Source: Acheta domesticus
Lineage: Eukaryota; Arthropoda; Insecta; Orthoptera; Gryllidae
DNA length: 64,000 nt
Reading direction: 5' to 3'
Assembly: GCA_031308135.1 (NCBI GenBank)
Contig: JAHLJT010000631.1
Location: 223,023,654 to 223,087,653, forward strand
Position numbers and translations under genes: made by a program. Shown one piece after another: positions 1-64,000 of this stretch (its first letter is position 1; each line of letters starts with the position of its first letter). A model generated the notes under the pieces. The model did not search any database. It was not told the DNA's origin and saw nothing but the letters and a program-made list of their open reading frames with translations.

Positions 1-1787
1 TGAATACTTTTTATTGTGGTCAAATACGTTAATATAATGCCACACATTACAATTATTGTTCATACTTCATATTTGTTTTGGTTCCAAAGCTGTGCTGGAA
101 GGGACATGTAAAGATGGAACTAGCAGTTACATATGTACTTTCTCTTATTGATTGTAAAGGGTATGTAATATTTAAGATGTCATTTTTTATCCTACTAATA
201 CATAATCCTCATCTTAAGGCCTTATCGAAACGAAACATAAGAGACTCATACTTTTAATAAAACAAAAATTACAATTATTATTATTACTACTATTATTAGT
301 AGTAGTAATGATAAATAATAATTTTAATATTTCAGAATTCAAACGCTTTAATGGAAATTTTATAATGGAACTTCTGCAATTGAATTCAAGGTACTGGGTC
401 TTATACTTATAAATATATTCAAGAAAGAAAAACATTATTTTGTATGGGCCGAATTCGAACTCGAAAATTTCAGCTGATGGTATCAGCGCGCAAACAACGG
501 CGCTAACTGCCGCCGCAGCTAAACAACACTTCTCAGTGATCGTTAGTTCCAACACCTTGGATATTCTCGTATAAATCACTCAAATTTTGAAAATATTGTA
601 GACGAAATAAGTTTATGGTGTATAATTGAAAAACAAATCACCTCGAATATATCGACAGAAATGTGTAAATTCAGTATTGAAGGTGTCGGACGGGTTTGAA
701 AAGAATCAACTTTGTCACCAACATCGACGGGTAATTCATGGAATTCAGCAGTACCTGAATGCATAAAACTTGAAATATTTTGTGCAACATTCACAACAGA
801 TCCTTATCATGAGGGAGACAGATAAACAAGTATTTATGAGATAAAATGTTATTCTGTAGAGTTGATAATGACACGCTGAATTAAATAATCTCACCCGAAA
901 ATGAAAGCTAATCAAAATATCAATCAACAGCTCACAGAGTGCAAAAGTATATTATAAAACTCGTTTCGTCCGTATTTCTAGCAATACGTAATAAAATTAG
1001 TTCAAATGTCAAGACGACAAGTAAAAGTAGAGAAACAAATGCAACAAATCCACCGCCTTACAAGGAGCCATTTTATCTTTCTAATGAAGTAACTTATCGA
1101 GTTTCACTTTAGGCTGCGACGAGAGAGGTGTGAACCTTGTACGGAGACGTTCCAACGAATGTGTATTTTAAGAAATATTGCAAAACGAGTTCACTCTTTC
1201 AGAATAGTTATTTATGCACCAAGGGCGTTATAAGCGTTCTAAATCGATCGGCGACAAATTCCCAAATTGTCCCGAGGGCGATATGTCGCCCAAGATCATT
1301 AGAATCAGTGAACGCCCCTGGTACATACGTAATTTTATTTTTTGTCTAATTTTATTGATTCAGATATACTTATTTACTAATTTACTAGAGTTACCTTGAC
1401 TCGGTTTGTCTTTTCAAATTCCCTTCCCATGATTCCCTCTCATAATTCCCTCCGTAAGAGAACATGTAGCATCATTCAACTGTTTTCCCATTTCCCTCAG
1501 ATCCAGGTAAGTTATGCAGTGTATATGGAGCTCTGCATGGAAGGCAATAACAAGATATAACGTGAACGTATAAAAAATAAAGTAATTTTTCTTTTAAGTA
1601 GTTTCTGATCTTAAGAAGCCACACTTGCTGTATCTGATAAGAGAAGAAAGTTATGTGACGGACACTGTTTCCTGGGGTATAAAGCCACGGAATCTGCTAG
1701 TAATTCTTAAGAAGCGGCCAAGCGCTTACTGAGAGTCTATGAATCCAGGTATAATTTTATAATTACCTAATTTAAACAAAACACTTG
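1..1787. other. AT-rich stretch without a recognisable gene
   Basis: All open frames here are short and lack recognisable domains. A degenerate ATT/AGT-type simple sequence lies at about 265-320. I see no splice-flanked exon that I can defend and no transposon protein. Confidence 0.5.
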
Positions 1788-2591
1788 TTATTACTTTCTC
1801 GCTGCGGAGTAGAGAGAACGAATGGCGGCAAATCTCCTCTCCGTTCGTTCGTTCGTCCGTTCGTCCGTTCGTCCGTTCGTCCGTTCGTCCGTTCGTCCGT
1901 TCGTCCGTTCGTCCGTTCGTCCGTTCGTCCGTTCGTCCGTTCGTCCGTTCGTCCGTTCGTCCGTTCGTTCGTTCGTTCGTTCGTCCGTTCGTCCGTCCGC
2001 CCGTCCGTCCGTTCGTCCGTCCATCTGCGTGACCGTCTGTGAACAACGCTAGCGGCTAAACTATTCAGCCGATTTTCTCCATAATTGATATTTCCCAATC
2101 GATCTGACTGATGTAATAGTCCCTTGAATTTGAAACCGAAATTTAGCTTTGGAGGGTATATTACATGAAGCCCCTAGCACTTTTTCCAAATTTTCAAAAA
2201 AATAGTTTCAACGTTTTTGAATAAATTTGTGTTGTTGAATAGCGTGAAGGACATTTAAGAAAATGGTGAAGGTCTCATGTTCGTTGAAAACTGATTTTTC
2301 AAAAATTGCAAAAGATCAAACTTTTTGGGAGTCATCCTGTAACTAAAATATTAAAGATAGAGATTTTTTTCCCTTAATGAAAATTTCAAATATTCAAATT
2401 TTTTCGGCGTCTTCCTTCAACTACAATTAAGAGGATATTGATTTTTCCCTTAGTGAAATCTGTTCTTTTAAGAAAGATTTTGAAATAAGGTCACGAAGAA
2501 TTTTTCGAAAATTTGAGTACTTTTCTCGTAATTTTGCGTGAAAGTCCGGGAAAGAAAGTACGTGCTGTTTTAGCACCACCAGTTTTGAGTC
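1788..2591 (+). mobile_element. GTCY-seeded non-autonomous repeat family, copy 1 (rearranged)
   Basis: This is a diverged member of the family seen more completely at 25564-27569 and 53259-54847. The core after the microsatellite (about 2040-2110) has the family block GCTAGCGGCTAAAC followed by a CCGATTTTCTCC-type block, then AT-rich sequence with the recurrent 'ggcgtcttccttcaacta' segment. It ends at about 2587 in a small hairpin (GTGCT...AGCAC) followed by CACCAG|T. The other end (about 1788-1830, TTACTTTCTCGCTGC) is internally shortened and runs into an expanded microsatellite. No protein is encoded. Family membership is well supported by repeated blocks; the exact ends are approximate. 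Confidence 0.6.
1846..2034. repeat. (CGTTCGTC)n microsatellite
   Basis: About 190 bp of an octamer-like tandem CGTTCGTC, with CGTC/CGCC variants at its right end. It lies at the position where other family copies carry a short GACGGACAGACGG seed, next to the TGTGAACAACGCTAGCGG block. Open frames on both strands (PFVRSSVR-type and TDERTNGR-type) are a product of the repeat and not genes. Confidence 0.9.
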
Positions 2592-3199
2592 GTCCCGTTG
2601 AGTTTTTGGTTGAGCATAGATTCAAACTTAATCTGGTTCTAATTATTGTTTCGATAAAACAATGTAGCGGATGCATTCCGAAACAGACGCTGTCCTTAGG
2701 AGGAAATTTTATTGCGTTCAATACCTCCTAAAGCGAGCGTGCACTAGTGAATAGATTGCACTTGAGATGCTGGTTTGATTCTGCCGACAGAAGAAAGCGA
2801 CTTGATTGATACGTCTTGGAGAAACGATTCGTTTACTTCAGCACTAATCGCAATTACGCCTGAATCGCAATTATTGAGCACTTTCATCAACTGTAAAAAT
2901 CTACAGCTATACAGGACCTTTTTTCTGATATCAGTATTGCCATGTTGAGAAAAGAGAAAAAGTGAGTGGATCTGCCAAGAACTGGTTTCAAATCATGACT
3001 CGCCCTAAAGAGGTGAGAAAGTATCTTCGTTGTTTCGTTTTGCAAAGAGATTTGGTTCATTATTTTCCTTCCCTTCATCTTCCCATGGAAGCTAAAGAAC
3101 ACGCACAATCTCCTTTTATTTCCAAAAACTTGCATTACGAATGCGATCGCTCTTATTGGTTTGTCATTGCATCGTACACTTCTTTGGTACAAACCAACA
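2592..3199. other. Unassigned spacer between two facing repeat copies
   Basis: Roughly 600 bp lying between the hairpin-type ends of two inverted family members. It contains overlapping open frames of 99-118 codons on both strands (2887-3261) with no domain I recognise. Confidence 0.4.
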
Positions 3200-3949
3200 C
3201 TGGTGCTGCTAAAAAGCACGTACTTTCTCGCCCGTACTTCCATGCAAAATTACGCGACTAGTACTAAAATTTTAGAAAAGTTGTACATGACCTTATTTAA
3301 AAATCTATCTTTAAGTAACAGATTTGACTCAGAAAAAATTTCTATCTTCATAATTGTAGTTGCAGGAAGACGACGAAAAAAAATTTGGATGTTTGCAATT
3401 GTCGAAAATTCAAAGGTTTTAACGAAAATGAGACTTGCACCATTCTCTTAAACGTCTTTCACACTATCCAGTAACAAAATTCAATAAAAAAAGATGGAGC
3501 CATTTTATTTTAAAAGTTCGAAAATATCCCAGAGGCTTCATGTAAAGTACCTCCAAAATTAAAATTTCGGTTTCAAATTCAAGGGTCGCGACATCAGCCA
3601 GATCGACTGGGGAATATCAATTTTGGAGAAAATCGGCTGAACGGTTTAGCCGCTAGTGTTGTTCACTGACGGACGGGCAAAATGACGTTTTGCAGTAATT
3701 CGATTTTTCGGTATCAATGACCCAGAAAACATGGATTCTATTTCAAAAGAATACGTGACCCAGAATTCGTGGATTCTACGTCACGTATTAGATGATATTT
3801 TTTCTAAATTTAGCATCTGGATTTATGCACTGTTTCGTTACCTGGGCACTGTAATAAGAGATTTTTTGCCAAGAATTCGCCGTTTTTTCTTTGCACAGCA
3901 TTACATAACTTTATCTCTACTGCAAAAGCGGTAGCAAGAAAGTAAAAAG
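3200..3949 (-). mobile_element. GTCY-seeded repeat family, copy 2 (inverted relative to copy 1)
   Basis: Reads in the opposite direction to copy 1. It begins on the minus strand at about 3949 with a GAAAGTAAAAAG-type end and finishes at about 3200 with a hairpin-like sequence before CACCAG|T. The family core block (GGTTTAGCCGCTAGTG) is at about 3643-3662 and the unexpanded seed CTGACGGACGGG at about 3666-3678. The GCAGCATTACATAACTTT block shared with the other copies ends near 3912, about 40 bp inside the terminus. No coding capacity. Confidence 0.65.
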
Positions 3950-5244
3950 TGTATGTACTCATTTAAATATTTACAAATAAATGAATTAATGCGGAAAATA
4001 TCAAGTCACGGTGTTCAAAATGGCCGCAAAATGGCTTGGAAAGTCGGGGAGATATATTAAAAGTTCGAGTAGCAAGGATGCACATCGAATATTATACATG
4101 CAAGGGATTTTCCAACAGAAAAGTTGGAAAATATCTACATATTCAATATCTGAGAAACATAAACCCCAAACATATTGTTTCATGTTGTTCAGTATTGAGT
4201 GTCAAAAACTATGAAATAAGAGATTCGTTCTTCTCTATTCACTGTGACTCAGAGTTCAACATCTTTCTGAAAACGTAATGAACATATTTTATATTCAGCT
4301 AGTTCTGTATACGTAACTGTACATGTTTGCTGTAGCGAAATAAGTCAAAGAAATTCAGCTGTCCGATGTACGTTAAAAAGTAATGCATTGCGCAATTAAA
4401 ACTACTGAGATTTTTTGTGAAAAGATACGTGTGTCAGATGCTTGCTAGGCATTGCGTTTACATACGCTCGTAAATCTTTGTTCTCGCATTTAAAAACTCT
4501 TCGAACTTAAGAAAACTCGCTTTATTAGCTTCGTAACACTCTTACACTCACATGCTTTCTCGAAGATAAAAAGACGTTGCTTTCAGTAGATCGTTTACAA
4601 CTCACACAATGAAATAATGAATAAATGACAGATAAGCGTTCTTTCTGTTAATGTTACGATTTTATTAGCATTTAGTCTTTATACTATAAAACACGTTCAT
4701 AATAGCAAGCAATAAACATCTGAAACCCGTCCTCTTTCACTTAAAGCAAAAAGAATGAAATTTGGTTGAATGGAAATTTCAATCATCTTTTTAAACAAAA
4801 CCCGTAAGTGTTTGACATTTAGAAAATTGCAAAAAGTGTTGTTTTTTTCATTTCAGAGATTTTAATGAAAATCGGCACTATCAGATACATTTCACTGGAA
4901 CTTTCTTGTGTAAGAGCAAACAAAATTTCAAAAATTTTGAAACATTTTTCCAGAATACCTCTGTCAATAAATTAATTCAGAGAAAGAAAGTTTCTCATTA
5001 CTTTTTATCCAACCCTTGTATCTAACAGTGTTATGTGTGACACATCCCTCAATCCATTCATCTATCGAAATATCCAAATCTATTTTCGGGTACAAAATAT
5101 GTCTCCTCTGCACCTGCGCTAATCTTAACAGCACTAAAACGTGGGCCTTAATGCTGACGTGTGTGCGAATTTACAGCTGAAAATAACAATAAAATGGATT
5201 ATACGACAGATAGACGAGATCACATTGTTGAAGTGATTAAAAAA
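3950..5244. other. Unassigned AT-rich stretch
   Basis: No gene, RNA or repeat that I can name. Open frames of 60-80 codons (4001-4278, 5161-5352) have no recognisable domain. Confidence 0.4.
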
Positions 5245-5675
5245 TGTACTTTTTTTAAAAATTTATTTCTACTTGTTCGACATATTTGTCTTTCAGGGGT
5301 TTGGACATTACAAACAAATAACTGGCGATTTGATACTCACTGGAACCTGTAGTAGGAATTATTAACAATTAAATTTTTGAAAAGGTTATGCTATGAAAAA
5401 AAAGGTGTGTAAAAAAGATTTTGAATAGAAGGATATGTTGTAAATGTAGTAATTATGGTGGATGAAATATATCTTTAGGAAATTTTGATAGTATACGTCG
5501 AGGAAAATGATATGTTTGACCTAAATTGAAAGTGCGGGTCTGTTGTAAGTCATCTAAGGAGTTGAAAAATTTAAGGCTTTTTGAACGAATTAGGGAGTTG
5601 ATAGTGTCAATTTTCAGTTTATTATGGAGTTGAGAGTTGGGAATATACCAGGGTAAGTGAAATATTTTCCTGAAA
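5245..5675 (-). pseudogene. Jockey-type LINE, 3' end of ORF2 (fragment)
   Basis: The minus-strand translation of about 5395-5670 gives the end of a Jockey-group reverse transcriptase: LPWYIPNSQLHNKLKI, then a segment ending FNLGQTYHFPRRI and FPKDIFHPP. It aligns closely, block for block, with the Jockey C-terminus at 31960-32260 in this window (WFIPNTQIHNEL, FNLGKTYPFPRRI, FPKDKFHPP), and the two copies also share downstream DNA (TTTGTCTTTCAG block at about 5285-5297 and 31856-31867). A T-run on the plus strand near 5250 is where a poly(A) tail would sit. Everything 5' of the last ~80 codons is missing. It is a 5'-truncated, dead LINE insertion, consistent with normal target-primed insertion. 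Confidence 0.75.
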
Positions 5676-6615
5676 AAAAAAGAAAGAAAAAAAATGTACT
5701 TCGAAGATTAATTGAGTATTTCGTGTTTCCGGTCACGCGCCCGGAAACACACGTGGTATTTCTGGTTGTGCGCGTCAAACGGTGTGGTCCTAACTTCCGA
5801 CAGTGTCGCGTAGGGTATATCTCGGAAGGTGGAAGTGTTTCTTCCAGTAGAACGTGAGATCCTGCGCCGACCTACACATCGGCCAGCATGGGAGCTTCCC
5901 AATCTTGGGAGCTTCCCACTTGCAGGTCTCTTCACTATGGGAGCTCCGCCACGACTTGGACAAACTTTGAGCTCGAGAACTGGTCACGCGACATGTGTAG
6001 TAAGGTGCGTGTAAGTGTGTGTGTGTGTGTAAGGGTAAAGGAAGAGTCAAGGATCAGGAAGGAAAGATTGCGCGCGAGCCGTTGCACGTTTGTTAAGGTA
6101 CTGCTCCGGCACTCAATGGAGAAATTAAGGAATACTACCGACCAGAACAGCCTGTAATTCTCCCACAGACAGCAGTTGTGTAAGACGCTATCTAGTGTGG
6201 AAAGTCCGCTACTGACTGATCCGGACTCGAACGCCAAGACCTCCCAGTCTGACATTGCAATGGCAACATTTGTTGTCCTCAGATCTCTCAGTCGGTCTTA
6301 ATCTAAACATTGATGGCAACGTCATTCTGGTTTCAATTTGTCTTCTGTTTTCCAAACCCTCGAAGACCGAGTTCTTCTGTAGGAGAGGCACAATGCTACA
6401 AAATCATTCGTGAAAATAATTTCTTTGTTAATGAATATACACGGCTGTTTGTGAAAATCGCCCAGAAGTAATAGTCGGAATCACGTAAAAATCAGTGGAT
6501 GTGTACAACAGTGTATCCATAAGAAGTTATTAAATTTGCAGAGATGGCGTGCACGTTGGCCTAGCAGCTCCCTCTTTTGTGTGACACTTCAGTTCAGTGT
6601 TACGCCACACCTAAT
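5676..6615. other. Moderately GC-rich stretch with a dispersed-repeat segment
   Basis: No gene recognised. A short GT tract is at about 6014-6031. The GACCTACAC block at about 5868-5876, preceded by GAGATCCTGCGCC, resembles the sequence at 58560-58590 (GAGATCTCGCACCGACCTACAC), so part of this stretch is probably a dispersed repeat of unknown class. Confidence 0.4.
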
Positions 6616-6619
6616 CGGT

Positions 6620-7015
6620 GTAGATCCGTCAAACTACGTGAAAACGTGCAAGCAAGTACCGGTTTTAGAGTCCGAGGTATTTCTCCTCCTGCAAGCACCC
6701 TTACATGCCATATTTCAGCAGGGCAATACCCGACATCATGTGGCGAGAAATGTGCAAGCTTTCCGCCAGAAAGGACGTGTACTACTGTTTCCTTGGCCCG
6801 TACGTTCGCCTGACCTGTCGCCCATCGAAAATGTCTGGAATATGATCGGTCGGCAAATTGTTCCTTCTGGCCCTCTTGAAGCCACTGTTGATGTTTTGTC
6901 ACGCATAGAAACCGCGTGGCAGTGTGTTCCCCGGTAGCATATCCAGGCTCTCTTTGAATCCATGCCACGTCAAGAGGATCTGATGGCAGCGCGTGGCGGC
7001 TTCACACCGTACTAA
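6620..7015 (+). pseudogene. Tc1-like (Tc1/mariner) transposase, C-terminal remnant
   Basis: This frame encodes the second half of a DDE transposase that cuts and pastes a Tc1-like element at TA dinucleotides. Visible motifs in order are VLESEVFLLLQAPLHAIFQQ, then GNTRHHVARNVQAF, then PWPVRSPDLSPIENVW with the third acidic residue region, and the terminal HIQALFESMPRQ ... ARGGFTPY stop at 7013-7015. Two lesions are visible. The conserved Asp after FQQ (normally FQQDN) is replaced by Gly, removing a catalytic residue, and an in-frame TAG at 6935-6937 interrupts the last quarter while the same frame continues coherently afterwards. The N-terminal DNA-binding half is absent. It is a dead fragment. 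Assignment to Tc1-like rather than mariner rests on the SPDLSPIE(N/H)VWDM-type motif. Confidence 0.85.
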
Positions 7016-7656
7016 ATTCTCAAGGTCAAAATGTAGATACAGTTCTGTAATTCTAATCATTTGTATATTGTGATATTCCTAATCTGTGGTATAAATGTCA
7101 TTGTAATAGTGGTCCTGCTTGGTGTTGCAATTTTCACACATATCAGTGTATTACGTCTAGATGACAAGGCAGACGTACTGCGAAGACACGAAACAAAACA
7201 CAAAATACAAAAATTAAAAACAGATGTTTTCGTTTAGCCCTCTGGCAGTGTGTAATGGGAGACTCAATTTAACGACCGACCCGCATTATAAGCTTTCAAA
7301 TGAGCCGCCGCTAACTTCTTTTCTAGGTGGTCTGAGGGCATCAGAATCATTAGCAATCGTTAGGCGCTTAGCTCTTTATACAGAGTGATGATTAATTAGC
7401 GTCCTTCGTGAAGCTGAGACTTGAATGCTATATTTATCATTTCTGCGCATACAAGCTTTGGGAGAAAGTCTTTTATGCAATTTCCATAAACTAAAACAGA
7501 ATTTAAAAGATTTTTCAAACGAAGGGCACGAGTAAAAAATTGAAAAAACATAAACAATTGGAACGTACTTCAAACATTTTCGCATTTTCAATTGACTATT
7601 GCAACTTAGAAATGTTTGTAAGATGCAACTTCACACCAGTCAGAGTGTCATCAAGC
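7016..7656. other. 3' flank of the Tc1-like remnant and unassigned sequence
   Basis: The first ~130 bp probably belong to the 3' non-coding end of the Tc1-like element. The rest has no recognisable feature. Confidence 0.35.
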
Positions 7657-10221
7657 CCAAAGGGTCCCCCCCGATAAGATGGTAAAAAGTTCCCCTCAAC
7701 CAAATTACATATGAGTGGTTACACTATAATTCTAACATAAAAATAATATTTTTGAAAGGTTTCTTAGCCTCCGTCCCACCACCCACACCCCTATACAACC
7801 AAAAACGTGTTTTTTTAATTTCAATTTTTTCGACAACTGAACACTATTTATTCAGACTGAAAAAATATGATAAATAAGAATACAACTTGGACTATCAGAA
7901 AAACATTTTTTAATATTTTCTCAGGCCCAAATTCGAACACAAAAAAATATTTTCGAAAACAAATATCAAAAAATATTTTTTACTGTATCTTAGAGGCCTG
8001 GAACAGGCTTGAAAAAAATGCCAAAGGTTCCTCTTCACACACAAATTGTTGTGTATTTTTTCAGATTTTTCCGATTACTGGGCTGCAGTTAAAAAAATAA
8101 AAACCATTTTCCCGCCTTTAAAACACCTGGACTTTCAATATACTTTGAAAATGACTGCAATGGTTCTGTGCATTTATATTAGTGTTTATTATACATTTGT
8201 ATACCTTGTTGTAGCACCCAATAAAGTTTTGATTTTGGAATATGCTTACCAAGTATCATTTTTAAAGCTTTCTAATCGTTAGCATATGTAATCGTATGCT
8301 ACGGATAGACGATAGTTTTGGCAATTTATAAGAAACAATCGACACAAGACCTTGTAAGTGTGATACTGGTAGATAAAGAATTACATCCCATCCTACATCA
8401 AACAGATTTTAGAAGAAAAAATAGAAGTTTGCAGATTATGACATACAAAAAAAGATTATTGCAACACACATTATAATGGCAAATAACTCGGAAGCGATGC
8501 TTCCTAGGCCTTTTAAACCAGGTTTGCTTAACTCATGGGGACACGACTTTTTTTTAACAAGTAAATTCTAACAGACGACATGTTTTGGGGGACGGGTAGA
8601 TGACAAATGGGGACATGATAAGGGACATTTCGTGTGCAGGATAGATGGGGGACAGTGGGGAAGTGAAGGGGGACACATTAGGCCCCGATTATGTTGTTGG
8701 GATGTATTTTTCAAAATACCACTTTTATGATCCTCCTATTTTACAATTTTGCATATTAGTTCTTTTGGGTGCGCCTTTTCCGTAGCACAGATGGACAGAA
8801 AAGAGAAGCCGATATCAATGTAAAATTAAATTGAAGGAAAATACTGAAATTATCTTTCACGATAAAATTAACGGGACTATTTTATTTTCTGCGAATTTTT
8901 ATCTCAACGCTCAGCAATATTGGAATGAATTCTCTCGCACAGTACCGGGTTTGTAGTGCCATGAACTACTTTTCGAGGAATGGGAGTTTGCAGTTGGGTG
9001 CTACATTAAATCAATTTTCAATTTTCGTACAATTATTATTTACAAAGTGCAGAGTTTTCGCACGTGTACAGATTGTACGAGTGTCTCCATATTTATACGT
9101 ATTCAAGAACAAATACGTAGGTAAAGGAAAATACAACTTTTTCTCTAGTCTGAAGCATCTACAGGCGTGAAACCACAGGCTTACGCAACTAATGCGTTAC
9201 TATTTATCTGTCCGGGATTTATCTGTTCTAGGCTCAGTTGTCAACGTTTAAGCTGCTATTCTGTGGCCTTCCTCCTCAAGCAAGGTCGCACGTGCCTAGG
9301 ACGCGGCAACTGCCAAACTGCCAAGTGGTTGACTACAAATATCTTAGTTTTTTTTAAAACTATGACCCAGCTATTAAAAAAATATGAAAAAATTCACAAA
9401 CATTCTGAGATGAAGTTTTAAGATTATTTTCGTGCCAGTGTCTGTGTTCTAAGACAAGTAAAACAATGCTTGTAAATCTGGGTCTAACCTCTTCCCCTTC
9501 ATTTTTCCACATGTCCCCCAATTATCCCTCAAATATGACCAAATTATTATTTAATAAATTGCCAAACACTATTATCTTTCCTTAGCGTATGATATTCTCA
9601 TACAAAGGATTAGAAAGGTTTAAAAAATGATACTTTTTAAGTATATCAAAACTTTATCGGGTGCTACAACAATGTATACAAATGTATAATAAACACTAAA
9701 ATAAATGCACAGAACCGTTGCAGTCATTTTCAAAGTATATTGAAAGTCCATGTGTTTTAAAGGCGGGAAAATGGTTTTTATTTTTTTAACTGCAGCCCAG
9801 TAATCGAAAAAATCTGAAAAAATGCACAACAATTTGTGTTTTAAGAGGAACCTTTGACATTTTTTTTCGAGCCTGTTCCAGGCTTCTAAGACACAGTAAA
9901 AAATATTTCTTGATATTTTTTTTCGAAAATATTTTTTTGTGTTCGAATTTGGGCCTGAGAAAAAATTGAAAAATGTTTTTCTGATAGTACAAGTTGTGTT
10001 CTTATTTATCATATTTTTTCAGTCTGATAAAATAGTGTTCAGTTGTCGAAAAAAATTGAAATTAAAAAAACACGTTTTTGGCTGTATAGGGGTGTGGGTG
10101 GTGGGACGGAGGCTAAGAAACCTTTAAAAACTTTTATTTTAATGTTAGAATTATAGTGTAATCACTCATATGTAATTTGGTTGAGGGGAACTTTTTACCA
10201 TCTTGTCCGGGGGGACCCTTT
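7657..10221. mobile_element. Large inverted-repeat (foldback-like) element with ~670-bp arms
   Basis: The sequence from 7657 inward reappears as its reverse complement at 10221 inward. Matching outer ends are AAGGGTCCCCCC / AAGATGGTAAAAAGTTCCCC on the left and the reverse complement at 10186-10221. Similarity continues through a CCACCCACACCCCTATAC block, a TTCTCAGGCCCAAATTCG block and a CTGGGCTGCAGTT block to about 8330 on the left and 9550 on the right. The arms differ at scattered positions, so the element is not a recent duplication artefact. Both arms can be read as a similar 77-130 codon frame beginning MINKNTT, but the frame breaks early in the left arm and I recognise no domain. The ~1.2-kb centre (8331-9549) has GGGGACA-rich stretches (8540-8680) with a partial reverse-complement counterpart near 9490-9540. 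The class is unknown; a non-autonomous terminal-inverted-repeat or foldback transposon is the likeliest reading. Confidence 0.65.
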
Positions 10222-10764
10222 GTCGAACGATGAGTATTTTTCAATAGTTTGGATATGGGTTAAAAAATTTAATTTTTCATAAGTGGGTGAAAACCGTAAA
10301 TCATCAGTTTAATTAATAAGCATCATACACAAAAATACACAAAGCACGTAATTATTAAAAGTTAAAGTAGTGAAAGGACAACAAGTAATAATATTCAGTT
10401 TCTTCATTTTACACATTTCATTCTACAAAGGTGAGATGACCTGATCTGATCGTACGCGGAGGAGGTTTATGCAATTATTCCTCTCTACGCTTGTGCAGGT
10501 GACTACAGTGGTGATTTGCCTATGCTATCCACTGTATATATGATGCATGGTAGAGTAAATAGTGACGGATGAATGACATTGTCATTTATCCATCACTATT
10601 GTCATTCATCCGTCACGGCAGATGGGATATATGAATGTGTAAATATACAACCACGGTGCAAACATGATGAAATTACTCATCACTTACGCAAGAGACTACG
10701 TCACTGACTTGGGGTTCACGGTACAATTAAAATTAATAAACTAACCGTTATTACCGTCACTGAT
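10222..10764. other. Unassigned stretch with a hairpin
   Basis: No gene. An imperfect hairpin spans about 10561-10615: GTGACGGATGAATGAC on the left and its reverse complement GTCATTCATCCGTCAC on the right, with a 23-nt loop that itself repeats part of an arm. Confidence 0.5.
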
Positions 10765-12600
10765 GACTAAGCGTCGCAAGATGAAAAAGTGTAATCTTGA
10801 GAAGTACAAGGAATTGCAGAAGAAGATAAGATCCAAAATCCGAACATCGAAAGCAAAGTGGTATGCTTCACAATGTAGGGAGATAGAAATGTTAAATAAG
10901 ATGCATTTTTAACAACTTTAACCTCCATAAAAGAATCAAAGAAATTACTAATACATGCAGAAGAAAGCACTGCCTTAAGATTCTGAAGGATGATGGGAAT
11001 GCTGCAATTAGTAAAGAAGACAAATACGATGTTTGGAAGAGTTACATAGAAAAATTGTTTTATGATGATCGAGAATATGCACTGCCTGAGTTAATAGACG
11101 AAACTGGATCACATATTCTCAAGGAAGAAGTTCAAAAATCCATTATTGCTAGCAAAAATGGCAAAGCTGTAGTTTTGGATGCCAACAACGTAGAAATTTT
11201 AAAACTTTCGAACGATGCATTGCTAAAATTACAAATCTTTTTAACAATAAATATGACACTGGGTATCTACCTACTGATTGGCTAAAATCTGTATTTTTCA
11301 CGCTTCTAAAGACAGCTAGGGCAAGAAGTTGTAACGATTATCGGACGATAAGTTTATGAGCCATGTACTCAAGATATTTTTACGCATCATACATGCTTGT
11401 TTTTGGAGAAAAGTAGAAGTTGAAATAAAAAATACACAATTTGGTTTTAGAAATGCTTTTGGTACACGAGAAGCCCTGTTTGCCACTCAAGGTTTAGTAC
11501 AGAAATGTTTGGATCAAGATCGAGAAGTATTTTTGTTTTATTGATTTTAAAAAGGCGTCTGATAATGTGAAACACGATAGGCTTATGAATATTTTGGAGA
11601 GTATTAATAAAGATTTAAACGAAATAGATATCATGAAAAACTTATATTGGGGACAAACTGCTCAAGTGCGAGTTGATCAGCACCTTAATGCGGAAGTGGA
11701 TGTGAGAAAAGGAGTTAGACAGGGGTGTATTCTGTCTCCATTGCTTTTTAACCTGTATTCTGAACATGTTTTTAAAGATGCCTTACAGGATTGGAATCTG
11801 GGAGTAAAAGTGAATGGTATTCCTATTTCTAATCTACGTTACGCAGATGATACACTAATCTTGGCAGAATCTGCAAGAAATAATGAACAGAATAAATCGA
11901 GCTTGCAAAGATTATGAATTAGAAATAAATGTACATAAAACAGTACATGCTAATTAGTAAGAAAGGTGGATGACCATTTCAACTGTCCATCAACGATCGA
12001 CCGATTGAGCAAGTTTCTCAATACAAATATTTGGGGCAAATTTTAAATGAGTCGTGGACATCAGATTTGGAAATAAAAACGAGAATTGAAATAGCAAGAT
12101 CCACATTCAACAAAATGAGGAATTGTCTATGTCTATGACTTGAGTTTTATCCTCAGATGGAGAATGGCAAAATGTTACGTGGCAACTGTTCTCTTATATG
12201 GTCCTGAAACATGGACTCTGAGAATAGCATCAATTAATAGATTGGAGGCATTCGAGATGTGGATGATCAGGAGAATATTGAGAATCCCCTGGACTGACAA
12301 AGTTCGTAATGATTACATACTAGAGAAAAATGGTATATGCCGAGAGATATTAAAAATGGTTAAAATTACAAAATTATCTTGGTCATTTACTTAGAAACCG
12401 CAAATATGAACTATTACAACTAATAATGATGTGGAAAGTTCAGGGTAGAAGGGGAGTCGGCAGGAAGAAGACGTCCTGGTTGGCAAACATCCGAAAATGG
12501 ACAGGTATCTCGAGTGCTTCTGAGTTGTTCCATGTGGCACAAGACAGAGAAAAGTTCGGGGAAGTGGTCGCCAACCTCCAGTAATGGAGACAGCACTTCA
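10765..12600 (+). pseudogene. RTE-like non-LTR retrotransposon ORF, multiply frameshifted
   Basis: A reverse-transcriptase ORF can be followed through several frames. The order is: a basic linker (KYKELQKKIRSKIRTSKAKW, about 10805-10865), a WKSYIEKLFYDDR block (about 11035-11073), SKNGKAV (about 11150), then RT motifs RQGCILSPLLFNLYSEHVF and LRYADDTLILAES at 11700-11875, which carry the catalytic YADD, and finally TLRIASINRLEAFEMWMIRR (12210-12268) and, in another frame, LGHLLRNRKYELLQL (12378-12423) and GRRGVGRKK. At least four frame changes (around 11300, 11550, 11920-12140 and 12365) and local stops make it non-functional. The endonuclease domain is not seen. The C-terminal EAFEMW...RRILRI pattern fits RTE-type insect endonuclease-reverse transcriptases; clade assignment is from memory of the family and moderately sure. 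Confidence 0.8.
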
Positions 12601-12667
12601 AGAAGAAGATTGCCGAATATATATTTGTTTTGGTTCACAGTTCTTTTAGACAATTTTCACCCAGCAT

Positions 12668-12839
12668 AATTTGGTAAATGGTTTTATCGACTCTTTCGTA
12701 ATCAGGACCCGGCAATGAATTTTTTTCTGCCAAAAATTCGCCGTTTTTTCGCGCAGCATTACATAACTTTCGCTATATTACGTATGTATACGGGAAAGTA
12801 TATATCCATATATACGTATGTATACGGGAAAGTAAAAAG
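12668..12839 (+). mobile_element. GTCY-seeded repeat family, terminal fragment
   Basis: About 170 bp matching one end of the family: GGTTTTATCGACTC, TTCGCCGTTTTTTCGCGCAG, CATTACATAACTTT and the end motif TATACGGGAAAGTA. The end motif occurs twice in tandem (about 12779-12800 and 12811-12835), so the terminus itself has been duplicated. Confidence 0.7.
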
Positions 12840-14985
12840 TGAAATAATTCTGTAGAGCATCGGCCTCTTCGGCATCACCCCAAAAGGCCTAACTTGATGT
12901 AGCTATATTATAATTTCATCATTAAGTATCCCTAGTTGTAATGATTATATTATATTTTAGAAATTAACGATCCAAAATGTAATCAAGCAATGTAAATAAT
13001 ACACATTTAATTGCCGTTCCTTTAAGTAAGAATCACGATCAGAGAACTCTGTGCAAAAAGATAATTCAGTAAATTCATTAAAAATTACATGTGAACTGGA
13101 AAAATCTCATTCGACGTATGTTGTTACATATCATACTTTTTTATGACAGTAAGCGTTTATATGTAGATTTAAACTGACCTACTTTTACCAAGATTAAAAT
13201 ACCAGTGCATTGATCAAAATGATTATATAAGTTAGTGTGTTATCTAATGTGCCTAGCAGCTATTAATTCTTCAAGGACTTTAACGATTAACTTTTCGTAT
13301 CTATACCTTTCCAAGAAGTAATTTTCCGCCGATTATCGACACCATAATTCTCGTTTCACACTTCTATTTTCTACAGCACGGCGTATCTATGGCATGTGAC
13401 TCCATGGCCTGTCTGTGGCATGGCCGGTTCCCTCTCTACAATCTTCTTCCCCGACTCCTCGAAGGCTTCACTACCTGCGAAAAAGCTGTTTACACCTCAC
13501 ATTATAATCGTCATCTTTTTTTCTTCGTTGCGTACTAACAAGCCTGATGACCACTTCATTCGATTAGTTTGGATGACTAAAAGTCGACCTATTTTTATAT
13601 TGATAAATTATTTAATAAATTACTTGAAAAAATGAAGATTTAGATGTAATAGCTGAAGAAGGATTAAATTGTCAAGGTAATCAGACCATGAAGAAAAATT
13701 TACAAAATGGTTTTCAAAGTTGATGAAACGGCCGCATAAAATGCAAGAAAGCGGAGTTTTACGGATTTGCAACGGGGACCGTGCGCCGTCAGGTCTTACT
13801 GCCTATTGTCACGCGCAGGAAATGAGTGGGTCACCGACACGTTAGAAAATATAAGAATTTACTTGAAAGGAACAACTGGGATTACACCGCACAAAATAAA
13901 TAACTGTAAGTAAGTTACAACAAAAAAATACAATGTATGCACTACACGAATCGATATAATGGACACTGTACGAATTGACGCTGTACGCACTATACGAAAC
14001 GGGGAGGGGGGAATCGATTAGTGTAGATACTTTCCCCCTGCAGCTCAACAAAATGCAGCACCTACAATTACTACGTATAATCTCATCACATTGTATTACA
14101 ATATTTTTTTTTGCAATATTTGTAAAAAAACTGATGGAGTGCACACTTAAAGTATGCTGTAAGTGGTAGGGAAAGGAGATAGGATAATATTTACCAAATC
14201 TCATACACACAGTAACTTTTCTGTTGTTTTCAAGGTTGCATACAAAATGTCATTAAAATTGGAATAAAACTGTATATGTGTATGAGAAATAAACACTTTT
14301 CTTTGTTTAAGATTATATACTGATTTTAAAACAGTATCCTACGTTATGCCCGAAAAAAACACTACCTAAATCTGTATAGCCATTTCAGAGATTACCCCGA
14401 ACAAACAGGCCATCAAAACTATCGTAAAAGCAACTTAAATGGTATTTATAAATATCATCTAAATAAGTATACAAGATTACAAGAAGCCAGTTGATTTGTC
14501 ATCACGGACAATCCAATTTTATTTACATACATTCCTCGAAGGAACTTGTCCCGAAGCTTCGTACCGCAACCCGCCCCCTGAAGCGCGATCGTTCCACGAT
14601 GCAGCAAGATCCGCACCGGGTGCGGCGCGGGAAGTGGCGCGCTAGACGCGCGGCGTCGAAATTCGCGGATCCTTTTGCACCGGAGCGTCAATTGTGAGTC
14701 AACGTTTGCTGACAGTTTTCCTCATTCGATAAGCAAAACACGCTTACTTCTATCATTGCCAATACTCTTAGTACGTTTTCTGAGCACAGTGCTTTTACAT
14801 TCTTCTACGATTTTCCTTCAAATTGTTAATATCGCTTATGGGAACGAAAAAAATGGATCCATGATTTGATCTAGAAAGGAAGAAGTACGGATAGTTTCTC
14901 ACATTGATGTCACAAAGGAAGAGACACGCTTTTGTATTTACTAGGATGATCAATGACTATTTCGATGAAATTTTGCACCTTATAA
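12840..14985. other. Unassigned AT-rich stretch with a short GC-rich island
   Basis: No gene recognised. A GC-rich patch at about 14545-14695 (GCGCGC-rich, followed by TTGTGAGTC) stands out from its AT-rich surroundings. It has a 68-78 codon open frame on each strand but no domain. Confidence 0.4.
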
Positions 14986-15090
14986 GATATAGATAAATTT
15001 ATTTAAACTGCAATTGGGTATAAACCGGTGGCAGCTAATTACAAAAACATAAAAATACACAGTCTCTCAGTAACATAGAATACTAATACC
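14986..15090 (-). mobile_element. CR1-type LINE 3' tail fragment
   Basis: The segment from GATAAATTTATTTAAACTGC to ACATAAAAATACACAGTC is nearly the same as 32275-32355, the 3' end of the CR1 element of this window, including the CGGTGGCAGCTAATTACAA block. It is therefore a severely 5'-truncated sister copy. It adjoins the TAA tract that holds the R4/Dong element. Confidence 0.75.
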
Positions 15091-15126
<36 letters not shown>

Positions 15127-15146
15127 CATAATAATAATAATAATAA
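15091..15146. repeat. (TAA)n microsatellite, 5' side of the R4/Dong-type element
   Basis: TAA/AAT triplets with one CCATAA interruption. With the tract at 19320-19354 it brackets the retrotransposon and is its probable target. Confidence 0.85.
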
Positions 15147-18100
15147 CTCCACCTAGGGAGTACACGACCTCGGAGTTGGTGGTGGAGCTTGAGTACCCCC
15201 ATGAGCCTTAAAGCTATGTCAGTGGTAGCCTAGCTACCGGTAGGGCCTCCCTTGCTGAATAGGTTGAAGGTGAGGGGTCAGACGAAGAAGTACTCCATTT
15301 TGAGGAGAGTGGGAAGTAAGTAGAGAGGGAAGGGTCATGAACCTTTGGACTCCCTGTTGTCGGTCCATAGAGGGTACAGGAGAGAAACTGGGTTGGCACA
15401 CCAGGCCACTGATTAGAGTGGAGGCCCGAACCTTGCATTAGCCAGCGAAGGAGGCTGCCTTCAGCAGTCAGTGAAAATCCCGTAGGGTTTAGTAATGCCG
15501 ACTGGCGATCGGAGGGACCCCTTGCTGGGCCCTGCGGGGGGATGCCCCGAGGCCACTGTGGGTCGCAGTAACGGATGGCAGGAAACAACCCGAGGGTTAA
15601 GTGTGATCTGTGAACTCGAACTTGCGTCCTGCGAATCCTCACTTCAAACCAATGAGCAAAATGGATAGAACAAGCAATGTAATGAATCTTAACGTGCCTT
15701 GTTCTACCAATGTCCCATACCTGCTCAGAAACCGAGCTAATGTCACCTTGTCGACGTCTGGCCATCCCACGGGTGTTAGTCCCAGGGACCCAGAGCCGGC
15801 AGTAGCTCGAAGCCATCGTCAGAGATGGACCCGGGATGAATTAAAGGAGGTGATGTGGTGCTTTTACTATGCAAAAGCGAAAAATGGGGGCTCAGAAATA
15901 GAAGTTTTCAAGATATGGAGAGAGCGGAACCCAGATATGAGACCTACCCTAGACTCAAAGAAGCTTGCCAGTCAACGACGATACATACTCAGCAGTGGAA
16001 AATTCACAGCAGAACAACTTGCTGACATTGAGAGAAATGCAGAGTATGTATTTCGCTCGAACAATCCACATGACGAACATGTAGAACTTGAAAATGATGA
16101 TCCCGTGGAAGGTTCATCGCTTTCCAGTGAAACACACGTCAGTGGTGAAAACTCATCTGGCAATGAATTACACGATAAGGACATGATGCGAAATCTCCTT
16201 CGGCGCGAGATAGAAAGAGTTAGTCAACTTCCGTTTGAATCTCGCGAACCGTTGAGGAGAATATACGAAAATGCCAAAGCTAAAAGAGTGATAGAAACAG
16301 TTAATTCTGTCTTAAATGAGGTGGTGGAGACCCCAGGCAGAGATCTAGATATTACTGAAATCAATAACATCATATATGCAACTGGATATCTAGTATCTCA
16401 GATAATTTTGGGGCCAGCCAAGTACACCGACGGCCGACAGCAAAACAGAGTAAACAGCTCTGTACCCCCATGGATGAACAGAATTATGAAACGGATAGCC
16501 GACACCCGGCGTGAAATATCATTCTTAGCTGAGGCATCTTCTAAATCAACGCACACCTCTAAAGTTCAACGAAAAATATTCAATGTTGAACAAAAATACC
16601 AAATTGAAAATGACACCAGCAGGCTAATGATAGTTGAGAAGCTAAAAGAGAAAATTCAAGCATGGGCTCAACGAATAAGAAGGTACAAACGTAGAATAGA
16701 TTTCCGTGTACAGAACCGGTTGTTTGAAACAGACGCGAAGAGATTCTATCGCAATCTGACTCAAAAACCGAATGGCAAAGCTGTTACTCCTTCAAAAGAT
16801 GACGTCGAAGCATTTTGGGCAGGAATCTGGGAGGAGAGCAGATCCTACAACAAAGACGCATCTTGGATTCAATCTGAAGTTGATGCTGCCGATGAACTTG
16901 TAGAAACAGTGGAAGATGTTCACCAATTCTCGGAAGAGGACCTCTTCCAAGCAATTAAGAACATGGGAAACTGGAAGTCCCCCGGGATTGATAAGATCCA
17001 GATTTATTGGATTAAGAAATTAACAGCAATACATTCTCATCTATCAAAGGCTGTTAATAAAATTTTTGAAAACCCAAAGGAAATCCCGGAATGGCTCACA
17101 CGCGGCATCACGTATTTGCTACCCAAAGCGGGAGACAGCTCTTTGGCGAAGAACTACAGGCCAATTACTTGTCTGCCAGTACTGTACAAAGTTATAACTT
17201 CAGCCATAGCTGACAAAATGTATAGACATCTAGATAAGAATCATTTAATGCCAGCTGAACAAAAAGGATGTCGTAAAGGCTCTTATGGGTGTAAGGAAAT
17301 CTTGCTACTGAATAAAGTCATCTTGAATGATGTAAAGAAACGCAAACGTAATTTCAGCATGGCTTGGATTGACTACCAAAAGGCCTTTGATAGTGTACCA
17401 CACGATTGGATTTTGAAGAGCCTGGAGATCTATCGATTTCATCCTAGACTTATTGAATTTTGCAAGGCCAGTATGAAATCGTGGAGTACCAGGTTACTAA
17501 TACACAGCGGAAAGGAAGCAGTAGAAACCAGAAGTATTCAGATTAACAGGGGTATTTTTCAAGGAGATTCACTATCCCCTCTGCTGTTTTGCATTAGTTT
17601 GATCCCACTATCGAGACAGTTGTCACAAGCTGACTTTGGTTTTAAGCTCCATGGTGATGAAAGGCCAGTATCACATTTGTTTTACATGGATGATCTGAAA
17701 GTGTTTGCCAAGAATGAAGCGATTCTCTCCCAAATGCTGTCTGTCGTGAATGACTTTAGCAATGACATCTGCATGAAGTTTGGTCTTGACAAGTGTGCAA
17801 AAATCAATTTAAAAAGAGGGAAACTCACAACGTCTGAGAACATTGAAATTGATACGCACACTGTGATTCAAGATCTTGAGCCAGGTAAAACTTACAAATA
17901 TCTGGGCATTGAAGAATGTGAAACCATCTCGAATGACAGAATGAAAGAGAGAATTCGTAGGGAGTATTATAGGAGAGTGAGACTGGTCCTGCAGTCCGCT
18001 CTGAATTCCAGGAATAAAATATCTGCAATAGGTAGTTTGGCGGTACCTGTAGCCGAATACAGTTTTGGACTAGTGGACTGGACTGAGCAAGAAATTCGCA

Positions 18101-19316
18101 CCATGGATCGAAAAACCAGAAAACTGCTAACAATGCATCATGTTTCCCACCCTCGAGCTGATATACATAGACTTTATGTGTCACGTAAGGAAGGAGGAAG
18201 AGGCCTCAGGCAAATTGAGGCCTCCTGGCACAACGCAATAGTCGGGTTGGGGAAGTATGTAGTCAGCCATCAAGACGACCCTCTAATGAGGCAGGTCATG
18301 AAATCTGACCGAAGAATGGGAAACAGAGGCATTGTTAGTGTAGCAAGAAACATTGCGAAGAAAACTAGGCAAGACACGTCGAATAACACAGACACTGAAC
18401 TTTTGATGCTGCTAAACATGAAATGTGAGACACAGAAAATGTTAAAGAAATCGTGGAGAGACAAACCACTCCACGGTCAATACCTAAAAAGAATGGACAA
18501 GGTGCAGATCAATAAAGATCAATCATTTATGTGGCTTAAAAGGGGAAGGATGAAGCCAGAATCGGAAGCACTTGTAATAGCTGCCCAAGATCAGGCCTTG
18601 AGAACACGACATTATGATAAAGCGGTTCTCAAAATTTCCCAAGATGACAAATGCCGCATTTGCCTGGAGCAAGTAGAAACCATTGATCATATTGTCTCAG
18701 CTTGTCCAATCCTAGCAAAGACCGAATATCTTAAAAGACATGACAGGGTGTGTAGCTACCTCCACTGGCAGATCTGTACCGCCCTCGAAGTTCCAAACAC
18801 ATGCCCCAAGTGGTACGAACACTCACCGAAACCGGTGACGTCTGTTGGATTGTGTACGATATTGTACGACCAACAAATTCAAACTGATCGCACGATAGCG
18901 GCAAACAAACCGGATATAGTTATCCGGGATTTGGCCAAAAAATCGTGTTTACTTATCGATGTTGCTGTACCTTGCGATCAAAACGTCGTTACCAAGGAGG
19001 CAGAGAAACGTCTTAAATACAAGAGTTTGGAAATCGAGATCAGCCGAATGTGGGGCGTAAAAGCACAGGTCGTCCCGATAGTTATCGGAGCTCTGGGATT
19101 TGTTCCGCAAAATTTGTGTAAGAACTTGTCTAAACTCCCAGGTAATTCAAAAGACTGGGAAGTGCAAGAAATTGCTTTATTTGGAACAGCCCACATTTTG
19201 CGTAAAGTATTGTAGAGGCACTGATAGTCACCGAATCTGCTCCTTAGGTAGCTGGTTGCAACCTGGAGTAGATTTTATATTCAGCCGACTCATAAGATCT
19301 TTAGTCGTGATGTAAT

Positions 19317-19319
<3 letters not shown>
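15147..19319 (+). mobile_element. R4/Dong-type non-LTR retrotransposon, full length or nearly so
   Basis: A 4.2-kb unit made of a ~505-bp 5' leader (15147-15651, comparatively GC-rich), one long ORF (15652-19215) and a ~100-bp 3' UTR ending GATCTTTAGTCGTGATGTAA just before a new (TAA)n tract. Members of the Dong lineage are known to insert into TAA repeats, and that is what the flanks show. No poly(A) tail is present. A second copy of the 3' end sits at 49484-50137. Confidence 0.85.
15652..19215 (+). CDS. R4/Dong-type retrotransposon polyprotein: reverse transcriptase plus restriction-like endonuclease
   Basis: This single ORF of about 1187 codons would nick the target DNA and copy the element RNA by target-primed reverse transcription in the nucleus. 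I place the start at the ATG at 15652; the frame is open back to a TGA at 15604-15606 but has no earlier ATG. The N-terminus has a Trp-rich helical segment (RQRWTRDELKEVMWCFYY, about residues 59-76) that may be a Myb-like DNA-binding region. The RT domain spans roughly residues 380-740 with WIDYQKAFDSVPHD (catalytic Asp near 574), FQGDSLSPLLF and the YMDD box at about 678-681. The C-terminus has a CCHC zinc knuckle (C1001, C1004, H1013, C1018) followed by a PD-(D/E)xK-type endonuclease with PDIVI (D near 1088) and LIDVAVP (D near 1103). There are no frameshifts or stops. FYMDD together with a C-terminal REL endonuclease points to R4/Dong rather than APE-type LINEs. It may still be active. Confidence 0.9.
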   Translation: MSKMDRTSNVMNLNVPCSTNVPYLLRNRANVTLSTSGHPTGVSPRDPEPAVARSHRQRWTRDELKEVMWCFYYAKAKNGGSEIEVFKIWRERNPDMRPTLDSKKLASQRRYILSSGKFTAEQLADIERNAEYVFRSNNPHDEHVELENDDPVEGSSLSSETHVSGENSSGNELHDKDMMRNLLRREIERVSQLPFESREPLRRIYENAKAKRVIETVNSVLNEVVETPGRDLDITEINNIIYATGYLVSQIILGPAKYTDGRQQNRVNSSVPPWMNRIMKRIADTRREISFLAEASSKSTHTSKVQRKIFNVEQKYQIENDTSRLMIVEKLKEKIQAWAQRIRRYKRRIDFRVQNRLFETDAKRFYRNLTQKPNGKAVTPSKDDVEAFWAGIWEESRSYNKDASWIQSEVDAADELVETVEDVHQFSEEDLFQAIKNMGNWKSPGIDKIQIYWIKKLTAIHSHLSKAVNKIFENPKEIPEWLTRGITYLLPKAGDSSLAKNYRPITCLPVLYKVITSAIADKMYRHLDKNHLMPAEQKGCRKGSYGCKEILLLNKVILNDVKKRKRNFSMAWIDYQKAFDSVPHDWILKSLEIYRFHPRLIEFCKASMKSWSTRLLIHSGKEAVETRSIQINRGIFQGDSLSPLLFCISLIPLSRQLSQADFGFKLHGDERPVSHLFYMDDLKVFAKNEAILSQMLSVVNDFSNDICMKFGLDKCAKINLKRGKLTTSENIEIDTHTVIQDLEPGKTYKYLGIEECETISNDRMKERIRREYYRRVRLVLQSALNSRNKISAIGSLAVPVAEYSFGLVDWTEQEIRTMDRKTRKLLTMHHVSHPRADIHRLYVSRKEGGRGLRQIEASWHNAIVGLGKYVVSHQDDPLMRQVMKSDRRMGNRGIVSVARNIAKKTRQDTSNNTDTELLMLLNMKCETQKMLKKSWRDKPLHGQYLKRMDKVQINKDQSFMWLKRGRMKPESEALVIAAQDQALRTRHYDKAVLKISQDDKCRICLEQVETIDHIVSACPILAKTEYLKRHDRVCSYLHWQICTALEVPNTCPKWYEHSPKPVTSVGLCTILYDQQIQTDRTIAANKPDIVIRDLAKKSCLLIDVAVPCDQNVVTKEAEKRLKYKSLEIEISRMWGVKAQVVPIVIGALGFVPQNLCKNLSKLPGNSKDWEVQEIALFGTAHILRKVL

Positions 19320-19353
<34 letters not shown>

Positions 19354-19354
19354 G
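19320..19354. repeat. (TAA)n microsatellite, 3' side of the R4/Dong-type element
   Basis: About 11 ATA/TAA triplets directly after the element's 3' UTR, then unique sequence. Confidence 0.9.
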
Positions 19355-19499
19355 GATGACATAGAAGACATAAGAAAATCTTACACTTACGACGTGTTAT
19401 TGCTATTTAAAATTAATTAAATTTCTGACCACGATTATAAGTATTTTGTCTGACCGTTCAGAGCTGAAAATATTCGACATCTGATGTGTCTTTGGTGTC

Positions 19500-19865
19500 T
19501 TTGCCTTGGTTTTCACAGTGGAACTCAAGCGGTAGCGAAAAAAACGCGTCCGACCACGAAACAAAATCCGCCGCAGATTAAACGCTGCCAGTCCGCTGCC
19601 GCGCAGGTCTGAACGTGCTCATAAGCCAATACATCGCGCAAAACTTCCGCAGCGGACATTCCGCCTAGGCTGCGGATATTTCGCGCCGGTCTGCGACGCT
19701 CTACGCTGACAACGATTTACGCTGAATTGTCCCCTTAAGAACGCAATCCACGGCTCACAGGTACTAAAAGACAGTTTGCTTAGACACCGCATCCTGTAGC
19801 CGAAGCGGACCGATCCCCAGCCAACTAAAGCAAGCAACGGCCAGAACCCAATCTCAACCAATCTG
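19500..19865. other. GC-rich segment, possibly a hAT-type transposon end
   Basis: Contains CCGCAGCGGACATTCCGCC and CGCAAAACTTCCGCAGC repeats that remind me of the sub-terminal regions of insect hAT elements. I see no transposase and no clear TIR, so this is a weak impression. Confidence 0.25.
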
Positions 19866-20105
19866 TATCCAAAATTAAAGGCTAATTAAATACTCTATTC
19901 CTAAATTTTAGGCTCTTTTGTATTTTTGTAAATCGTGGGCGTTGCTAGCTTTAGTCTAAAGCTACCAGCGCCCACCTAGAAAACACAGCTTCCCATCATT
20001 GCAAGTCAGTGAAAAATCATCCAAAATTAAAGGCTAATTTTTGCTCTAAGAAAAAAAGGCCCTAGAGCATTTAATTAGCCTAAAATTCGGGAATAGAGCA
20101 TTAAA
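19866..20105. repeat. Foldback/MITE-like segment with a nested hairpin
   Basis: The sequence TAATTAAATACTCTATTCC at about 19881-19899 recurs as a near reverse complement at about 20068-20104 (AGAGCATTTAATTAGCC ... GGGAATAGAGCATT). Between the arms is a near-perfect hairpin at 19935-19975 (GTGGGCGTTGCTAGCTTTA / TAAAGCTACCAGCGCCCAC). No coding capacity. Confidence 0.5.
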
Positions 20106-20454
20106 TGGCTCGGAACCCCGCTACCCTCAGCCAATTTCGTGCCTAGACCCGGAGATTCCACTTTACCTAACTCCCGCGACTGCACCCGCATATGAACATT
20201 GGGGACCAGGAGTTTAACCCACATGTAAATTGCGGACCGTCCCAAATAAGGGCGTACGTAAATTGGGGACCGACGTTCTCATCCCCTTCCAGGTAAAAGT
20301 GGAAAGTGAAACTTTATTTTCGAAGATTTTCATAGCCATTATTTAAAAAAAAACTATTCCCTTCCCAATTTAGACTTAGGACTGGCATATTACTTTCGAA
20401 ATAGGTTTTGGTTAAAATTGTTTTTCATTCAATTGATTTTTTTAAATTATTGGT

Positions 20455-20650
20455 ATTTAAGGCCGCATCAACATTTAGGTCATTAGCTACCACTTTTGGG
20501 ATTATTGTTATGGTAACAGTGAAAATGATATGGTAATGATAGGAGGGAAAGAACGAACACAAATACAACCATGCCAGAAGTAGGACTCGAACCCGCAATC
20601 CTTCGATCCGAGATCGCTACTTCACTACTTCTTTAGCAATATTAACAACC
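20455..20650 (-). mobile_element. tRNA-derived SINE (family 1)
   Basis: On the minus strand there is an RNA polymerase III B-box-like GCGGGTTCGAGTCC (20584-20597), followed by a body that matches the plus-strand copy at 53045-53257 in several blocks: GGCATGGTTGTAT, TGTTCGT, ATCATTACCATA, and the end GCTAATGACCTA...GATGCGGCCTTAAAT. Two dispersed copies with the same tRNA-like head support a SINE. Confidence 0.75.
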
Positions 20651-22104
20651 TAAGATCGTCCGAGTGAATGAATTATGCTTAAAATGAATGATGAATTTAT
20701 GATGCATGATTCTGATCATTGAATCAATTCTGCTTATATTCCATTTTTATATTCTTCCTTTTTCCCTGATAACATTCTAAAACGCTGAACAAGAAATTTG
20801 AACACTCTTCTGGCGTTTTCTTTTGATATAGGAGCGCGTCTGGGAGATGTTCAATAAGGCACAAGGAAAAGCTAGTCAGCAGCGCGGCGGCGGCGGCTCC
20901 CTTAACACGCTTATCTGCTCAATCAGTCCTTTTCCGTGTCTGGTTTGGTCCCAAATTTACATGTAGACGGAGAGTAAGTTTAGCGAGACAAGATGAAGGG
21001 ATGTTTGGTCCCCAATTGGTTTACATAAGGCCGGCTGTACACGTTTACCCTCCTTATATCTCCAAGGAGTCACGCATCTTCCGTCCGTGTCGGCAACTGC
21101 CTGTTAGTCCGCGGTGTAATAAATGACTCTTACTGCAAACGGCCCTTTCACCTTCGTCTGTCTGGCATCCGCCTCATTGCCCATTCCTAGCCCGCATATC
21201 TGCTGTTTCCGGTGTTTGTTGTTTTGACAAATCCAGGAAATGTCTTCTGCGGTCTGGACGGTACGTACAGTGATGTCTGTTGTTTGCAGCGTCTAACGAT
21301 GGCAGCTCTCTAACAAGAAGGTTATGGTCTGGGCTAGATGCTCTCATTTTCTGGGACCACGAAGCAGAATCTTACGTGAAACTTCAGTAAAGGTATCATG
21401 CGTGTTTTCGGCATATATCAAATAAATCTCATCGGAAAATAGTTTGGCAACAGATTTTCATGACAGATATATTCACTAAAATATATGTGAGACTTGTGAT
21501 AGGCACATTTACGTTTCTTATGTATAACCAAATACATCTCCAGCGACTAAAATCAACCCTCCCGAAAACCAACCAACCGGCAAATAACGACAGCAACTTT
21601 AAGTTCAGAGAGAGAAAGGTTCCATTAGCATATTGAAAACCTCTCATTCCTCCTATTATAAGTGAGGCGTTGTATCAGAGATAGTCACAAGCCAGAAATT
21701 GTTAATTTTACAGAAGAGCTGCTTCTAATTTTGGTTAATTTGTAAAATCATCTATTTCAAATGAATACCGCAAATTGTGTCTGAAATTATTTGGTAGTTT
21801 TTCTTAAACATTTGAGACAGATACAATCAAATATATGAAATTAATTTCTAGCTTACACCAACGATAATATTAATATGTGTAAATGCTCTGAGAGTTGCCT
21901 CATGGCTTTATTTTCTGAAAAAATTACGACTTATTTCACAATTAGAAAGATTTGGTTTATTTCCTGGTTTATTTAATTTAACAATTAATACTTTAGAACA
22001 ATATAAAACAGTCTCCAAACCATTAAAATGAAATGTTTAGATTATGTAAAGTCTTACATCAAGTATAATATAAAAACCATAACAGTTTTCAATAATTCAT
22101 TGTA
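20651..22104. other. Unassigned stretch
   Basis: No gene recognised. A GGCGGCGGCGGC tract lies at about 20885-20896. TTGGGGACC/TGGTCCC motifs occur here and at 20190-20280, suggesting related old repeats. Confidence 0.35.
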
Positions 22105-22335
22105 TTTCGTACGTTGAATGGATTTAAAATGGAATTTCTGCTTTTTCTGCTGATATTAACTTTTCTATAATTATTAATTTCTGATTTAGATTTGAGTAAC
22201 TTGGAATATATCGGTATTACCCTGTTTCGTAGGTTGAATGGATTTAAAATGGAATTTCTGCTTTTTCTGCTGATATTAACTTTTCTATAATTATTAATTT
22301 CTGATTTAGATTTGAGTAACTTGGAATATATCGGT
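22105..22335. repeat. Tandem duplication, 120-bp unit
   Basis: The block from about 22106 to 22215 (TTTCGTACGTTGAATGG ... GGAATATATCGGT) is repeated exactly 120 bp downstream at 22226-22335 with only one or two differences, one being C/G in TTTCGTA[C/G]GTTG. Non-coding. Confidence 0.9.
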
Positions 22336-24994
22336 TACCCTGTTTAAACACAGAAGTCATTGAATAAGACAAAAATACAGGTGTGTTAATTACTTGTTGT
22401 ATTGTTTATAATACCAACATTGGATATCTTTAAATCATGTCCATCCATCTTGGGAACTATAAAGAGCATTTTAACAGACAACTCACCTAAGACATCCATC
22501 CATTCGTTGAGAGAAAATTTTTCACTTCGGCGGACTTCTCTACCTTCCCACAGACTCTATCACACAATAGTCTAATATGACCTACTGAGGGGGGGAGGGG
22601 ACCAGTAACTGACAGACTTGAGTCTGACGCAATCTACCATCGCTCGCTCTAAGGCAATGATTGACCAATTTATATTTTGGTTCCTTGTGTGACGGTCTCT
22701 CATAAAATAAACAAGACCAACGAGAAAAAAATGATAACAATACTGCCTTATAATTTCACATTCAATCACCAAAAGGCAGTAAACTATGTCTGCTAAAGCA
22801 GGCGTCCTAATCTGTGACATCCTTTCTCTAAACTCATTAAAATACTTTATTAAATTATTAAATTACCCTATTCCCTGGATTCCACACAAACATTACATTT
22901 AGTATTTTGGCAATCGCTTAGACAAACGGCTAGCACGTTCACAAAACATCACATCAAAACTCCCAGAGGAGAGTATAAAACTTCAATTATCAACCCAATG
23001 ACCAATCGCTCTTTTCTTAAGCCCTTGTGCACACATCTTTACAAACTTCTCCTCGCCCAGCAATTCCTTATGCTATTCCAGTTGTGTGAGTGTGTGTGGG
23101 GGGGGAAGGGGGGGGGGAAGGGAATTCCAATATTTGTCGGTAAAAAATATTTCAAAATAGAATTGTACCTATAGCGACAAATGCCCCATGGCATTTGTGG
23201 CTGTTAATCAATTCAGAAATTTAATACATTTCAAATTATATTAATTGTCAATATCATTATCATATATTTACATCATATTTATTATCGCACATTCATTATC
23301 ATTCAATGCACATACTTACGTCAGTAGGAGTGTTGTTAATTCCTTATCATTTCAATTCGTTACAAAACCTAACGTCCATTAACTTTAATTTTCTTCCCAC
23401 TTAATATTTCAATTTCGTTAATAAATTATTTTTGCGATAAGACAAAAAACGTCCATTCAAATAAAACAAAAGTAAGTAAATTGAAATTGATAATGTTAAA
23501 ATAAATATTCATCTTGAAAAATCCTAATGACTGGAAGTCCCGTCGGTAGCTCCAGTAAAACTGGAAAGTTCATTGGAAGAATTATTTTATTATTATTAAA
23601 TTGACTCCACTAGATTAAAAAACAGTTATTTTTAAAATTTCATTTTATTTTCACTTGCTCAAATTGTACCACTTTTCGAGGATGATATTTCTCTTCTTTT
23701 TCAAGTACTGAAAAATATTTTTATAAACATTTATCAGAATAAGCTACATTTACTAGGTATTTATTATTTTGTTTTTAGTTTCTTGGTAGAAACCGGCCGG
23801 CCGCGCAAACAGACGCGTCAGCGGCAGTTGCGTTTTAGGCCTAACTGTCTCTCACATACCAGGCAGGTGTAATGACCATCAAGGAAACCATAGAGGCAAT
23901 GAACCAGGAAAAGCAATGTTTCAAACATTAAAGAAAATCAATAAAAAATCAAGATGTATCCTACATATCACTTTTTGTATTCCACATCTGATTGTCCAAA
24001 ACTTTTGTTAAATAAAGATTTTATGTTTCTCAAAACTGTGAAGCTAATGCATATTGCAATTTAATGAATCAAACTATTTCTTCTTATTTTTTAATTTTTT
24101 ATTTTAAATACCAATTTTTAATCACGGAAATTTCAGAACAGATGAGTTAAGTTATGGAATGTGTACATAAACATAACATTTTAAATAAAAATTGCATATC
24201 TAAATTGTATGTCTAAATCAACTTCACACCGCATCGTCGTATTAAAAAAATGGGGTTTTCGTATTAAAAAGTAAATATTTAATTGGTTTTTCACTTTTCA
24301 ATTATATAGTAGTATAATGCAAGCTAGCACAGCAATACATAGTACATGCAACAATAGCATAAACTAACAGTAAGTGTTCAATACATTATCTCCAACAGGA
24401 AAATATACTATTTTCGTCGTTCTTTAAATGTTCGAAATCAATGAATTTCTGAAGTCAACCCAAAATGTGTTGTGGGCTTAAAACGAGCATCATTTTGCCT
24501 CTTTTTATGCGGCTATTACAAACGCATCAGTAATAGTTTTGTGTAAATGCACACTGTAAATTATGTTATCACAGAAAGATGTAGTCATTTCGATAATGAC
24601 TGAAGAGAATTTGAAGTACATCAATAACAATATTATGAACAGAATAATCATGTTATATTTTTTAAATTATTTTTAACCTTGATCGGCAGTTGTTCCTTTA
24701 CACAGGTTTTTAACAATTTTTACATCAGTAACATTTTCGTAACTAACATAATTTTCTACTTTCTATCGAACATGAGAACAAAGAAAAACAGTAAAGGTTG
24801 ATTTCACTTTCACACTCTGTATGTTCATGATTTCTATCAGCCTATATTCAGAGAAAAATGGAGAATTACTCGCTAGATCCAAATCTGTAGATACAATAAA
24901 AAAACAATTACTGGCCGAAATACATAAAAAGTGAAAAGTAAACACCACTCGTCAGAATACTGCTGTTTCCACTTGGCATGTGCGGAGAAGATAA
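22336..24994. other. Unassigned AT-rich stretch
   Basis: No gene recognised. A G-rich purine tract (GGGGGGGGAAGGGGGGGGGG-like) lies at about 23098-23121, and a small GC patch (CCGGCCGGCCGCGC) at about 23793-23806. Several ATT-rich runs occur between them. Confidence 0.4.
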
Positions 24995-25470
24995 GTACTC
25001 AACAAATCCCCCGTGCAACGAAGGCACCAACGCGGATGGTAGCAGCACAGTCAACGGGCATCTGTGCGCCGCGAACAGGTGCACGGGGCCGTCAAAGGCT
25101 CGCCGTCTGCTGAGTCTCCGTCGCCGGCGTCTTTTGCGCAGGTCCCCGATAGCGCCCGCCCGCCAGCCTCCGCCTCCGCCGCCTCCGAGCGCAGGAGCGG
25201 CCGAGGGCAAGGACCAGGAAAAGCGCGCGCTCGCCCGCCCGCCCGCCCGCCCGCCCGCCCGCCCGCCCGCCCGCCCGTCCCCCCCGCACGCGCCGAATTC
25301 TGCCCTGTGAAACTGGGCCACGCTGGGATTAAAAGGCCTATCGCACACGCGATACCACACTGCCCTACTGCTGCGTTCGATGGCCACGCTACCCTTTTGC
25401 CGAAAACACAATGGTTGATCGATGGTTTTCAAAGTGGGATCGGAGCGACAGTTCCGTATGGTCCGCGAAT
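24995..25470. other. GC- and CpG-rich island
   Basis: A sharply GC-rich block in an AT-rich neighbourhood, with many CpG dinucleotides and a (CGCC)n core. Overlapping open frames of 110-174 codons on both strands follow from the composition and carry no domain. It could be a CpG-island-like promoter or first exon of a host gene, or part of an unrecognised repeat; the sequence does not decide. Confidence 0.4.
25229..25281. repeat. (CGCC)n microsatellite
   Basis: About 12 tandem CGCC units (with one CGTC end unit) inside the GC-rich island. Confidence 0.9.
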
Positions 25471-25563
25471 GACTTTACACAAATAATAATTTAGCTTGTA
25501 ATATTTTAATGGTTGAGTTGTTTGCTTTTGAGGCTTTTCTATTTTTTTTTCAAGTCATTCTCG

Positions 25564-27569
25564 CTTTTTACTTTCCCGTATACGTACGTATACACGGAAT
25601 GATATAGGTAGTGTAGGGAAAGTTATGTAATGCTGCGCGAAAAAATGACCAATTTTCGGCGGAAAAAATTAAATTGCTGGGCCGTGAAAACGAAAAAGTG
25701 GATAAAACCAGTTGCTAAATTAAGAAAAAAATCCCCTAACACGTGGTGTAGCCAGAAACCCTGTTATCTAGGTCCTTGATACCGAAAAACCAATTGAAAG
25801 GAAAACGTCCGTCTGTCCGTCCGTCTGTCCGTCCGTCTGTCCGTCCGTCTGTCCGTCCGTCTGTCCGTCCGTCTGTCCGTCCGTCTGTCCGTCCGTCTGT
25901 CCGTCCGTCTGTCCGTCCGTCTGTCCGTCCGTCTGTCCGTCCGTCTGTCCGTCCGTCTGTCCGTCCGTCTGTCCGTCCGTCTGTCCGTCCGTCTGTCCGT
26001 CCGTCTGTCCGTCCGTCTGTCCGTCCGTCTGTCCGTCCGTCTGTCCGTCCGTCTGTCCGTCCGTCTGTCCGTCCGTCTGTCCGTCCGTCTGTCCGTCCGT
26101 CTGTCCGTCCGTCTGTCCGTCCGTCTGTCCGTCCGTCTGTCCGTCCGTCTGTCCGTCCGTCTGTCCGTCCGTCTGTCCGTCCGTCTGTCCGTCCGTCTGT
26201 CCGTCCGTCTGTCCGTCCGTCTGTCCGTCCGTCTGTCCGTCTGTGAACACTGCTAGCGCCTAAACCATACGTACGATTTCTTCCAACATGGATATTCCCC
26301 GGTCAATCTAATTCTAGCCGAAGCTTTGAGATTTTGAAAACGATTCTTCAAAATTTGGAGGTACTTTATATGAAGCCCCCGGGGATTTTCAAAATTTTCT
26401 CAAAAACGGCTCCAAATTTTTTCTTTAAATTTCTTGTATGAATAGAGTAAAATACACTTATTAACATGGCATTGGTCCGATTTTCACGGATAACTCTGAA
26501 TTTTCGAAAATTGTGAAAGTTTTTTAACTTTGAATTTTTTTCGGCGTCTTTCTTCAACTACAAAATTGAAGATAGAGATTTTTTCTTCAAATAAAATTTG
26601 TTCTGCTTATTGAGTTCTTTCATAAAGGTCATGTAAATGTTTTTCAAAATTTTAGTACTTTTCACACAATATTGCGTGCAATACGTGCAATTTTAAAAAA
26701 TTACAAAAAATTAAAATTTTTTCTTTAAGCTTTTGGTAGGGATAGTGGTACATATACCCTATCAGATGGCATAAAAGCCATTGTGCTCTGTAGGTTGTTT
26801 TTTTCAAAAATTACAAAAATGTAAATGTTTTCACATTTTTCTCATGTCGATCATATTTACATTAGCGGCGCTGTTTTCACATTATTATATTTACGAGTAC
26901 ATGTGCTTTAAATAATGTCAAGCAAAGTTTCTCGAAAACACAATCGTTTTCTGTGAAAAGTAGCTATAATTTCGCATTTTCAGAAACGTTCAGACGCCAT
27001 TTTCTCATATATTGCTGCCATTTTTTTCTTGAAACTTTTGTAACAAATAGTGCCAATTACACTCTTTAGTATAGCGTAAAGTTGATTTTGAGTTATTTTT
27101 TTGTTTTTTCAAAAATTACATAATTGTAATTTTTTTGAAAGATCTCTCACATCTTTAATATGTACATTACCAGCAATTTGTAAACATTATTATATTTGTG
27201 AGTGTAAGTCCTTCAAATAACTTCAAATGAAGTATTTTAAAAACTCAAAAATCTTCTTTGAAAATGAGCTTCAAATTTTGCACTTTTAGTAGCGGTAAAA
27301 CACCATTTTCTCTTAAACGACACATAAAATTTAAAAGAAAATTGCCATTTATGAGTAGGTTTTTGTGTCCTTTAATATTCTAAAATTAATGTTTCCGTTC
27401 TACCAATAGGAAACCGAAAAATTAAGAAAATGACAAAGAAATGTACTTTTGGCGGTGATAGATGGCAGCTGGCAAGAAAGAGTTTGTGGCAATTCCGAAT
27501 AGCTAGCGAAAACCCAAGGAAATAGAAAACTAATAAGGAAAAGTCTGTGCCATTCTGTAGCACCACTAG
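25564..27569 (+). mobile_element. GTCY-seeded repeat family, copy B (seed expanded)
   Basis: Full-length by comparison with 53259-54847, in opposite orientation. The left end is CTTTTTACTTTCCCGTATAC with the palindrome GTATACGTACGTATAC. Then come TTATGTAATGCTGCGCGA, a GGCCGTGAAAACGAAAAAGT block, the microsatellite (25807-26243), a TGTGAACACTGCTAGCGC block, and AT-rich sequence with the repeated 'gcgtctttcttcaactac' and 'agtgtaagtccttcaaataa' segments. The right end is TTCTGTAGCACCACTAG|TTT at 27555-27569. Without the microsatellite its length (~1.57 kb) equals that of copy A. Non-coding. The (GTCY)n seed and T-flanked end suggest a Helentron-associated/DINE-1-like element. Confidence 0.75.
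25807..26243. repeat. (GTCCGTCTGTCC)n microsatellite, about 36 units
   Basis: A nearly pure 12-bp tandem repeat of GTCCGTCTGTCC, about 435 bp, of the (GTCY)n type. It lies exactly at the place where copy A has only ACAGACGGACAGACGGACGG. The ~150-codon frames on both strands (PSVR and TDGQ repeats) are artefacts of a 12-bp period. Confidence 0.95.
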
Positions 27570-27657
27570 TTTAACGTTGGTAGACAATTGTTCAGTAAGA
27601 AAGACCAATTAATCATTTCCTTTATCAAGTTTGATTATTATTATTGATTATATTTGA

Positions 27658-30042
27658 TTATTGATTATTCTCAATTTACTTCATTCTTTTAATTTAGACA
27701 TTACAGTGAATGTACCTACACGGAATACGCTTAAATCACAAAAAGCATTAGATCAAATTATAATTAACAAAACCACAACTACATATGAAATAATAACGAA
27801 TAATCTAGGATACAGTGACCACGATGCTCAAATTCTTACAATTACTAAGAACATAAACACTGACACAATAAATAATACACGCATTAGCAGAGCATTCACT
27901 AAAGTTAATATAAAATTATTTACGGACTACTTGATGAAGGAATCATGGGACGAAGTTTATAACGCTGTTGACACAAATGAAAAATATAATTTATTTTTCT
28001 CCAAGCTTTCAATTAATTTTAACGCGTGCTTTCCTCTTAAAAAGAGAAAATTAAACATTTCAAGCAAAAGTAATACTTGGATCACACGAGGAATTAGAAC
28101 ATCGTGTAAAAACAAACGTACGCTTTACTTTATTTCTAAACATCATAACGTATCACCCGGTTTCCATATATACTTCCGAGAATATAAAAGAATTTTAAGA
28201 AAAGTAATAGTTCAGGCAACAATAATGAAAAATAATCAGGAAATTTTGAGCGCTAGTAACAAAACTAAAGCAATGTGGGATATCGTAAAAAATACAACCA
28301 CATCATCTCGATACCTTGTAGAGAATGTTATTTTAAAGGATAATGAAAGAGAAACGAGTAGTCCGGAAAAAGTTGCCAATCTCTTCAACGAACACTTTTC
28401 CAGAATTGCGTCTGATCTCACGAAGGGACTAAAATCACAAAATTCAACATTTTACACTTCCCAAAAAATTTCAGATACGATGTTTATTCCCGAAACTTCT
28501 CCCAACGAAATCCTCAGAATAGTCAGTAAACTAAAAAATAAATATTCATCTGGTTTAGATGAATTTCCGGATTGTTTATTAAAAACTTGTGCACCTGCCT
28601 TTATACATCCGTTAACTCACATTTTCAATGCTTCTTTATGTACAGGAATATTTCCAGATATTTTCAAAACAGCAAAAATTAAGCCACTTTTTAAAAAAGG
28701 GAACAAAAATGATATTCAAAATTACCGGCCAATTTCTCTTTTGTCAGTTTTCTCAAAAATATTAGAAAGGCTTTTCTACTTACGAATGGAAACATTTCTC
28801 AGGAAAAACAGAGCGTTTTCAGACTCACAACACGGTTTTAGAAAATCAAAATCTACGGAAACTGCCATTTTTTCTTTTCTCAAAGATGTTGCTTCATCAA
28901 TAGACCAAAATGAAGTACCCATTGGAATATTCTTAGATCTCTCGAAAGCTTTTGACCTTATTGACCATAAGATCTTGCTCTCAAAATTACCTTCGTATGG
29001 AATTCGTGGTATTGCCCTAGATTGGATAACTTCGTACCTTAAACATCGGACTCAAAGAGTAGAAATACCATACTGGCAGGAAAGGACATTACATACTTAT
29101 ATTTCCAATTCTTTGCCAATTGTGCGTGGGGTCCCGCAAGGTTCGATCTTAGGTCCTATTCTCTTTCTGTTATATGTAAACGATATGTCCTCGTCTAATA
29201 AAAATGGAAGAACGGTTCTGTTTGCTGATGACACGAATTTTCTTTGCAAAAAAGAAACAGTAAATAGTACAATTTCAGAAGTTTCAAATTGGTTTAATAA
29301 TAACAAATTAATTGTTAACGAAAGAAAAACTGTTTCAATGCATTTTTGCATCTCAAATCGGAAATCGCATGTTCCATTGAAAATGAACAATATGCAATTA
29401 GCTGATGTTGAGGCAACAAAATTTTTTTGGGTCTTTCAATTCAATCAAACCTCAAATGGAATGTACATATATCAGAATTAATCACTAAATTAAGTTCATT
29501 ATGCTATGCATTCAGAATTCTTTCAAATTCTGTCAGCCTTCATGCAGCTCGTTGCGTTTATTTTGCAAATGTGCATTCCCGCCTGAGATATGGCATAATA
29601 TTCTGGGGAAGCTCATCCTGTAGTATTCAGACCTTCAGATTGCAAAAGAAAATTATTCGAATAATGAAAAAATGCCTTCCACGTGATTCCTGCAAGCCTC
29701 TTTTCATTGAGCTGGGAATCCTACCATTGCCTTGTCTATTTATTTACGAATCTGTAATATTTGTCAAAAATGACCTACTTAACGGAGGGAACATATTTTC
29801 ATGCAATATTGATATTTATAATTACAACACACGCCGTAGAAATCACGTGCATCGTGTCAGTATCAACAGCTCAGTACAAGAAATCAACATACAATACATG
29901 TACGTTACTTTACAACGCATTGCCAGATGACATAAAACAATTAAAGTCTGTACACAAATTTAAGTTAAAAGTAAAATCTTTTCTGCTGCAAAACTGTTTC
30001 TATACAATTAGAGACTATACTGATCGTGAAAAAGAAAAATAA
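27658..30042 (+). pseudogene. CR1/L2-group LINE ORF2 (5'-truncated, two frameshifts)
   Basis: Begins inside the C-terminal end of an APE-type endonuclease (QKALDQIIINKT, then YSDHDAQIL with the conserved SDH, residues ~45-55) and continues into a reverse transcriptase. RT motifs: NYRPISLLSVFSKILERLF, HGFRKSKSTETAI, GIFLDLSKAFDLIDH (catalytic Asp), VRGVPQGSILGPILFLLYVN and LFADDTNFL (catalytic ADD, about 29220). The first frame ends at 29481, but homology passes into another frame at a T-run near 29425 (GLSIQSNLKWNVHIS ... RLRYGIIFWGSSSCS). A second shift near 29890 leads to LLYNALPDDIKQLKSVHKFK and the stop at 30040-30042. Only two small indels separate it from an open frame, so it is relatively young. 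The clade is CR1/L2/Daphne-like; I cannot resolve it further. Confidence 0.85.
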
Positions 30043-30541
30043 TGTTTAATGTAACAAAACAAAGATATATAATGAATTAGTTTATGTTTGCATTGTATAC
30101 ATTTAAAAAAATATTTAATACGCCTGTAACAAGTAATGTACTTCAGCTTCCGGGTCAATGACCCCCATCTCGATCAGGTTTTTGTCCAGTTGCCCTGATC
30201 CATTGAGCAAATGCTGAGATGGCCCCTTGTTTTGCTTCTGGACGTAAATGTAGCTTCACTTTGCGCACGTTTTGTTGAGCACTCCTTTTGCTTGTAGTTC
30301 ATTTACAGTTGAAATTGATTTTCTATAACTCGGGAAAAAACATTTTTCAAATATCTTTATTTTTCTAAAATAATTATTTTCTAAATTAATTTTTTCGTTT
30401 TTTTCATTTTTTTCGTTTTTTTTAATAAAATTTCTGGCCCTCAAGAAAACGTGCGCAGATAAATTTCTTTCCCCACACGTCATATACAGTTTTTACTGTT
30501 TTTTTGACAAATAAATAAATAAATAAATAAATAAATAAATT
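30043..30541 (+). mobile_element. 3' UTR and (AAAT)n tail of the CR1/L2-group LINE
   Basis: Follows the ORF stop and ends in TTTTTTTGACAAATAAATAAATAAATAAA at 30503-30541, the kind of short tandem tail used by this LINE group. The middle (30130-30480) is not recognised and may contain an insertion. Confidence 0.5.
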
Positions 30542-31819
30542 TAAGTATCTGCACACAAGCCATTTCCACCATGTCCCATTTTATGTATTGTCACAATGTC
30601 GCATTTGGCTCATTCCGCATGTTTCTGGTGACGTGTTTTGGTTATCTAGTATATCTGGTTATCTAAATACTATCTGGCAATCCCTGATACCTCTTCCAGA
30701 AGTGATACCTACATGCGATTGTGTGTTTGTACACTTACAATTGACAATCAAAATGGAAAGTTTTCAGCGTAGATCTTACAAATGATCGGTAAACTTACGT
30801 TTACGGTTTTGTACGATTAATATTAAAATCGTAAGGTAAATGTTCAATGGAAAAAGTTTGTTGTTTGTATTTTGGTTGAAAAGCTGGTGATAAAGCTTTG
30901 GACTTGAATGTACGTTGTGTAAGTTGCAACGTGACTCTTAATCACTACATGAAAGGCAACATAAGAGGCATGCCATTTGCTATTCCTATGGGGTGATGAG
31001 AACCTACCAATCATTTAAATGATTTCCACAATTGAACTTAGAAACGCAAATCGTTTTCCAAAAATGTAAAATTGAATATTCTATTATAAGTTCTGTTATC
31101 AGATCTGTTAAGAGGGAGAACGCTTTCCAATACCAATTTAGCTACTGAACTGAAAATAAGATGTTAACAATTAAAAAGTTAATGATATTGACTCGTCTCA
31201 ATTGATGGAAATGATTCTCAAGGCACTTGTGACCCTACATAAAGACTTCAGGTCGCTAGTCGATGTCAACATCTTCGTCAAAACCAACTCAAGGGTTGGG
31301 TGTGAAATATGGAGCTATCGAAACGATAGACTTAACATAACGGTCATATATTGCAAAAGTCGAATCATTGACACAAAGAACTAGCAATACATCCTTCAGA
31401 AATAGGAATGTGTTTTACTCATTCATTTACAGAATTTTAAAGGTAATCAGAATTTTAAAGGTTTCAAAAAGATTGTATAATGAAGGAAGATGGTAATGAG
31501 CCTTCAGTGTGGCACCATTTTATTTATAAAAATTAAATTATTACCAATAAAAATATTTGAAAATGCTGTGTACAAAAATTGAAAATTTTCAGCACTCAAC
31601 CCGTCAGTTCTTAGAGGTGCCACATGTTTAATGAATGATTGTCTTAATTTAATGCATTAATATTTGACTTAAACGTTATCTCTTATTCAGTTTAGGTATA
31701 AAATAAGATTATCAGTTGAAAAACATTTCGGTGGTTGGGCAACTTTTTTTTGTTTATATGTTTTATTTCGGAGGTGCAACAGTGTTTTTGTGTTTTTGCA
31801 CGCTCGCTGCATAATACTT
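30542..31819. other. Unassigned AT-rich stretch
   Basis: No gene, RNA or known repeat recognised. Confidence 0.4.
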
Positions 31820-32261
31820 TTTTTTAAATGAATTTATTACTTCCTGTTCGACAATTTGTCTTTCAGAGCATTGAAATTTACAATCAATGGACAGTCGTTT
31901 TGGACACTAACAGTAACCTCTGTAAGAGGATTGAGACGTAACCTCTGTAAGAGGATTTATGAAGGTAAATTTTTAAGAATTGGACAAATATATAAGACTA
32001 AGAAACATGGAAAAGAAGAGAAAATAAATAAAGGTGGATGAAATTTATCTTTAGGAAATTTGAAATTAATTCTACGAGGAAAGGGATAAGTTTTACCAAG
32101 ATTAAAAAATTGTGCATGATGTAATGAAGGATGAGTATTAAAAAATTTGAGACTATAATTTTTAATCAAATCATGGATTGTAGGGAGATTTAGTTCATTG
32201 TGAATTTGTGTATTGGGAATAAACCAAGGTGCATCTAGAATTTTTCTAAAGAATTTGTTTT
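31820..32261 (-). pseudogene. Jockey ORF2 piece 4 (C-terminus and 3' UTR)
   Basis: The minus-strand frame starts directly at the CR1 junction with NKFFRKILDAPWFIPNTQI, the standard Jockey segment after the thumb domain, then NELNLPTIHDLIKNYSLKFF, FNLGKTYPFPRRI and a stop after about 100 codons. A T-run on the plus strand at 31819-31826 may be the poly(A) tail. Collinear with piece 3 at 36612 and homologous to 5245-5675. Confidence 0.85.
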
Positions 32262-32286
32262 AGATAGATAGATAGATAGATAGATT
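32262..32286. repeat. (GATA)n tail of the CR1 element
   Basis: Six GATA units at the 3' junction of the CR1 element. The same tail type, shorter, is visible at 14986-14995. Confidence 0.85.
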
Positions 32287-32623
32287 TATTTAAACTGCAA
32301 ATGGGTATAACCCGGTGGCAGCTAATTACAAAAACATAAAAATACACAGTCATTAAATAATAAATTACATTAAGAGAGAAAATAAAAAGAAAGAAAAAAA
32401 AGAAAGAGAGAGAAGAAAACAAACAAACAAACAAACTTCTATACTCTAACTCCGCACTGAATGTTTATACAATCCGGATCACACTGCACTTCACTTCACT
32501 AAGACCTGAAAACATTTGCTTCTTCATTTATCTGCTATACACTGCACGACACCTCACTTCACAATAGAACACTTATGCATCGCTATATAACTCACTATTC
32601 TCCCTCATTTACTTAATAATACC

Positions 32624-35526
32624 CTAAATTAATTTCCTAAACTGTTGAACACTTTGAGGAAAGGGTTCAAAGGTTTTTGCAGGCAATCTATTCCATTCCG
32701 TAATCGTTCGATTTGTAAAAGAAAATTTCCCATAATTCGTTCTCTGCTGTCTTAAATTTATTTTGTGCCTGTGATCCACTCTACTGATGTATGTAGGAAT
32801 ACATAGCCGCCGATTAATTTCTTTCCAAGCTGGATGACCATTATAAGCTTTATACAAGGCGCAGAGTCTTGCTACTGATCGCCTGTTTTTGAGTGAATCC
32901 CACCCTGCCGTTTTCTTGTCCCTGAAAGTAAATTTAGCTGCCCTATGCTGAATCCTTTCCAAGTGTTTACACTGCATAATTTTGTGCGGATCCCAACAAA
33001 TTGTTCCATATTCCATTATCGGACGAACAAGTGATAAATAAGCAATTTCCCTCGCGTTTGCGGTACTCTTTTTTAGGATGCGCATTACAAAGTGAAGAGA
33101 TCTCCAGGCTTTTCCTACAACAAAATCTACGTGTTTTTTCCAACTTAATTTACTATCGAAATGAATTCCTAGGTACTTGCACGAGGAAACTCTCGGAATA
33201 ATGTCATTATTTAAACGATAATTTGTTTCACTGTAATTACGACCTCTGCCAAAAGTGATGGATTTACTTTTAGAGCTATTTATGGACATTCCATTATTTT
33301 CCGCCCAGTAATATAACGCCTCAAGATCACGTTGCAGAATTTCTTCATCTCTTTCCGAATTAATACTACGATATATTATGCAATCGTCTGCAAATAGCCG
33401 AACATTTGAGGTTAATTGCGCCGGCAGATCATTGACGAAGGCTAGAAATAGAAGGGGTCCAATGACACTCCCCTGCGGTATTCCTGACGTAACGCTTGCC
33501 CCGGAAGATAACTCTTGCCCAATTCGGACTTTCTGTTTTCTATCTCGCAGAAATTCGCTAATCCACGCCACCACCCTGGGATCTATGCCTGAATTCATTA
33601 ATTTCTGTACAAGCCGATCGTGTGGAACGACATCAAACGCTTTGGCAAAATCTGTAACTACTGCGTCTACTCTCCCGCCCGCGTCAATTTCATCCGCTAG
33701 ATCCTGAAATAGCGTGACTACCTGACTTTCGCATGAGTAACCACTCCTGAACCCGTGTTGCCCATCGTAGAGCCATTTTTTAATTTCCCATTCTTTCTTA
33801 ATGTAATTTCCAACTAGATGCTCCATAAGCTTGCAGACCACTGACGTAAGACTTACCGGCCTATAATTGCATAATTTGGTTTTGTCACCACTTTTAAAAA
33901 TTGGTACGACAAAAGCTAATTTCCAATCTTCAGGTACTTTTGAATTATTCAAAGACACGTGAAAAATTCTAATTAGGTACGGTAATATTGCCTTTCCTCC
34001 TAGTTTAATTAAATCCGTAGAAATGTCGTCTGGACCCTTTGACTTACCATTTTTCATAGACTTTACTTTATTCCATAGAGCGTTTACTTCAATATTAAAC
34101 TGATTCGCAACCGAAGACACTTGAATAAATGGATGGTCCGTACTATTTTTGAAAACTGAACTGAAATACTTATTAAATGCATCCGCTTTTGTCCGATTGT
34201 CAGTAATTAGCGTGTTTCCATTTTCGCGAATAACTGGGATGTCCTCTTTATTTCCTTTCCTTCTACGAACATATAAAAACCTGTCCAGTTATTTCCCTTT
34301 CCATCTAGGATACTTTTTAAATATGCCTCCTGAGCAATTTTCTTTTCGCGCTCCAATTCTTTTGAACGATTTCGAAAAATATTCATATGTTCGCTACTGC
34401 GTTTTCTGTTCTTAAATGCCTTTCTTGTTATCCTCTTCATTCTCCTAATTTTTGCACTGTAGTATTCTGGATCCGGATTATTTTTTAGAATTTTGCACGG
34501 AACAAACTTTTGCAAAGCTTCGAATATAATATCTTTGAACACGCCCCATATTTCTTCCATACCTCCGTCTGTTCTTAGAAAGCGGTCATATTGTTCCCTA
34601 AGAAAACCTTGAAGCCCGCCTATATTTGCTTTCTTGTATTGCCGTACTTTCGTTCCTATTGTAATCCCTTTTCTTGAAATATTTCCGTCTAAGTCAAGAA
34701 GAACCGCTTTGTGGTCACTAATGCCCTCAACAACTTCACAAGATATGAAAAGTTCTTTCGGCCTAATTAGGTAGACATCCAAAATCGCATCCTGTCGCGT
34801 CCCGGTCCGAACTACCTGGGTAAAACCGCATTCCCAAACCAGTTCATTGACGAGAATTTGGACTTTCCCTTCGCTCACGGCCCCCTCCCAGTGTGCGCTC
34901 GGAAAATTTAAGTCTCCTCCAATAACAATAGGATGGCCATTTTCTTTTCCCGTTCTCTGAATGATGTCATCTAAAATGTCACATCCGTCGCTCGGAGGCC
35001 TATAGCATGCAATAATTTCGAATACAGTTCCTGACGTAATAATTTCTATTCCCATCATTTCAAACTCTCTACTGACCCATTCTAATCTAATATCTATGTC
35101 CTCTTTGACGCAAATAAAGACTCCGCCCCCTCTACTATTTCTATCCCTCCTATGTATCTTGTAATGGGAATGAAAAATTTCAGAGGACCCGATTTCCTCA
35201 GTTAGCCACGACTCAGTCCCTATCACTATGTCGGGATCGCAGGCATCAACGAGATTCCAAAACTTTATTTCTTTATTGATTATACTACGACAGTTCACCT
35301 GCAACAACCGAAGGAACCCTTTCCTCACCTGAATGCGTTCTCGAAGGAGCGCGTCCCTCGAAGTCGCTGCCGCTGTCGCTGTCGTCGCCTCCGCCGCCGT
35401 CTCCGCCGCCGTGTCCGCCGCCGCCGCCGTCGTCTCCTCCGCCGCCGCCGTCGTCTCCGCCGCCGCCGCCGCGTTCTGCAGCAATACCAGAGACTTGCCC
35501 TCATCTATGTCCACCGCTTTTTCTTC
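32624..35526 (-). pseudogene. CR1 ORF2: APE endonuclease and reverse transcriptase (one frameshift)
   Basis: Would nick the target and copy the CR1 RNA. The frame follows the ORF1 stop without changing phase: TGA at 35529-35527, four codons, then an open frame to 34207. An Ala/Thr-rich N-terminus (GCC/GCT-type trinucleotide repeats, 35370-35475) precedes an APE endonuclease with LRLLQVNCRSI, IVIGTESWL (catalytic Glu), GGGVFI, IACYRPP, IGGDLNFPSAHW and GISDHKAV. At about 34265 a single-base shift moves the coding into the frame that runs on through KSKGPDDIS, NYRPVSLTSVVCKLMEHLV, AVVTDFAKAFDVVPHD (catalytic Asp), GIPQGSVIGPLLFLAFVN and RLFADDCIIYRS (ADD) to the stop at 32624. All key catalytic residues are present. 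One indel is the only obvious lesion, so it is a recently dead copy or a sequencing error. Confidence 0.85.
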
Positions 35527-36546
35527 TCAGCTGCTCCCGGGATCTGCTGTGGCGGCGTGCGCGCTGACCTTCGTAAATAGGCGCCCCAGCTTTGAAGCAC
35601 CCCTCCTGTTGAGGTGTAGGCCATCGCGGCCCAGGTCGCCGTCTGCAATCCAGGCGTTGGCATCCACCATCTGGACACCTAAACTGCGCGCCACCCAATC
35701 CATGCCGTCATTGATTAGGCCTATGCGGGTCCAGCGAGTGTCCCTCCTGCGCAATAAACCACTCAAGATTAATTTTGCAGTAGGAAACTTTTTTCTAGCT
35801 GCTGCTACAAGTTCGTAAATATCACCTATAACATAATCTACGTTCCTTTTCGAGTCGTTGGTTCCCACGTGTAAAATAACAGCATCCGGTCGGCCCTTGT
35901 CCTGGCTCTCGATAACTCGGCGTAGTTGTGCCGTTCGAATGCCGGGAAAACACCGCACGTCCAGAGCCTCGTTTCCTGTCCCAGTATGCCGAACGATGCT
36001 GTCCCCTAGAACAAGCACATTTTTTTCAGTACCCTTATCAGCATTTGTTGTAGACTCAGAAACACTGCTAGTACTCGCCTGTAACTGTTCTTCCAGCTCC
36101 TTGTTCCTTTTCAAGCAGTCTTCGAGTAATCTCTTCGTTGTCTTCAGTTCTTGCTCCAGCTCCCGTATTCGCTCATCGGCCCTCTGCTCCCGACTAACAC
36201 GGCAGGCGCCGCAGGTCCATTCTTCATTGCTTCTAAACCGGCTCTTCACGTTACCACAGCTGTAGTGATACCAGCGGTAACACTTATCGCACTGCGCTCC
36301 AGAACGCAAGTTCCGTTCACAACCAGCACACGTTATTGCGTGCGGCTGCAAAACTGCGTCGCTGCTAGGGCCAGGATTTAGTTCCACCCCGCCTATTACC
36401 AGCAGCATTGCAAGAACCGCAGAACTCAACACCGCTGCCAGCCGCCAAGAATCGCTGTGTGGAGCAGCGCCGGGCGCGGCGCTCCAGGTAAGGAGCGCGG
36501 CAAAAGAGCCCACGCGCGCCCGGTAACATTCCAAAGAGCACCCCAT
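35527..36546 (-). CDS. CR1 ORF1 protein: 2A-like motif, PHD finger, coiled coil, SGNH esterase
   Basis: A 339-codon intact ORF starting at an ATG at 36546. Order of domains: a hydrophobic N-terminus with the 2A-like motif GGVELNPGP at residues 52-60; a C4HC3 PHD finger (C73, C76, C86, C89, H94, C97, C112, C115); a charged coiled coil (about 118-160, RELEQELKTTKRLLEDCLKR); and a lipase/esterase-type SGNH domain with GDS at 181-183 (Ser183), GTND at 228-231 and DGLH at 308-311. This layout is known for ORF1 of CR1 elements, where PHD and esterase domains are thought to help RNP assembly and membrane or chromatin contact. 2A motifs cause ribosome skipping at the Gly-Pro bond and have been reported in APE-type LINEs. 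The first residue of the usual DxExNPGP core is Gly here, which may lower activity. Confidence 0.9.
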   Translation of the reverse strand: MGCSLECYRARVGSFAALLTWSAAPGAAPHSDSWRLAAVLSSAVLAMLLVIGGVELNPGPSSDAVLQPHAITCAGCERNLRSGAQCDKCYRWYHYSCGNVKSRFRSNEEWTCGACRVSREQRADERIRELEQELKTTKRLLEDCLKRNKELEEQLQASTSSVSESTTNADKGTEKNVLVLGDSIVRHTGTGNEALDVRCFPGIRTAQLRRVIESQDKGRPDAVILHVGTNDSKRNVDYVIGDIYELVAAARKKFPTAKLILSGLLRRRDTRWTRIGLINDGMDWVARSLGVQMVDANAWIADGDLGRDGLHLNRRGASKLGRLFTKVSAHAATADPGSS

Positions 36547-36611
36547 CGCCGCCTTTCACCAGAGCTCCCGGAAAACACGTCCGCACAGTCCGACCGCCCA
36601 GCACCGAATGA

Positions 36612-37079
36612 TTTGAATGATTTGAAGTTTTTGTATATTTGATTTTGCTGCATTTGACCATATTGGACAAGCATAAGTTAAAGTAAGTCTAATAATTGAA
36701 GTGTACATTCATTTAGCAGTTTTAATACGAAGAATTGAGTTATTATTTATGAGAGAATTAAGTTTATGTATTTTAATGGTAGTTTTTTGTATAACACTTT
36801 TAATGTGAATTTTCCAGTTCAGTTTTGTGTCCAGATAGAGACCTAAATATTTAATAGATGAAGAGGAAGAAAGCCAAGGAATAGGAGTGTTATGAATTAG
36901 AAGGGGAGGAGGGGTTATTGGCTTACATAACGTAAATATTTTGGCTTGGCATTTATCCATATTGATTTTGATTCTCCAGTTGTTGGTCCACACCGAATAA
37001 CGATTAAGATCTTTTTGAAGTTTATTTCTGGCAAGAAGAATATTAGTGTGTGAGTTAATAAGTGCTGTATCATCTGCAA
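36612..37079 (-). pseudogene. Jockey ORF2 piece 3 (RT from the ADD box through the thumb)
   Basis: The minus-strand frame reads VADDTALINSHTN (catalytic ADD at about 37066-37075), then WTNNWRIKINMDKCQAKIF, SSIKYLGLYLDTKLNWKIHI, and, after a TGA/TAA-type stop at about 36710, RLTLTYACPIWSNAAK and KLQIIQ at the CR1 junction. Piece 4 continues with NKFFRKILDAPW. Piece 2 ends SDIPKFASFKLAL just before the ADD box. At least one stop codon makes it dead. Confidence 0.85.
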
Positions 37080-38170
37080 CTAGTGGTGCTACAGAATGGC
37101 ACAGACTTTCCCGTATTAGTTTTCTATTTTCTTGGGTCTTCGCTAGCTATTCGGAATTGCCACATTCTCTTTCTTGCCAGCTACCATCTATCACCGCCAA
37201 AAGTACATTTTTTTGTCATTTTCTTAATTTTTCGGTTTCCTATTGGTAGAACGGAAACATTAATTTTAGAATATTAAAGAACACAAAAACCGAGCCGTAA
37301 ATGGCAATTTTCTTTTAAAAATTATGTGCCGTTTAAAAGAAAATGGCGTTTTAGCGCTACTAAAAATGCGAAATTTGAAGCTCATTTTCACAGACAACTT
37401 TTGAGTTTTCAAAATACTTGCCTTGAAGTTATTTGAAGCACTTACACTAACAAACATGATAATCTTTACAAATTGCGGATAATATGCATATAATGAAGAT
37501 GTGAGAGATCTTTAAAAAATTTTACATTTATATAATTTTTGAAAAAACAAAAAAATAACTCAAAATAACCTCTTATTAACCACTCATTAAAGAGTGTAAT
37601 TATCACTATCTGTTACAAAAGTTTCAAGAAAAACTTTGCAGCCATATATGAGAAAATGGCGTTTAAGCATTTCTGAAAATGCCGAAATTTGAGCTACTTT
37701 TCACAGAAAACGGTAGCGTTTTCGACAAACTTTACTTGACATTATTTAAAGCATATATACTCATAAATGTAATAATGTGAAAAAATCGCCTATAATGTAA
37801 ATATTAACGTCGTGAGAGACAAGTAAAAAAATTTACATTTTTGTAATATTTGAAAAAAGAACCGATAGAGCAATATGGCTTTTATGTTATCTGATAGAGT
37901 ATATTTACCACTATCCCTACCAAAAGTTTAGAGAAAAAATTTTGAGCCGTTTTTGAGAAAATCTTGTTTTTGTAATTTTTTAATGTTGCACATATTGCAC
38001 GCAATATTGCACGAAAACTACTAAAATTTTGATAAACATTTACATGAAATTTATGAAAGAACTCAATATGCAGAACAAATTTTATTTGAAGAAAAAATCT
38101 CTATCTTTAATTTTGTAGCTGGAGAAAGACGCCGAAAAAAATTCAAACTTTCAAAATTCATAATTCAAAA
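37080..38170 (-). mobile_element. GTCY-seeded repeat family, copy C (truncated, inside Jockey)
   Basis: Matches the first ~1.09 kb of copy A (53259 onward) in order: CTAGTGGTGCTACAGAATGG, TCGGAATTGCCACATTCTCT, the AT-rich body and the GACGCCGAAAAAAATTC block, then stops before the microsatellite seed and the palindromic end. It divides the Jockey RT immediately 5' of the ADD codons. The Jockey sequences on both sides join as ...GCTCTTT^TTGCAGAT..., so the insertion was between two T residues. Confidence 0.8.
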
Positions 38171-39077
38171 AAAGAGCTAATTTAAAAGAAGCGAATTTTG
38201 GAATGTCCGATAGATAGATATTGAATAGCAGAGGAGAAAGACAAGAACCTTGAGGGGACCCCGGCAGAGATATTAAATTTTTGAGAGAAAGGAATTATTA
38301 TATTTAACTATGAAAGTAAATTCTGTTAGATAGGAAATTTTGAATAATAGTTATAAGATAAATAGGAATACCTACAAGATGAAGTTTATATATTAAACAA
38401 TTGTGCCAAACTTTGTCGAATGCCTTTCCTATATCTAAAAAGATTGCAAGTGAATGTTGTTTTAAATGAAAAGAATTTTCTATGTGTTCAGTAATACGCA
38501 ATAGCTGATGAAGAGTAGAATGTTTGTGCATAAATCCAAATTGTGAAGGTTGAATAATGTATTTTGAGAAGTGAATGTATAAAGTCTGTGAAGTAATATA
38601 GTTTCGTAAATTTTCGATAAAGAAAAAAGTAAACTAATGGGCCGATAATTAGAAGGAAACTTTGGGTCTTTCTTTGGTTAACAAATAGGGATAATTATAG
38701 CTAATTCCCAAATATTAGGAAAATAGTGAAAACGAAGAGACGAATTCAAAATATTAGTAAATGCAACAATGGATTTATTACCTAAAAATTTGAGTGATTT
38801 GTTAGTAATTACATCAAATCCAGTTGATTTGCGAATTTTGAGTTTTTTTATAATATTATGAACCTTAGTAGGGGATATAAAACGAATAAGTTGTGGAACG
38901 TTATAATTAGGAAGGGAAAGAAAGTGGGTTATATGATTGTGAAGTTGAGTATTATGGATAGGATTAGCAATAAAAGAAGATTGGAAGTGAGAGCCCAGTA
39001 ATTTAAGTTTCTGAGGATCATTTAGGACAGTGGAGGAAGAGTCTTGTAGGACAGGAATGAGAGTTTTGTCATCATAA
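38171..39077 (-). pseudogene. Jockey ORF2 piece 2 (linker and N-terminal RT)
   Basis: The minus strand encodes, in order, LIPVLQDSSSTVLNDPQKLK, a linker, IIKKLKIRKSTGFDVITNKS, NYRPISLLFSLSKIYETILL, a degraded HGF segment, LAIFLDIGKAFDKVWH (catalytic Asp, about 38430), and AGVPQGSCLSPLLFNIYLSD at about 38250. The frame changes at least twice, so it is not translatable. It begins at the ATAA target site of the gypsy insertion. Confidence 0.85.
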
Positions 39078-40622
39078 TGTAGCGGTACGCTATTTTTAAT
39101 ACTTTTTAAATTTCACAAATAACTGTCGATGTGAACCGTCCACCTCCCGCCGCCGCCAGCCGGGTCGGCGCGCCCCCTCCGCTAATGGAAGGGATGACAG
39201 CACGCGCTCCTCTAAAGTTTATGGCCATCGTCCGCGAGTCGACCCTCATCCCGTCACGCACCCGGGCGCCGAAGAAGAGATTAGAGACGTGTGCTGATCC
39301 CGCCGTTCCGGGTATCATGCGCACTAAGTACCCAGACCGTCCTTCGCAGTTTTCTCCAGGGGTCCCAACGGACATTCCGCGTACCCTTTACTGACCTACT
39401 TCCGAAGTCAGACGGAGAGCGTTTTCCAGACAGAGATAGGGCTACGGAAAATTCCTAGAATCATCGGACCTGATTGGCCGAGGACAAAATTACGGCGTAG
39501 TAGCACTTAGCCAATCAGGGGCAAAATTCCGTGGGGTGGGAGCGATTTTGGGGCACTTTTGAATTTTCGGGGTGGCGGAACGAGGAGACCTCCAGGCTAG
39601 CGGCGTAGGGGAGAGCATCACTTCTTCTTGTTCGATTGAGCTGGGGGGGGCGAGCGCCGCGGAGCGAGTAACAGCTCCGGCGCCGCGTTCGAGGGCTACG
39701 GGTACTCGACTTGTCTTGGGTGGCGAGCGCCGCGGAGTAAGCGATAGCTCCGGCGCCGCGTTCGAGGGAGAATTATTATTTTGGGACTTAGTTCGTGGAC
39801 ACTGAGCTCTGCCGTGGGCAGTGACCGGTGACTAGTTTTCTCCGAGATTCGTGATCGTGATAACTCCAGAGAACTTTCCGTGAGAACTGCTAATTTGTGT
39901 GAACGGAATTCGCGATCATTCACGATCCGGGCCAGCTGACCGTCGCCGCCGCCGCCGTCACCGCCGCAGCCGCTGTCGCCGCCGCCGCTCCTTTGGTAGC
40001 TACTGTGGAAGGACGTTTCTCGGCCTGGCAGGGCCATCTCAGCCGCCGACCCAGACGGAGAGAAGCCGCGACCCCCGCCGCCGACGCCGAGGGCCGCCTA
40101 CACGCCGCCCCATTCAGGCATAAACTTCGGTCAACGACCGCCAAAGAACTATTGTGCATTGCTGTGCCGCGCTTAGGCACTTGTTTCCTCATTATTGTCA
40201 GCCAGAAGGCGAATGGCCTAGAGTTTGTTGGGGCCTGTAAAGGAATTTAATTGTAATTCTCGTTCTTTCTCTTTTTTTTTTAGATTTAAGTTTTATCTCA
40301 TTTTTTTTTCGTTTCTAACTGAGCTCATCAGGTAGGGCCTTTCTTAACTCTTTGAATCACTGTAACTTCCCCGGCCTATTATTAGGCGGGAATAAACCTT
40401 TTTATTTGCTTTACCAACCACTGAATTGTTTCTGTAGTTAGCAAACGCCTTACGACTCCTTCCATCCGAGTTAGATTCTAAGCAGGTGACAAAGTTGGCC
40501 GACTGAGCTAGGCCCGGGCCGCCCTCGTTGACTTCGGCGCACACCCACGCCGCCGGAGCTCGACGCTGTGGTTGACAATCGACGCCACCGTGTGGCTCGA
40601 TAACGAACCCATGGGTGTGACA
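39078..40622 (+). repeat. 5' LTR of the gypsy element
   Basis: TG...CA bounded, 1545 bp. GC-rich central part with CGCCGC runs (about 39940-39990), polyadenylation signal AATAAA at 40391-40396. Open frames in it are duplicated exactly in the other LTR and look non-coding. Differences from the 3' LTR seen by eye: 10 versus 11 T in the run after TTCTTTCTC, and CCCATGGG versus CCTTGGG near the end. Confidence 0.95.
39466..39520 (+). promoter_or_regulatory. Inverted pair of CCAAT-type boxes in the LTR
   Basis: CCTGATTGGCCGAGG at about 39469 and AGCCAATCAGGGG at about 39508 form an inverted pair with 26 bp between. CCAAT boxes bind NF-Y in animals, so this may be part of the LTR promoter. The same pair is in the 3' LTR near 44192-44243. 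Confidence 0.4.
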
Positions 40623-40624
40623 AT

Positions 40625-40642
40625 TGGCTTTCCCAAGTGGGG
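40625..40642 (+). other. Candidate primer-binding site
   Basis: TGGCTTTCCCAAGTGGGG, two bases inside the 5' LTR, starts with TGG as expected for pairing with the CCA end of a tRNA. I cannot name the tRNA. Confidence 0.45.
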
Positions 40643-40757
40643 CTCGATAGTACCACAGATACCCCAGTAAAACGCCCTAGAATCAATTCATGTCTCAGTG
40701 CCATTTTGATAATAGTCGCAGAACCTAATTTTCTATTACTGTTGTTTTTTTAAATGG

Positions 40758-42359
40758 ATGGAAGGACGCTGCTACGAAAAGAACAATTTGTGGTCTGGTA
40801 ATGATATTATTTATTATTGTATTTTGTGTATAAGTGTTATTGTTTTGTGCTTTGTGTGTTGTGAATACCGTGTGCGCGTTTCACGCAAAACAGCCAAAAT
40901 GCTGGACGAATCAGGCGTCGATGTGGCGGGAGAGAGCAGTTCGGGGGAACAGCCTGCGCCCGAGATCACCCTAAGTGAACTTATGCGAGTTCTCACGAAG
41001 CAAATCTCGGAGAGTAGCGAAAGACATGCGAGTCAGATTGCAGAAAGTAGTAAGAATTTAAAACTAGAATTGATGAACCAAATTTCAGAGAGTAGCGAGA
41101 GACATGCGAGACAAATCTCAGAAAGTAATAAAAGACATGAGGAAAGATTTGACCGGCTAGACAGTTGTTTGGTTGACCAGGCCGCGAAACTAGAAAATTT
41201 GGAGGCGAAATTTGATCACAAAATAGGAACTTTGCAGAATCAGTTAGAGGGTAGATGTGGGAAAATTGAAACTAGCGTGGAGAACTTAGGCCAGGAGTTA
41301 GAAAGTTCTAGGGCCGAGGCAAGGGAAAATATTATCAAAATCGAATCAGAAATTAGTCAGAAACTTCAGGCATGTGACAGGAAAGTGGAAGCTTATTGCG
41401 AATCAATTACTGAGAATATTGCCGAGGTTAAAACAGAAATGAACGGCAAATTCACGAAAATTGAAACCAAACTCAGCACGGAAGTGAGTGAAATCCATGG
41501 CAAATTCGAGAAATTAGGAGTTATTGAAGGGGAGAATATCAGGGACAGGGAAGAAAAGTTAAAGAAAGAAATAGACAAGAACTTAATAAAATTAGTAAGG
41601 GAGGAAATCGAGAAAGAGAAAGAGAACGGTCCTATTGCGAATTCATCGGGAGGATCAGGGCTTAGATTCTCGTGGGCCCCTCCACAAAATTTATGTTTTT
41701 GGGGAAAAGCAGATGAAAATCCAAAGGTTTTTCTCGACCGTGCCGAGAATTACATGGATTTGACGAAGGCAGTACCGTCCAAATTAAAACCTAAATTCAT
41801 GCAGGAACTTCTACGCGGAAATGCTGCCCATTGGCTCACTGCGCTTGCACCATTCCCACAAACGTACGAAGAGTTTCGTACCAAGTTCCTTGCGCGTTAC
41901 TGGAACGAACAAACGCGTTACGAATTCGAGAGAAAGATTCTAGAGAACAGGTGGGACAAAAGACGCGACCAATCTTACCTTGACTACGCCATGGAGAAAA
42001 TCTCCGCTATTAAATTGTGTGACCCCATGATAGAGGATAAAAAGGTCATTTGGCTTTTGACCGCGCATTACCCTACCTATGTGCAAAATTTAATTAATAG
42101 TGTAGGATGTGAGGACCTCGATCGATTCCAGGAGCTGCTCGCTCAATTTGATAGGACTCGGGTAATTTCTTATGAGGATAATTGGGAGCGAAACCAAGGG
42201 AACGGCCAGAACCGACCGTCATGGCGTCGCGATGACCGGAATCGGGGGAACGCTGCAAATGAGCGACGCCCACCACCGGATTCTAATGAGAATCGAGGCG
42301 GGAACGCTGGGGACAGAAACGGTCAGCATGATTCCACTAGACAGAGCCCGTTAAATTAG
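40758..42359 (+). CDS. Gypsy-type Gag polyprotein
   Basis: A structural protein that would pack the element RNA. The frame is open from an ATG at 40758, but its first 47 codons are hydrophobic (IIYYCILCISVIVLCFVCC) and unlike Gag; the ATG at 40899 (GCCAAAATGCTGGACG) is a better start. Residues ~75-260 from the first ATG are a long heptad-like, Glu/Lys-rich coiled coil with SESSERHA repeats, then a retrotransposon Gag/capsid domain with FLDRAENYMDL, LLRGNAAHWLTAL, EFRTKFLARYW and YLDYAMEKISAI. The C-terminus is Arg/Asn/Gly-rich (RRDDRNRGN) and basic and has no CCHC zinc knuckle. The stop TAG is at 42357-42359. The pol frame, one base back, is open from 42341, so a -1 shift would have to take place within about 16 nt. 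Confidence 0.85.
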   Translation: MEGRCYEKNNLWSGNDIIYYCILCISVIVLCFVCCEYRVRVSRKTAKMLDESGVDVAGESSSGEQPAPEITLSELMRVLTKQISESSERHASQIAESSKNLKLELMNQISESSERHARQISESNKRHEERFDRLDSCLVDQAAKLENLEAKFDHKIGTLQNQLEGRCGKIETSVENLGQELESSRAEARENIIKIESEISQKLQACDRKVEAYCESITENIAEVKTEMNGKFTKIETKLSTEVSEIHGKFEKLGVIEGENIRDREEKLKKEIDKNLIKLVREEIEKEKENGPIANSSGGSGLRFSWAPPQNLCFWGKADENPKVFLDRAENYMDLTKAVPSKLKPKFMQELLRGNAAHWLTALAPFPQTYEEFRTKFLARYWNEQTRYEFERKILENRWDKRRDQSYLDYAMEKISAIKLCDPMIEDKKVIWLLTAHYPTYVQNLINSVGCEDLDRFQELLAQFDRTRVISYEDNWERNQGNGQNRPSWRRDDRNRGNAANERRPPPDSNENRGGNAGDRNGQHDSTRQSPLN

Positions 42360-43525
42360 AACCGTTCGAGCCAGTAAGGTACCGGGGTCCCGAACGAGTT
42401 GTGTCAGAGGTACCAATTTCCAAGGTAGTGTCAGTGAACTACGCATTTCATGACTTAAATGACGATGCGAATGAACATGTGAAGGAACTCGCACGGAAGT
42501 GCCCAGTAATCGAGTTTCTCACAGGAAATTTTAATGTACGCGCTCTAGTAGATACCGGCAGTGAGGTTAGCGCAATTTCAAAGAAATTTTACTCGCAACT
42601 AATAAGTGAGCGCATTCCAGTGCCAACTTTGCCTACGGGTAAATGCTTCGTTGTAGGAATCGGGAAGAAGAAAAGTAAGCCGATTTTCATGCAGGCCTTA
42701 ATCTCACTAAATTTTCGGGAAGTTTCATTCGACGTGCCATGTTTAGTCATAGAAGACTTGAATTATGATGTTATTCTAGGGGTAGATTTCTTGCGGGAAA
42801 ATAACGGGATAGTGGATTTTTCCAGGAATATTGTGAGTTTCGGTGAGGGTAGGGAAATTGAGATACAAGATGACGAGGACAGACCGGACATTAGCATTTC
42901 ATGTGGGTTTGGGGATTCGGGGGATGACGTGAGTGGAGTCATTAACAAGTGCTTGCTAGGAAATGATTCACTAAATGACCACGAGCGCCATCAGCTGCAG
43001 CAATTGCTCTGCAAATACGGCAACGTTTTCGATCGTCCCGTGCATCCAATAAAAGACTTTTGCTTTCGGATCCAGGTCACCGATGACTCACCCTTTAAAG
43101 TGAAAAATTACCCTATTCCGCAGTCCATTAGGGGGGAAGTCGATGAAACGATCAAAAACATGATTAGTGAAGGCATTATTGAGAGGTCAGTCACGGCCTA
43201 CTTAAACCCGATTGTTGTTGTCAAGAAGAAAGACGGGAAAGTTAGAATTTGTTTAGATGCACGACGAATCAACGAAGTTACAGTCCCAGAAAACGAGGCA
43301 CCTCAAAACATAGACGAAATTCTTTGGAAATTCAACAAAACTAAAAATTTTTCGGCCTTAGATTTTTCGAGTTCTTATTGGCAGATTTCCATCCACCCCG
43401 ACGATAGGAAGTTCACGGGATTCTTATACAACGGCTTAACCTACGTCTGGAAACGTATGCCTCCTGCGGGACGAAAACGGCCTTCCAGCCGGAAAATTCA
43501 ATTTTTTCAACCTCCGTCCGTTTAA
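42341..43525 (+). pseudogene. Gypsy-type Pol: aspartic protease and the start of RT, then deleted
   Basis: Open in the -1 frame relative to gag. Visible: an aspartic protease with ALVDTGSEVSAIS (catalytic DTG at about 42551-42559) and YDVILGVDFL flap/dimer region; then the RT fingers with IRGEVDETIKNMI, GIIERSVTAYLNPIVVVKKK, VRICLDARRINEV and palm motif FSALDFSSSYWQI (catalytic Asp). Soon after FLYNGLTYVWKRMP (about 43460) homology stops and the frame runs into a short unrelated tail ending at 43525. The second catalytic box (YxDD), RNase H and integrase are missing. The rest to the 3' LTR (43526-43800) is non-coding. Thus the copy cannot transpose alone, although its LTRs look young. Confidence 0.9.
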
Positions 43526-43800
43526 AGAGTAGAAGTCACTGACAACCTCTGCACACGATTCGGAGTACCTTGGGCTCGCGGTACAGTTCATGTTCTTCTT
43601 TGTTAAATTTTGTAGGGTTAATTAGAATTAAGATCTAGTAGTAGTTGCAATTTTCTTTGTTACTGTAGAATGATTTTAATGTTAGGCATCGCCATGTTAT
43701 TTTTTTGAAATTTCATCACGACGAGAAAAAAAATTCTCATTTCCAAATCTCAATTTTTCAAAGCCCCAATTTTTTTTCTCTATTCGGAGGGGAGGGCCAA
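43526..43800 (+). other. Gypsy 3' non-coding region with polypurine tract
   Basis: Non-coding. The last bases before the 3' LTR, GGAGGGGAGGG at 43787-43797 followed by CCAA, form the polypurine tract for plus-strand priming. Confidence 0.8.
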
Positions 43801-45345
43801 TGTAGCGGTACGCTATTTTTAATACTTTTTAAATTTCACAAATAACTGTCGATGTGAACCGTCCACCTCCCGCCGCCGCCAGCCGGGTCGGCGCGCCCCC
43901 TCCGCTAATGGAAGGGATGACAGCACGCGCTCCTCTAAAGTTTATGGCCATCGTCCGCGAGTCGACCCTCATCCCGTCACGCACCCGGGCGCCGAAGAAG
44001 AGATTAGAGACGTGTGCTGATCCCGCCGTTCCGGGTATCATGCGCACTAAGTACCCAGACCGTCCTTCGCAGTTTTCTCCAGGGGTCCCAACGGACATTC
44101 CGCGTACCCTTTACTGACCTACTTCCGAAGTCAGACGGAGAGCGTTTTCCAGACAGAGATAGGGCTACGGAAAATTCCTAGAATCATCGGACCTGATTGG
44201 CCGAGGACAAAATTACGGCGTAGTAGCACTTAGCCAATCAGGGGCAAAATTCCGTGGGGTGGGAGCGATTTTGGGGCACTTTTGAATTTTCGGGGTGGCG
44301 GAACGAGGAGACCTCCAGGCTAGCGGCGTAGGGGAGAGCATCACTTCTTCTTGTTCGATTGAGCTGGGGGGGGCGAGCGCCGCGGAGCGAGTAACAGCTC
44401 CGGCGCCGCGTTCGAGGGCTACGGGTACTCGACTTGTCTTGGGTGGCGAGCGCCGCGGAGTAAGCGATAGCTCCGGCGCCGCGTTCGAGGGAGAATTATT
44501 ATTTTGGGACTTAGTTCGTGGACACTGAGCTCTGCCGTGGGCAGTGACCGGTGACTAGTTTTCTCCGAGATTCGTGATCGTGATAACTCCAGAGAACTTT
44601 CCGTGAGAACTGCTAATTTGTGTGAACGGAATTCGCGATCATTCACGATCCGGGCCAGCTGACCGTCGCCGCCGCCGCCGTCACCGCCGCAGCCGCTGTC
44701 GCCGCCGCCGCTCCTTTGGTAGCTACTGTGGAAGGACGTTTCTCGGCCTGGCAGGGCCATCTCAGCCGCCGACCCAGACGGAGAGAAGCCGCGACCCCCG
44801 CCGCCGACGCCGAGGGCCGCCTACACGCCGCCCCATTCAGGCATAAACTTCGGTCAACGACCGCCAAAGAACTATTGTGCATTGCTGTGCCGCGCTTAGG
44901 CACTTGTTTCCTCATTATTGTCAGCCAGAAGGCGAATGGCCTAGAGTTTGTTGGGGCCTGTAAAGGAATTTAATTGTAATTCTCGTTCTTTCTCTTTTTT
45001 TTTTTAGATTTAAGTTTTATCTCATTTTTTTTTCGTTTCTAACTGAGCTCATCAGGTAGGGCCTTTCTTAACTCTTTGAATCACTGTAACTTCCCCGGCC
45101 TATTATTAGGCGGGAATAAACCTTTTTATTTGCTTTACCAACCACTGAATTGTTTCTGTAGTTAGCAAACGCCTTACGACTCCTTCCATCCGAGTTAGAT
45201 TCTAAGCAGGTGACAAAGTTGGCCGACTGAGCTAGGCCCGGGCCGCCCTCGTTGACTTCGGCGCACACCCACGCCGCCGGAGCTCGACGCTGTGGTTGAC
45301 AATCGACGCCACCGTGTGGCTCGATAACGAACCTTGGGTGTGACA
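43801..45345 (+). repeat. 3' LTR of the gypsy element
   Basis: 1545 bp, TGTAGCGG...TGTGACA; near-identical to 39078-40622 in every line compared by eye. AATAAA at 45115-45120 would serve for the transcript end. Followed by ATAA, the target-site duplicate. Confidence 0.95.
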
Positions 45346-46450
45346 ATAAAGTAATTTAATTGTAGACCATAATTGTTTAGATTGCGGGTGTATTTGTTGA
45401 AGAATGTTTTGTTATTGATGAAATTTAAATAAATGTATTCTAGACTTTATTATTCGTGAAATTTTGTTAAGTTTAGATTTAATATCGGGACGTCGAGTTA
45501 TTTGCCAATAACGACGTAAAGTGTGTTTAGTTTTGATTAGATTAAGAATACGAAAGGGTAGTGATTTATAGGGGCTAGGGGGAAATTTAGGTATAACGCT
45601 CAGATGAGAGTAAAGTGTGTTATGTATTGTAGTGGTAAAATAAGATAGGTAATTGTCAATATCATTTGTAGATTGTATATTATGAGGAAACTGAATATTA
45701 TTTTCAATGTCGTGTTGAAAGTCAGGCCACCTAATTTTTTAAAAAACAGGTGTGAAGGTGGAAGAAGAAATATTAAAGGAAAAAGATAAAGTAATAAGAA
45801 CTGGAAAATGGTCAGAATCTAATTCAGGAAGCACATTTTGTATTATAGGGAAAGGAAAATTTTGTGAAAGAATAATATCAAGAATATCAGGAATAATATT
45901 ATTATTATATGAATAGTAAGTAGGTTCAGAGGGGGAGTGTATTTGTACATTATTAGAAACGAGAAAATTATGTAATTTAATTCCGTTAGGGTTGGTAGTA
46001 TTACAACCCCAAATTTGATGTTTACAGTTTATATCGCCAAGAAGAATGTTTTTGTTTATATTGTTAAAAATGTTTTTAAATGTTACGAGAGGAAATGTGT
46101 ATTTTGGGGGTTTGTAGGCAACTGAAAAATAGTAATCAAGATTATTTATATTGATTATTAAAGAAAGGATTTCAAGAGAAGGATGATTGTTAAATTGGGA
46201 TGAATAGTGTTTAATAAACTGTTTAATGAGTATAGCAACTCCCCCGGAGGCCACTGAATTAAATCTGTCAAAACGATAAATTTTATAGTTCGAGATATAG
46301 AATTTGTCGGTTGGGAGTAAATGTGTCTCAGTTATGAAAGCAATGTGTACATTATGAGTGTTTAGAAAATGTTCGAGAGTATGTTGTTGTCTTTTCAAAC
46401 CATTAGCATTCCAGTTGAGAAGTGTTATTTGATTGGCCGTATAGTAATTG
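45346..46450 (-). pseudogene. Jockey ORF2 piece 1 (APE endonuclease and linker)
   Basis: An endonuclease that would nick the target DNA. The minus strand reads QITLLNWNANGLKRQQHTLE from about 46430, then IAFITETHLLP (catalytic Glu), GGVAILIKQF, VAYKPPKYTFPL, ILLGDINCKHQIWGC, IPDILDIIL and LDSDHFPVLITL (SDH motif), ending with a stop near 45740. The linker continues further with RRYWQITRRPDIKSKLNKIS up to the gypsy junction. Collinear with piece 2. Upstream frames have stops and no ORF1 is recognised, so the 5' end is truncated. Confidence 0.85.
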
Positions 46451-49099
46451 AAATAATATCTTCAAAGTCATAAGCATTGTTTTGTTATATATATTATTCT
46501 ATTGTTAAATGTTCAGATAATATTAAATCTGTTTGAAATAGTTTGCAGTATTTATGTTACAACTGTTTCAAAATGAAAATGATGAGGCACCTTGGAAGTA
46601 CCTTTGGGCACTGAGGGAAGCATTATGATGCTAGACTCGTTAACTGGCAACGTTACTTTTCAGTCTCGCTCTTCACTAAATAGTTGCGTAACGAGAAGCA
46701 GAATACGATGATCTGACGAGTAAAACAAAGGTTTGCTCTAAAATATGTGCATTGAATCAATTACAACACATTCCATGATCAATTAAAATATTGATAATAA
46801 CGAGGTGTGCTGAATTATTAGGTCAATCTCTTCCAAAACTGATATGATGGTTATAAAAAACTCTACGTGTTAGAGCTTTCCTGATATTAATTTTTGTAGT
46901 TTACTCTGCAAAATTAGTTTTTCACAGTTAATTTGATTGATGATACAATTGTTGATACAAAACATTATTTTTGTCGAGCTATTTTTATAGTTATTCTACA
47001 TGTTCCTGTTGAGGACAGATCATTTGTTTAAAATGTTTAATTGATATTAATTATATTGTTTTCTGAAAAAATATTCGAAACATTATTTTAATTCATTTAA
47101 CGAATCTTCAAATCAATCCTTTTTTTTCTGAAGAAACCCACAAGAACAGGTTACTATAATCTAGTAATTGGATAATCACCATTAAAAATGGATAAGGAAA
47201 AGCGTCCTGATCATGGAGAAAAAAATAATTTAGATGATGTCAAGGCTATTCCACTATTACAGGCTTGCAAAGCTACAAAGAATACAAAATTAATTTGGCT
47301 CCAAACATTTGGAACATATATGTGACCAAGCAGTGAGTTGTGAAACACGTAGTTATACAGTAGTGAGCTTGAACGCTAATTGAAGGGAAGGCTATCGACA
47401 GGAGGAAATTTTCGATTGGATCCGCTCTGCCACACGCAATTGCAACCTCGGGCTAAAAGTCCATCGAGAGAATAATGTGGAAACGTCTTCACGCAGGTTA
47501 TATGTTACAATACAAGACTTTCAAGCAGTGAACAAAACAGTTTTGCTACAATATTCTTGTAAACTACGTTGGGAAATCATAGGAAAGTGGAAGGTTCTTT
47601 CCATATTGCCCGTTATAAACATGTAATACCAAAGAAACTATTTATTAGAAACAATATGTTTAGTTTGTACTTAGTTTACATTTTGACGCTTCATTAACAC
47701 ACATTTAACTCTTGTGTTCACTTGAGATAACAAAACAGGTTATTTCAATCCTAGCAACAAAGGAAACCTTTCCCTTTTCACGAAGTGAGAATGTTCTCAG
47801 AGACAGTTTCTACAAGCTTACAACAAAATCAGGACTCCGCCTATAATGAGAGCAAAAGGAATAATTAACAGTCGAAATTAAAATTATCATAGGAAATATA
47901 ATAATCATTACAGCTAGCGAACAGAATGAAAAATAAAACTAAAGACGCTTGTACTTACTTGTCATTAAAATTTAGGAAGATAGTGAAATACAGATTTTGA
48001 ATCAATTATACTCAATCTCGATGAATTATACTCAACTCAACATTAACATTGAGAAGGAGAGTTAGGGATCAAAGCAAATGTACGGATGCCGTTACATGCA
48101 AATTAAGAATAAAAGATATTTAGAAAAACGAAGAAATTGTGTTAAATTTTCACAAAGTACACAGTTGAGTAATATTTTATTAATAAAACTATTTTATGTA
48201 CAAACGGCAAACCTATTTCAAGTGAAATTGCCCAGTATTCTACACGAGAGAGTATTTGCCTCTTTGGTACTCAGTAGTTTCAAGGTCATTCAATAAGTAA
48301 ACATACTTCAAACCCAACATTTCGTCAAGTTCAAAGTCGTTCCTAGTCAATTTTTAAACGGAAGACAATTGTTTTAATTATACGAATGTTTAACGTAATT
48401 TTATTGTGATACATTTACAGACCTTGTAATAAGCAAGGGGGAGATCTATAATTACTCCTTCAATTCCTTTTCTGCTTCTGGTCGCATGGTGTATTTTTGA
48501 ACAATCATAAAGGAAATTAAATAAGGAAAGATTCAAGAGATATTGGTACTCAGGAAATCCTGAAGGAGATACAATAAATGGAAGTGCACGAGGAGTCTGG
48601 AAAGAGGATAACCAAAACTACGTAACTTTCTAGTTACTCAAGATGAAAATGATGTCATATTTCAAACTAAAAATAACTCACTGTGGAAACCAGGTCACAA
48701 ATATCTCTATCTGGAGAAAATAATTACCAAAATTTCGAAATGTATCATCTGCATTTTTCACTATCCTTAGAGTTTGAGAGTTTAGTAGAGATACCAAATA
48801 AACAAAATACAAAGTGGTGGATATTTGTGTCATAACTTGAAGCTTGTTTCACAAGATTATTATGCAAAATAGGTAAGTACTTTTCTTTGGATTACTCCTC
48901 ATCAAAATTGATAATGTGGTATATAAGATCGCAATAGTACAATAGTATTAGGTTATAAGCAAGGGGCCAAGTATTGCTACATATATAATGTATTTGCAAA
49001 ACAGTAATTGCCAGCGTAAGTCTTGATTATCAAATGAGTTCTTCCTTAGCATTGCAAACCAATTCATAACAGGTCTACCTCACATTACAAAGTTCTTAA
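46451..49099. other. Unassigned AT-rich stretch
   Basis: About 2.6 kb without any domain, RNA or repeat that I recognise. All open frames are short. Confidence 0.4.
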
Positions 49100-49448
49100 A
49101 ACACATAAAAAATACATTATAAAAACGTTTAATCTTTCTTCAGGGTTTCTTGATGTATTATATTATTTTGTAACCTTCTTGATGTATTTGTTTAGCATTA
49201 CTTCAGTGTTTCCCGTTATGTTATATTGCCTCATATAATCTGCTATTCACTTACAGTTATATTGTACTTATGTAACTTATTTCAATTTCTAACCCTCATC
49301 TACTTACATTTATGCTTTTATTTATGCTTATTCTCTTTTGATGTTATGTTTATGATCATGTGTATTTTTCGTCTGGTTAGTCTGAAAAGCAGTAATTCAT
49401 TTACTGAGACTCGCCGTTGTACATTTTTTGGGCAAAAAAGTATTATTA

Positions 49449-49483
<35 letters not shown>
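49100..49483 (+). other. Possible LINE 3' UTR ending in (ATT)n
   Basis: The end of this stretch, GTACATTTTTTGGGCAAAAAAG at about 49418-49440 followed directly by (ATT)n (49441-49483), looks like the 3' end of a LINE with an ATT tail. No ORF precedes it, so this is a guess. The ATT tract is the insertion site of the next feature. Confidence 0.35.
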
Positions 49484-49484
<1 letters not shown>

Positions 49485-50137
49485 CATATCACGACTAAAG
49501 ATGCTATGAGTTGGCTGAATATAAAATCTACTCCAGGTTGCAACCAGCTACCTAAGGAGCAGATCTAGGAACTGTCAGTGCCTCTACAATATTTTGCGCA
49601 AAATGTGGGCTGTGCCAAATAAAGCAATTTCTTGCAATTCCCAGTCCTTTGAATGACCTGGAAGTTTAACTAAGTTCTTACACAAATTTTGCGGAACAAA
49701 TCCCAGAGCTCCGATAACTATCGGGACGACCTGTGCTTTTACGCCCCACATTGGGCTGATCTCGATTTCCAAACTCTTGTATTTAAGACGTTTCTCTGCC
49801 TCCTTGTTAACGACATTTTGATCGCAAGGAACAGTAACATCTACACGTAGACACGATTTTTTCTCAAAATCCGGTTTGTTTGCTGCTATCGTGCGATTCG
49901 TTTACAATATTCGTGCGATTCGTCATACAATATTGTACAGAGTCCAATCGATGTCACCGGTTTTCGTGAGTGTTTGTACCACTTGGGGCATGTGTTTGGA
50001 ACTTCGAGGGCGGTACAGATCTGCCAGTGGAGGTAACTACACACCCTGTCGTGTCTTTTTAAGTATTCAGTCTTTGCTAGAATTGGACAAGCTGAGAGAA
50101 TATGATCAATGGTTTCTACTTGCTCCTGGCAAATGTA
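49484..50137 (-). pseudogene. R4/Dong-type element, 5'-truncated copy (endonuclease end only)
   Basis: The minus strand corresponds to 18658-19318 of the full-length element: it begins inside the zinc knuckle (ICQEQVETIDHI), passes through WQICTALEVPNTCPKWY and the endonuclease end (VDVTVPCDQNVVNKEAEK), and finishes with GTAHILRKIL and the same ~100-bp 3' UTR. A stop-bearing frame change near 49770-49900 and the missing RT make it dead. Both sides are (ATT)n, that is TAA on the element strand. This is typical 5' truncation during target-primed insertion. Confidence 0.9.
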
Positions 50138-50139
50138 AA

Positions 50140-50196
<57 letters not shown>
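50138..50196. repeat. (ATT)n microsatellite, 5' side of the truncated R4/Dong copy
   Basis: About 19 ATT units; with 49441-49483 it brackets the truncated copy. Confidence 0.9.
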
Positions 50197-50871
50197 CGTC
50201 TCCTGTATTATTTCACGGAGACTTGACGAATTCCACTTTGACTTTAAAAATATGGATGATTTCTTTTAAAAAACGCATCGAAATATTCATGTAAAATGCA
50301 GCCCGCATCACATGTCAATTTATATCGGCAAATAACTCATAAACAAAACGTTTTAGAGCCTTAAAACGTACCATTTTTAGGCCTAAGGCCTCAAAGAAAC
50401 GTTTTTCACACCATAATCTACAAGATGAGACATTCTCCGATCCATTCAATTAACTTTTCGGTTCTATGCTTCAATCCAATCAAGGCCACCTCAATATTTC
50501 AGCCCTTCCTGCTGGTAGCAATTTTTGTGGCGACACGCTTAGAAGGTTTAGATTTGACAATATTTATTTACGCCTTCTGTTAACACCGTAGTTTGTGCAG
50601 TCTGACGAGGTTTATTTGCATTATCATTAATTCAATATTTGCTCTCCAGCAACAACTAGAAGTACTGTTATAGTTGCTTGATACCTATGAAGATAGTTTC
50701 TTTGCGTGTAGTGAAACCGATCAATTAACGTTTTACCGGTGTCTGTAAGTGCTGTTTACCTTATTGAGGACGGATGTGGGTTCAGAAAGAGTGAAGACTG
50801 TGTTTTACCTGTACCAGTATTTTCGTTATCGATGAAATTTTAAAGTCAGCAGGTTCAGACACATAGCTTTC
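50197..50871. other. Unassigned stretch
   Basis: No recognisable gene or repeat. Confidence 0.35.
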
Positions 50872-51168
50872 TCAAAAGTAAATAGCTTTTCTAATATTTT
50901 TGTGACTCACGAGAAGCTAAAAGCTAGCTCTCAAAGAATAATGAGAAAGCTCCCAAGAAAACTCTCCATGATACTGAATAAATATTTATTGAAAATTTAT
51001 TTTAAACATCAATTGCCTTGTCTTTTATTTGATATTGTGTTTGTAAATTGCAAGTTACTTTTGTATACTTTTAAACAAAACTTCCCCTCTTAAAATGGAA
51101 ATATAAGGCTAGGGATCTAACATAGGATCTAACATGTGAGAGTTCTCGCACGGATACGCGGAGGTAGT
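50872..51168 (+). mobile_element. Helitron-like non-autonomous element, copy 1 (3' part)
   Basis: Shares with 51830-52184 the blocks TTTGTGACT, CTGAATAAA(T/C)(A/T)TTTATTGAAAATTT, CATCAATTG and the end AACATG(C/T)GAGAGTTCTCGCACGG. Here the hairpin is TGTGAGAGTTCTCGCA and the terminus is altered (ACGCGGAGGTAG|T). No protein. Confidence 0.5.
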
Positions 51169-51829
51169 ATGGAAACACTTGTGTACGCACAACACAAAGA
51201 ACAAACGCTGTAAATTAGCTAAAGTAAAATAGCTTGAAATAAATGCAAAACAAAAATCAAATCGCGCTGGCCTACAATACTACGTGAATTAATTAAAAAA
51301 AGGAAGTAAAATTAAAATTATAGAAAGAAGAGAAGTCACTCGACAACTGCCAACATTTGCAGTCCAAAGGCACGATTTAAATGGTGGTGTCTGGGAGTAT
51401 ATACATCAACGCCCAGCTGCAAACTCATTTTGTAAATAATACACCGTTTGATATTAAACTCAAGGTGTCAGTTCGTTAAGATATTCATTATGCAAACATC
51501 GTTTGAGTAACATTCCCATGTATCGAAGTGAAGTCTAAGCCTACTAAATTGTTTCCAATGGTAACAAATTGTATTTAGTACTCAAAGGTGAAAATATTAG
51601 TTTATTTTTTGGCTCGGATATTCTTTTCTTGAAGTACATAAGAACACTGAAAATAATCCAATACTTTTTAATACACAAATTTTTCAATTTTCGCACCCCA
51701 GAACGCTGGCACCCTGAACTCTCCAAAACCCCCTCTATTCCTCATAACAAATCAAGGAAATTCAAGTAATATTGCAAAGAGTAGGGTTGTACTTGCTCCA
51801 TCGGTATTTACGCACTACTTTACTTTGCT
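51169..51829. other. Spacer between the two Helitron-like copies
   Basis: No gene recognised; AT-rich. Confidence 0.35.
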
Positions 51830-52184
51830 TTGCTTTCTGAAGAGTAAAAACCTTTTCTGTTATATTTGTGACTATCAAGGAAAGCGAAAAGTTAACTCTC
51901 AAGGAGAAGTGAATAATTTGTTCAAAGTGTTTTTTAAAGAAGTATGAATTGTTCCGAGAACATCTCTCTACAATGCTGAATAAACTTTTATTGAAAATTT
52001 GTTTCCAACATCAATTGTATTGTTATTTTTCTTTGATATTCTGCAAGTACATTAGAAGTTACATTTATACATTAAAAAAAATAAACATGTTTCATAAACA
52101 ACTTTCCTTCTTAATTGAAAGGATAGACAAATGGATAGGGAAAGGGTAGGTTTTAACATGCGAGAGTTCTCGCACGGGTACGCT
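51830..52184 (+). mobile_element. Helitron-like non-autonomous element, copy 2 (3' part)
   Basis: Ends with a perfect 16-nt palindrome TGCGAGAGTTCTCGCA, eight bases, then CTAG|TT at 52180-52183. A short GC-rich hairpin shortly before a CTRR terminus followed by T is the standard 3' signature of Helitrons. I could not find the 5' TC end; similarity with copy 1 starts near 51830. Confidence 0.6.
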
Positions 52185-52185
52185 A

Positions 52186-52232
<47 letters not shown>
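52185..52232. repeat. (ATT)n microsatellite
   Basis: About 15 ATT units between the Helitron-like terminus and the 3' end of an R4-type element. Confidence 0.9.
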
Positions 52233-52640
52233 GCAGTTTATTTTAATGTTTATTTTCTTTTATCATAAGGACAAATACACAGGTTATACAAGACCAAAGC
52301 GTATTTATCGACGTCTTTTTGTTACGAATTCGTATCTATCCTACTCCCATAAACTTTCGAGTTATTCCTGTTGTTGAGATAACCACAGCCTTCTGCATTG
52401 TCTTATAAATATTCACATTGATATTCAGGTCTTTTAAACTTTGGAACAGTGTCTTGGGAATTACTGCGGTGCTAGAGATGACAATGGGAATAATTCTCAC
52501 GAGGGCCATATGCCACTGTTTCTTAATACTTTCGACCAGCGGAGCATATTTTGAGATCTTCTCGACATACTTCTTTTGAAGGTTCTTTGTGTTCGGTATG
52601 GCTATGTCGATCAAGTAGACTTGCCTTTTAGTCTTGTCTA
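52233..52640 (-). pseudogene. R4/Dong-clade element of a second family, 5'-truncated
   Basis: The minus strand reads VLVDKTKRQVYLIDIAIPN, TKNLQKKYVEKISKYAPLVE, WHMALVRIIPIVISSTAVIP and a stop after GITRKFMGVG. The order (hydrophobic LID(V/I)A(V/I)P box, basic helix, W.....VVPIVI.. / IIPIVIS.., then a Gly-rich end) is the same as in the full-length element's endonuclease, but residue identity is low, so it is another family in the same clade. It has a ~100-bp 3' UTR and lies between (ATT)n tracts on both sides. No RT is left. Confidence 0.7.
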
Positions 52641-52650
52641 CTAGAACCAA

Positions 52651-52707
<57 letters not shown>

Positions 52708-52726
52708 GTTATTATTATTACTATTA

Positions 52727-52767
<41 letters not shown>
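52641..52767. repeat. (ATT)n microsatellite with interruptions
   Basis: About 40 ATT triplets with a few GTT and ACT interruptions. The poly-Asn frame through it is an artefact. Confidence 0.9.
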
Positions 52768-53044
52768 CATTAGATTTCCCAGTTGGAGTTCTTCATAATG
52801 CGAGGGTCTGCGCAACACAACGCCCTCGTATGCCTGAATTAGCTTCTCTTGCGATGCTGCCGTGGGATTCAACGAAATTCGAACACTCCAAGTGGAGTCT
52901 ACAATCTCTGAGGCACTTTAATACAACCCCTGCTCGCATCTAAAACATTAGAGTTAACATGAGAATCACTTAAGGGTTCATCACTATTTATACAATAATA
53001 AGGACGCGTTATTGTATAATTTGTAATTGCTCGACGAAGAATGT
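52768..53044 (-). other. Unassigned block next to the ATT tract
   Basis: The minus strand has a short protein-like frame (EKLIQAYEGVVLRRPSHYEE, about 52775-52872) in phase with the poly-Asn frame. It may be another piece of an R4-type element or unrelated. Nothing is recognised in 52880-53044. Confidence 0.3.
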
Positions 53045-53257
53045 GAGACGACCCGGTGATCGAGTTTGCTAAGGCAGTAATGTTGAAGCGATCTCGGACC
53101 GAAGGGTTCGAGTCCCGCCTCGAGCATGGTTGTATGTGTTCGTCCTTTCACCCCCTATCATCACCATACCTTTACACCCTCATAGAAACCATAACCATAC
53201 TAAAATCCAATGGTGACCTAGCTAATGACCTAGAAGTTGATGCGACCTTAAATTAAA
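53045..53257 (+). mobile_element. tRNA-derived SINE (family 1)
   Basis: B-box-like GGGTTCGAGTCCC at 53104-53116, preceded by a tRNA-like head with CGATCTCGGACCGAAG, followed by GCATGGTTGTATGTGTTCG and an end GCTAATGACC...GATGCGACCTTAAATTAAA. Same family as 20455-20650. The next repeat (53259) begins immediately after its A-rich tail. Confidence 0.75.
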
Positions 53258-53258
53258 A

Positions 53259-54847
53259 CTAGTGGTGCTACAGAATGGCACAGACTTTCCCGTATTAGTT
53301 TTCTATTTTCTTGGGTCTTCGCTAGCTATTCGGAATTGCCACATACTCTTTCTTGCCAGCTACCATCTATCATCGCCAAAAGTACATTTTTTTGTCATTT
53401 TCTTAATTTTTCGGTTTCCTATTGGTAGAACAGAAACATTAATTTTAGAATATTAAAGAACACAAAAACCTAGCCGTAAATAGCAATTTTCTTTTAAAAA
53501 TTATGTGCCGTTTAACAGAAAATGGCTTTTTAGCACTACTAAAAATGCGAAATTTGAAGCTCATTTTCACAGAAAATTTTTGAGTTTTCAAAATACTTTA
53601 TTTGAAGTTATTTGAAGCACTTACACTCACAAATATAATCATCTTTACAAAATGTGCATATTAAAGATGTGAGAGATCTTTCAAAAAATTTACATTTATA
53701 TAATTTTTGAAAAAAAACAAAAAAACTCAAAATAAACTTCACGCTATACTAATGAGTGTAATTAGCACTATCCGTTACAAAAGTTTCAAGAAAAAAATTG
53801 CAGCCATATACGAGAAAATGACGTTTGAGCATTTCTGAAAATGCCGAAATTTGAGCTACTTTTCACAGAAAACAGTAGTGTTTTCGAGAAACTTTACTTA
53901 GCATTATTTAAAGCATATATACTCGTAAATATAATAATGTAAAAAAATCGCCGATAATGTAAATATTAACGACGTGAGAGACAAGTAAAAAAATTTACAT
54001 TTTGGTAATTTTTGAAAAAATCAACCGATAGACCAAAATGGCTTTTATGTCATTGATAGAGTACATTTACCACTATCCCTACCAAAAGTTTAAAGAAAAA
54101 ATTTGGAGCCGTTATTGAGAAAATTTTGTTTTTGTAATTTTTTAAAATTGCACATATTGCACGCAATATTGCACGAAAACTACCAAAATTGTGAAAAACA
54201 TTTACATGACCTTTATTAAAGAACTCAATATGCAGAACAAATTTTATTTAAAGAAAAAATCTCTATCTTCAATTTTGTAGTTGGAAAAAGACGCCGAAAA
54301 AAATTCAAACTTTCACAATTTTCGAAAATTCAGAGCTGTACGTGAAAATCGGACCTATGCCATGTTAAAAAGTGTATTTTCCTCTATTCATACAAGAAAT
54401 TTTAAGAAAAAATTTGGAGCCGTTTTTGAGAAAATGTTGAAAATCCCCGGGGGGCTTCATATAAAGTACCCCCAAATTTTAAAGAATCTTTTTCAAAATC
54501 ACAAAGCTTCGACTAGAATCAGATCGACTGGGGAATATCAATTTTGAAGAAAATCGACCGAACGGTTTAGGCGCTAGCGTTGACCACAGACGGACAGACG
54601 GACGGAATGCCGTCAATCGATTTTTAAGTATAAAGAAGCAACAAATCATGGATTTTGACCACACCACGAGATAGAGGATTTTTTTTCTTAATTTAGCAAC
54701 TGGTTTTATGCACTTATTCGTTTTCACGGCCCAGCAATTAATTTTTTTCCGCCGAAAAGTGGCCATTTTTTCGCGCAGCATTACATAACTTTCCCTATAC
54801 TACGTATATCACTCCGTGTATACGTACGTATACGGGAAAGTAAAAAA
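53259..54847 (+). mobile_element. GTCY-seeded repeat family, copy A (reference copy)
   Basis: The most regular copy, 1.59 kb. Order: CTAGTGGTGCTACAGAATGG end; long AT-rich body with no coding frame; core CGACCGAACGGTTTAGGCGC (about 54556-54575); short seed ACAGACGGACAGACGGACGG (54587-54606); TTTCACGGCCCAGCAATTAA; GCGCAGCATTACATAACTTT; palindromic end GTATACGTACGTATACGGG and AAAGTAAAAAAG. Copy B has the same ends and length apart from the seed expansion. Confidence 0.75.
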
Positions 54848-54891
54848 GAACGAGAATGAAGATAAAATTAAGATCGATTTTTCAGACCGTT

Positions 54892-55140
54892 TTCCTACAG
54901 TTGAAGGAAAAGCCGATTCTCCGTTGAATAAATACGTAAACCGTATTCATAAGCGAGCCGATCCAAATGACGTAACTCGTTGGTTTTAGGAGCGTCCTTA
55001 AAATCATTTTTCAATGCAAAAACGTGGAGGACATTTTTAATGTGTTGCTTCCGCGCACTTGGAGAGTGAAATGTGGGGGAACCAGGAATGTTGTTTCCCG
55101 TTGTCCAGAGGGGATGTCCCTTTAACGCTGTGCCCAACCA
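54892..55140 (-). other. Unidentified protein-like frame
   Basis: An open minus-strand frame of about 80 codons with ordinary protein composition (KNDFKDAPKTNELRHLDRLA, then YEYGLRIYSTENRLFLQL and a stop). It has no repeat-driven bias, and an AG precedes a plausible 5' border. I do not recognise it. It could be a last exon, a processed-gene fragment or chance. Confidence 0.25.
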
Positions 55141-55159
55141 ACACTCTCCGTATAATAGT

Positions 55160-55248
55160 CTTGTAAAATGTAATATCTTTCGTTAAGAATAAGCCGTAAC
55201 AAAACATCCAACACTTGAATAAAATTATAATTTTGATTATTGTTGAAA

Positions 55249-55303
<55 letters not shown>

Positions 55304-55430
55304 TATATACACACACACATGTAGGGTCAAATCTTTCAACAATAATCAAATTATATTTTTATTCAAGTGTTGGATGTTTTGTTGGTGCTTATTCTTAACG
55401 AAAGATATTACATTTTACAAGTCTTCGTCC
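55160..55430. repeat. Palindrome: ~90-bp inverted arms around an (AT)n/(AC)n core
   Basis: The left arm 55162-55248 (TTGTAAAATGTAATATCTTT ... GATTATTGTTGAAAG) is nearly the reverse complement of 55330-55425. Between them are (AT)n at about 55250-55298 and (AC)n at 55310-55318. The arms differ at about six places. Confidence 0.9.
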
Positions 55431-56879
55431 GTATTAATTTGCAAAAAAATGTATAAATTTGACGGAAATCTGAGTTTAATGAGAGTTCAAAATGTTAGCC
55501 ACAGCCATTCCGATTACAAATCGGCGGTGCACACAGGAAAGGGACACGTTTCGAAAATCATTTTGTAGAATTGTTTTATTGTGAGCGGTGGCGTATATTT
55601 CACACACAAAGGCGAAGTGTTAGAGGCTGTTTTGTAAACTACTGTAAAGCTTTTTTGTTGGTAAAAATTTATCACATTCTAAAATTTCTTACAAAATGAC
55701 GATTGCTTAGATGAATCATTTTTCTGGAGCACAAATTAAGTAAGGAAATTACAGAAATACAAACGTTTATTTTTAAGTTCCCAAACGACGTCTAAAATTA
55801 AAATTATTTTGTATGCTACGGAGCAAATTTCCTTACTGACACCAATGCATAACTACTTATAGACGTTTCACATTTTCTTTACTTAACTGCGAAACAGTAC
55901 TTTTAATATCATAATTCAATATACAACCACGACCACTTCCAACTTGACCATGCGCGCTATCTATGAGCAAGATAATCAGACCACTTGATCAGAGGGAAAA
56001 AGTTGGCTGCTAGCGCTGCTCTGCAGTTCAAGTACGAAATCGAACCCTATAACATAACTTGGAATTTGACTTGCAAATGGTTTGAATATTCTCTTCTGAA
56101 CGCCGCAAGACTTGAAAGAAATGTTTAAGTCACATAAAAATATACATGGCCTACTCCCAGGCGGGAAGTAGAGAGAATAACGGTATTGGAGGTTTTCATT
56201 TGCAAAGAAAGGTGAGGTCTGAAATGCTCAAAGACTTCATAACATCTGCCACCCGCATAGTGAATATATTATTGTTCATTTGAAGCGAGCTGAATAAACG
56301 AATCACAAGTGCACCAACTCATTGTAAACTGGGATCATTTCAAAAGTAATAAAAAGTGCAAGGCGTTCTCGACGAGTACGTAAGCTTAGCTCACCTATTC
56401 TAAGTCGAATAAGTAAATTTCCGAATAATATTTTGTTAATATTTTTTGTTGGTTGTTTTTTTTTTGTATTGCAACTAAAACATTCATTAAGAAAGAGATT
56501 CTAGAAGCGTTAGAGGTCCCATAAGAACTTTCTAATTTCAAAACAAATTCGCTTTTTGTGTTAAGTTTTGTGAAAAATAAGAATATTGAAATGTTTAGGG
56601 TGAAAACAGATTATTAATATTATTATAGATAATTTTTATATTGCGTCTTACAAGGGTGAAAGAGAAATATATTATCTAGTTAAATTCATTAGTATTACGA
56701 GTGGAGTAAAAAGTCATTATAAAATATCTACTATCATAAATGAAATGATGAAGAAAAATAGCCAGTTAGAATATACTGCAGTTACGTTAAGCAACTTATT
56801 ATTTAAGGGAGGTATTTAAGGGAGTTTGAATTTGTACTTCGGAAATCAGGATTGGATTATTGTATTTTGGTTGTAAATT
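55431..56879. other. Unassigned stretch
   Basis: No gene, RNA or named repeat recognised. Confidence 0.4.
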
Positions 56880-57985
56880 TGCATTTTCCGAAAACTCAGA
56901 CAGTCCATCGAAAATGAGACATGCACCACTCTTTTAAGAGTTCTTGGATGGAAATTCGAAATTTGCATGCAAAAAAATTGAAGAAAAATTTGAAGCGGTC
57001 TTTGAGAAAGTTTCATTTTATAAATTGTGTGAATTTTAAGCACAAATTACCCCAACACTACAATTTAAAAAAATCGCACATTATTTTTAGAGCTTATTTT
57101 TTAGAATAGATTTTATTTAAAGCAATAATCTCTACCTTCAATTTTGTAGTTTTGCTGTAAAAAGTTTGCAATTTTCGAAAATACAGAGTTCGCATATAAG
57201 ACTAGCATACAAACGAGACTAGCACCAATTTCTTACCGCCTTTTGATAGATGCGAAAAGAAAATTTAAAGAAAAAATGGGGCCGTTGTTTGAGAAAAAGA
57301 TGTTTAAAAGATTGACTATATTTCATCCAAAATTACGTTTGCACCCAAAACCACTCATGTTTTCTAAAATTGTACATGGCATTATTTCAAGACGTCTTTA
57401 AAGAACGGTTTCAATCAGGAAAATCAAACTCAACTTCGATATTTAACTTCGATATTTTAGTTGTAGCAAGACGCCGAAACTTCTGAACTTTTGAAAGTTT
57501 CGAAAGATCACGGATATCAACGAAAATAAGAACTGCACCATTCTCTTGAGCGTTATTTACGTTACCCAAAGGACATAAAATGTGGAGCCAATTTTGATAA
57601 AATTATGAAAATGTGCTTGAGGCTTCATAATAAAAGGGGCTCACAATAAAAATTTTCGTTTGTATACTTAAATCGATCATTGAATATCAATTTTGGAGAA
57701 AATGGACTGAAGTGAACAGTTTTGTAGAAAATAGCTAGCTTTGACTACATGCAGATAGGCAGACAGAAGGACGGACGGAAAGACATGGATAAATAAACGT
57801 TGTTTTGCTATCAGTCGGTTTTCGGTCAGTATCCATAAAAAAGTGGCGTCTGATTATCCAATTTGACAGGGAAAGCAATTTACTATGCACAGAAACTAGA
57901 TTTGTCCAATTATTCGTTACCAGGGCCACTCAATAACTTTACTGACGAAAACTCGTTGTTTCTCCTGCCGAGGATTACAATACTT
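56880..57985 (+). mobile_element. GTCY-seeded repeat family, diverged copy E
   Basis: Same orientation as copy A. Recognisable are a GACGCCGAAACTTCTGAACT block, GAGGCTTCATAATAAAAGG, TGAATATCAATTTTGGAGAA, a degenerate seed (GGCAGACAGAAGGACGGACG, 57750-57770) and the terminal GGCCACTCAATAACTTTACT region. Both ends are eroded; limits are approximate. Confidence 0.55.
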
Positions 57986-58126
57986 TCTCTTCTTACGAAA
58001 TGAGGCTGGACAACAAAAAGTTGTCTCTAGGTTTGTAACAACGCCCATTGTCGTGGAGCGCCATTGTTTGTGGCAGTGGTAACCTCAGAGACAGACTGCT
58101 GAAGAGCGAGCGCTGGGAGACAGAGC

Positions 58127-58193
58127 ACGATGCTTCTCTTTTGCGAGATCTTGGGAGCCACGCTGGCTGCCCTGCACGTCGCCCGCATGCGCA
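58127..58193 (+). other. Possible first coding exon (very tentative)
   Basis: An ATG at 58130 after GAGCACG opens a short hydrophobic frame (MLLFCEILGATLAALHVARM), followed by CGCACAG|GTACC, a possible 5' splice site. It sits in a GC-richer island of about 58040-58200. There is no downstream exon that I can connect. Confidence 0.2.
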
Positions 58194-58529
58194 CAGGTAC
58201 CATGTAGACTGTCAAAAAACCTGTTCTTCAAAAATAGATATTGAAAGGAAATCACGTGCAATTTTTAAAAATTTGTCTAGTTTTCGTGCAATAAAATCAT
58301 TTTTATAAACAAGATTTTATCAAAAACGGCTTGAAATTGTTTCTTTAATTTTTTCTCAGATAATGTGAAAAATGCAATTCTCTTAAGCCTGCCGAAAGCT
58401 CGAAGCTTGGAGTGGTATAAATAGACCTGGCGAAAGAGGGAGGATAAGCATTAAACGATTGATGTTTCAGGGCACGTCAACCGCTATACTCATTAGTCCC
58501 ATTAGTGTAGTGTATGTTTTATCACGAGG

Positions 58530-58690
58530 GGTGGCAATGTGCCTTCCCGGTTTGATGTTGAGATCTCGCACCGACCTACACGTGGCTTGCGGTGGATTTC
58601 CCCTACCAGGTTTCTCTCGTCAGCTGGATACAGTTACAGCAGGGCAACGTCTGGGCTCACGACTGGTCCCTCTACAAGTATGATAGTGCA
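58530..58690 (+). repeat. Dispersed-repeat segment shared with 5855-5990
   Basis: GTTGAGATCTCGCACCGACC, then TACACGTGGC and CGACTGGTCCC. The same kind of sequence is near 5855 (GAGATCCTGCGCC / GACCTACACATCGGCC). Two copies suggest a dispersed repeat; class unknown. Confidence 0.35.
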
Positions 58691-58839
58691 GCGAACGAAA
58701 GTGTAAGTTTGTTTTTGCATTTAGCCATTCAAGGTGCCGTAAAGAGTAATTTGCCTCTGCGCCGTTAGATCCCGGGGTTCCTAGTTGGAACCCGCGATGT
58801 CACGAATTCGCTTAACCTTCGTGACTTCACATACGTAGT

Positions 58840-59010
58840 CAACGAATTCGGCTACCGACGCCGGTTTCACTGTCGTGGCCTTTTAGCAGAACCATCCCAG
58901 CATTCGCCTGAATGACCGAGAGAAACCACGAAAACCCTGGTCAGGATGGCCGGCACGAGGATTGAACCCGTGCCTTCCGAATGCGAATTCAACGCGGCAC
59001 GCCCTTTGCG
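58840..59010 (-). mobile_element. tRNA-derived SINE (family 2)
   Basis: On the minus strand a tRNA-like head with B-box CACGGGTTCAATCCTCGTGC is followed by GACCAGGGTTTTCGTGGTTT, CTCTCGGTCATTCAGGCGAA and TGCTGGGATGGTTCTGC. I recall this body from SINEs that are abundant in orthopteroid insects, but cannot check it here. Confidence 0.6.
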
Positions 59011-59159
59011 CCTTCGCTCGATATGAAAGTGTAAATGAAGGGAGAGGATACGACAAAGAGCAGGGCGAAAGGTCTGCAGACAGACCATTACCTCTTGCAT
59101 TTGCCAGTTACTCGCCATTTGAATAAACCACGGAAAACTATCGTTCAAAGCAGCGGGTA

Positions 59160-59310
59160 GCTAGAATTCTACTCCAGATAGCGGCTGAATTCGACCTAGC
59201 TCTATAGCTGGTCCTAAAAATCCACCATCTTTGGAACTCGAACCTACAACCTCCCGATTAGACACGCTGGAGAGACAGCTATAACGCTGGGTCTGTTAAA
59301 CGAGATAAAT
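59160..59310 (-). mobile_element. tRNA-derived SINE-like sequence (family 3)
   Basis: Minus-strand head: AGCTGTCTCTCCAGCGTGTC, then GGGAGGTTGTAGGTTCGAGT (B-box) and a body with GGACCAGCTATAGAGCTAGG. Only one copy is seen, so the SINE status rests on the tRNA-like head. Confidence 0.4.
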
Positions 59311-59764
59311 AGGAATCAATGGTCATATTTGAATCAGATCACTAAATTGTTTACTTGTCACCTAGTCAGGAATAAGCGGGAAAATGTGCTAGTTAAATGG
59401 ATGTTGTCGGTCGGACAACGTCGTAATTTGAATTTGAATAATAGTGAAATAACATTTTTATCAGACATCTCTACAGTCTCTACAAAGTGTACAGTTCCTA
59501 CAGTCAACAATAGGACTGCAGAGTCCCAGGACTCCACAGTCCTGAGGATTGGTGTTTAGCATTGTCTCCGATTGCTAGTCGAAGTTTGATTGGAGACGAG
59601 AATTTCAAGATGTGGATTTAACAGGCTATTTCGAGGTTTATACACTGTATTAATGATAAAAAATGAGAGGTTCATTCTTTTAAGATTACTGCCATATTTT
59701 TGGGGCGCGGAATGAGTGACTGGAGCAGTTAGTCGTGAGGAATTTTTCCGAAGACCCCTCACTG
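59311..59764. other. Unassigned stretch
   Basis: No recognisable gene. A short direct repeat of CTCTACAGTCTCTACAAAG / CTACAGTC type is at about 59467-59520. Confidence 0.3.
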
Positions 59765-60447
59765 CCTTACTGGAGGGCTGTTCGGTCACTAAAATTGATC
59801 CTGGAATCCGGAAGCACTTTTTTAGTTAAGTGAGTTTCAGTTACAATGGCCACGTCATTGTTATGCTCAGAATATAGTAATTTGTAATTTTTAGAAAAAC
59901 TTTCATTGGCATTCCAATTTAATAAAGTTACATTTCTACACTTATTTCAATTCGTATTCGGTGTAATAAGTATTAGGAAAATTGATGTAGGGTTGAAGTC
60001 ACGACTGAAAACGAGATTGGAAAATAGGAATTAATAATACGTTGAATCAGATTGAATATATTGGGAAGAGGCGAGGAAATTGACCTTAAGGATTAATGAT
60101 GGTAAGTGTTCGGCGAGTAATTAACTCGATGCCGGGTTAAGTGCGTATACAAAATTTGAAAATGAAGGATGATAGTAAGGGATCAATAGTGACAGTAAGG
60201 CCATGGGATTGTTGTTCGTGGCTGCACTGACGTAGGAAGTGGAGTAACTTTTCCCTTGAAAGGCTCTTCGGTTGTCTAGACAATACAGACAATTCTTATC
60301 AGAGGCCAAATAACTAACGTTACAGTTCATTGGCTTTGGAGGCTTTTTTCCTAATTCACAATTTTCTGTCAATTCCAGCACGAGACACCGAGCGGTGCGG
60401 ACATGCTCACTAGCGCTCAGTAATGTCAATAACCATTCAAAGCCCAA
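59765..60447 (-). pseudogene. Jockey-type LINE remnant: ORF1 C-terminus and start of the endonuclease
   Basis: On the minus strand, 60447-60121 is an open frame whose middle (KPPKPMNCNVSYLASDKNCL, YCLDNRRAF) resembles the zinc-knuckle end of Jockey-group ORF1 (Gag-like) proteins, though the Cys/His pattern is damaged. About 170 bp further, 59945-59775 reads NVTLLNWNANESFSKNYKLL and DVAIVTETHLTKKVLP, the first endonuclease motif with its catalytic Glu, and then ends. The rest of ORF2 is missing. Confidence 0.65.
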
Positions 60448-60850
60448 GCAAATAAATGCAGGCCTCCCCCAAAGATCACCATTATCCCCTATATTCTACA
60501 ATATCTATGTAGGAGATTTATATACACTAAATTCACCAAAAATATTTGATTTTCTAACGATATGGCGCTGTTTTCCTCACGATCCAATTTTATACAATAT
60601 ACGAAATACAACGCAATTTTATCTTCACATAATCGACAGTTGAGCCTCTAAACTAAAAATTCACCTTAACTCATTAAAAAAACCGTTGCCAAAATATTCA
60701 CCTTCCAACCTTCACTTCTACCCATAATATTACAAAACAAACATATAATCTGACACCCACAGATCAGCACAATTAAATATATTGGGCTCAATAAACATAG
60801 ACACACAACTTAACTAGAAAAAAATATATACAAACCAAAGCAATCAAGCA
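60440..60850 (+). pseudogene. Jockey-type RT remnant on the opposite strand
   Basis: The plus strand reads NAGLPQRSPLSPIFYNIYVG, that is the RT motif usually written GxPQGSxLSPxLxNIY, with Arg in place of Gly. Downstream sequence is too damaged to follow beyond the stop at 60641-60643; the ADD box is replaced by a frameshifted region. Being opposite to 59765-60447, it marks a rearrangement or a separate insertion. Confidence 0.6.
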
Positions 60851-61396
60851 AAAATAAAATTACTATAACTAAAACGTATCATCAGTAGAAATACCACATG
60901 TACCAGTAGAAAAAGCAGTAGTACAAGTATATTCAAGCGTAGTATGTAAGTTAGTGCCCACTTGGTTTAGGTCATTGGTCATCGTGCTCGCTTTCCATGA
61001 CGCGACCCAGGTTCGATTCACAGTCGGGCAAGACTATACTGTGCGTTTTCCTAGCAATGCCCCAGTATATGTTGTATGACGATGAGAAAACTCACTTCTC
61101 AGTTAGACCCCACGTACCCCTTAAAAATAAAATTACTATAACTAAAACGTATCATCAGTAGAAATACCACATGTACCAGTAGAAAAAGCAGTAGTACAAG
61201 TATATTCAAGCGTAGTATGTAAGTTAGTGCCCACTTGGTTTAGGTCATTGGTCATCGTGCTCGCTTTCCATGACGCGACCCAGGTTCGATTCACAGTCGG
61301 GCAAGACTATACTGTGCGTTTTCCTAGCAATGCCCCAGTATATGTTGTATGACGATGAGAAAACTCACTTCTCAGTTAGACCCCACGTACCCCTTA
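60851..61396 (+). repeat. Tandem duplication of 273 bp carrying a tRNA-headed SINE
   Basis: 60851-61123 and 61124-61396 are the same by eye, beginning AAAATAAAATTACTATAACT and ending CCCCACGTACCCCTTAA. Each copy has a tRNA-like head with CCAGGTTCGATTCACAGTCG (61009 and 61282). After the second copy the SINE seems to go on (ACATGGCCGCGAGGCC), so the first unit was cut at that point. Confidence 0.85.
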
Positions 61397-63849
61397 ACAC
61401 ATGGCCGCGAGGCCGGTACGCTGCTGGAAGGCCATGGCCCGTACGCGGCCTGTCGCGCCAAGTACAGACAGATGCAAGTTGGTAGTAAGCAACCAAAAAC
61501 AAGGTTTTGTACAAGGTATAGTACAACGTTTTAATGATCATGTATTAATCAACAAGAAATTTCTTAAAAAATATTTTTAAAAAAAACATTCTTTGCATCA
61601 TGATTTTGCGGACAGTTTACACTAATAAATGCCACTTTACAAACGTTTCTTGTATGCTATAAATCTTGACTGTTAACGAAATCTACGAACAGCATGTAGT
61701 GTAGGAAAGTACTTACAGGTTGATGTATGGCTTTGACGTTGGAGGTAAAATGTCGGGTAGACATTCTTTTTTCCGTCGCCTTCAGTTTCTCTGACGTTCA
61801 ACGGTTTCCGTGGGTCATTACGTGATCCTTTTTAATGGATTTACATAAGCGATGTAGACGAAGAGCCACTGGAGTGGGGAAACTTTCGTCTGCCTTGTTG
61901 ATGATAATTTTGAGCACTAAGCAAGAGGGCCATGTCCTCTCCACGGCAACTCAGAGCACGGCCACATGATGTTCACTCGCTGCACTACAGTAGATCACTG
62001 AGATGTTTCCAGCACAGCGAAACTAGAGTATTGCCAACCGCAGCATTTCGCGACAGAGTTGTCAACTAAACTATTAATTAAATTGATTTTGTGAAAGTAA
62101 ATGTAAATTCGTAAAGTTGTCTGTAAATTAAATTGATTTTGTGAAAGAGATCATTCAAATACTACTTGCACGCTAATGGGGACAGGGTTGCCCACTCTGT
62201 TTCAAAATTGAACAAGGGAAGAGAGAATTGAAAATTGAATGCATTACAACACAAGTGTCTATTTCGACAACATTCTGTTAGAATATATAAAAGCACGATA
62301 CAGCGATAACACGATATACCGAGGAAAACATTTTTACGAACAATACTTCCAAATCGGGAGAAAACGCAATGCATGACATTGTTGTTCTGTCAATTTCAAA
62401 AGAGCGAGGTTCTAGGTGTGTATTTACTCTTGAAGAAGTAGAAGATTTTTAATACGAAATTGTGTGATGGAGTGGGTGGGGGAGGTAAAAATAACGATTG
62501 TGGGTTCGTATTTATTAAAGGACCCCCAAATGTTGTATAGTCTAGTTACCTAATTTTAATAAGTTGCTGCATTTATTTTGTACCTTCCAGAAAGCCAATC
62601 ACACAAGAAAACATGAATAGTAAGAACCTTCATTAGACAATTCGATAAAATCATATCTTTTTTATATGGTATTTAAAAATATTTTGATTAGACACTTCTA
62701 TAATTTATTAAGGAACTAGCTGAATGTGGCGTTGCCGACGCTTTAAACTACCTTCCGTTGTTTGACTTTTTTTTCTTTCTTCCGTTCACAGTCCTATTTG
62801 CTCAGTTTAAATGTTTTGTCAGCGTTGAAAACTAACCACTTAAACTTTGCAATTATTTTGTGTACTGTTAAAGAAGTCAACAGTTGACGAAGTTGCGTAC
62901 TGTTGACGAAGTTGTGTACTGTTGACGAAGTCAACGTCAAATTCTTCGTTTTTGTATTCTGGGATTGTCTTTGACGAACAGTTGACAACTCGATGACACA
63001 GCTATGCTTTTCTCGGTGACGTGCACCCACGGCCGTCTGATCCGGGTAACTCAATAGGCCTCCACTTATTTAGTTCATTTTCCGTGAAAGGAAATTCTTC
63101 GTTTTTGTATTCTGGGGTTTTTTGTCTTCTAAGACTCCCACTACGTCTTCGTCTTCGCTCGCGTCTTAGTCATCCTCTTCATCTTCTTTTTTGTCTCTCT
63201 CTTCTTTATTTTCTTCGTCACTCTCTTCTTTTTCTCTTCGTCTCTCTTCGTATTTCTCTTCGTCTTTCTCTATTAATGGAAAAAATTATGGAAACAACTA
63301 TTAATGGAAGTGGCAACGTAATCGAGGTTATGAGGATTCTGGAAACATAAATCAAACCTCAATACTAATTGCTGCGAAATGAACTATTCCTCTTTAACAA
63401 TTTTAATTAACATTTTAAATTATTTTTAATGACAAAATACATTTTAAACAAGGTATTGAAAGTCATGTTTCTTCTATTGGCTAATATTAAAATACACCCC
63501 TTCCTGCAAAGTATATTATTTCGACTTATCGTTCGTTCTTTTAGTCGAGAAACTCTGCTTTCCGTCCTCGTCGACACTTACAAGCAAACTAGACATAAAG
63601 ATGTAATTCATATCCTTTAGAAACTTTTCAGCAGAGTCGTGTGACGAAAGAAGTAGCGATAACCTTCAGATCGGATTCGCGCACGAGACGTGCTCTGTCA
63701 CTGTTTAACAGTCGTACTGAAGGGTAGTACGAGTTAGCAAACCACAGGAATGCCTTGATCAATTAAGAGATGTTAAATTCATCTGTAGTTGCCTGAAACG
63801 GAAAGAATTCCCTCAGCGAGATAAGAGACTGAATTAGAGGTCTGCATTT
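61397..63849. other. Unassigned stretch with short repeats
   Basis: No gene recognised. TAAATTAAATTGATTTTGTG occurs twice (about 62073 and 62126). A 21-bp unit around TACTGTTGACGAAGTT is repeated three times at about 62880-62938. A pyrimidine-rich TCTTC tract is at 63135-63275. Confidence 0.4.
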
Positions 63850-64000
63850 TCCGCGATTTTACCGGACCGCGCCCGCTCGATCCTCTTTCTCTGGAGACCA
63901 CGCGCTCGACCGTCCGTGATGGCCGGTTGCGGGCTAGCCGGTGACCGCCGACGCTCGGTCGGTCGTCTATAACCGGCGGACCCCAATCCGGATAACTGCG
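63850..64000. other. GC-rich block at the window edge
   Basis: Composition changes abruptly to GC-rich, CpG-containing sequence with CCGG-type repeats (GGCCGGTTGCGGGC, GGTCGGTCGTC, TAACCGGCGG). It could be a promoter-type island or another repeat; it is cut by the window. Confidence 0.3.

Follow-up and report, generated by a model that had tools for sequence, protein, structure and literature searches.

The window, a stretch of 64,000 nucleotides of the Acheta domesticus genome, contains seven segments (at 1788, 3200, 12668, 25564, 37080, 53259 and 56880) that are mutually related in self-blastn comparisons, as expected from a sequence-only reading of this DNA that had assigned them to one repeat family. 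The segments, named copies A to E and G and fragment F, and their parts are as follows:

1784..2583, plus strand: copy E, short subfamily, both ends present, without block A1, expanded 8-mer array at the seed
1840..2020, plus strand: expanded array in E, 181 bp, 22.6 units of the 8-mer TCCGTTCG, 95% matches
2023..2181, plus strand: block A2 of E, conserved, adjoining the seed
2552-2583, plus strand: 3' end of E, followed by T
3199..3935 (5' limit approximate), minus strand: copy D, short subfamily, both ends present, seed degenerate and unexpanded
3522..3680, minus strand: block A2 and degenerate seed of D
12668..12842, minus strand: fragment F, 5' terminal block only, 5' end motif twice, without seed
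25565..27570, plus strand: copy B, long subfamily, both ends present, 436-bp array
25565..25625, plus strand: 5' end of B, with T-run, subTIR ACTTTCCCGTATAC, palindrome and inverted repeat GGGAAAGT
25806..26241, plus strand: expanded array in B, 436 bp, 36.3 units of the 12-mer CGTCCGTCTGTC, 100% matches
26226..26389, plus strand: block A2 of B
27537..27570, plus strand: 3' end of B, with subTIR, short hairpin GTGC..GCAC and CACCACTAGT, followed by T
37079..38170 (5' limit approximate), minus strand: copy C, long subfamily, intact 3' end, without the 5' part and its seed
53258..54848 (5' limit approximate), minus strand: copy A, long subfamily, both ends present, seed unexpanded
53517..54439, minus strand: tandem repeats in the centre of A, some three units of 300-310 bp with a likeness of about 68% (self-blastn)
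54442..54604, minus strand: block A2 of A, including the seed
54588..54603, minus strand: unexpanded seed GTCCGTCTGTCCGTCT of A
56878..57790, minus strand: copy G, degenerate, with a decayed GACGGACGGA seed beside an A2 match

In self-blastn, copy B aligns to copy A with 87.9% identity over 1371 columns (26224-27572 against 54606-53256), and copy C to copy A with 91.6% (37078-38158 against 53257-54320). The A2 match in copy G is weak (57619-57764, E 1e-7), with the decayed seed beside it. The CTAGCG block flanking the seed, earlier described as common to all copies, is missing together with the seed from C and F. The flanking DNA is different at each copy compared, which rules out a single segmental duplication, the alternative named in the sequence-only reading. 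Copy C is inserted in a LINE reverse transcriptase, between the codons for LALF and ADDTA. For one LINE protein in the window, the best relatives recorded under an organism name come from Periplaneta americana (54-55% identity, 61-67% of the query), and on this basis the earlier attribution of the element to an insect is plausible.

Among the short-period arrays of the window, B and E score highest, followed by an (ATT)n array of 116 bp, and alignment places both at the seed position of copies A and D, as had been claimed. Array B is a perfect array of its 12-mer; array E is a GTTC/GTCC alternation and not strict GTCY. Of two seeds reported as unexpanded, the one at 3666 is degenerate (GTCCGTCA, 8 bp in the GTCY frame) and not the exact 13-mer. 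Runs of at least three consecutive GTCY units occur in the window only at 25807-26242 and 54588-54603, and the same search in 200 Markov-1 sequences returned none. The tract in copy A lies within the element, some 250 bp from its 5' end, and element blocks lie on both sides of the tract in the alignment of A, B and D. Array B is perfect though copies A and B are 12% different, which indicates that its expansion or homogenisation postdates the divergence of the copies.

The subTIRs of the family agree with those of HINEs and DINE-1-like elements, which measure 11-13 bp. Copy A carries the 12-bp subTIR ACTTTCCCGTAT at both ends, and the inverted repeat GGGAAAGT adjoins the 5' one; the subTIR pairs of D and E are imperfect and TACTTTCTCGC-like. 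With RNA parameters, folding of ACTTTCCC..GGGAAAGT in copy A yields -26.7 kcal/mol, and the corresponding 5' hairpins are weaker in D (-9.5) and E (-8.3). The 3' hairpin GTGC..GCAC has a stem of 4-5 bp; for copy A the folding program favours another pairing. A T directly follows the 3' end in 36 of 37 cases (T background 0.32), copy D with its G being the sole exception, and a T-run of 2-7 precedes the 5' motif in 30 of 30 ends with the exact motif. This T preference at both ends corresponds to insertion into T-rich or TT sites that leaves the target unmodified, the absence of modification being read by eye from a single nested copy, the flanks of which join in frame; an automatic join of the same flanks gave no stop-free frame, with the right flank reaching a later stop. 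Position 20455 was examined as a candidate paralogous empty site of copy A; a similar repeat is present there on one side only.

Central tandem repeats with units of about 300-310 bp are present in A, B and C and absent from D and E (self-blastn). As in HINEs, no coding capacity was found in the stop-to-stop frames of at least 120 aa that overlap the copies: these comprise frames that run through the two arrays, frames of a LINE at the edge of C, and a pair of open frames overlapping the start of D (2887-3249 and 3017-3451). A canonical Helitron was considered and rejected as the identity of the family. Such elements end in CTRR at the 3' side, have no subTIRs and encode a Rep with GLPHxH, but the family has subTIRs and its ends read CTAGT.

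We further analyzed the family across the genome. The 15-bp block beside the seed has 17,337 exact occurrences on both strands, and its reversed control has none; a search with copy A gave 4,494 first-look candidates, of which 40 were scored. Among 40 copies taken in contig order, the seed contains a GTCY tract of at least 8 bp (at least two units) in 37, in keeping with the microsatellite in the 5' block of such elements, and at least one unit in 38, with a mode of 16 bp and a maximum of 104. Most of the 40 have element blocks on both sides of the tract, as far as 110 bp upstream show. Near-identical copies carry tracts of 8, 16, 24, 32 and 40 bp, the length varying mostly by 8-bp steps. Overlapping matches to (GTCY)8 number 149,937, against 6,355 for the reversed pattern, and long GTCY arrays are present on many contigs. 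The enrichment of (GTCY)n at the seed that had been predicted was found throughout the sample checked: all 17 distinct arrays of (GTCY)8 that the first 100 listed matches comprise, from small contigs taken in contig order, sit at the family seed. The family occupies 15% of 87 kb of flanks, a figure biased to element-rich places.

The proposed comparison of seed length with divergence was also made. Tract length and divergence show no correlation within a subfamily (rho -0.12, n = 12; -0.03, n = 16; 0.19, n = 39), with copies more than 25% from the consensus left out (9 of 21 GTT-class and 2 of 18 AT-class copies in contig order, and 9 of 48 in the enlarged GTT set) and with copy L280 fitting neither class. 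Between subfamilies, tracts are longer in the more diverged one, with medians of 32 and 16 (p 0.0012, from all 18 and 21 copies), in a single comparison of two subfamilies whose starting seeds may differ. Searches of viral contigs gave no exact match to CACAGACGGACAGACGGACGGA, ATATCAATTTTGGAGAAAATCGG or GTTCACAGACGGACAGACGG. Searches of viral and prokaryote collections gave at least 120 and at least 117 stretches of (GTCY)6, and in blastn 237 of those loci have only the GTCY tract in common with the element, apart from three weak, short matches in one of them, L201 (E 0.004 to 0.047); no relatives outside this genome were obtained from these collections.

A comparison of the 30 best-matching copies with copy A reveals that 20 of them diverge from it before its 3' end. 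The right arm of the 3' hairpin is lost in 15 of the 20, and the entire 3' end, beyond the hairpin arm, in 5. Further on, and always on the same side, the damaged first 3' end is followed by a second, intact one in 17 of the 20, and none was found in the other three (L250, L263 and L264). This second 3' end plus T has 2,167 exact occurrences in the genome (control 0). The succession of a damaged and an intact 3' end in 17 of the 30 best copies points to the 3' end acting as a stop signal of copying.

The search for an autonomous partner with the same ends, which the sequence-only reading had called for, succeeded in part. One contig (C2131) carries a Helitron_like_N domain with YERVEFQMRGSPHEH, PIF1, Exo_endo_phos_2 and DUF6570 (matches to PF14214, PF05970 and PF14529, with one PF05970 frame above the curated cut-off and one below). 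Its frames are broken, and a family copy (HINE) interrupts the endonuclease part. The Rep motif (F/Y)xR(V/I)ExQxRGSPHxH, the PIF1 helicase and an AP endonuclease, whose fusion would follow from domain order and strand, are those of a Helentron; the available text of Thomas et al. gives the S in GSPHxH and a fused AP endonuclease as Helentron marks. Genes of the Helentron type, for Rep, helicase and endonuclease, are present in the same genome as the family, broken and low in copy. An intact partner was not found, as none of 42 Rep matches except the query extends stop-free over more than 40% of the query. Inverted 11-14-base words between two fetched Helentron flanks gave one AT-rich match only, and the true ends may lie outside. 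The first partner search, with profile PF14214, scored 150 of 674 candidates, and twelve loci were cut out; nine of the 12, with long frames, were rejected since motif 2 reads RGLPHAH or RGLPHCH, as in canonical Helitrons. Frames of canonical Helitrons are thus also present in this genome, separate from the Helentron-type genes.

The available portion of PMC2374699 describes DINE-1 with the same parts, among them a GTCY-rich microsatellite within block A. According to that portion, the DINE-1/INE-1/mini-me elements of Drosophila resemble the present family in having subTIRs near both ends, an inverted repeat beside the 5' subTIR, a microsatellite rich in GTCY in the 5' block, central repeats that are species-specific and a TT preference, and possibly also in the hairpin that follows the 3' subTIR. 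The likeness is judged from description, and the family differs in its own subTIR sequence and in the stem of the 3' hairpin (4-5 bp against 7-11 bp in DINE-1). The HINEs and Helentrons of mite, Culex and Drosophila (PMC4067079, in part) share the end structure, the T preference and a Helentron-type Rep/helicase/endonuclease in the genome; by contrast, the Helentron here is broken, and its residue at the Y-to-R position before motif 2 is E, which is absent from the list in the accessible part of that paper. Cg_HINE of the Pacific oyster has, in the available text of PMC7492417, a 5' subTIR with a complementary repeat and a microsatellite, then central repeats, a 3' subTIR and a palindrome. Its microsatellites are GTCY, GTCC or GTCK in several elements and are short and eroded, whereas one here reaches 436 bp. 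Helitron2_Cv of Calliphora is alike as far as the description in PMC3630058 goes, with 11-bp subTIRs, a GTCY-rich protosatellite, a hairpin with a 9-bp stem, and 41 copies in 600 kb of the fly. The proposal that the family is related to, or convergent with, the Helentron-associated mini-me/DINE-1 elements and spreads microsatellites is supported, with most of the structural features found.

The best explanation overall, with a probability of about 0.9, is that the copies are HINEs of the DINE-1 type, moved by a Helentron, each delivering a GTCY seed that may lengthen. The sequences support interspersed copies with fixed termini, a T nearly always after the 3' end and a GTCY tract at one internal place. 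The Rep/helicase/endonuclease of a Helentron would move the elements by copying a single strand, starting at the 5' end and finishing at the 3' end. Every new copy would bring a short GTCY seed, and in some copies replication slippage after insertion would lengthen the seed into a long array. Past a damaged 3' end, copying would continue to the next Helentron-type 3' end and produce composites, which may then have multiplied.

A more active role of the seed is conceivable, if rather unlikely. It may represent a putative cis-acting, iteron-like binding site of the Helentron Rep machinery, retained under selection since transposition needs it, rather than a passive substrate of slippage. The tract of at least 8 bp retained in 37 of 40 copies and the equivalent position of GTCY in the elements of flies and oysters are consistent with such a site. 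In a set of ten diverged copies, seed and A2 are also better conserved (mean identity 0.65-0.76) than the sequence further on (0.46-0.60), but this comparison is biased, as the ten were picked by an A2 profile and some become unrelated sequence downstream; moreover, some young copies have just 4-8 bp, which may be recent losses. If this reading is true, the birth of microsatellites would be a by-product of an essential origin-side repeat, and the (GTCY)n arrays of many animals would be footprints of one ancient transposition system.

It is far less probable that the copies are ordinary cut-and-paste MITEs with subterminal inverted repeats, in which the GTCY tract hitchhikes. Lepidopteran elements with hitchhiking (GTCY)n, mobile GTCY microsatellites as here, were reportedly described as MITEs by Coates in 2011, as the title has it, but the ends of the present family are asymmetric, with T after 36 of 37 3' ends, and the second 3' end beyond a damaged first one lies on the same side in all 17 copies. 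Segmental duplication or an assembly artefact is very improbable; the perfect regularity of array B could result from collapse or over-polishing, but thousands of exact cores occur on both strands, long arrays occur on many contigs, and the differing flanks of the compared copies exclude this origin for the family. Targeting of existing GTCY microsatellites by the element, a habit known for some transposons (from a title), can practically be dismissed, as the tract is internal in copy A with element blocks on both sides.

Elements of the sort considered here, HINEs of the DINE-1 type, are already known from flies and oysters, and the cricket sequences represent a further, abundant family. All long arrays of one microsatellite class in the sample examined here are attributable to a single transposon family. 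Because thousands of replicate loci differ in age and seed length, the birth of microsatellites becomes measurable, and the composite copies would provide a natural test of the stopping point of rolling-circle copying.

Self-comparison of the window revealed seven mutually related segments, A to G, which are read as copies of one family of HINEs (non-autonomous Helentrons of the DINE-1 type) and which, within rough limits, occupy 11.8% of the window:

53258-54848, minus strand: copy A, long subfamily
25565-27570, plus strand: copy B, long subfamily
37079-about 38170, minus strand: copy C, long subfamily
3199-3935, minus strand: copy D, short subfamily
1784-2583, plus strand: copy E, short subfamily
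12668-12842, minus strand: fragment F
56878-57790, minus strand: copy G, degenerate

These matches bear out the related copies with shared blocks described in the sequence-only reading. Alignment of A to E in one orientation separates the long subfamily (A, B and C) from the short one (D and E). The top two short-period arrays of the window, of 436 bp in copy B and 181 bp in copy E, fall, in the alignment, where A has its short GTCY seed and D its degenerate one. The earlier proposal that long arrays replace the seed holds for B and E; from copy C and fragment F the seed place is absent. Within the window, runs of at least three GTCY units are confined to two places, each in a family copy, and none arose in 200 Markov-1 sequences.

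Copy C (37079-38170) has a correct 3′ end but begins at an internal point of the element, at a target T-run, by either 5′ truncation on insertion or a later T-to-T deletion. It lies in the same LINE (minus-strand frames, 46461 to 36709) in which a retrotransposon at 39076-45347 seems to be nested, whose direct terminal repeats of about 1,550 bp (39076-40624 and 43799-45347) are 99.8% alike. The 5′ end motif is found twice in fragment F (12780-12842) and in the fetched locus L248 (1449-1550), about 34 bp apart in the former and 49 bp in the latter, which looks like a double start of copying. At 60850-61397 a unit of 273-274 bp is perfectly duplicated in tandem.

With the seed side defined as the 5′ end, the element begins with a T-run, a subterminal inverted repeat (subTIR; ACTTTCCCGTATAC) with a palindrome, an inverted repeat (GGGAAAGT), a block of about 200 bp and the GTCY seed, followed by the adjoining block A2 and central repeats of about 300-310 bp. 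The 3′ end comprises a subTIR (TACGGGAAAGT), a small hairpin (GTGC..GCAC) and the terminus CACCACTAGT. With RNA parameters, the predicted fold of the 5′ stretch of copy A has an energy of -26.7 kcal/mol. Across the window and 29 fetched loci, T comes next after 36 of the 37 recognisable 3′ ends (background 0.32), copy D being the lone exception; L238 is identical with copy A and was excluded. Across ten diverged copies, which were picked by A2 similarity, conservation is higher in the seed and A2 than further on.

In the genome (2.33 Gb, 6,511 contigs), copy A as query returned 4,494 first-look candidates, the best 40 of which were scored and gave 44 matches. Thirty loci were fetched in descending order of match, which skews the set to close copies. 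The exact 15-mer GCTAGCGCCTAAACC occurs 8,653 and 8,684 times on the two strands, and its reversed control has no genome occurrence. Seeds were sampled at 40 of the first 41 GCTAGCGCCTAAACC places in contig order, all on small contigs (C152 was dropped because it is too close to the contig end). At least one GTCY unit is present at the seed in 38 of these 40 copies and at least two in 37; the tract measures 16 bp in 16 copies and at least 24 bp in 14, with a maximum of 104 bp. Among near-identical members of the A subfamily the tract is 8, 16, 24, 32 or 40 bp long, and these 8-bp steps fit the expectation for slippage by two units.

A relation between seed length and divergence, raised by the sequence-only reading, did not emerge within subfamilies (rho -0.12, n = 12; -0.03, n = 16; 0.19, n = 39, with the best-hit loci added). 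The median divergence from the consensus is 5.7% in the B-like class and 1.3% in the A-like class, and the median tract is 32 in the former (18 copies) versus 16 in the latter (21 copies; p 0.0012). All 36 units of array B are perfect though copies A and B differ by 12%, which indicates that the array grew or was homogenised after the copies separated. Expansion of the GTCY tract after insertion is well supported; steady growth with age, unlike it, is not.

Copy A is matched through to its 3′ end in ten of the 30 best loci, itself included, and 20 end early, with breaks at 1590 (11), 1587 (4), 1533 (3), 1544 (1) and 1522 (1) of 1604. A second 3′ end lies further on in 17 of these 20; none was seen in L250, L263 and L264. 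Members of the two largest groups have an extra stretch in common, of about 787 and 924 bp, that finishes with the terminus CTAATACGGGAAAGTAAGTGCTGTTGTAGCACCACTAGT and then T. The 15 copies broken at 1590 or 1587 are interrupted within the loop of their first hairpin and consequently lack its right arm; the other five copies have lost the whole 3′ end. Genome-wide, 2,167 exact instances of the second end followed by T were counted, against none for the control. The composite copies likely stem from copying that would read through a damaged stop as far as the next one, the composite element then being amplified. The shared extensions imply few events and later copying, so that 17 copies are not 17 events. 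End bypass is an established idea for Helitrons. For Helentrons it was suggested by Thomas et al.

Among Pfam PF14214 matches across the genome, the best 150 of 674 candidates were scored. Open frames (L268-L279 and the scored matches) reach 1,477 aa, and the nine long frames examined all carry the canonical Helitron motif RGLPHxH and were rejected as a Helentron partner. Judged by these long, canonical frames, the Helitrons look younger than the broken Helentron described below. DUF6570, which we take, as a lead only, to accompany Helentron-like proteins, gave 10 Pfam matches from 14 candidates and led to contig C2131:

DUF6570 frame, 683 aa (Pfam)
Rep frame with YERVEFQMRGSPHEH, near the DUF6570 frame
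two helicase frames (PIF1 matches, one above and one below the Pfam cut-off)
AP-endonuclease frame (Pfam)

The S in GSPHxH and a fused endonuclease are named as Helentron marks by Thomas et al. The Helentron-type frames on C2131 are broken, and the endonuclease part is interrupted by an inserted family copy, 97% like A. By eye, the flanks of this insertion join in frame, ILDI then DAWYKRCDVLIFSET, where ACT may belong to either side; automatic joining gave no stop-free frame, its stretch having run into a later stop. Stretches with about 75% likeness to the central repeats of the HINEs follow past the endonuclease in the same direction, and could be either a common 3′ region or the trace of an old insertion. 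Searched against the genome, the Rep frame gives 42 matches (81 candidates, all scored), none of which, besides the query, covers more than 40% of it without a stop. The search proposed earlier, for an autonomous partner with Rep/helicase domains and the same ends, thus led to broken Helentron-type Rep, helicase and endonuclease frames; no match to the HINE ends was established in the flanks searched. Helentrons were once present in this genome; no intact one was found, and that on C2131 is a candidate partner only.

Lepidopteran (GTCY)n elements were reportedly published in 2011. In the DINE-1 account (PMC2374699) the parts list is the same as here, including central repeats and a GTCY-rich microsatellite within block A, in agreement with the likeness claimed from sequence. 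For oyster Cg_HINEs, GTCY, GTCC or GTCK tracts in the same module as here are described in several elements (PMC7492417), and for a blowfly element a GTCY-rich tract (PMC3630058). A literature search without the host species name returned no account of this family, which is a new member of an already known kind of element. The GTCY seed stands at a constant place in several animal groups; that it is a putative iteron-like site for the Rep protein, and not a passive substrate, is rather unlikely.

On bacterial or viral contigs (many of L001-L237), (GTCY)n tracts are, by eye, often followed by GTCAAG-like stretches, with another TGTCAAG roughly 30 bp further along; this pattern hints at a distinct bacterial repeat that recurs.

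The pattern (GTCY)8 has 79,389 and 70,548 overlapping matches in the genome, and the reversed pattern 3,846 and 2,509. The first 100 matches listed, on contigs C3 to C251, represent 17 distinct arrays, with the interrupted arrays of C98 and C132 each taken as one. Block A2 is found at all 15 arrays whose surroundings were read; the match is partial at C18:11231 and C132, and on C108 about 120 bp of variant array come in between. The remaining two (C173 and C251) adjoin exact GCTAGCGCCTAAACC cores. In this small-contig sample all 17 arrays lie at the seed, which upholds the proposed tie between the two. If the listed ratio holds, extrapolation from small contigs gives, very roughly, a genome total of about 25,000 such arrays. 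What is unusual here is the scale, together with the tie between a single family and long GTCY arrays, which had no exception in the sample.
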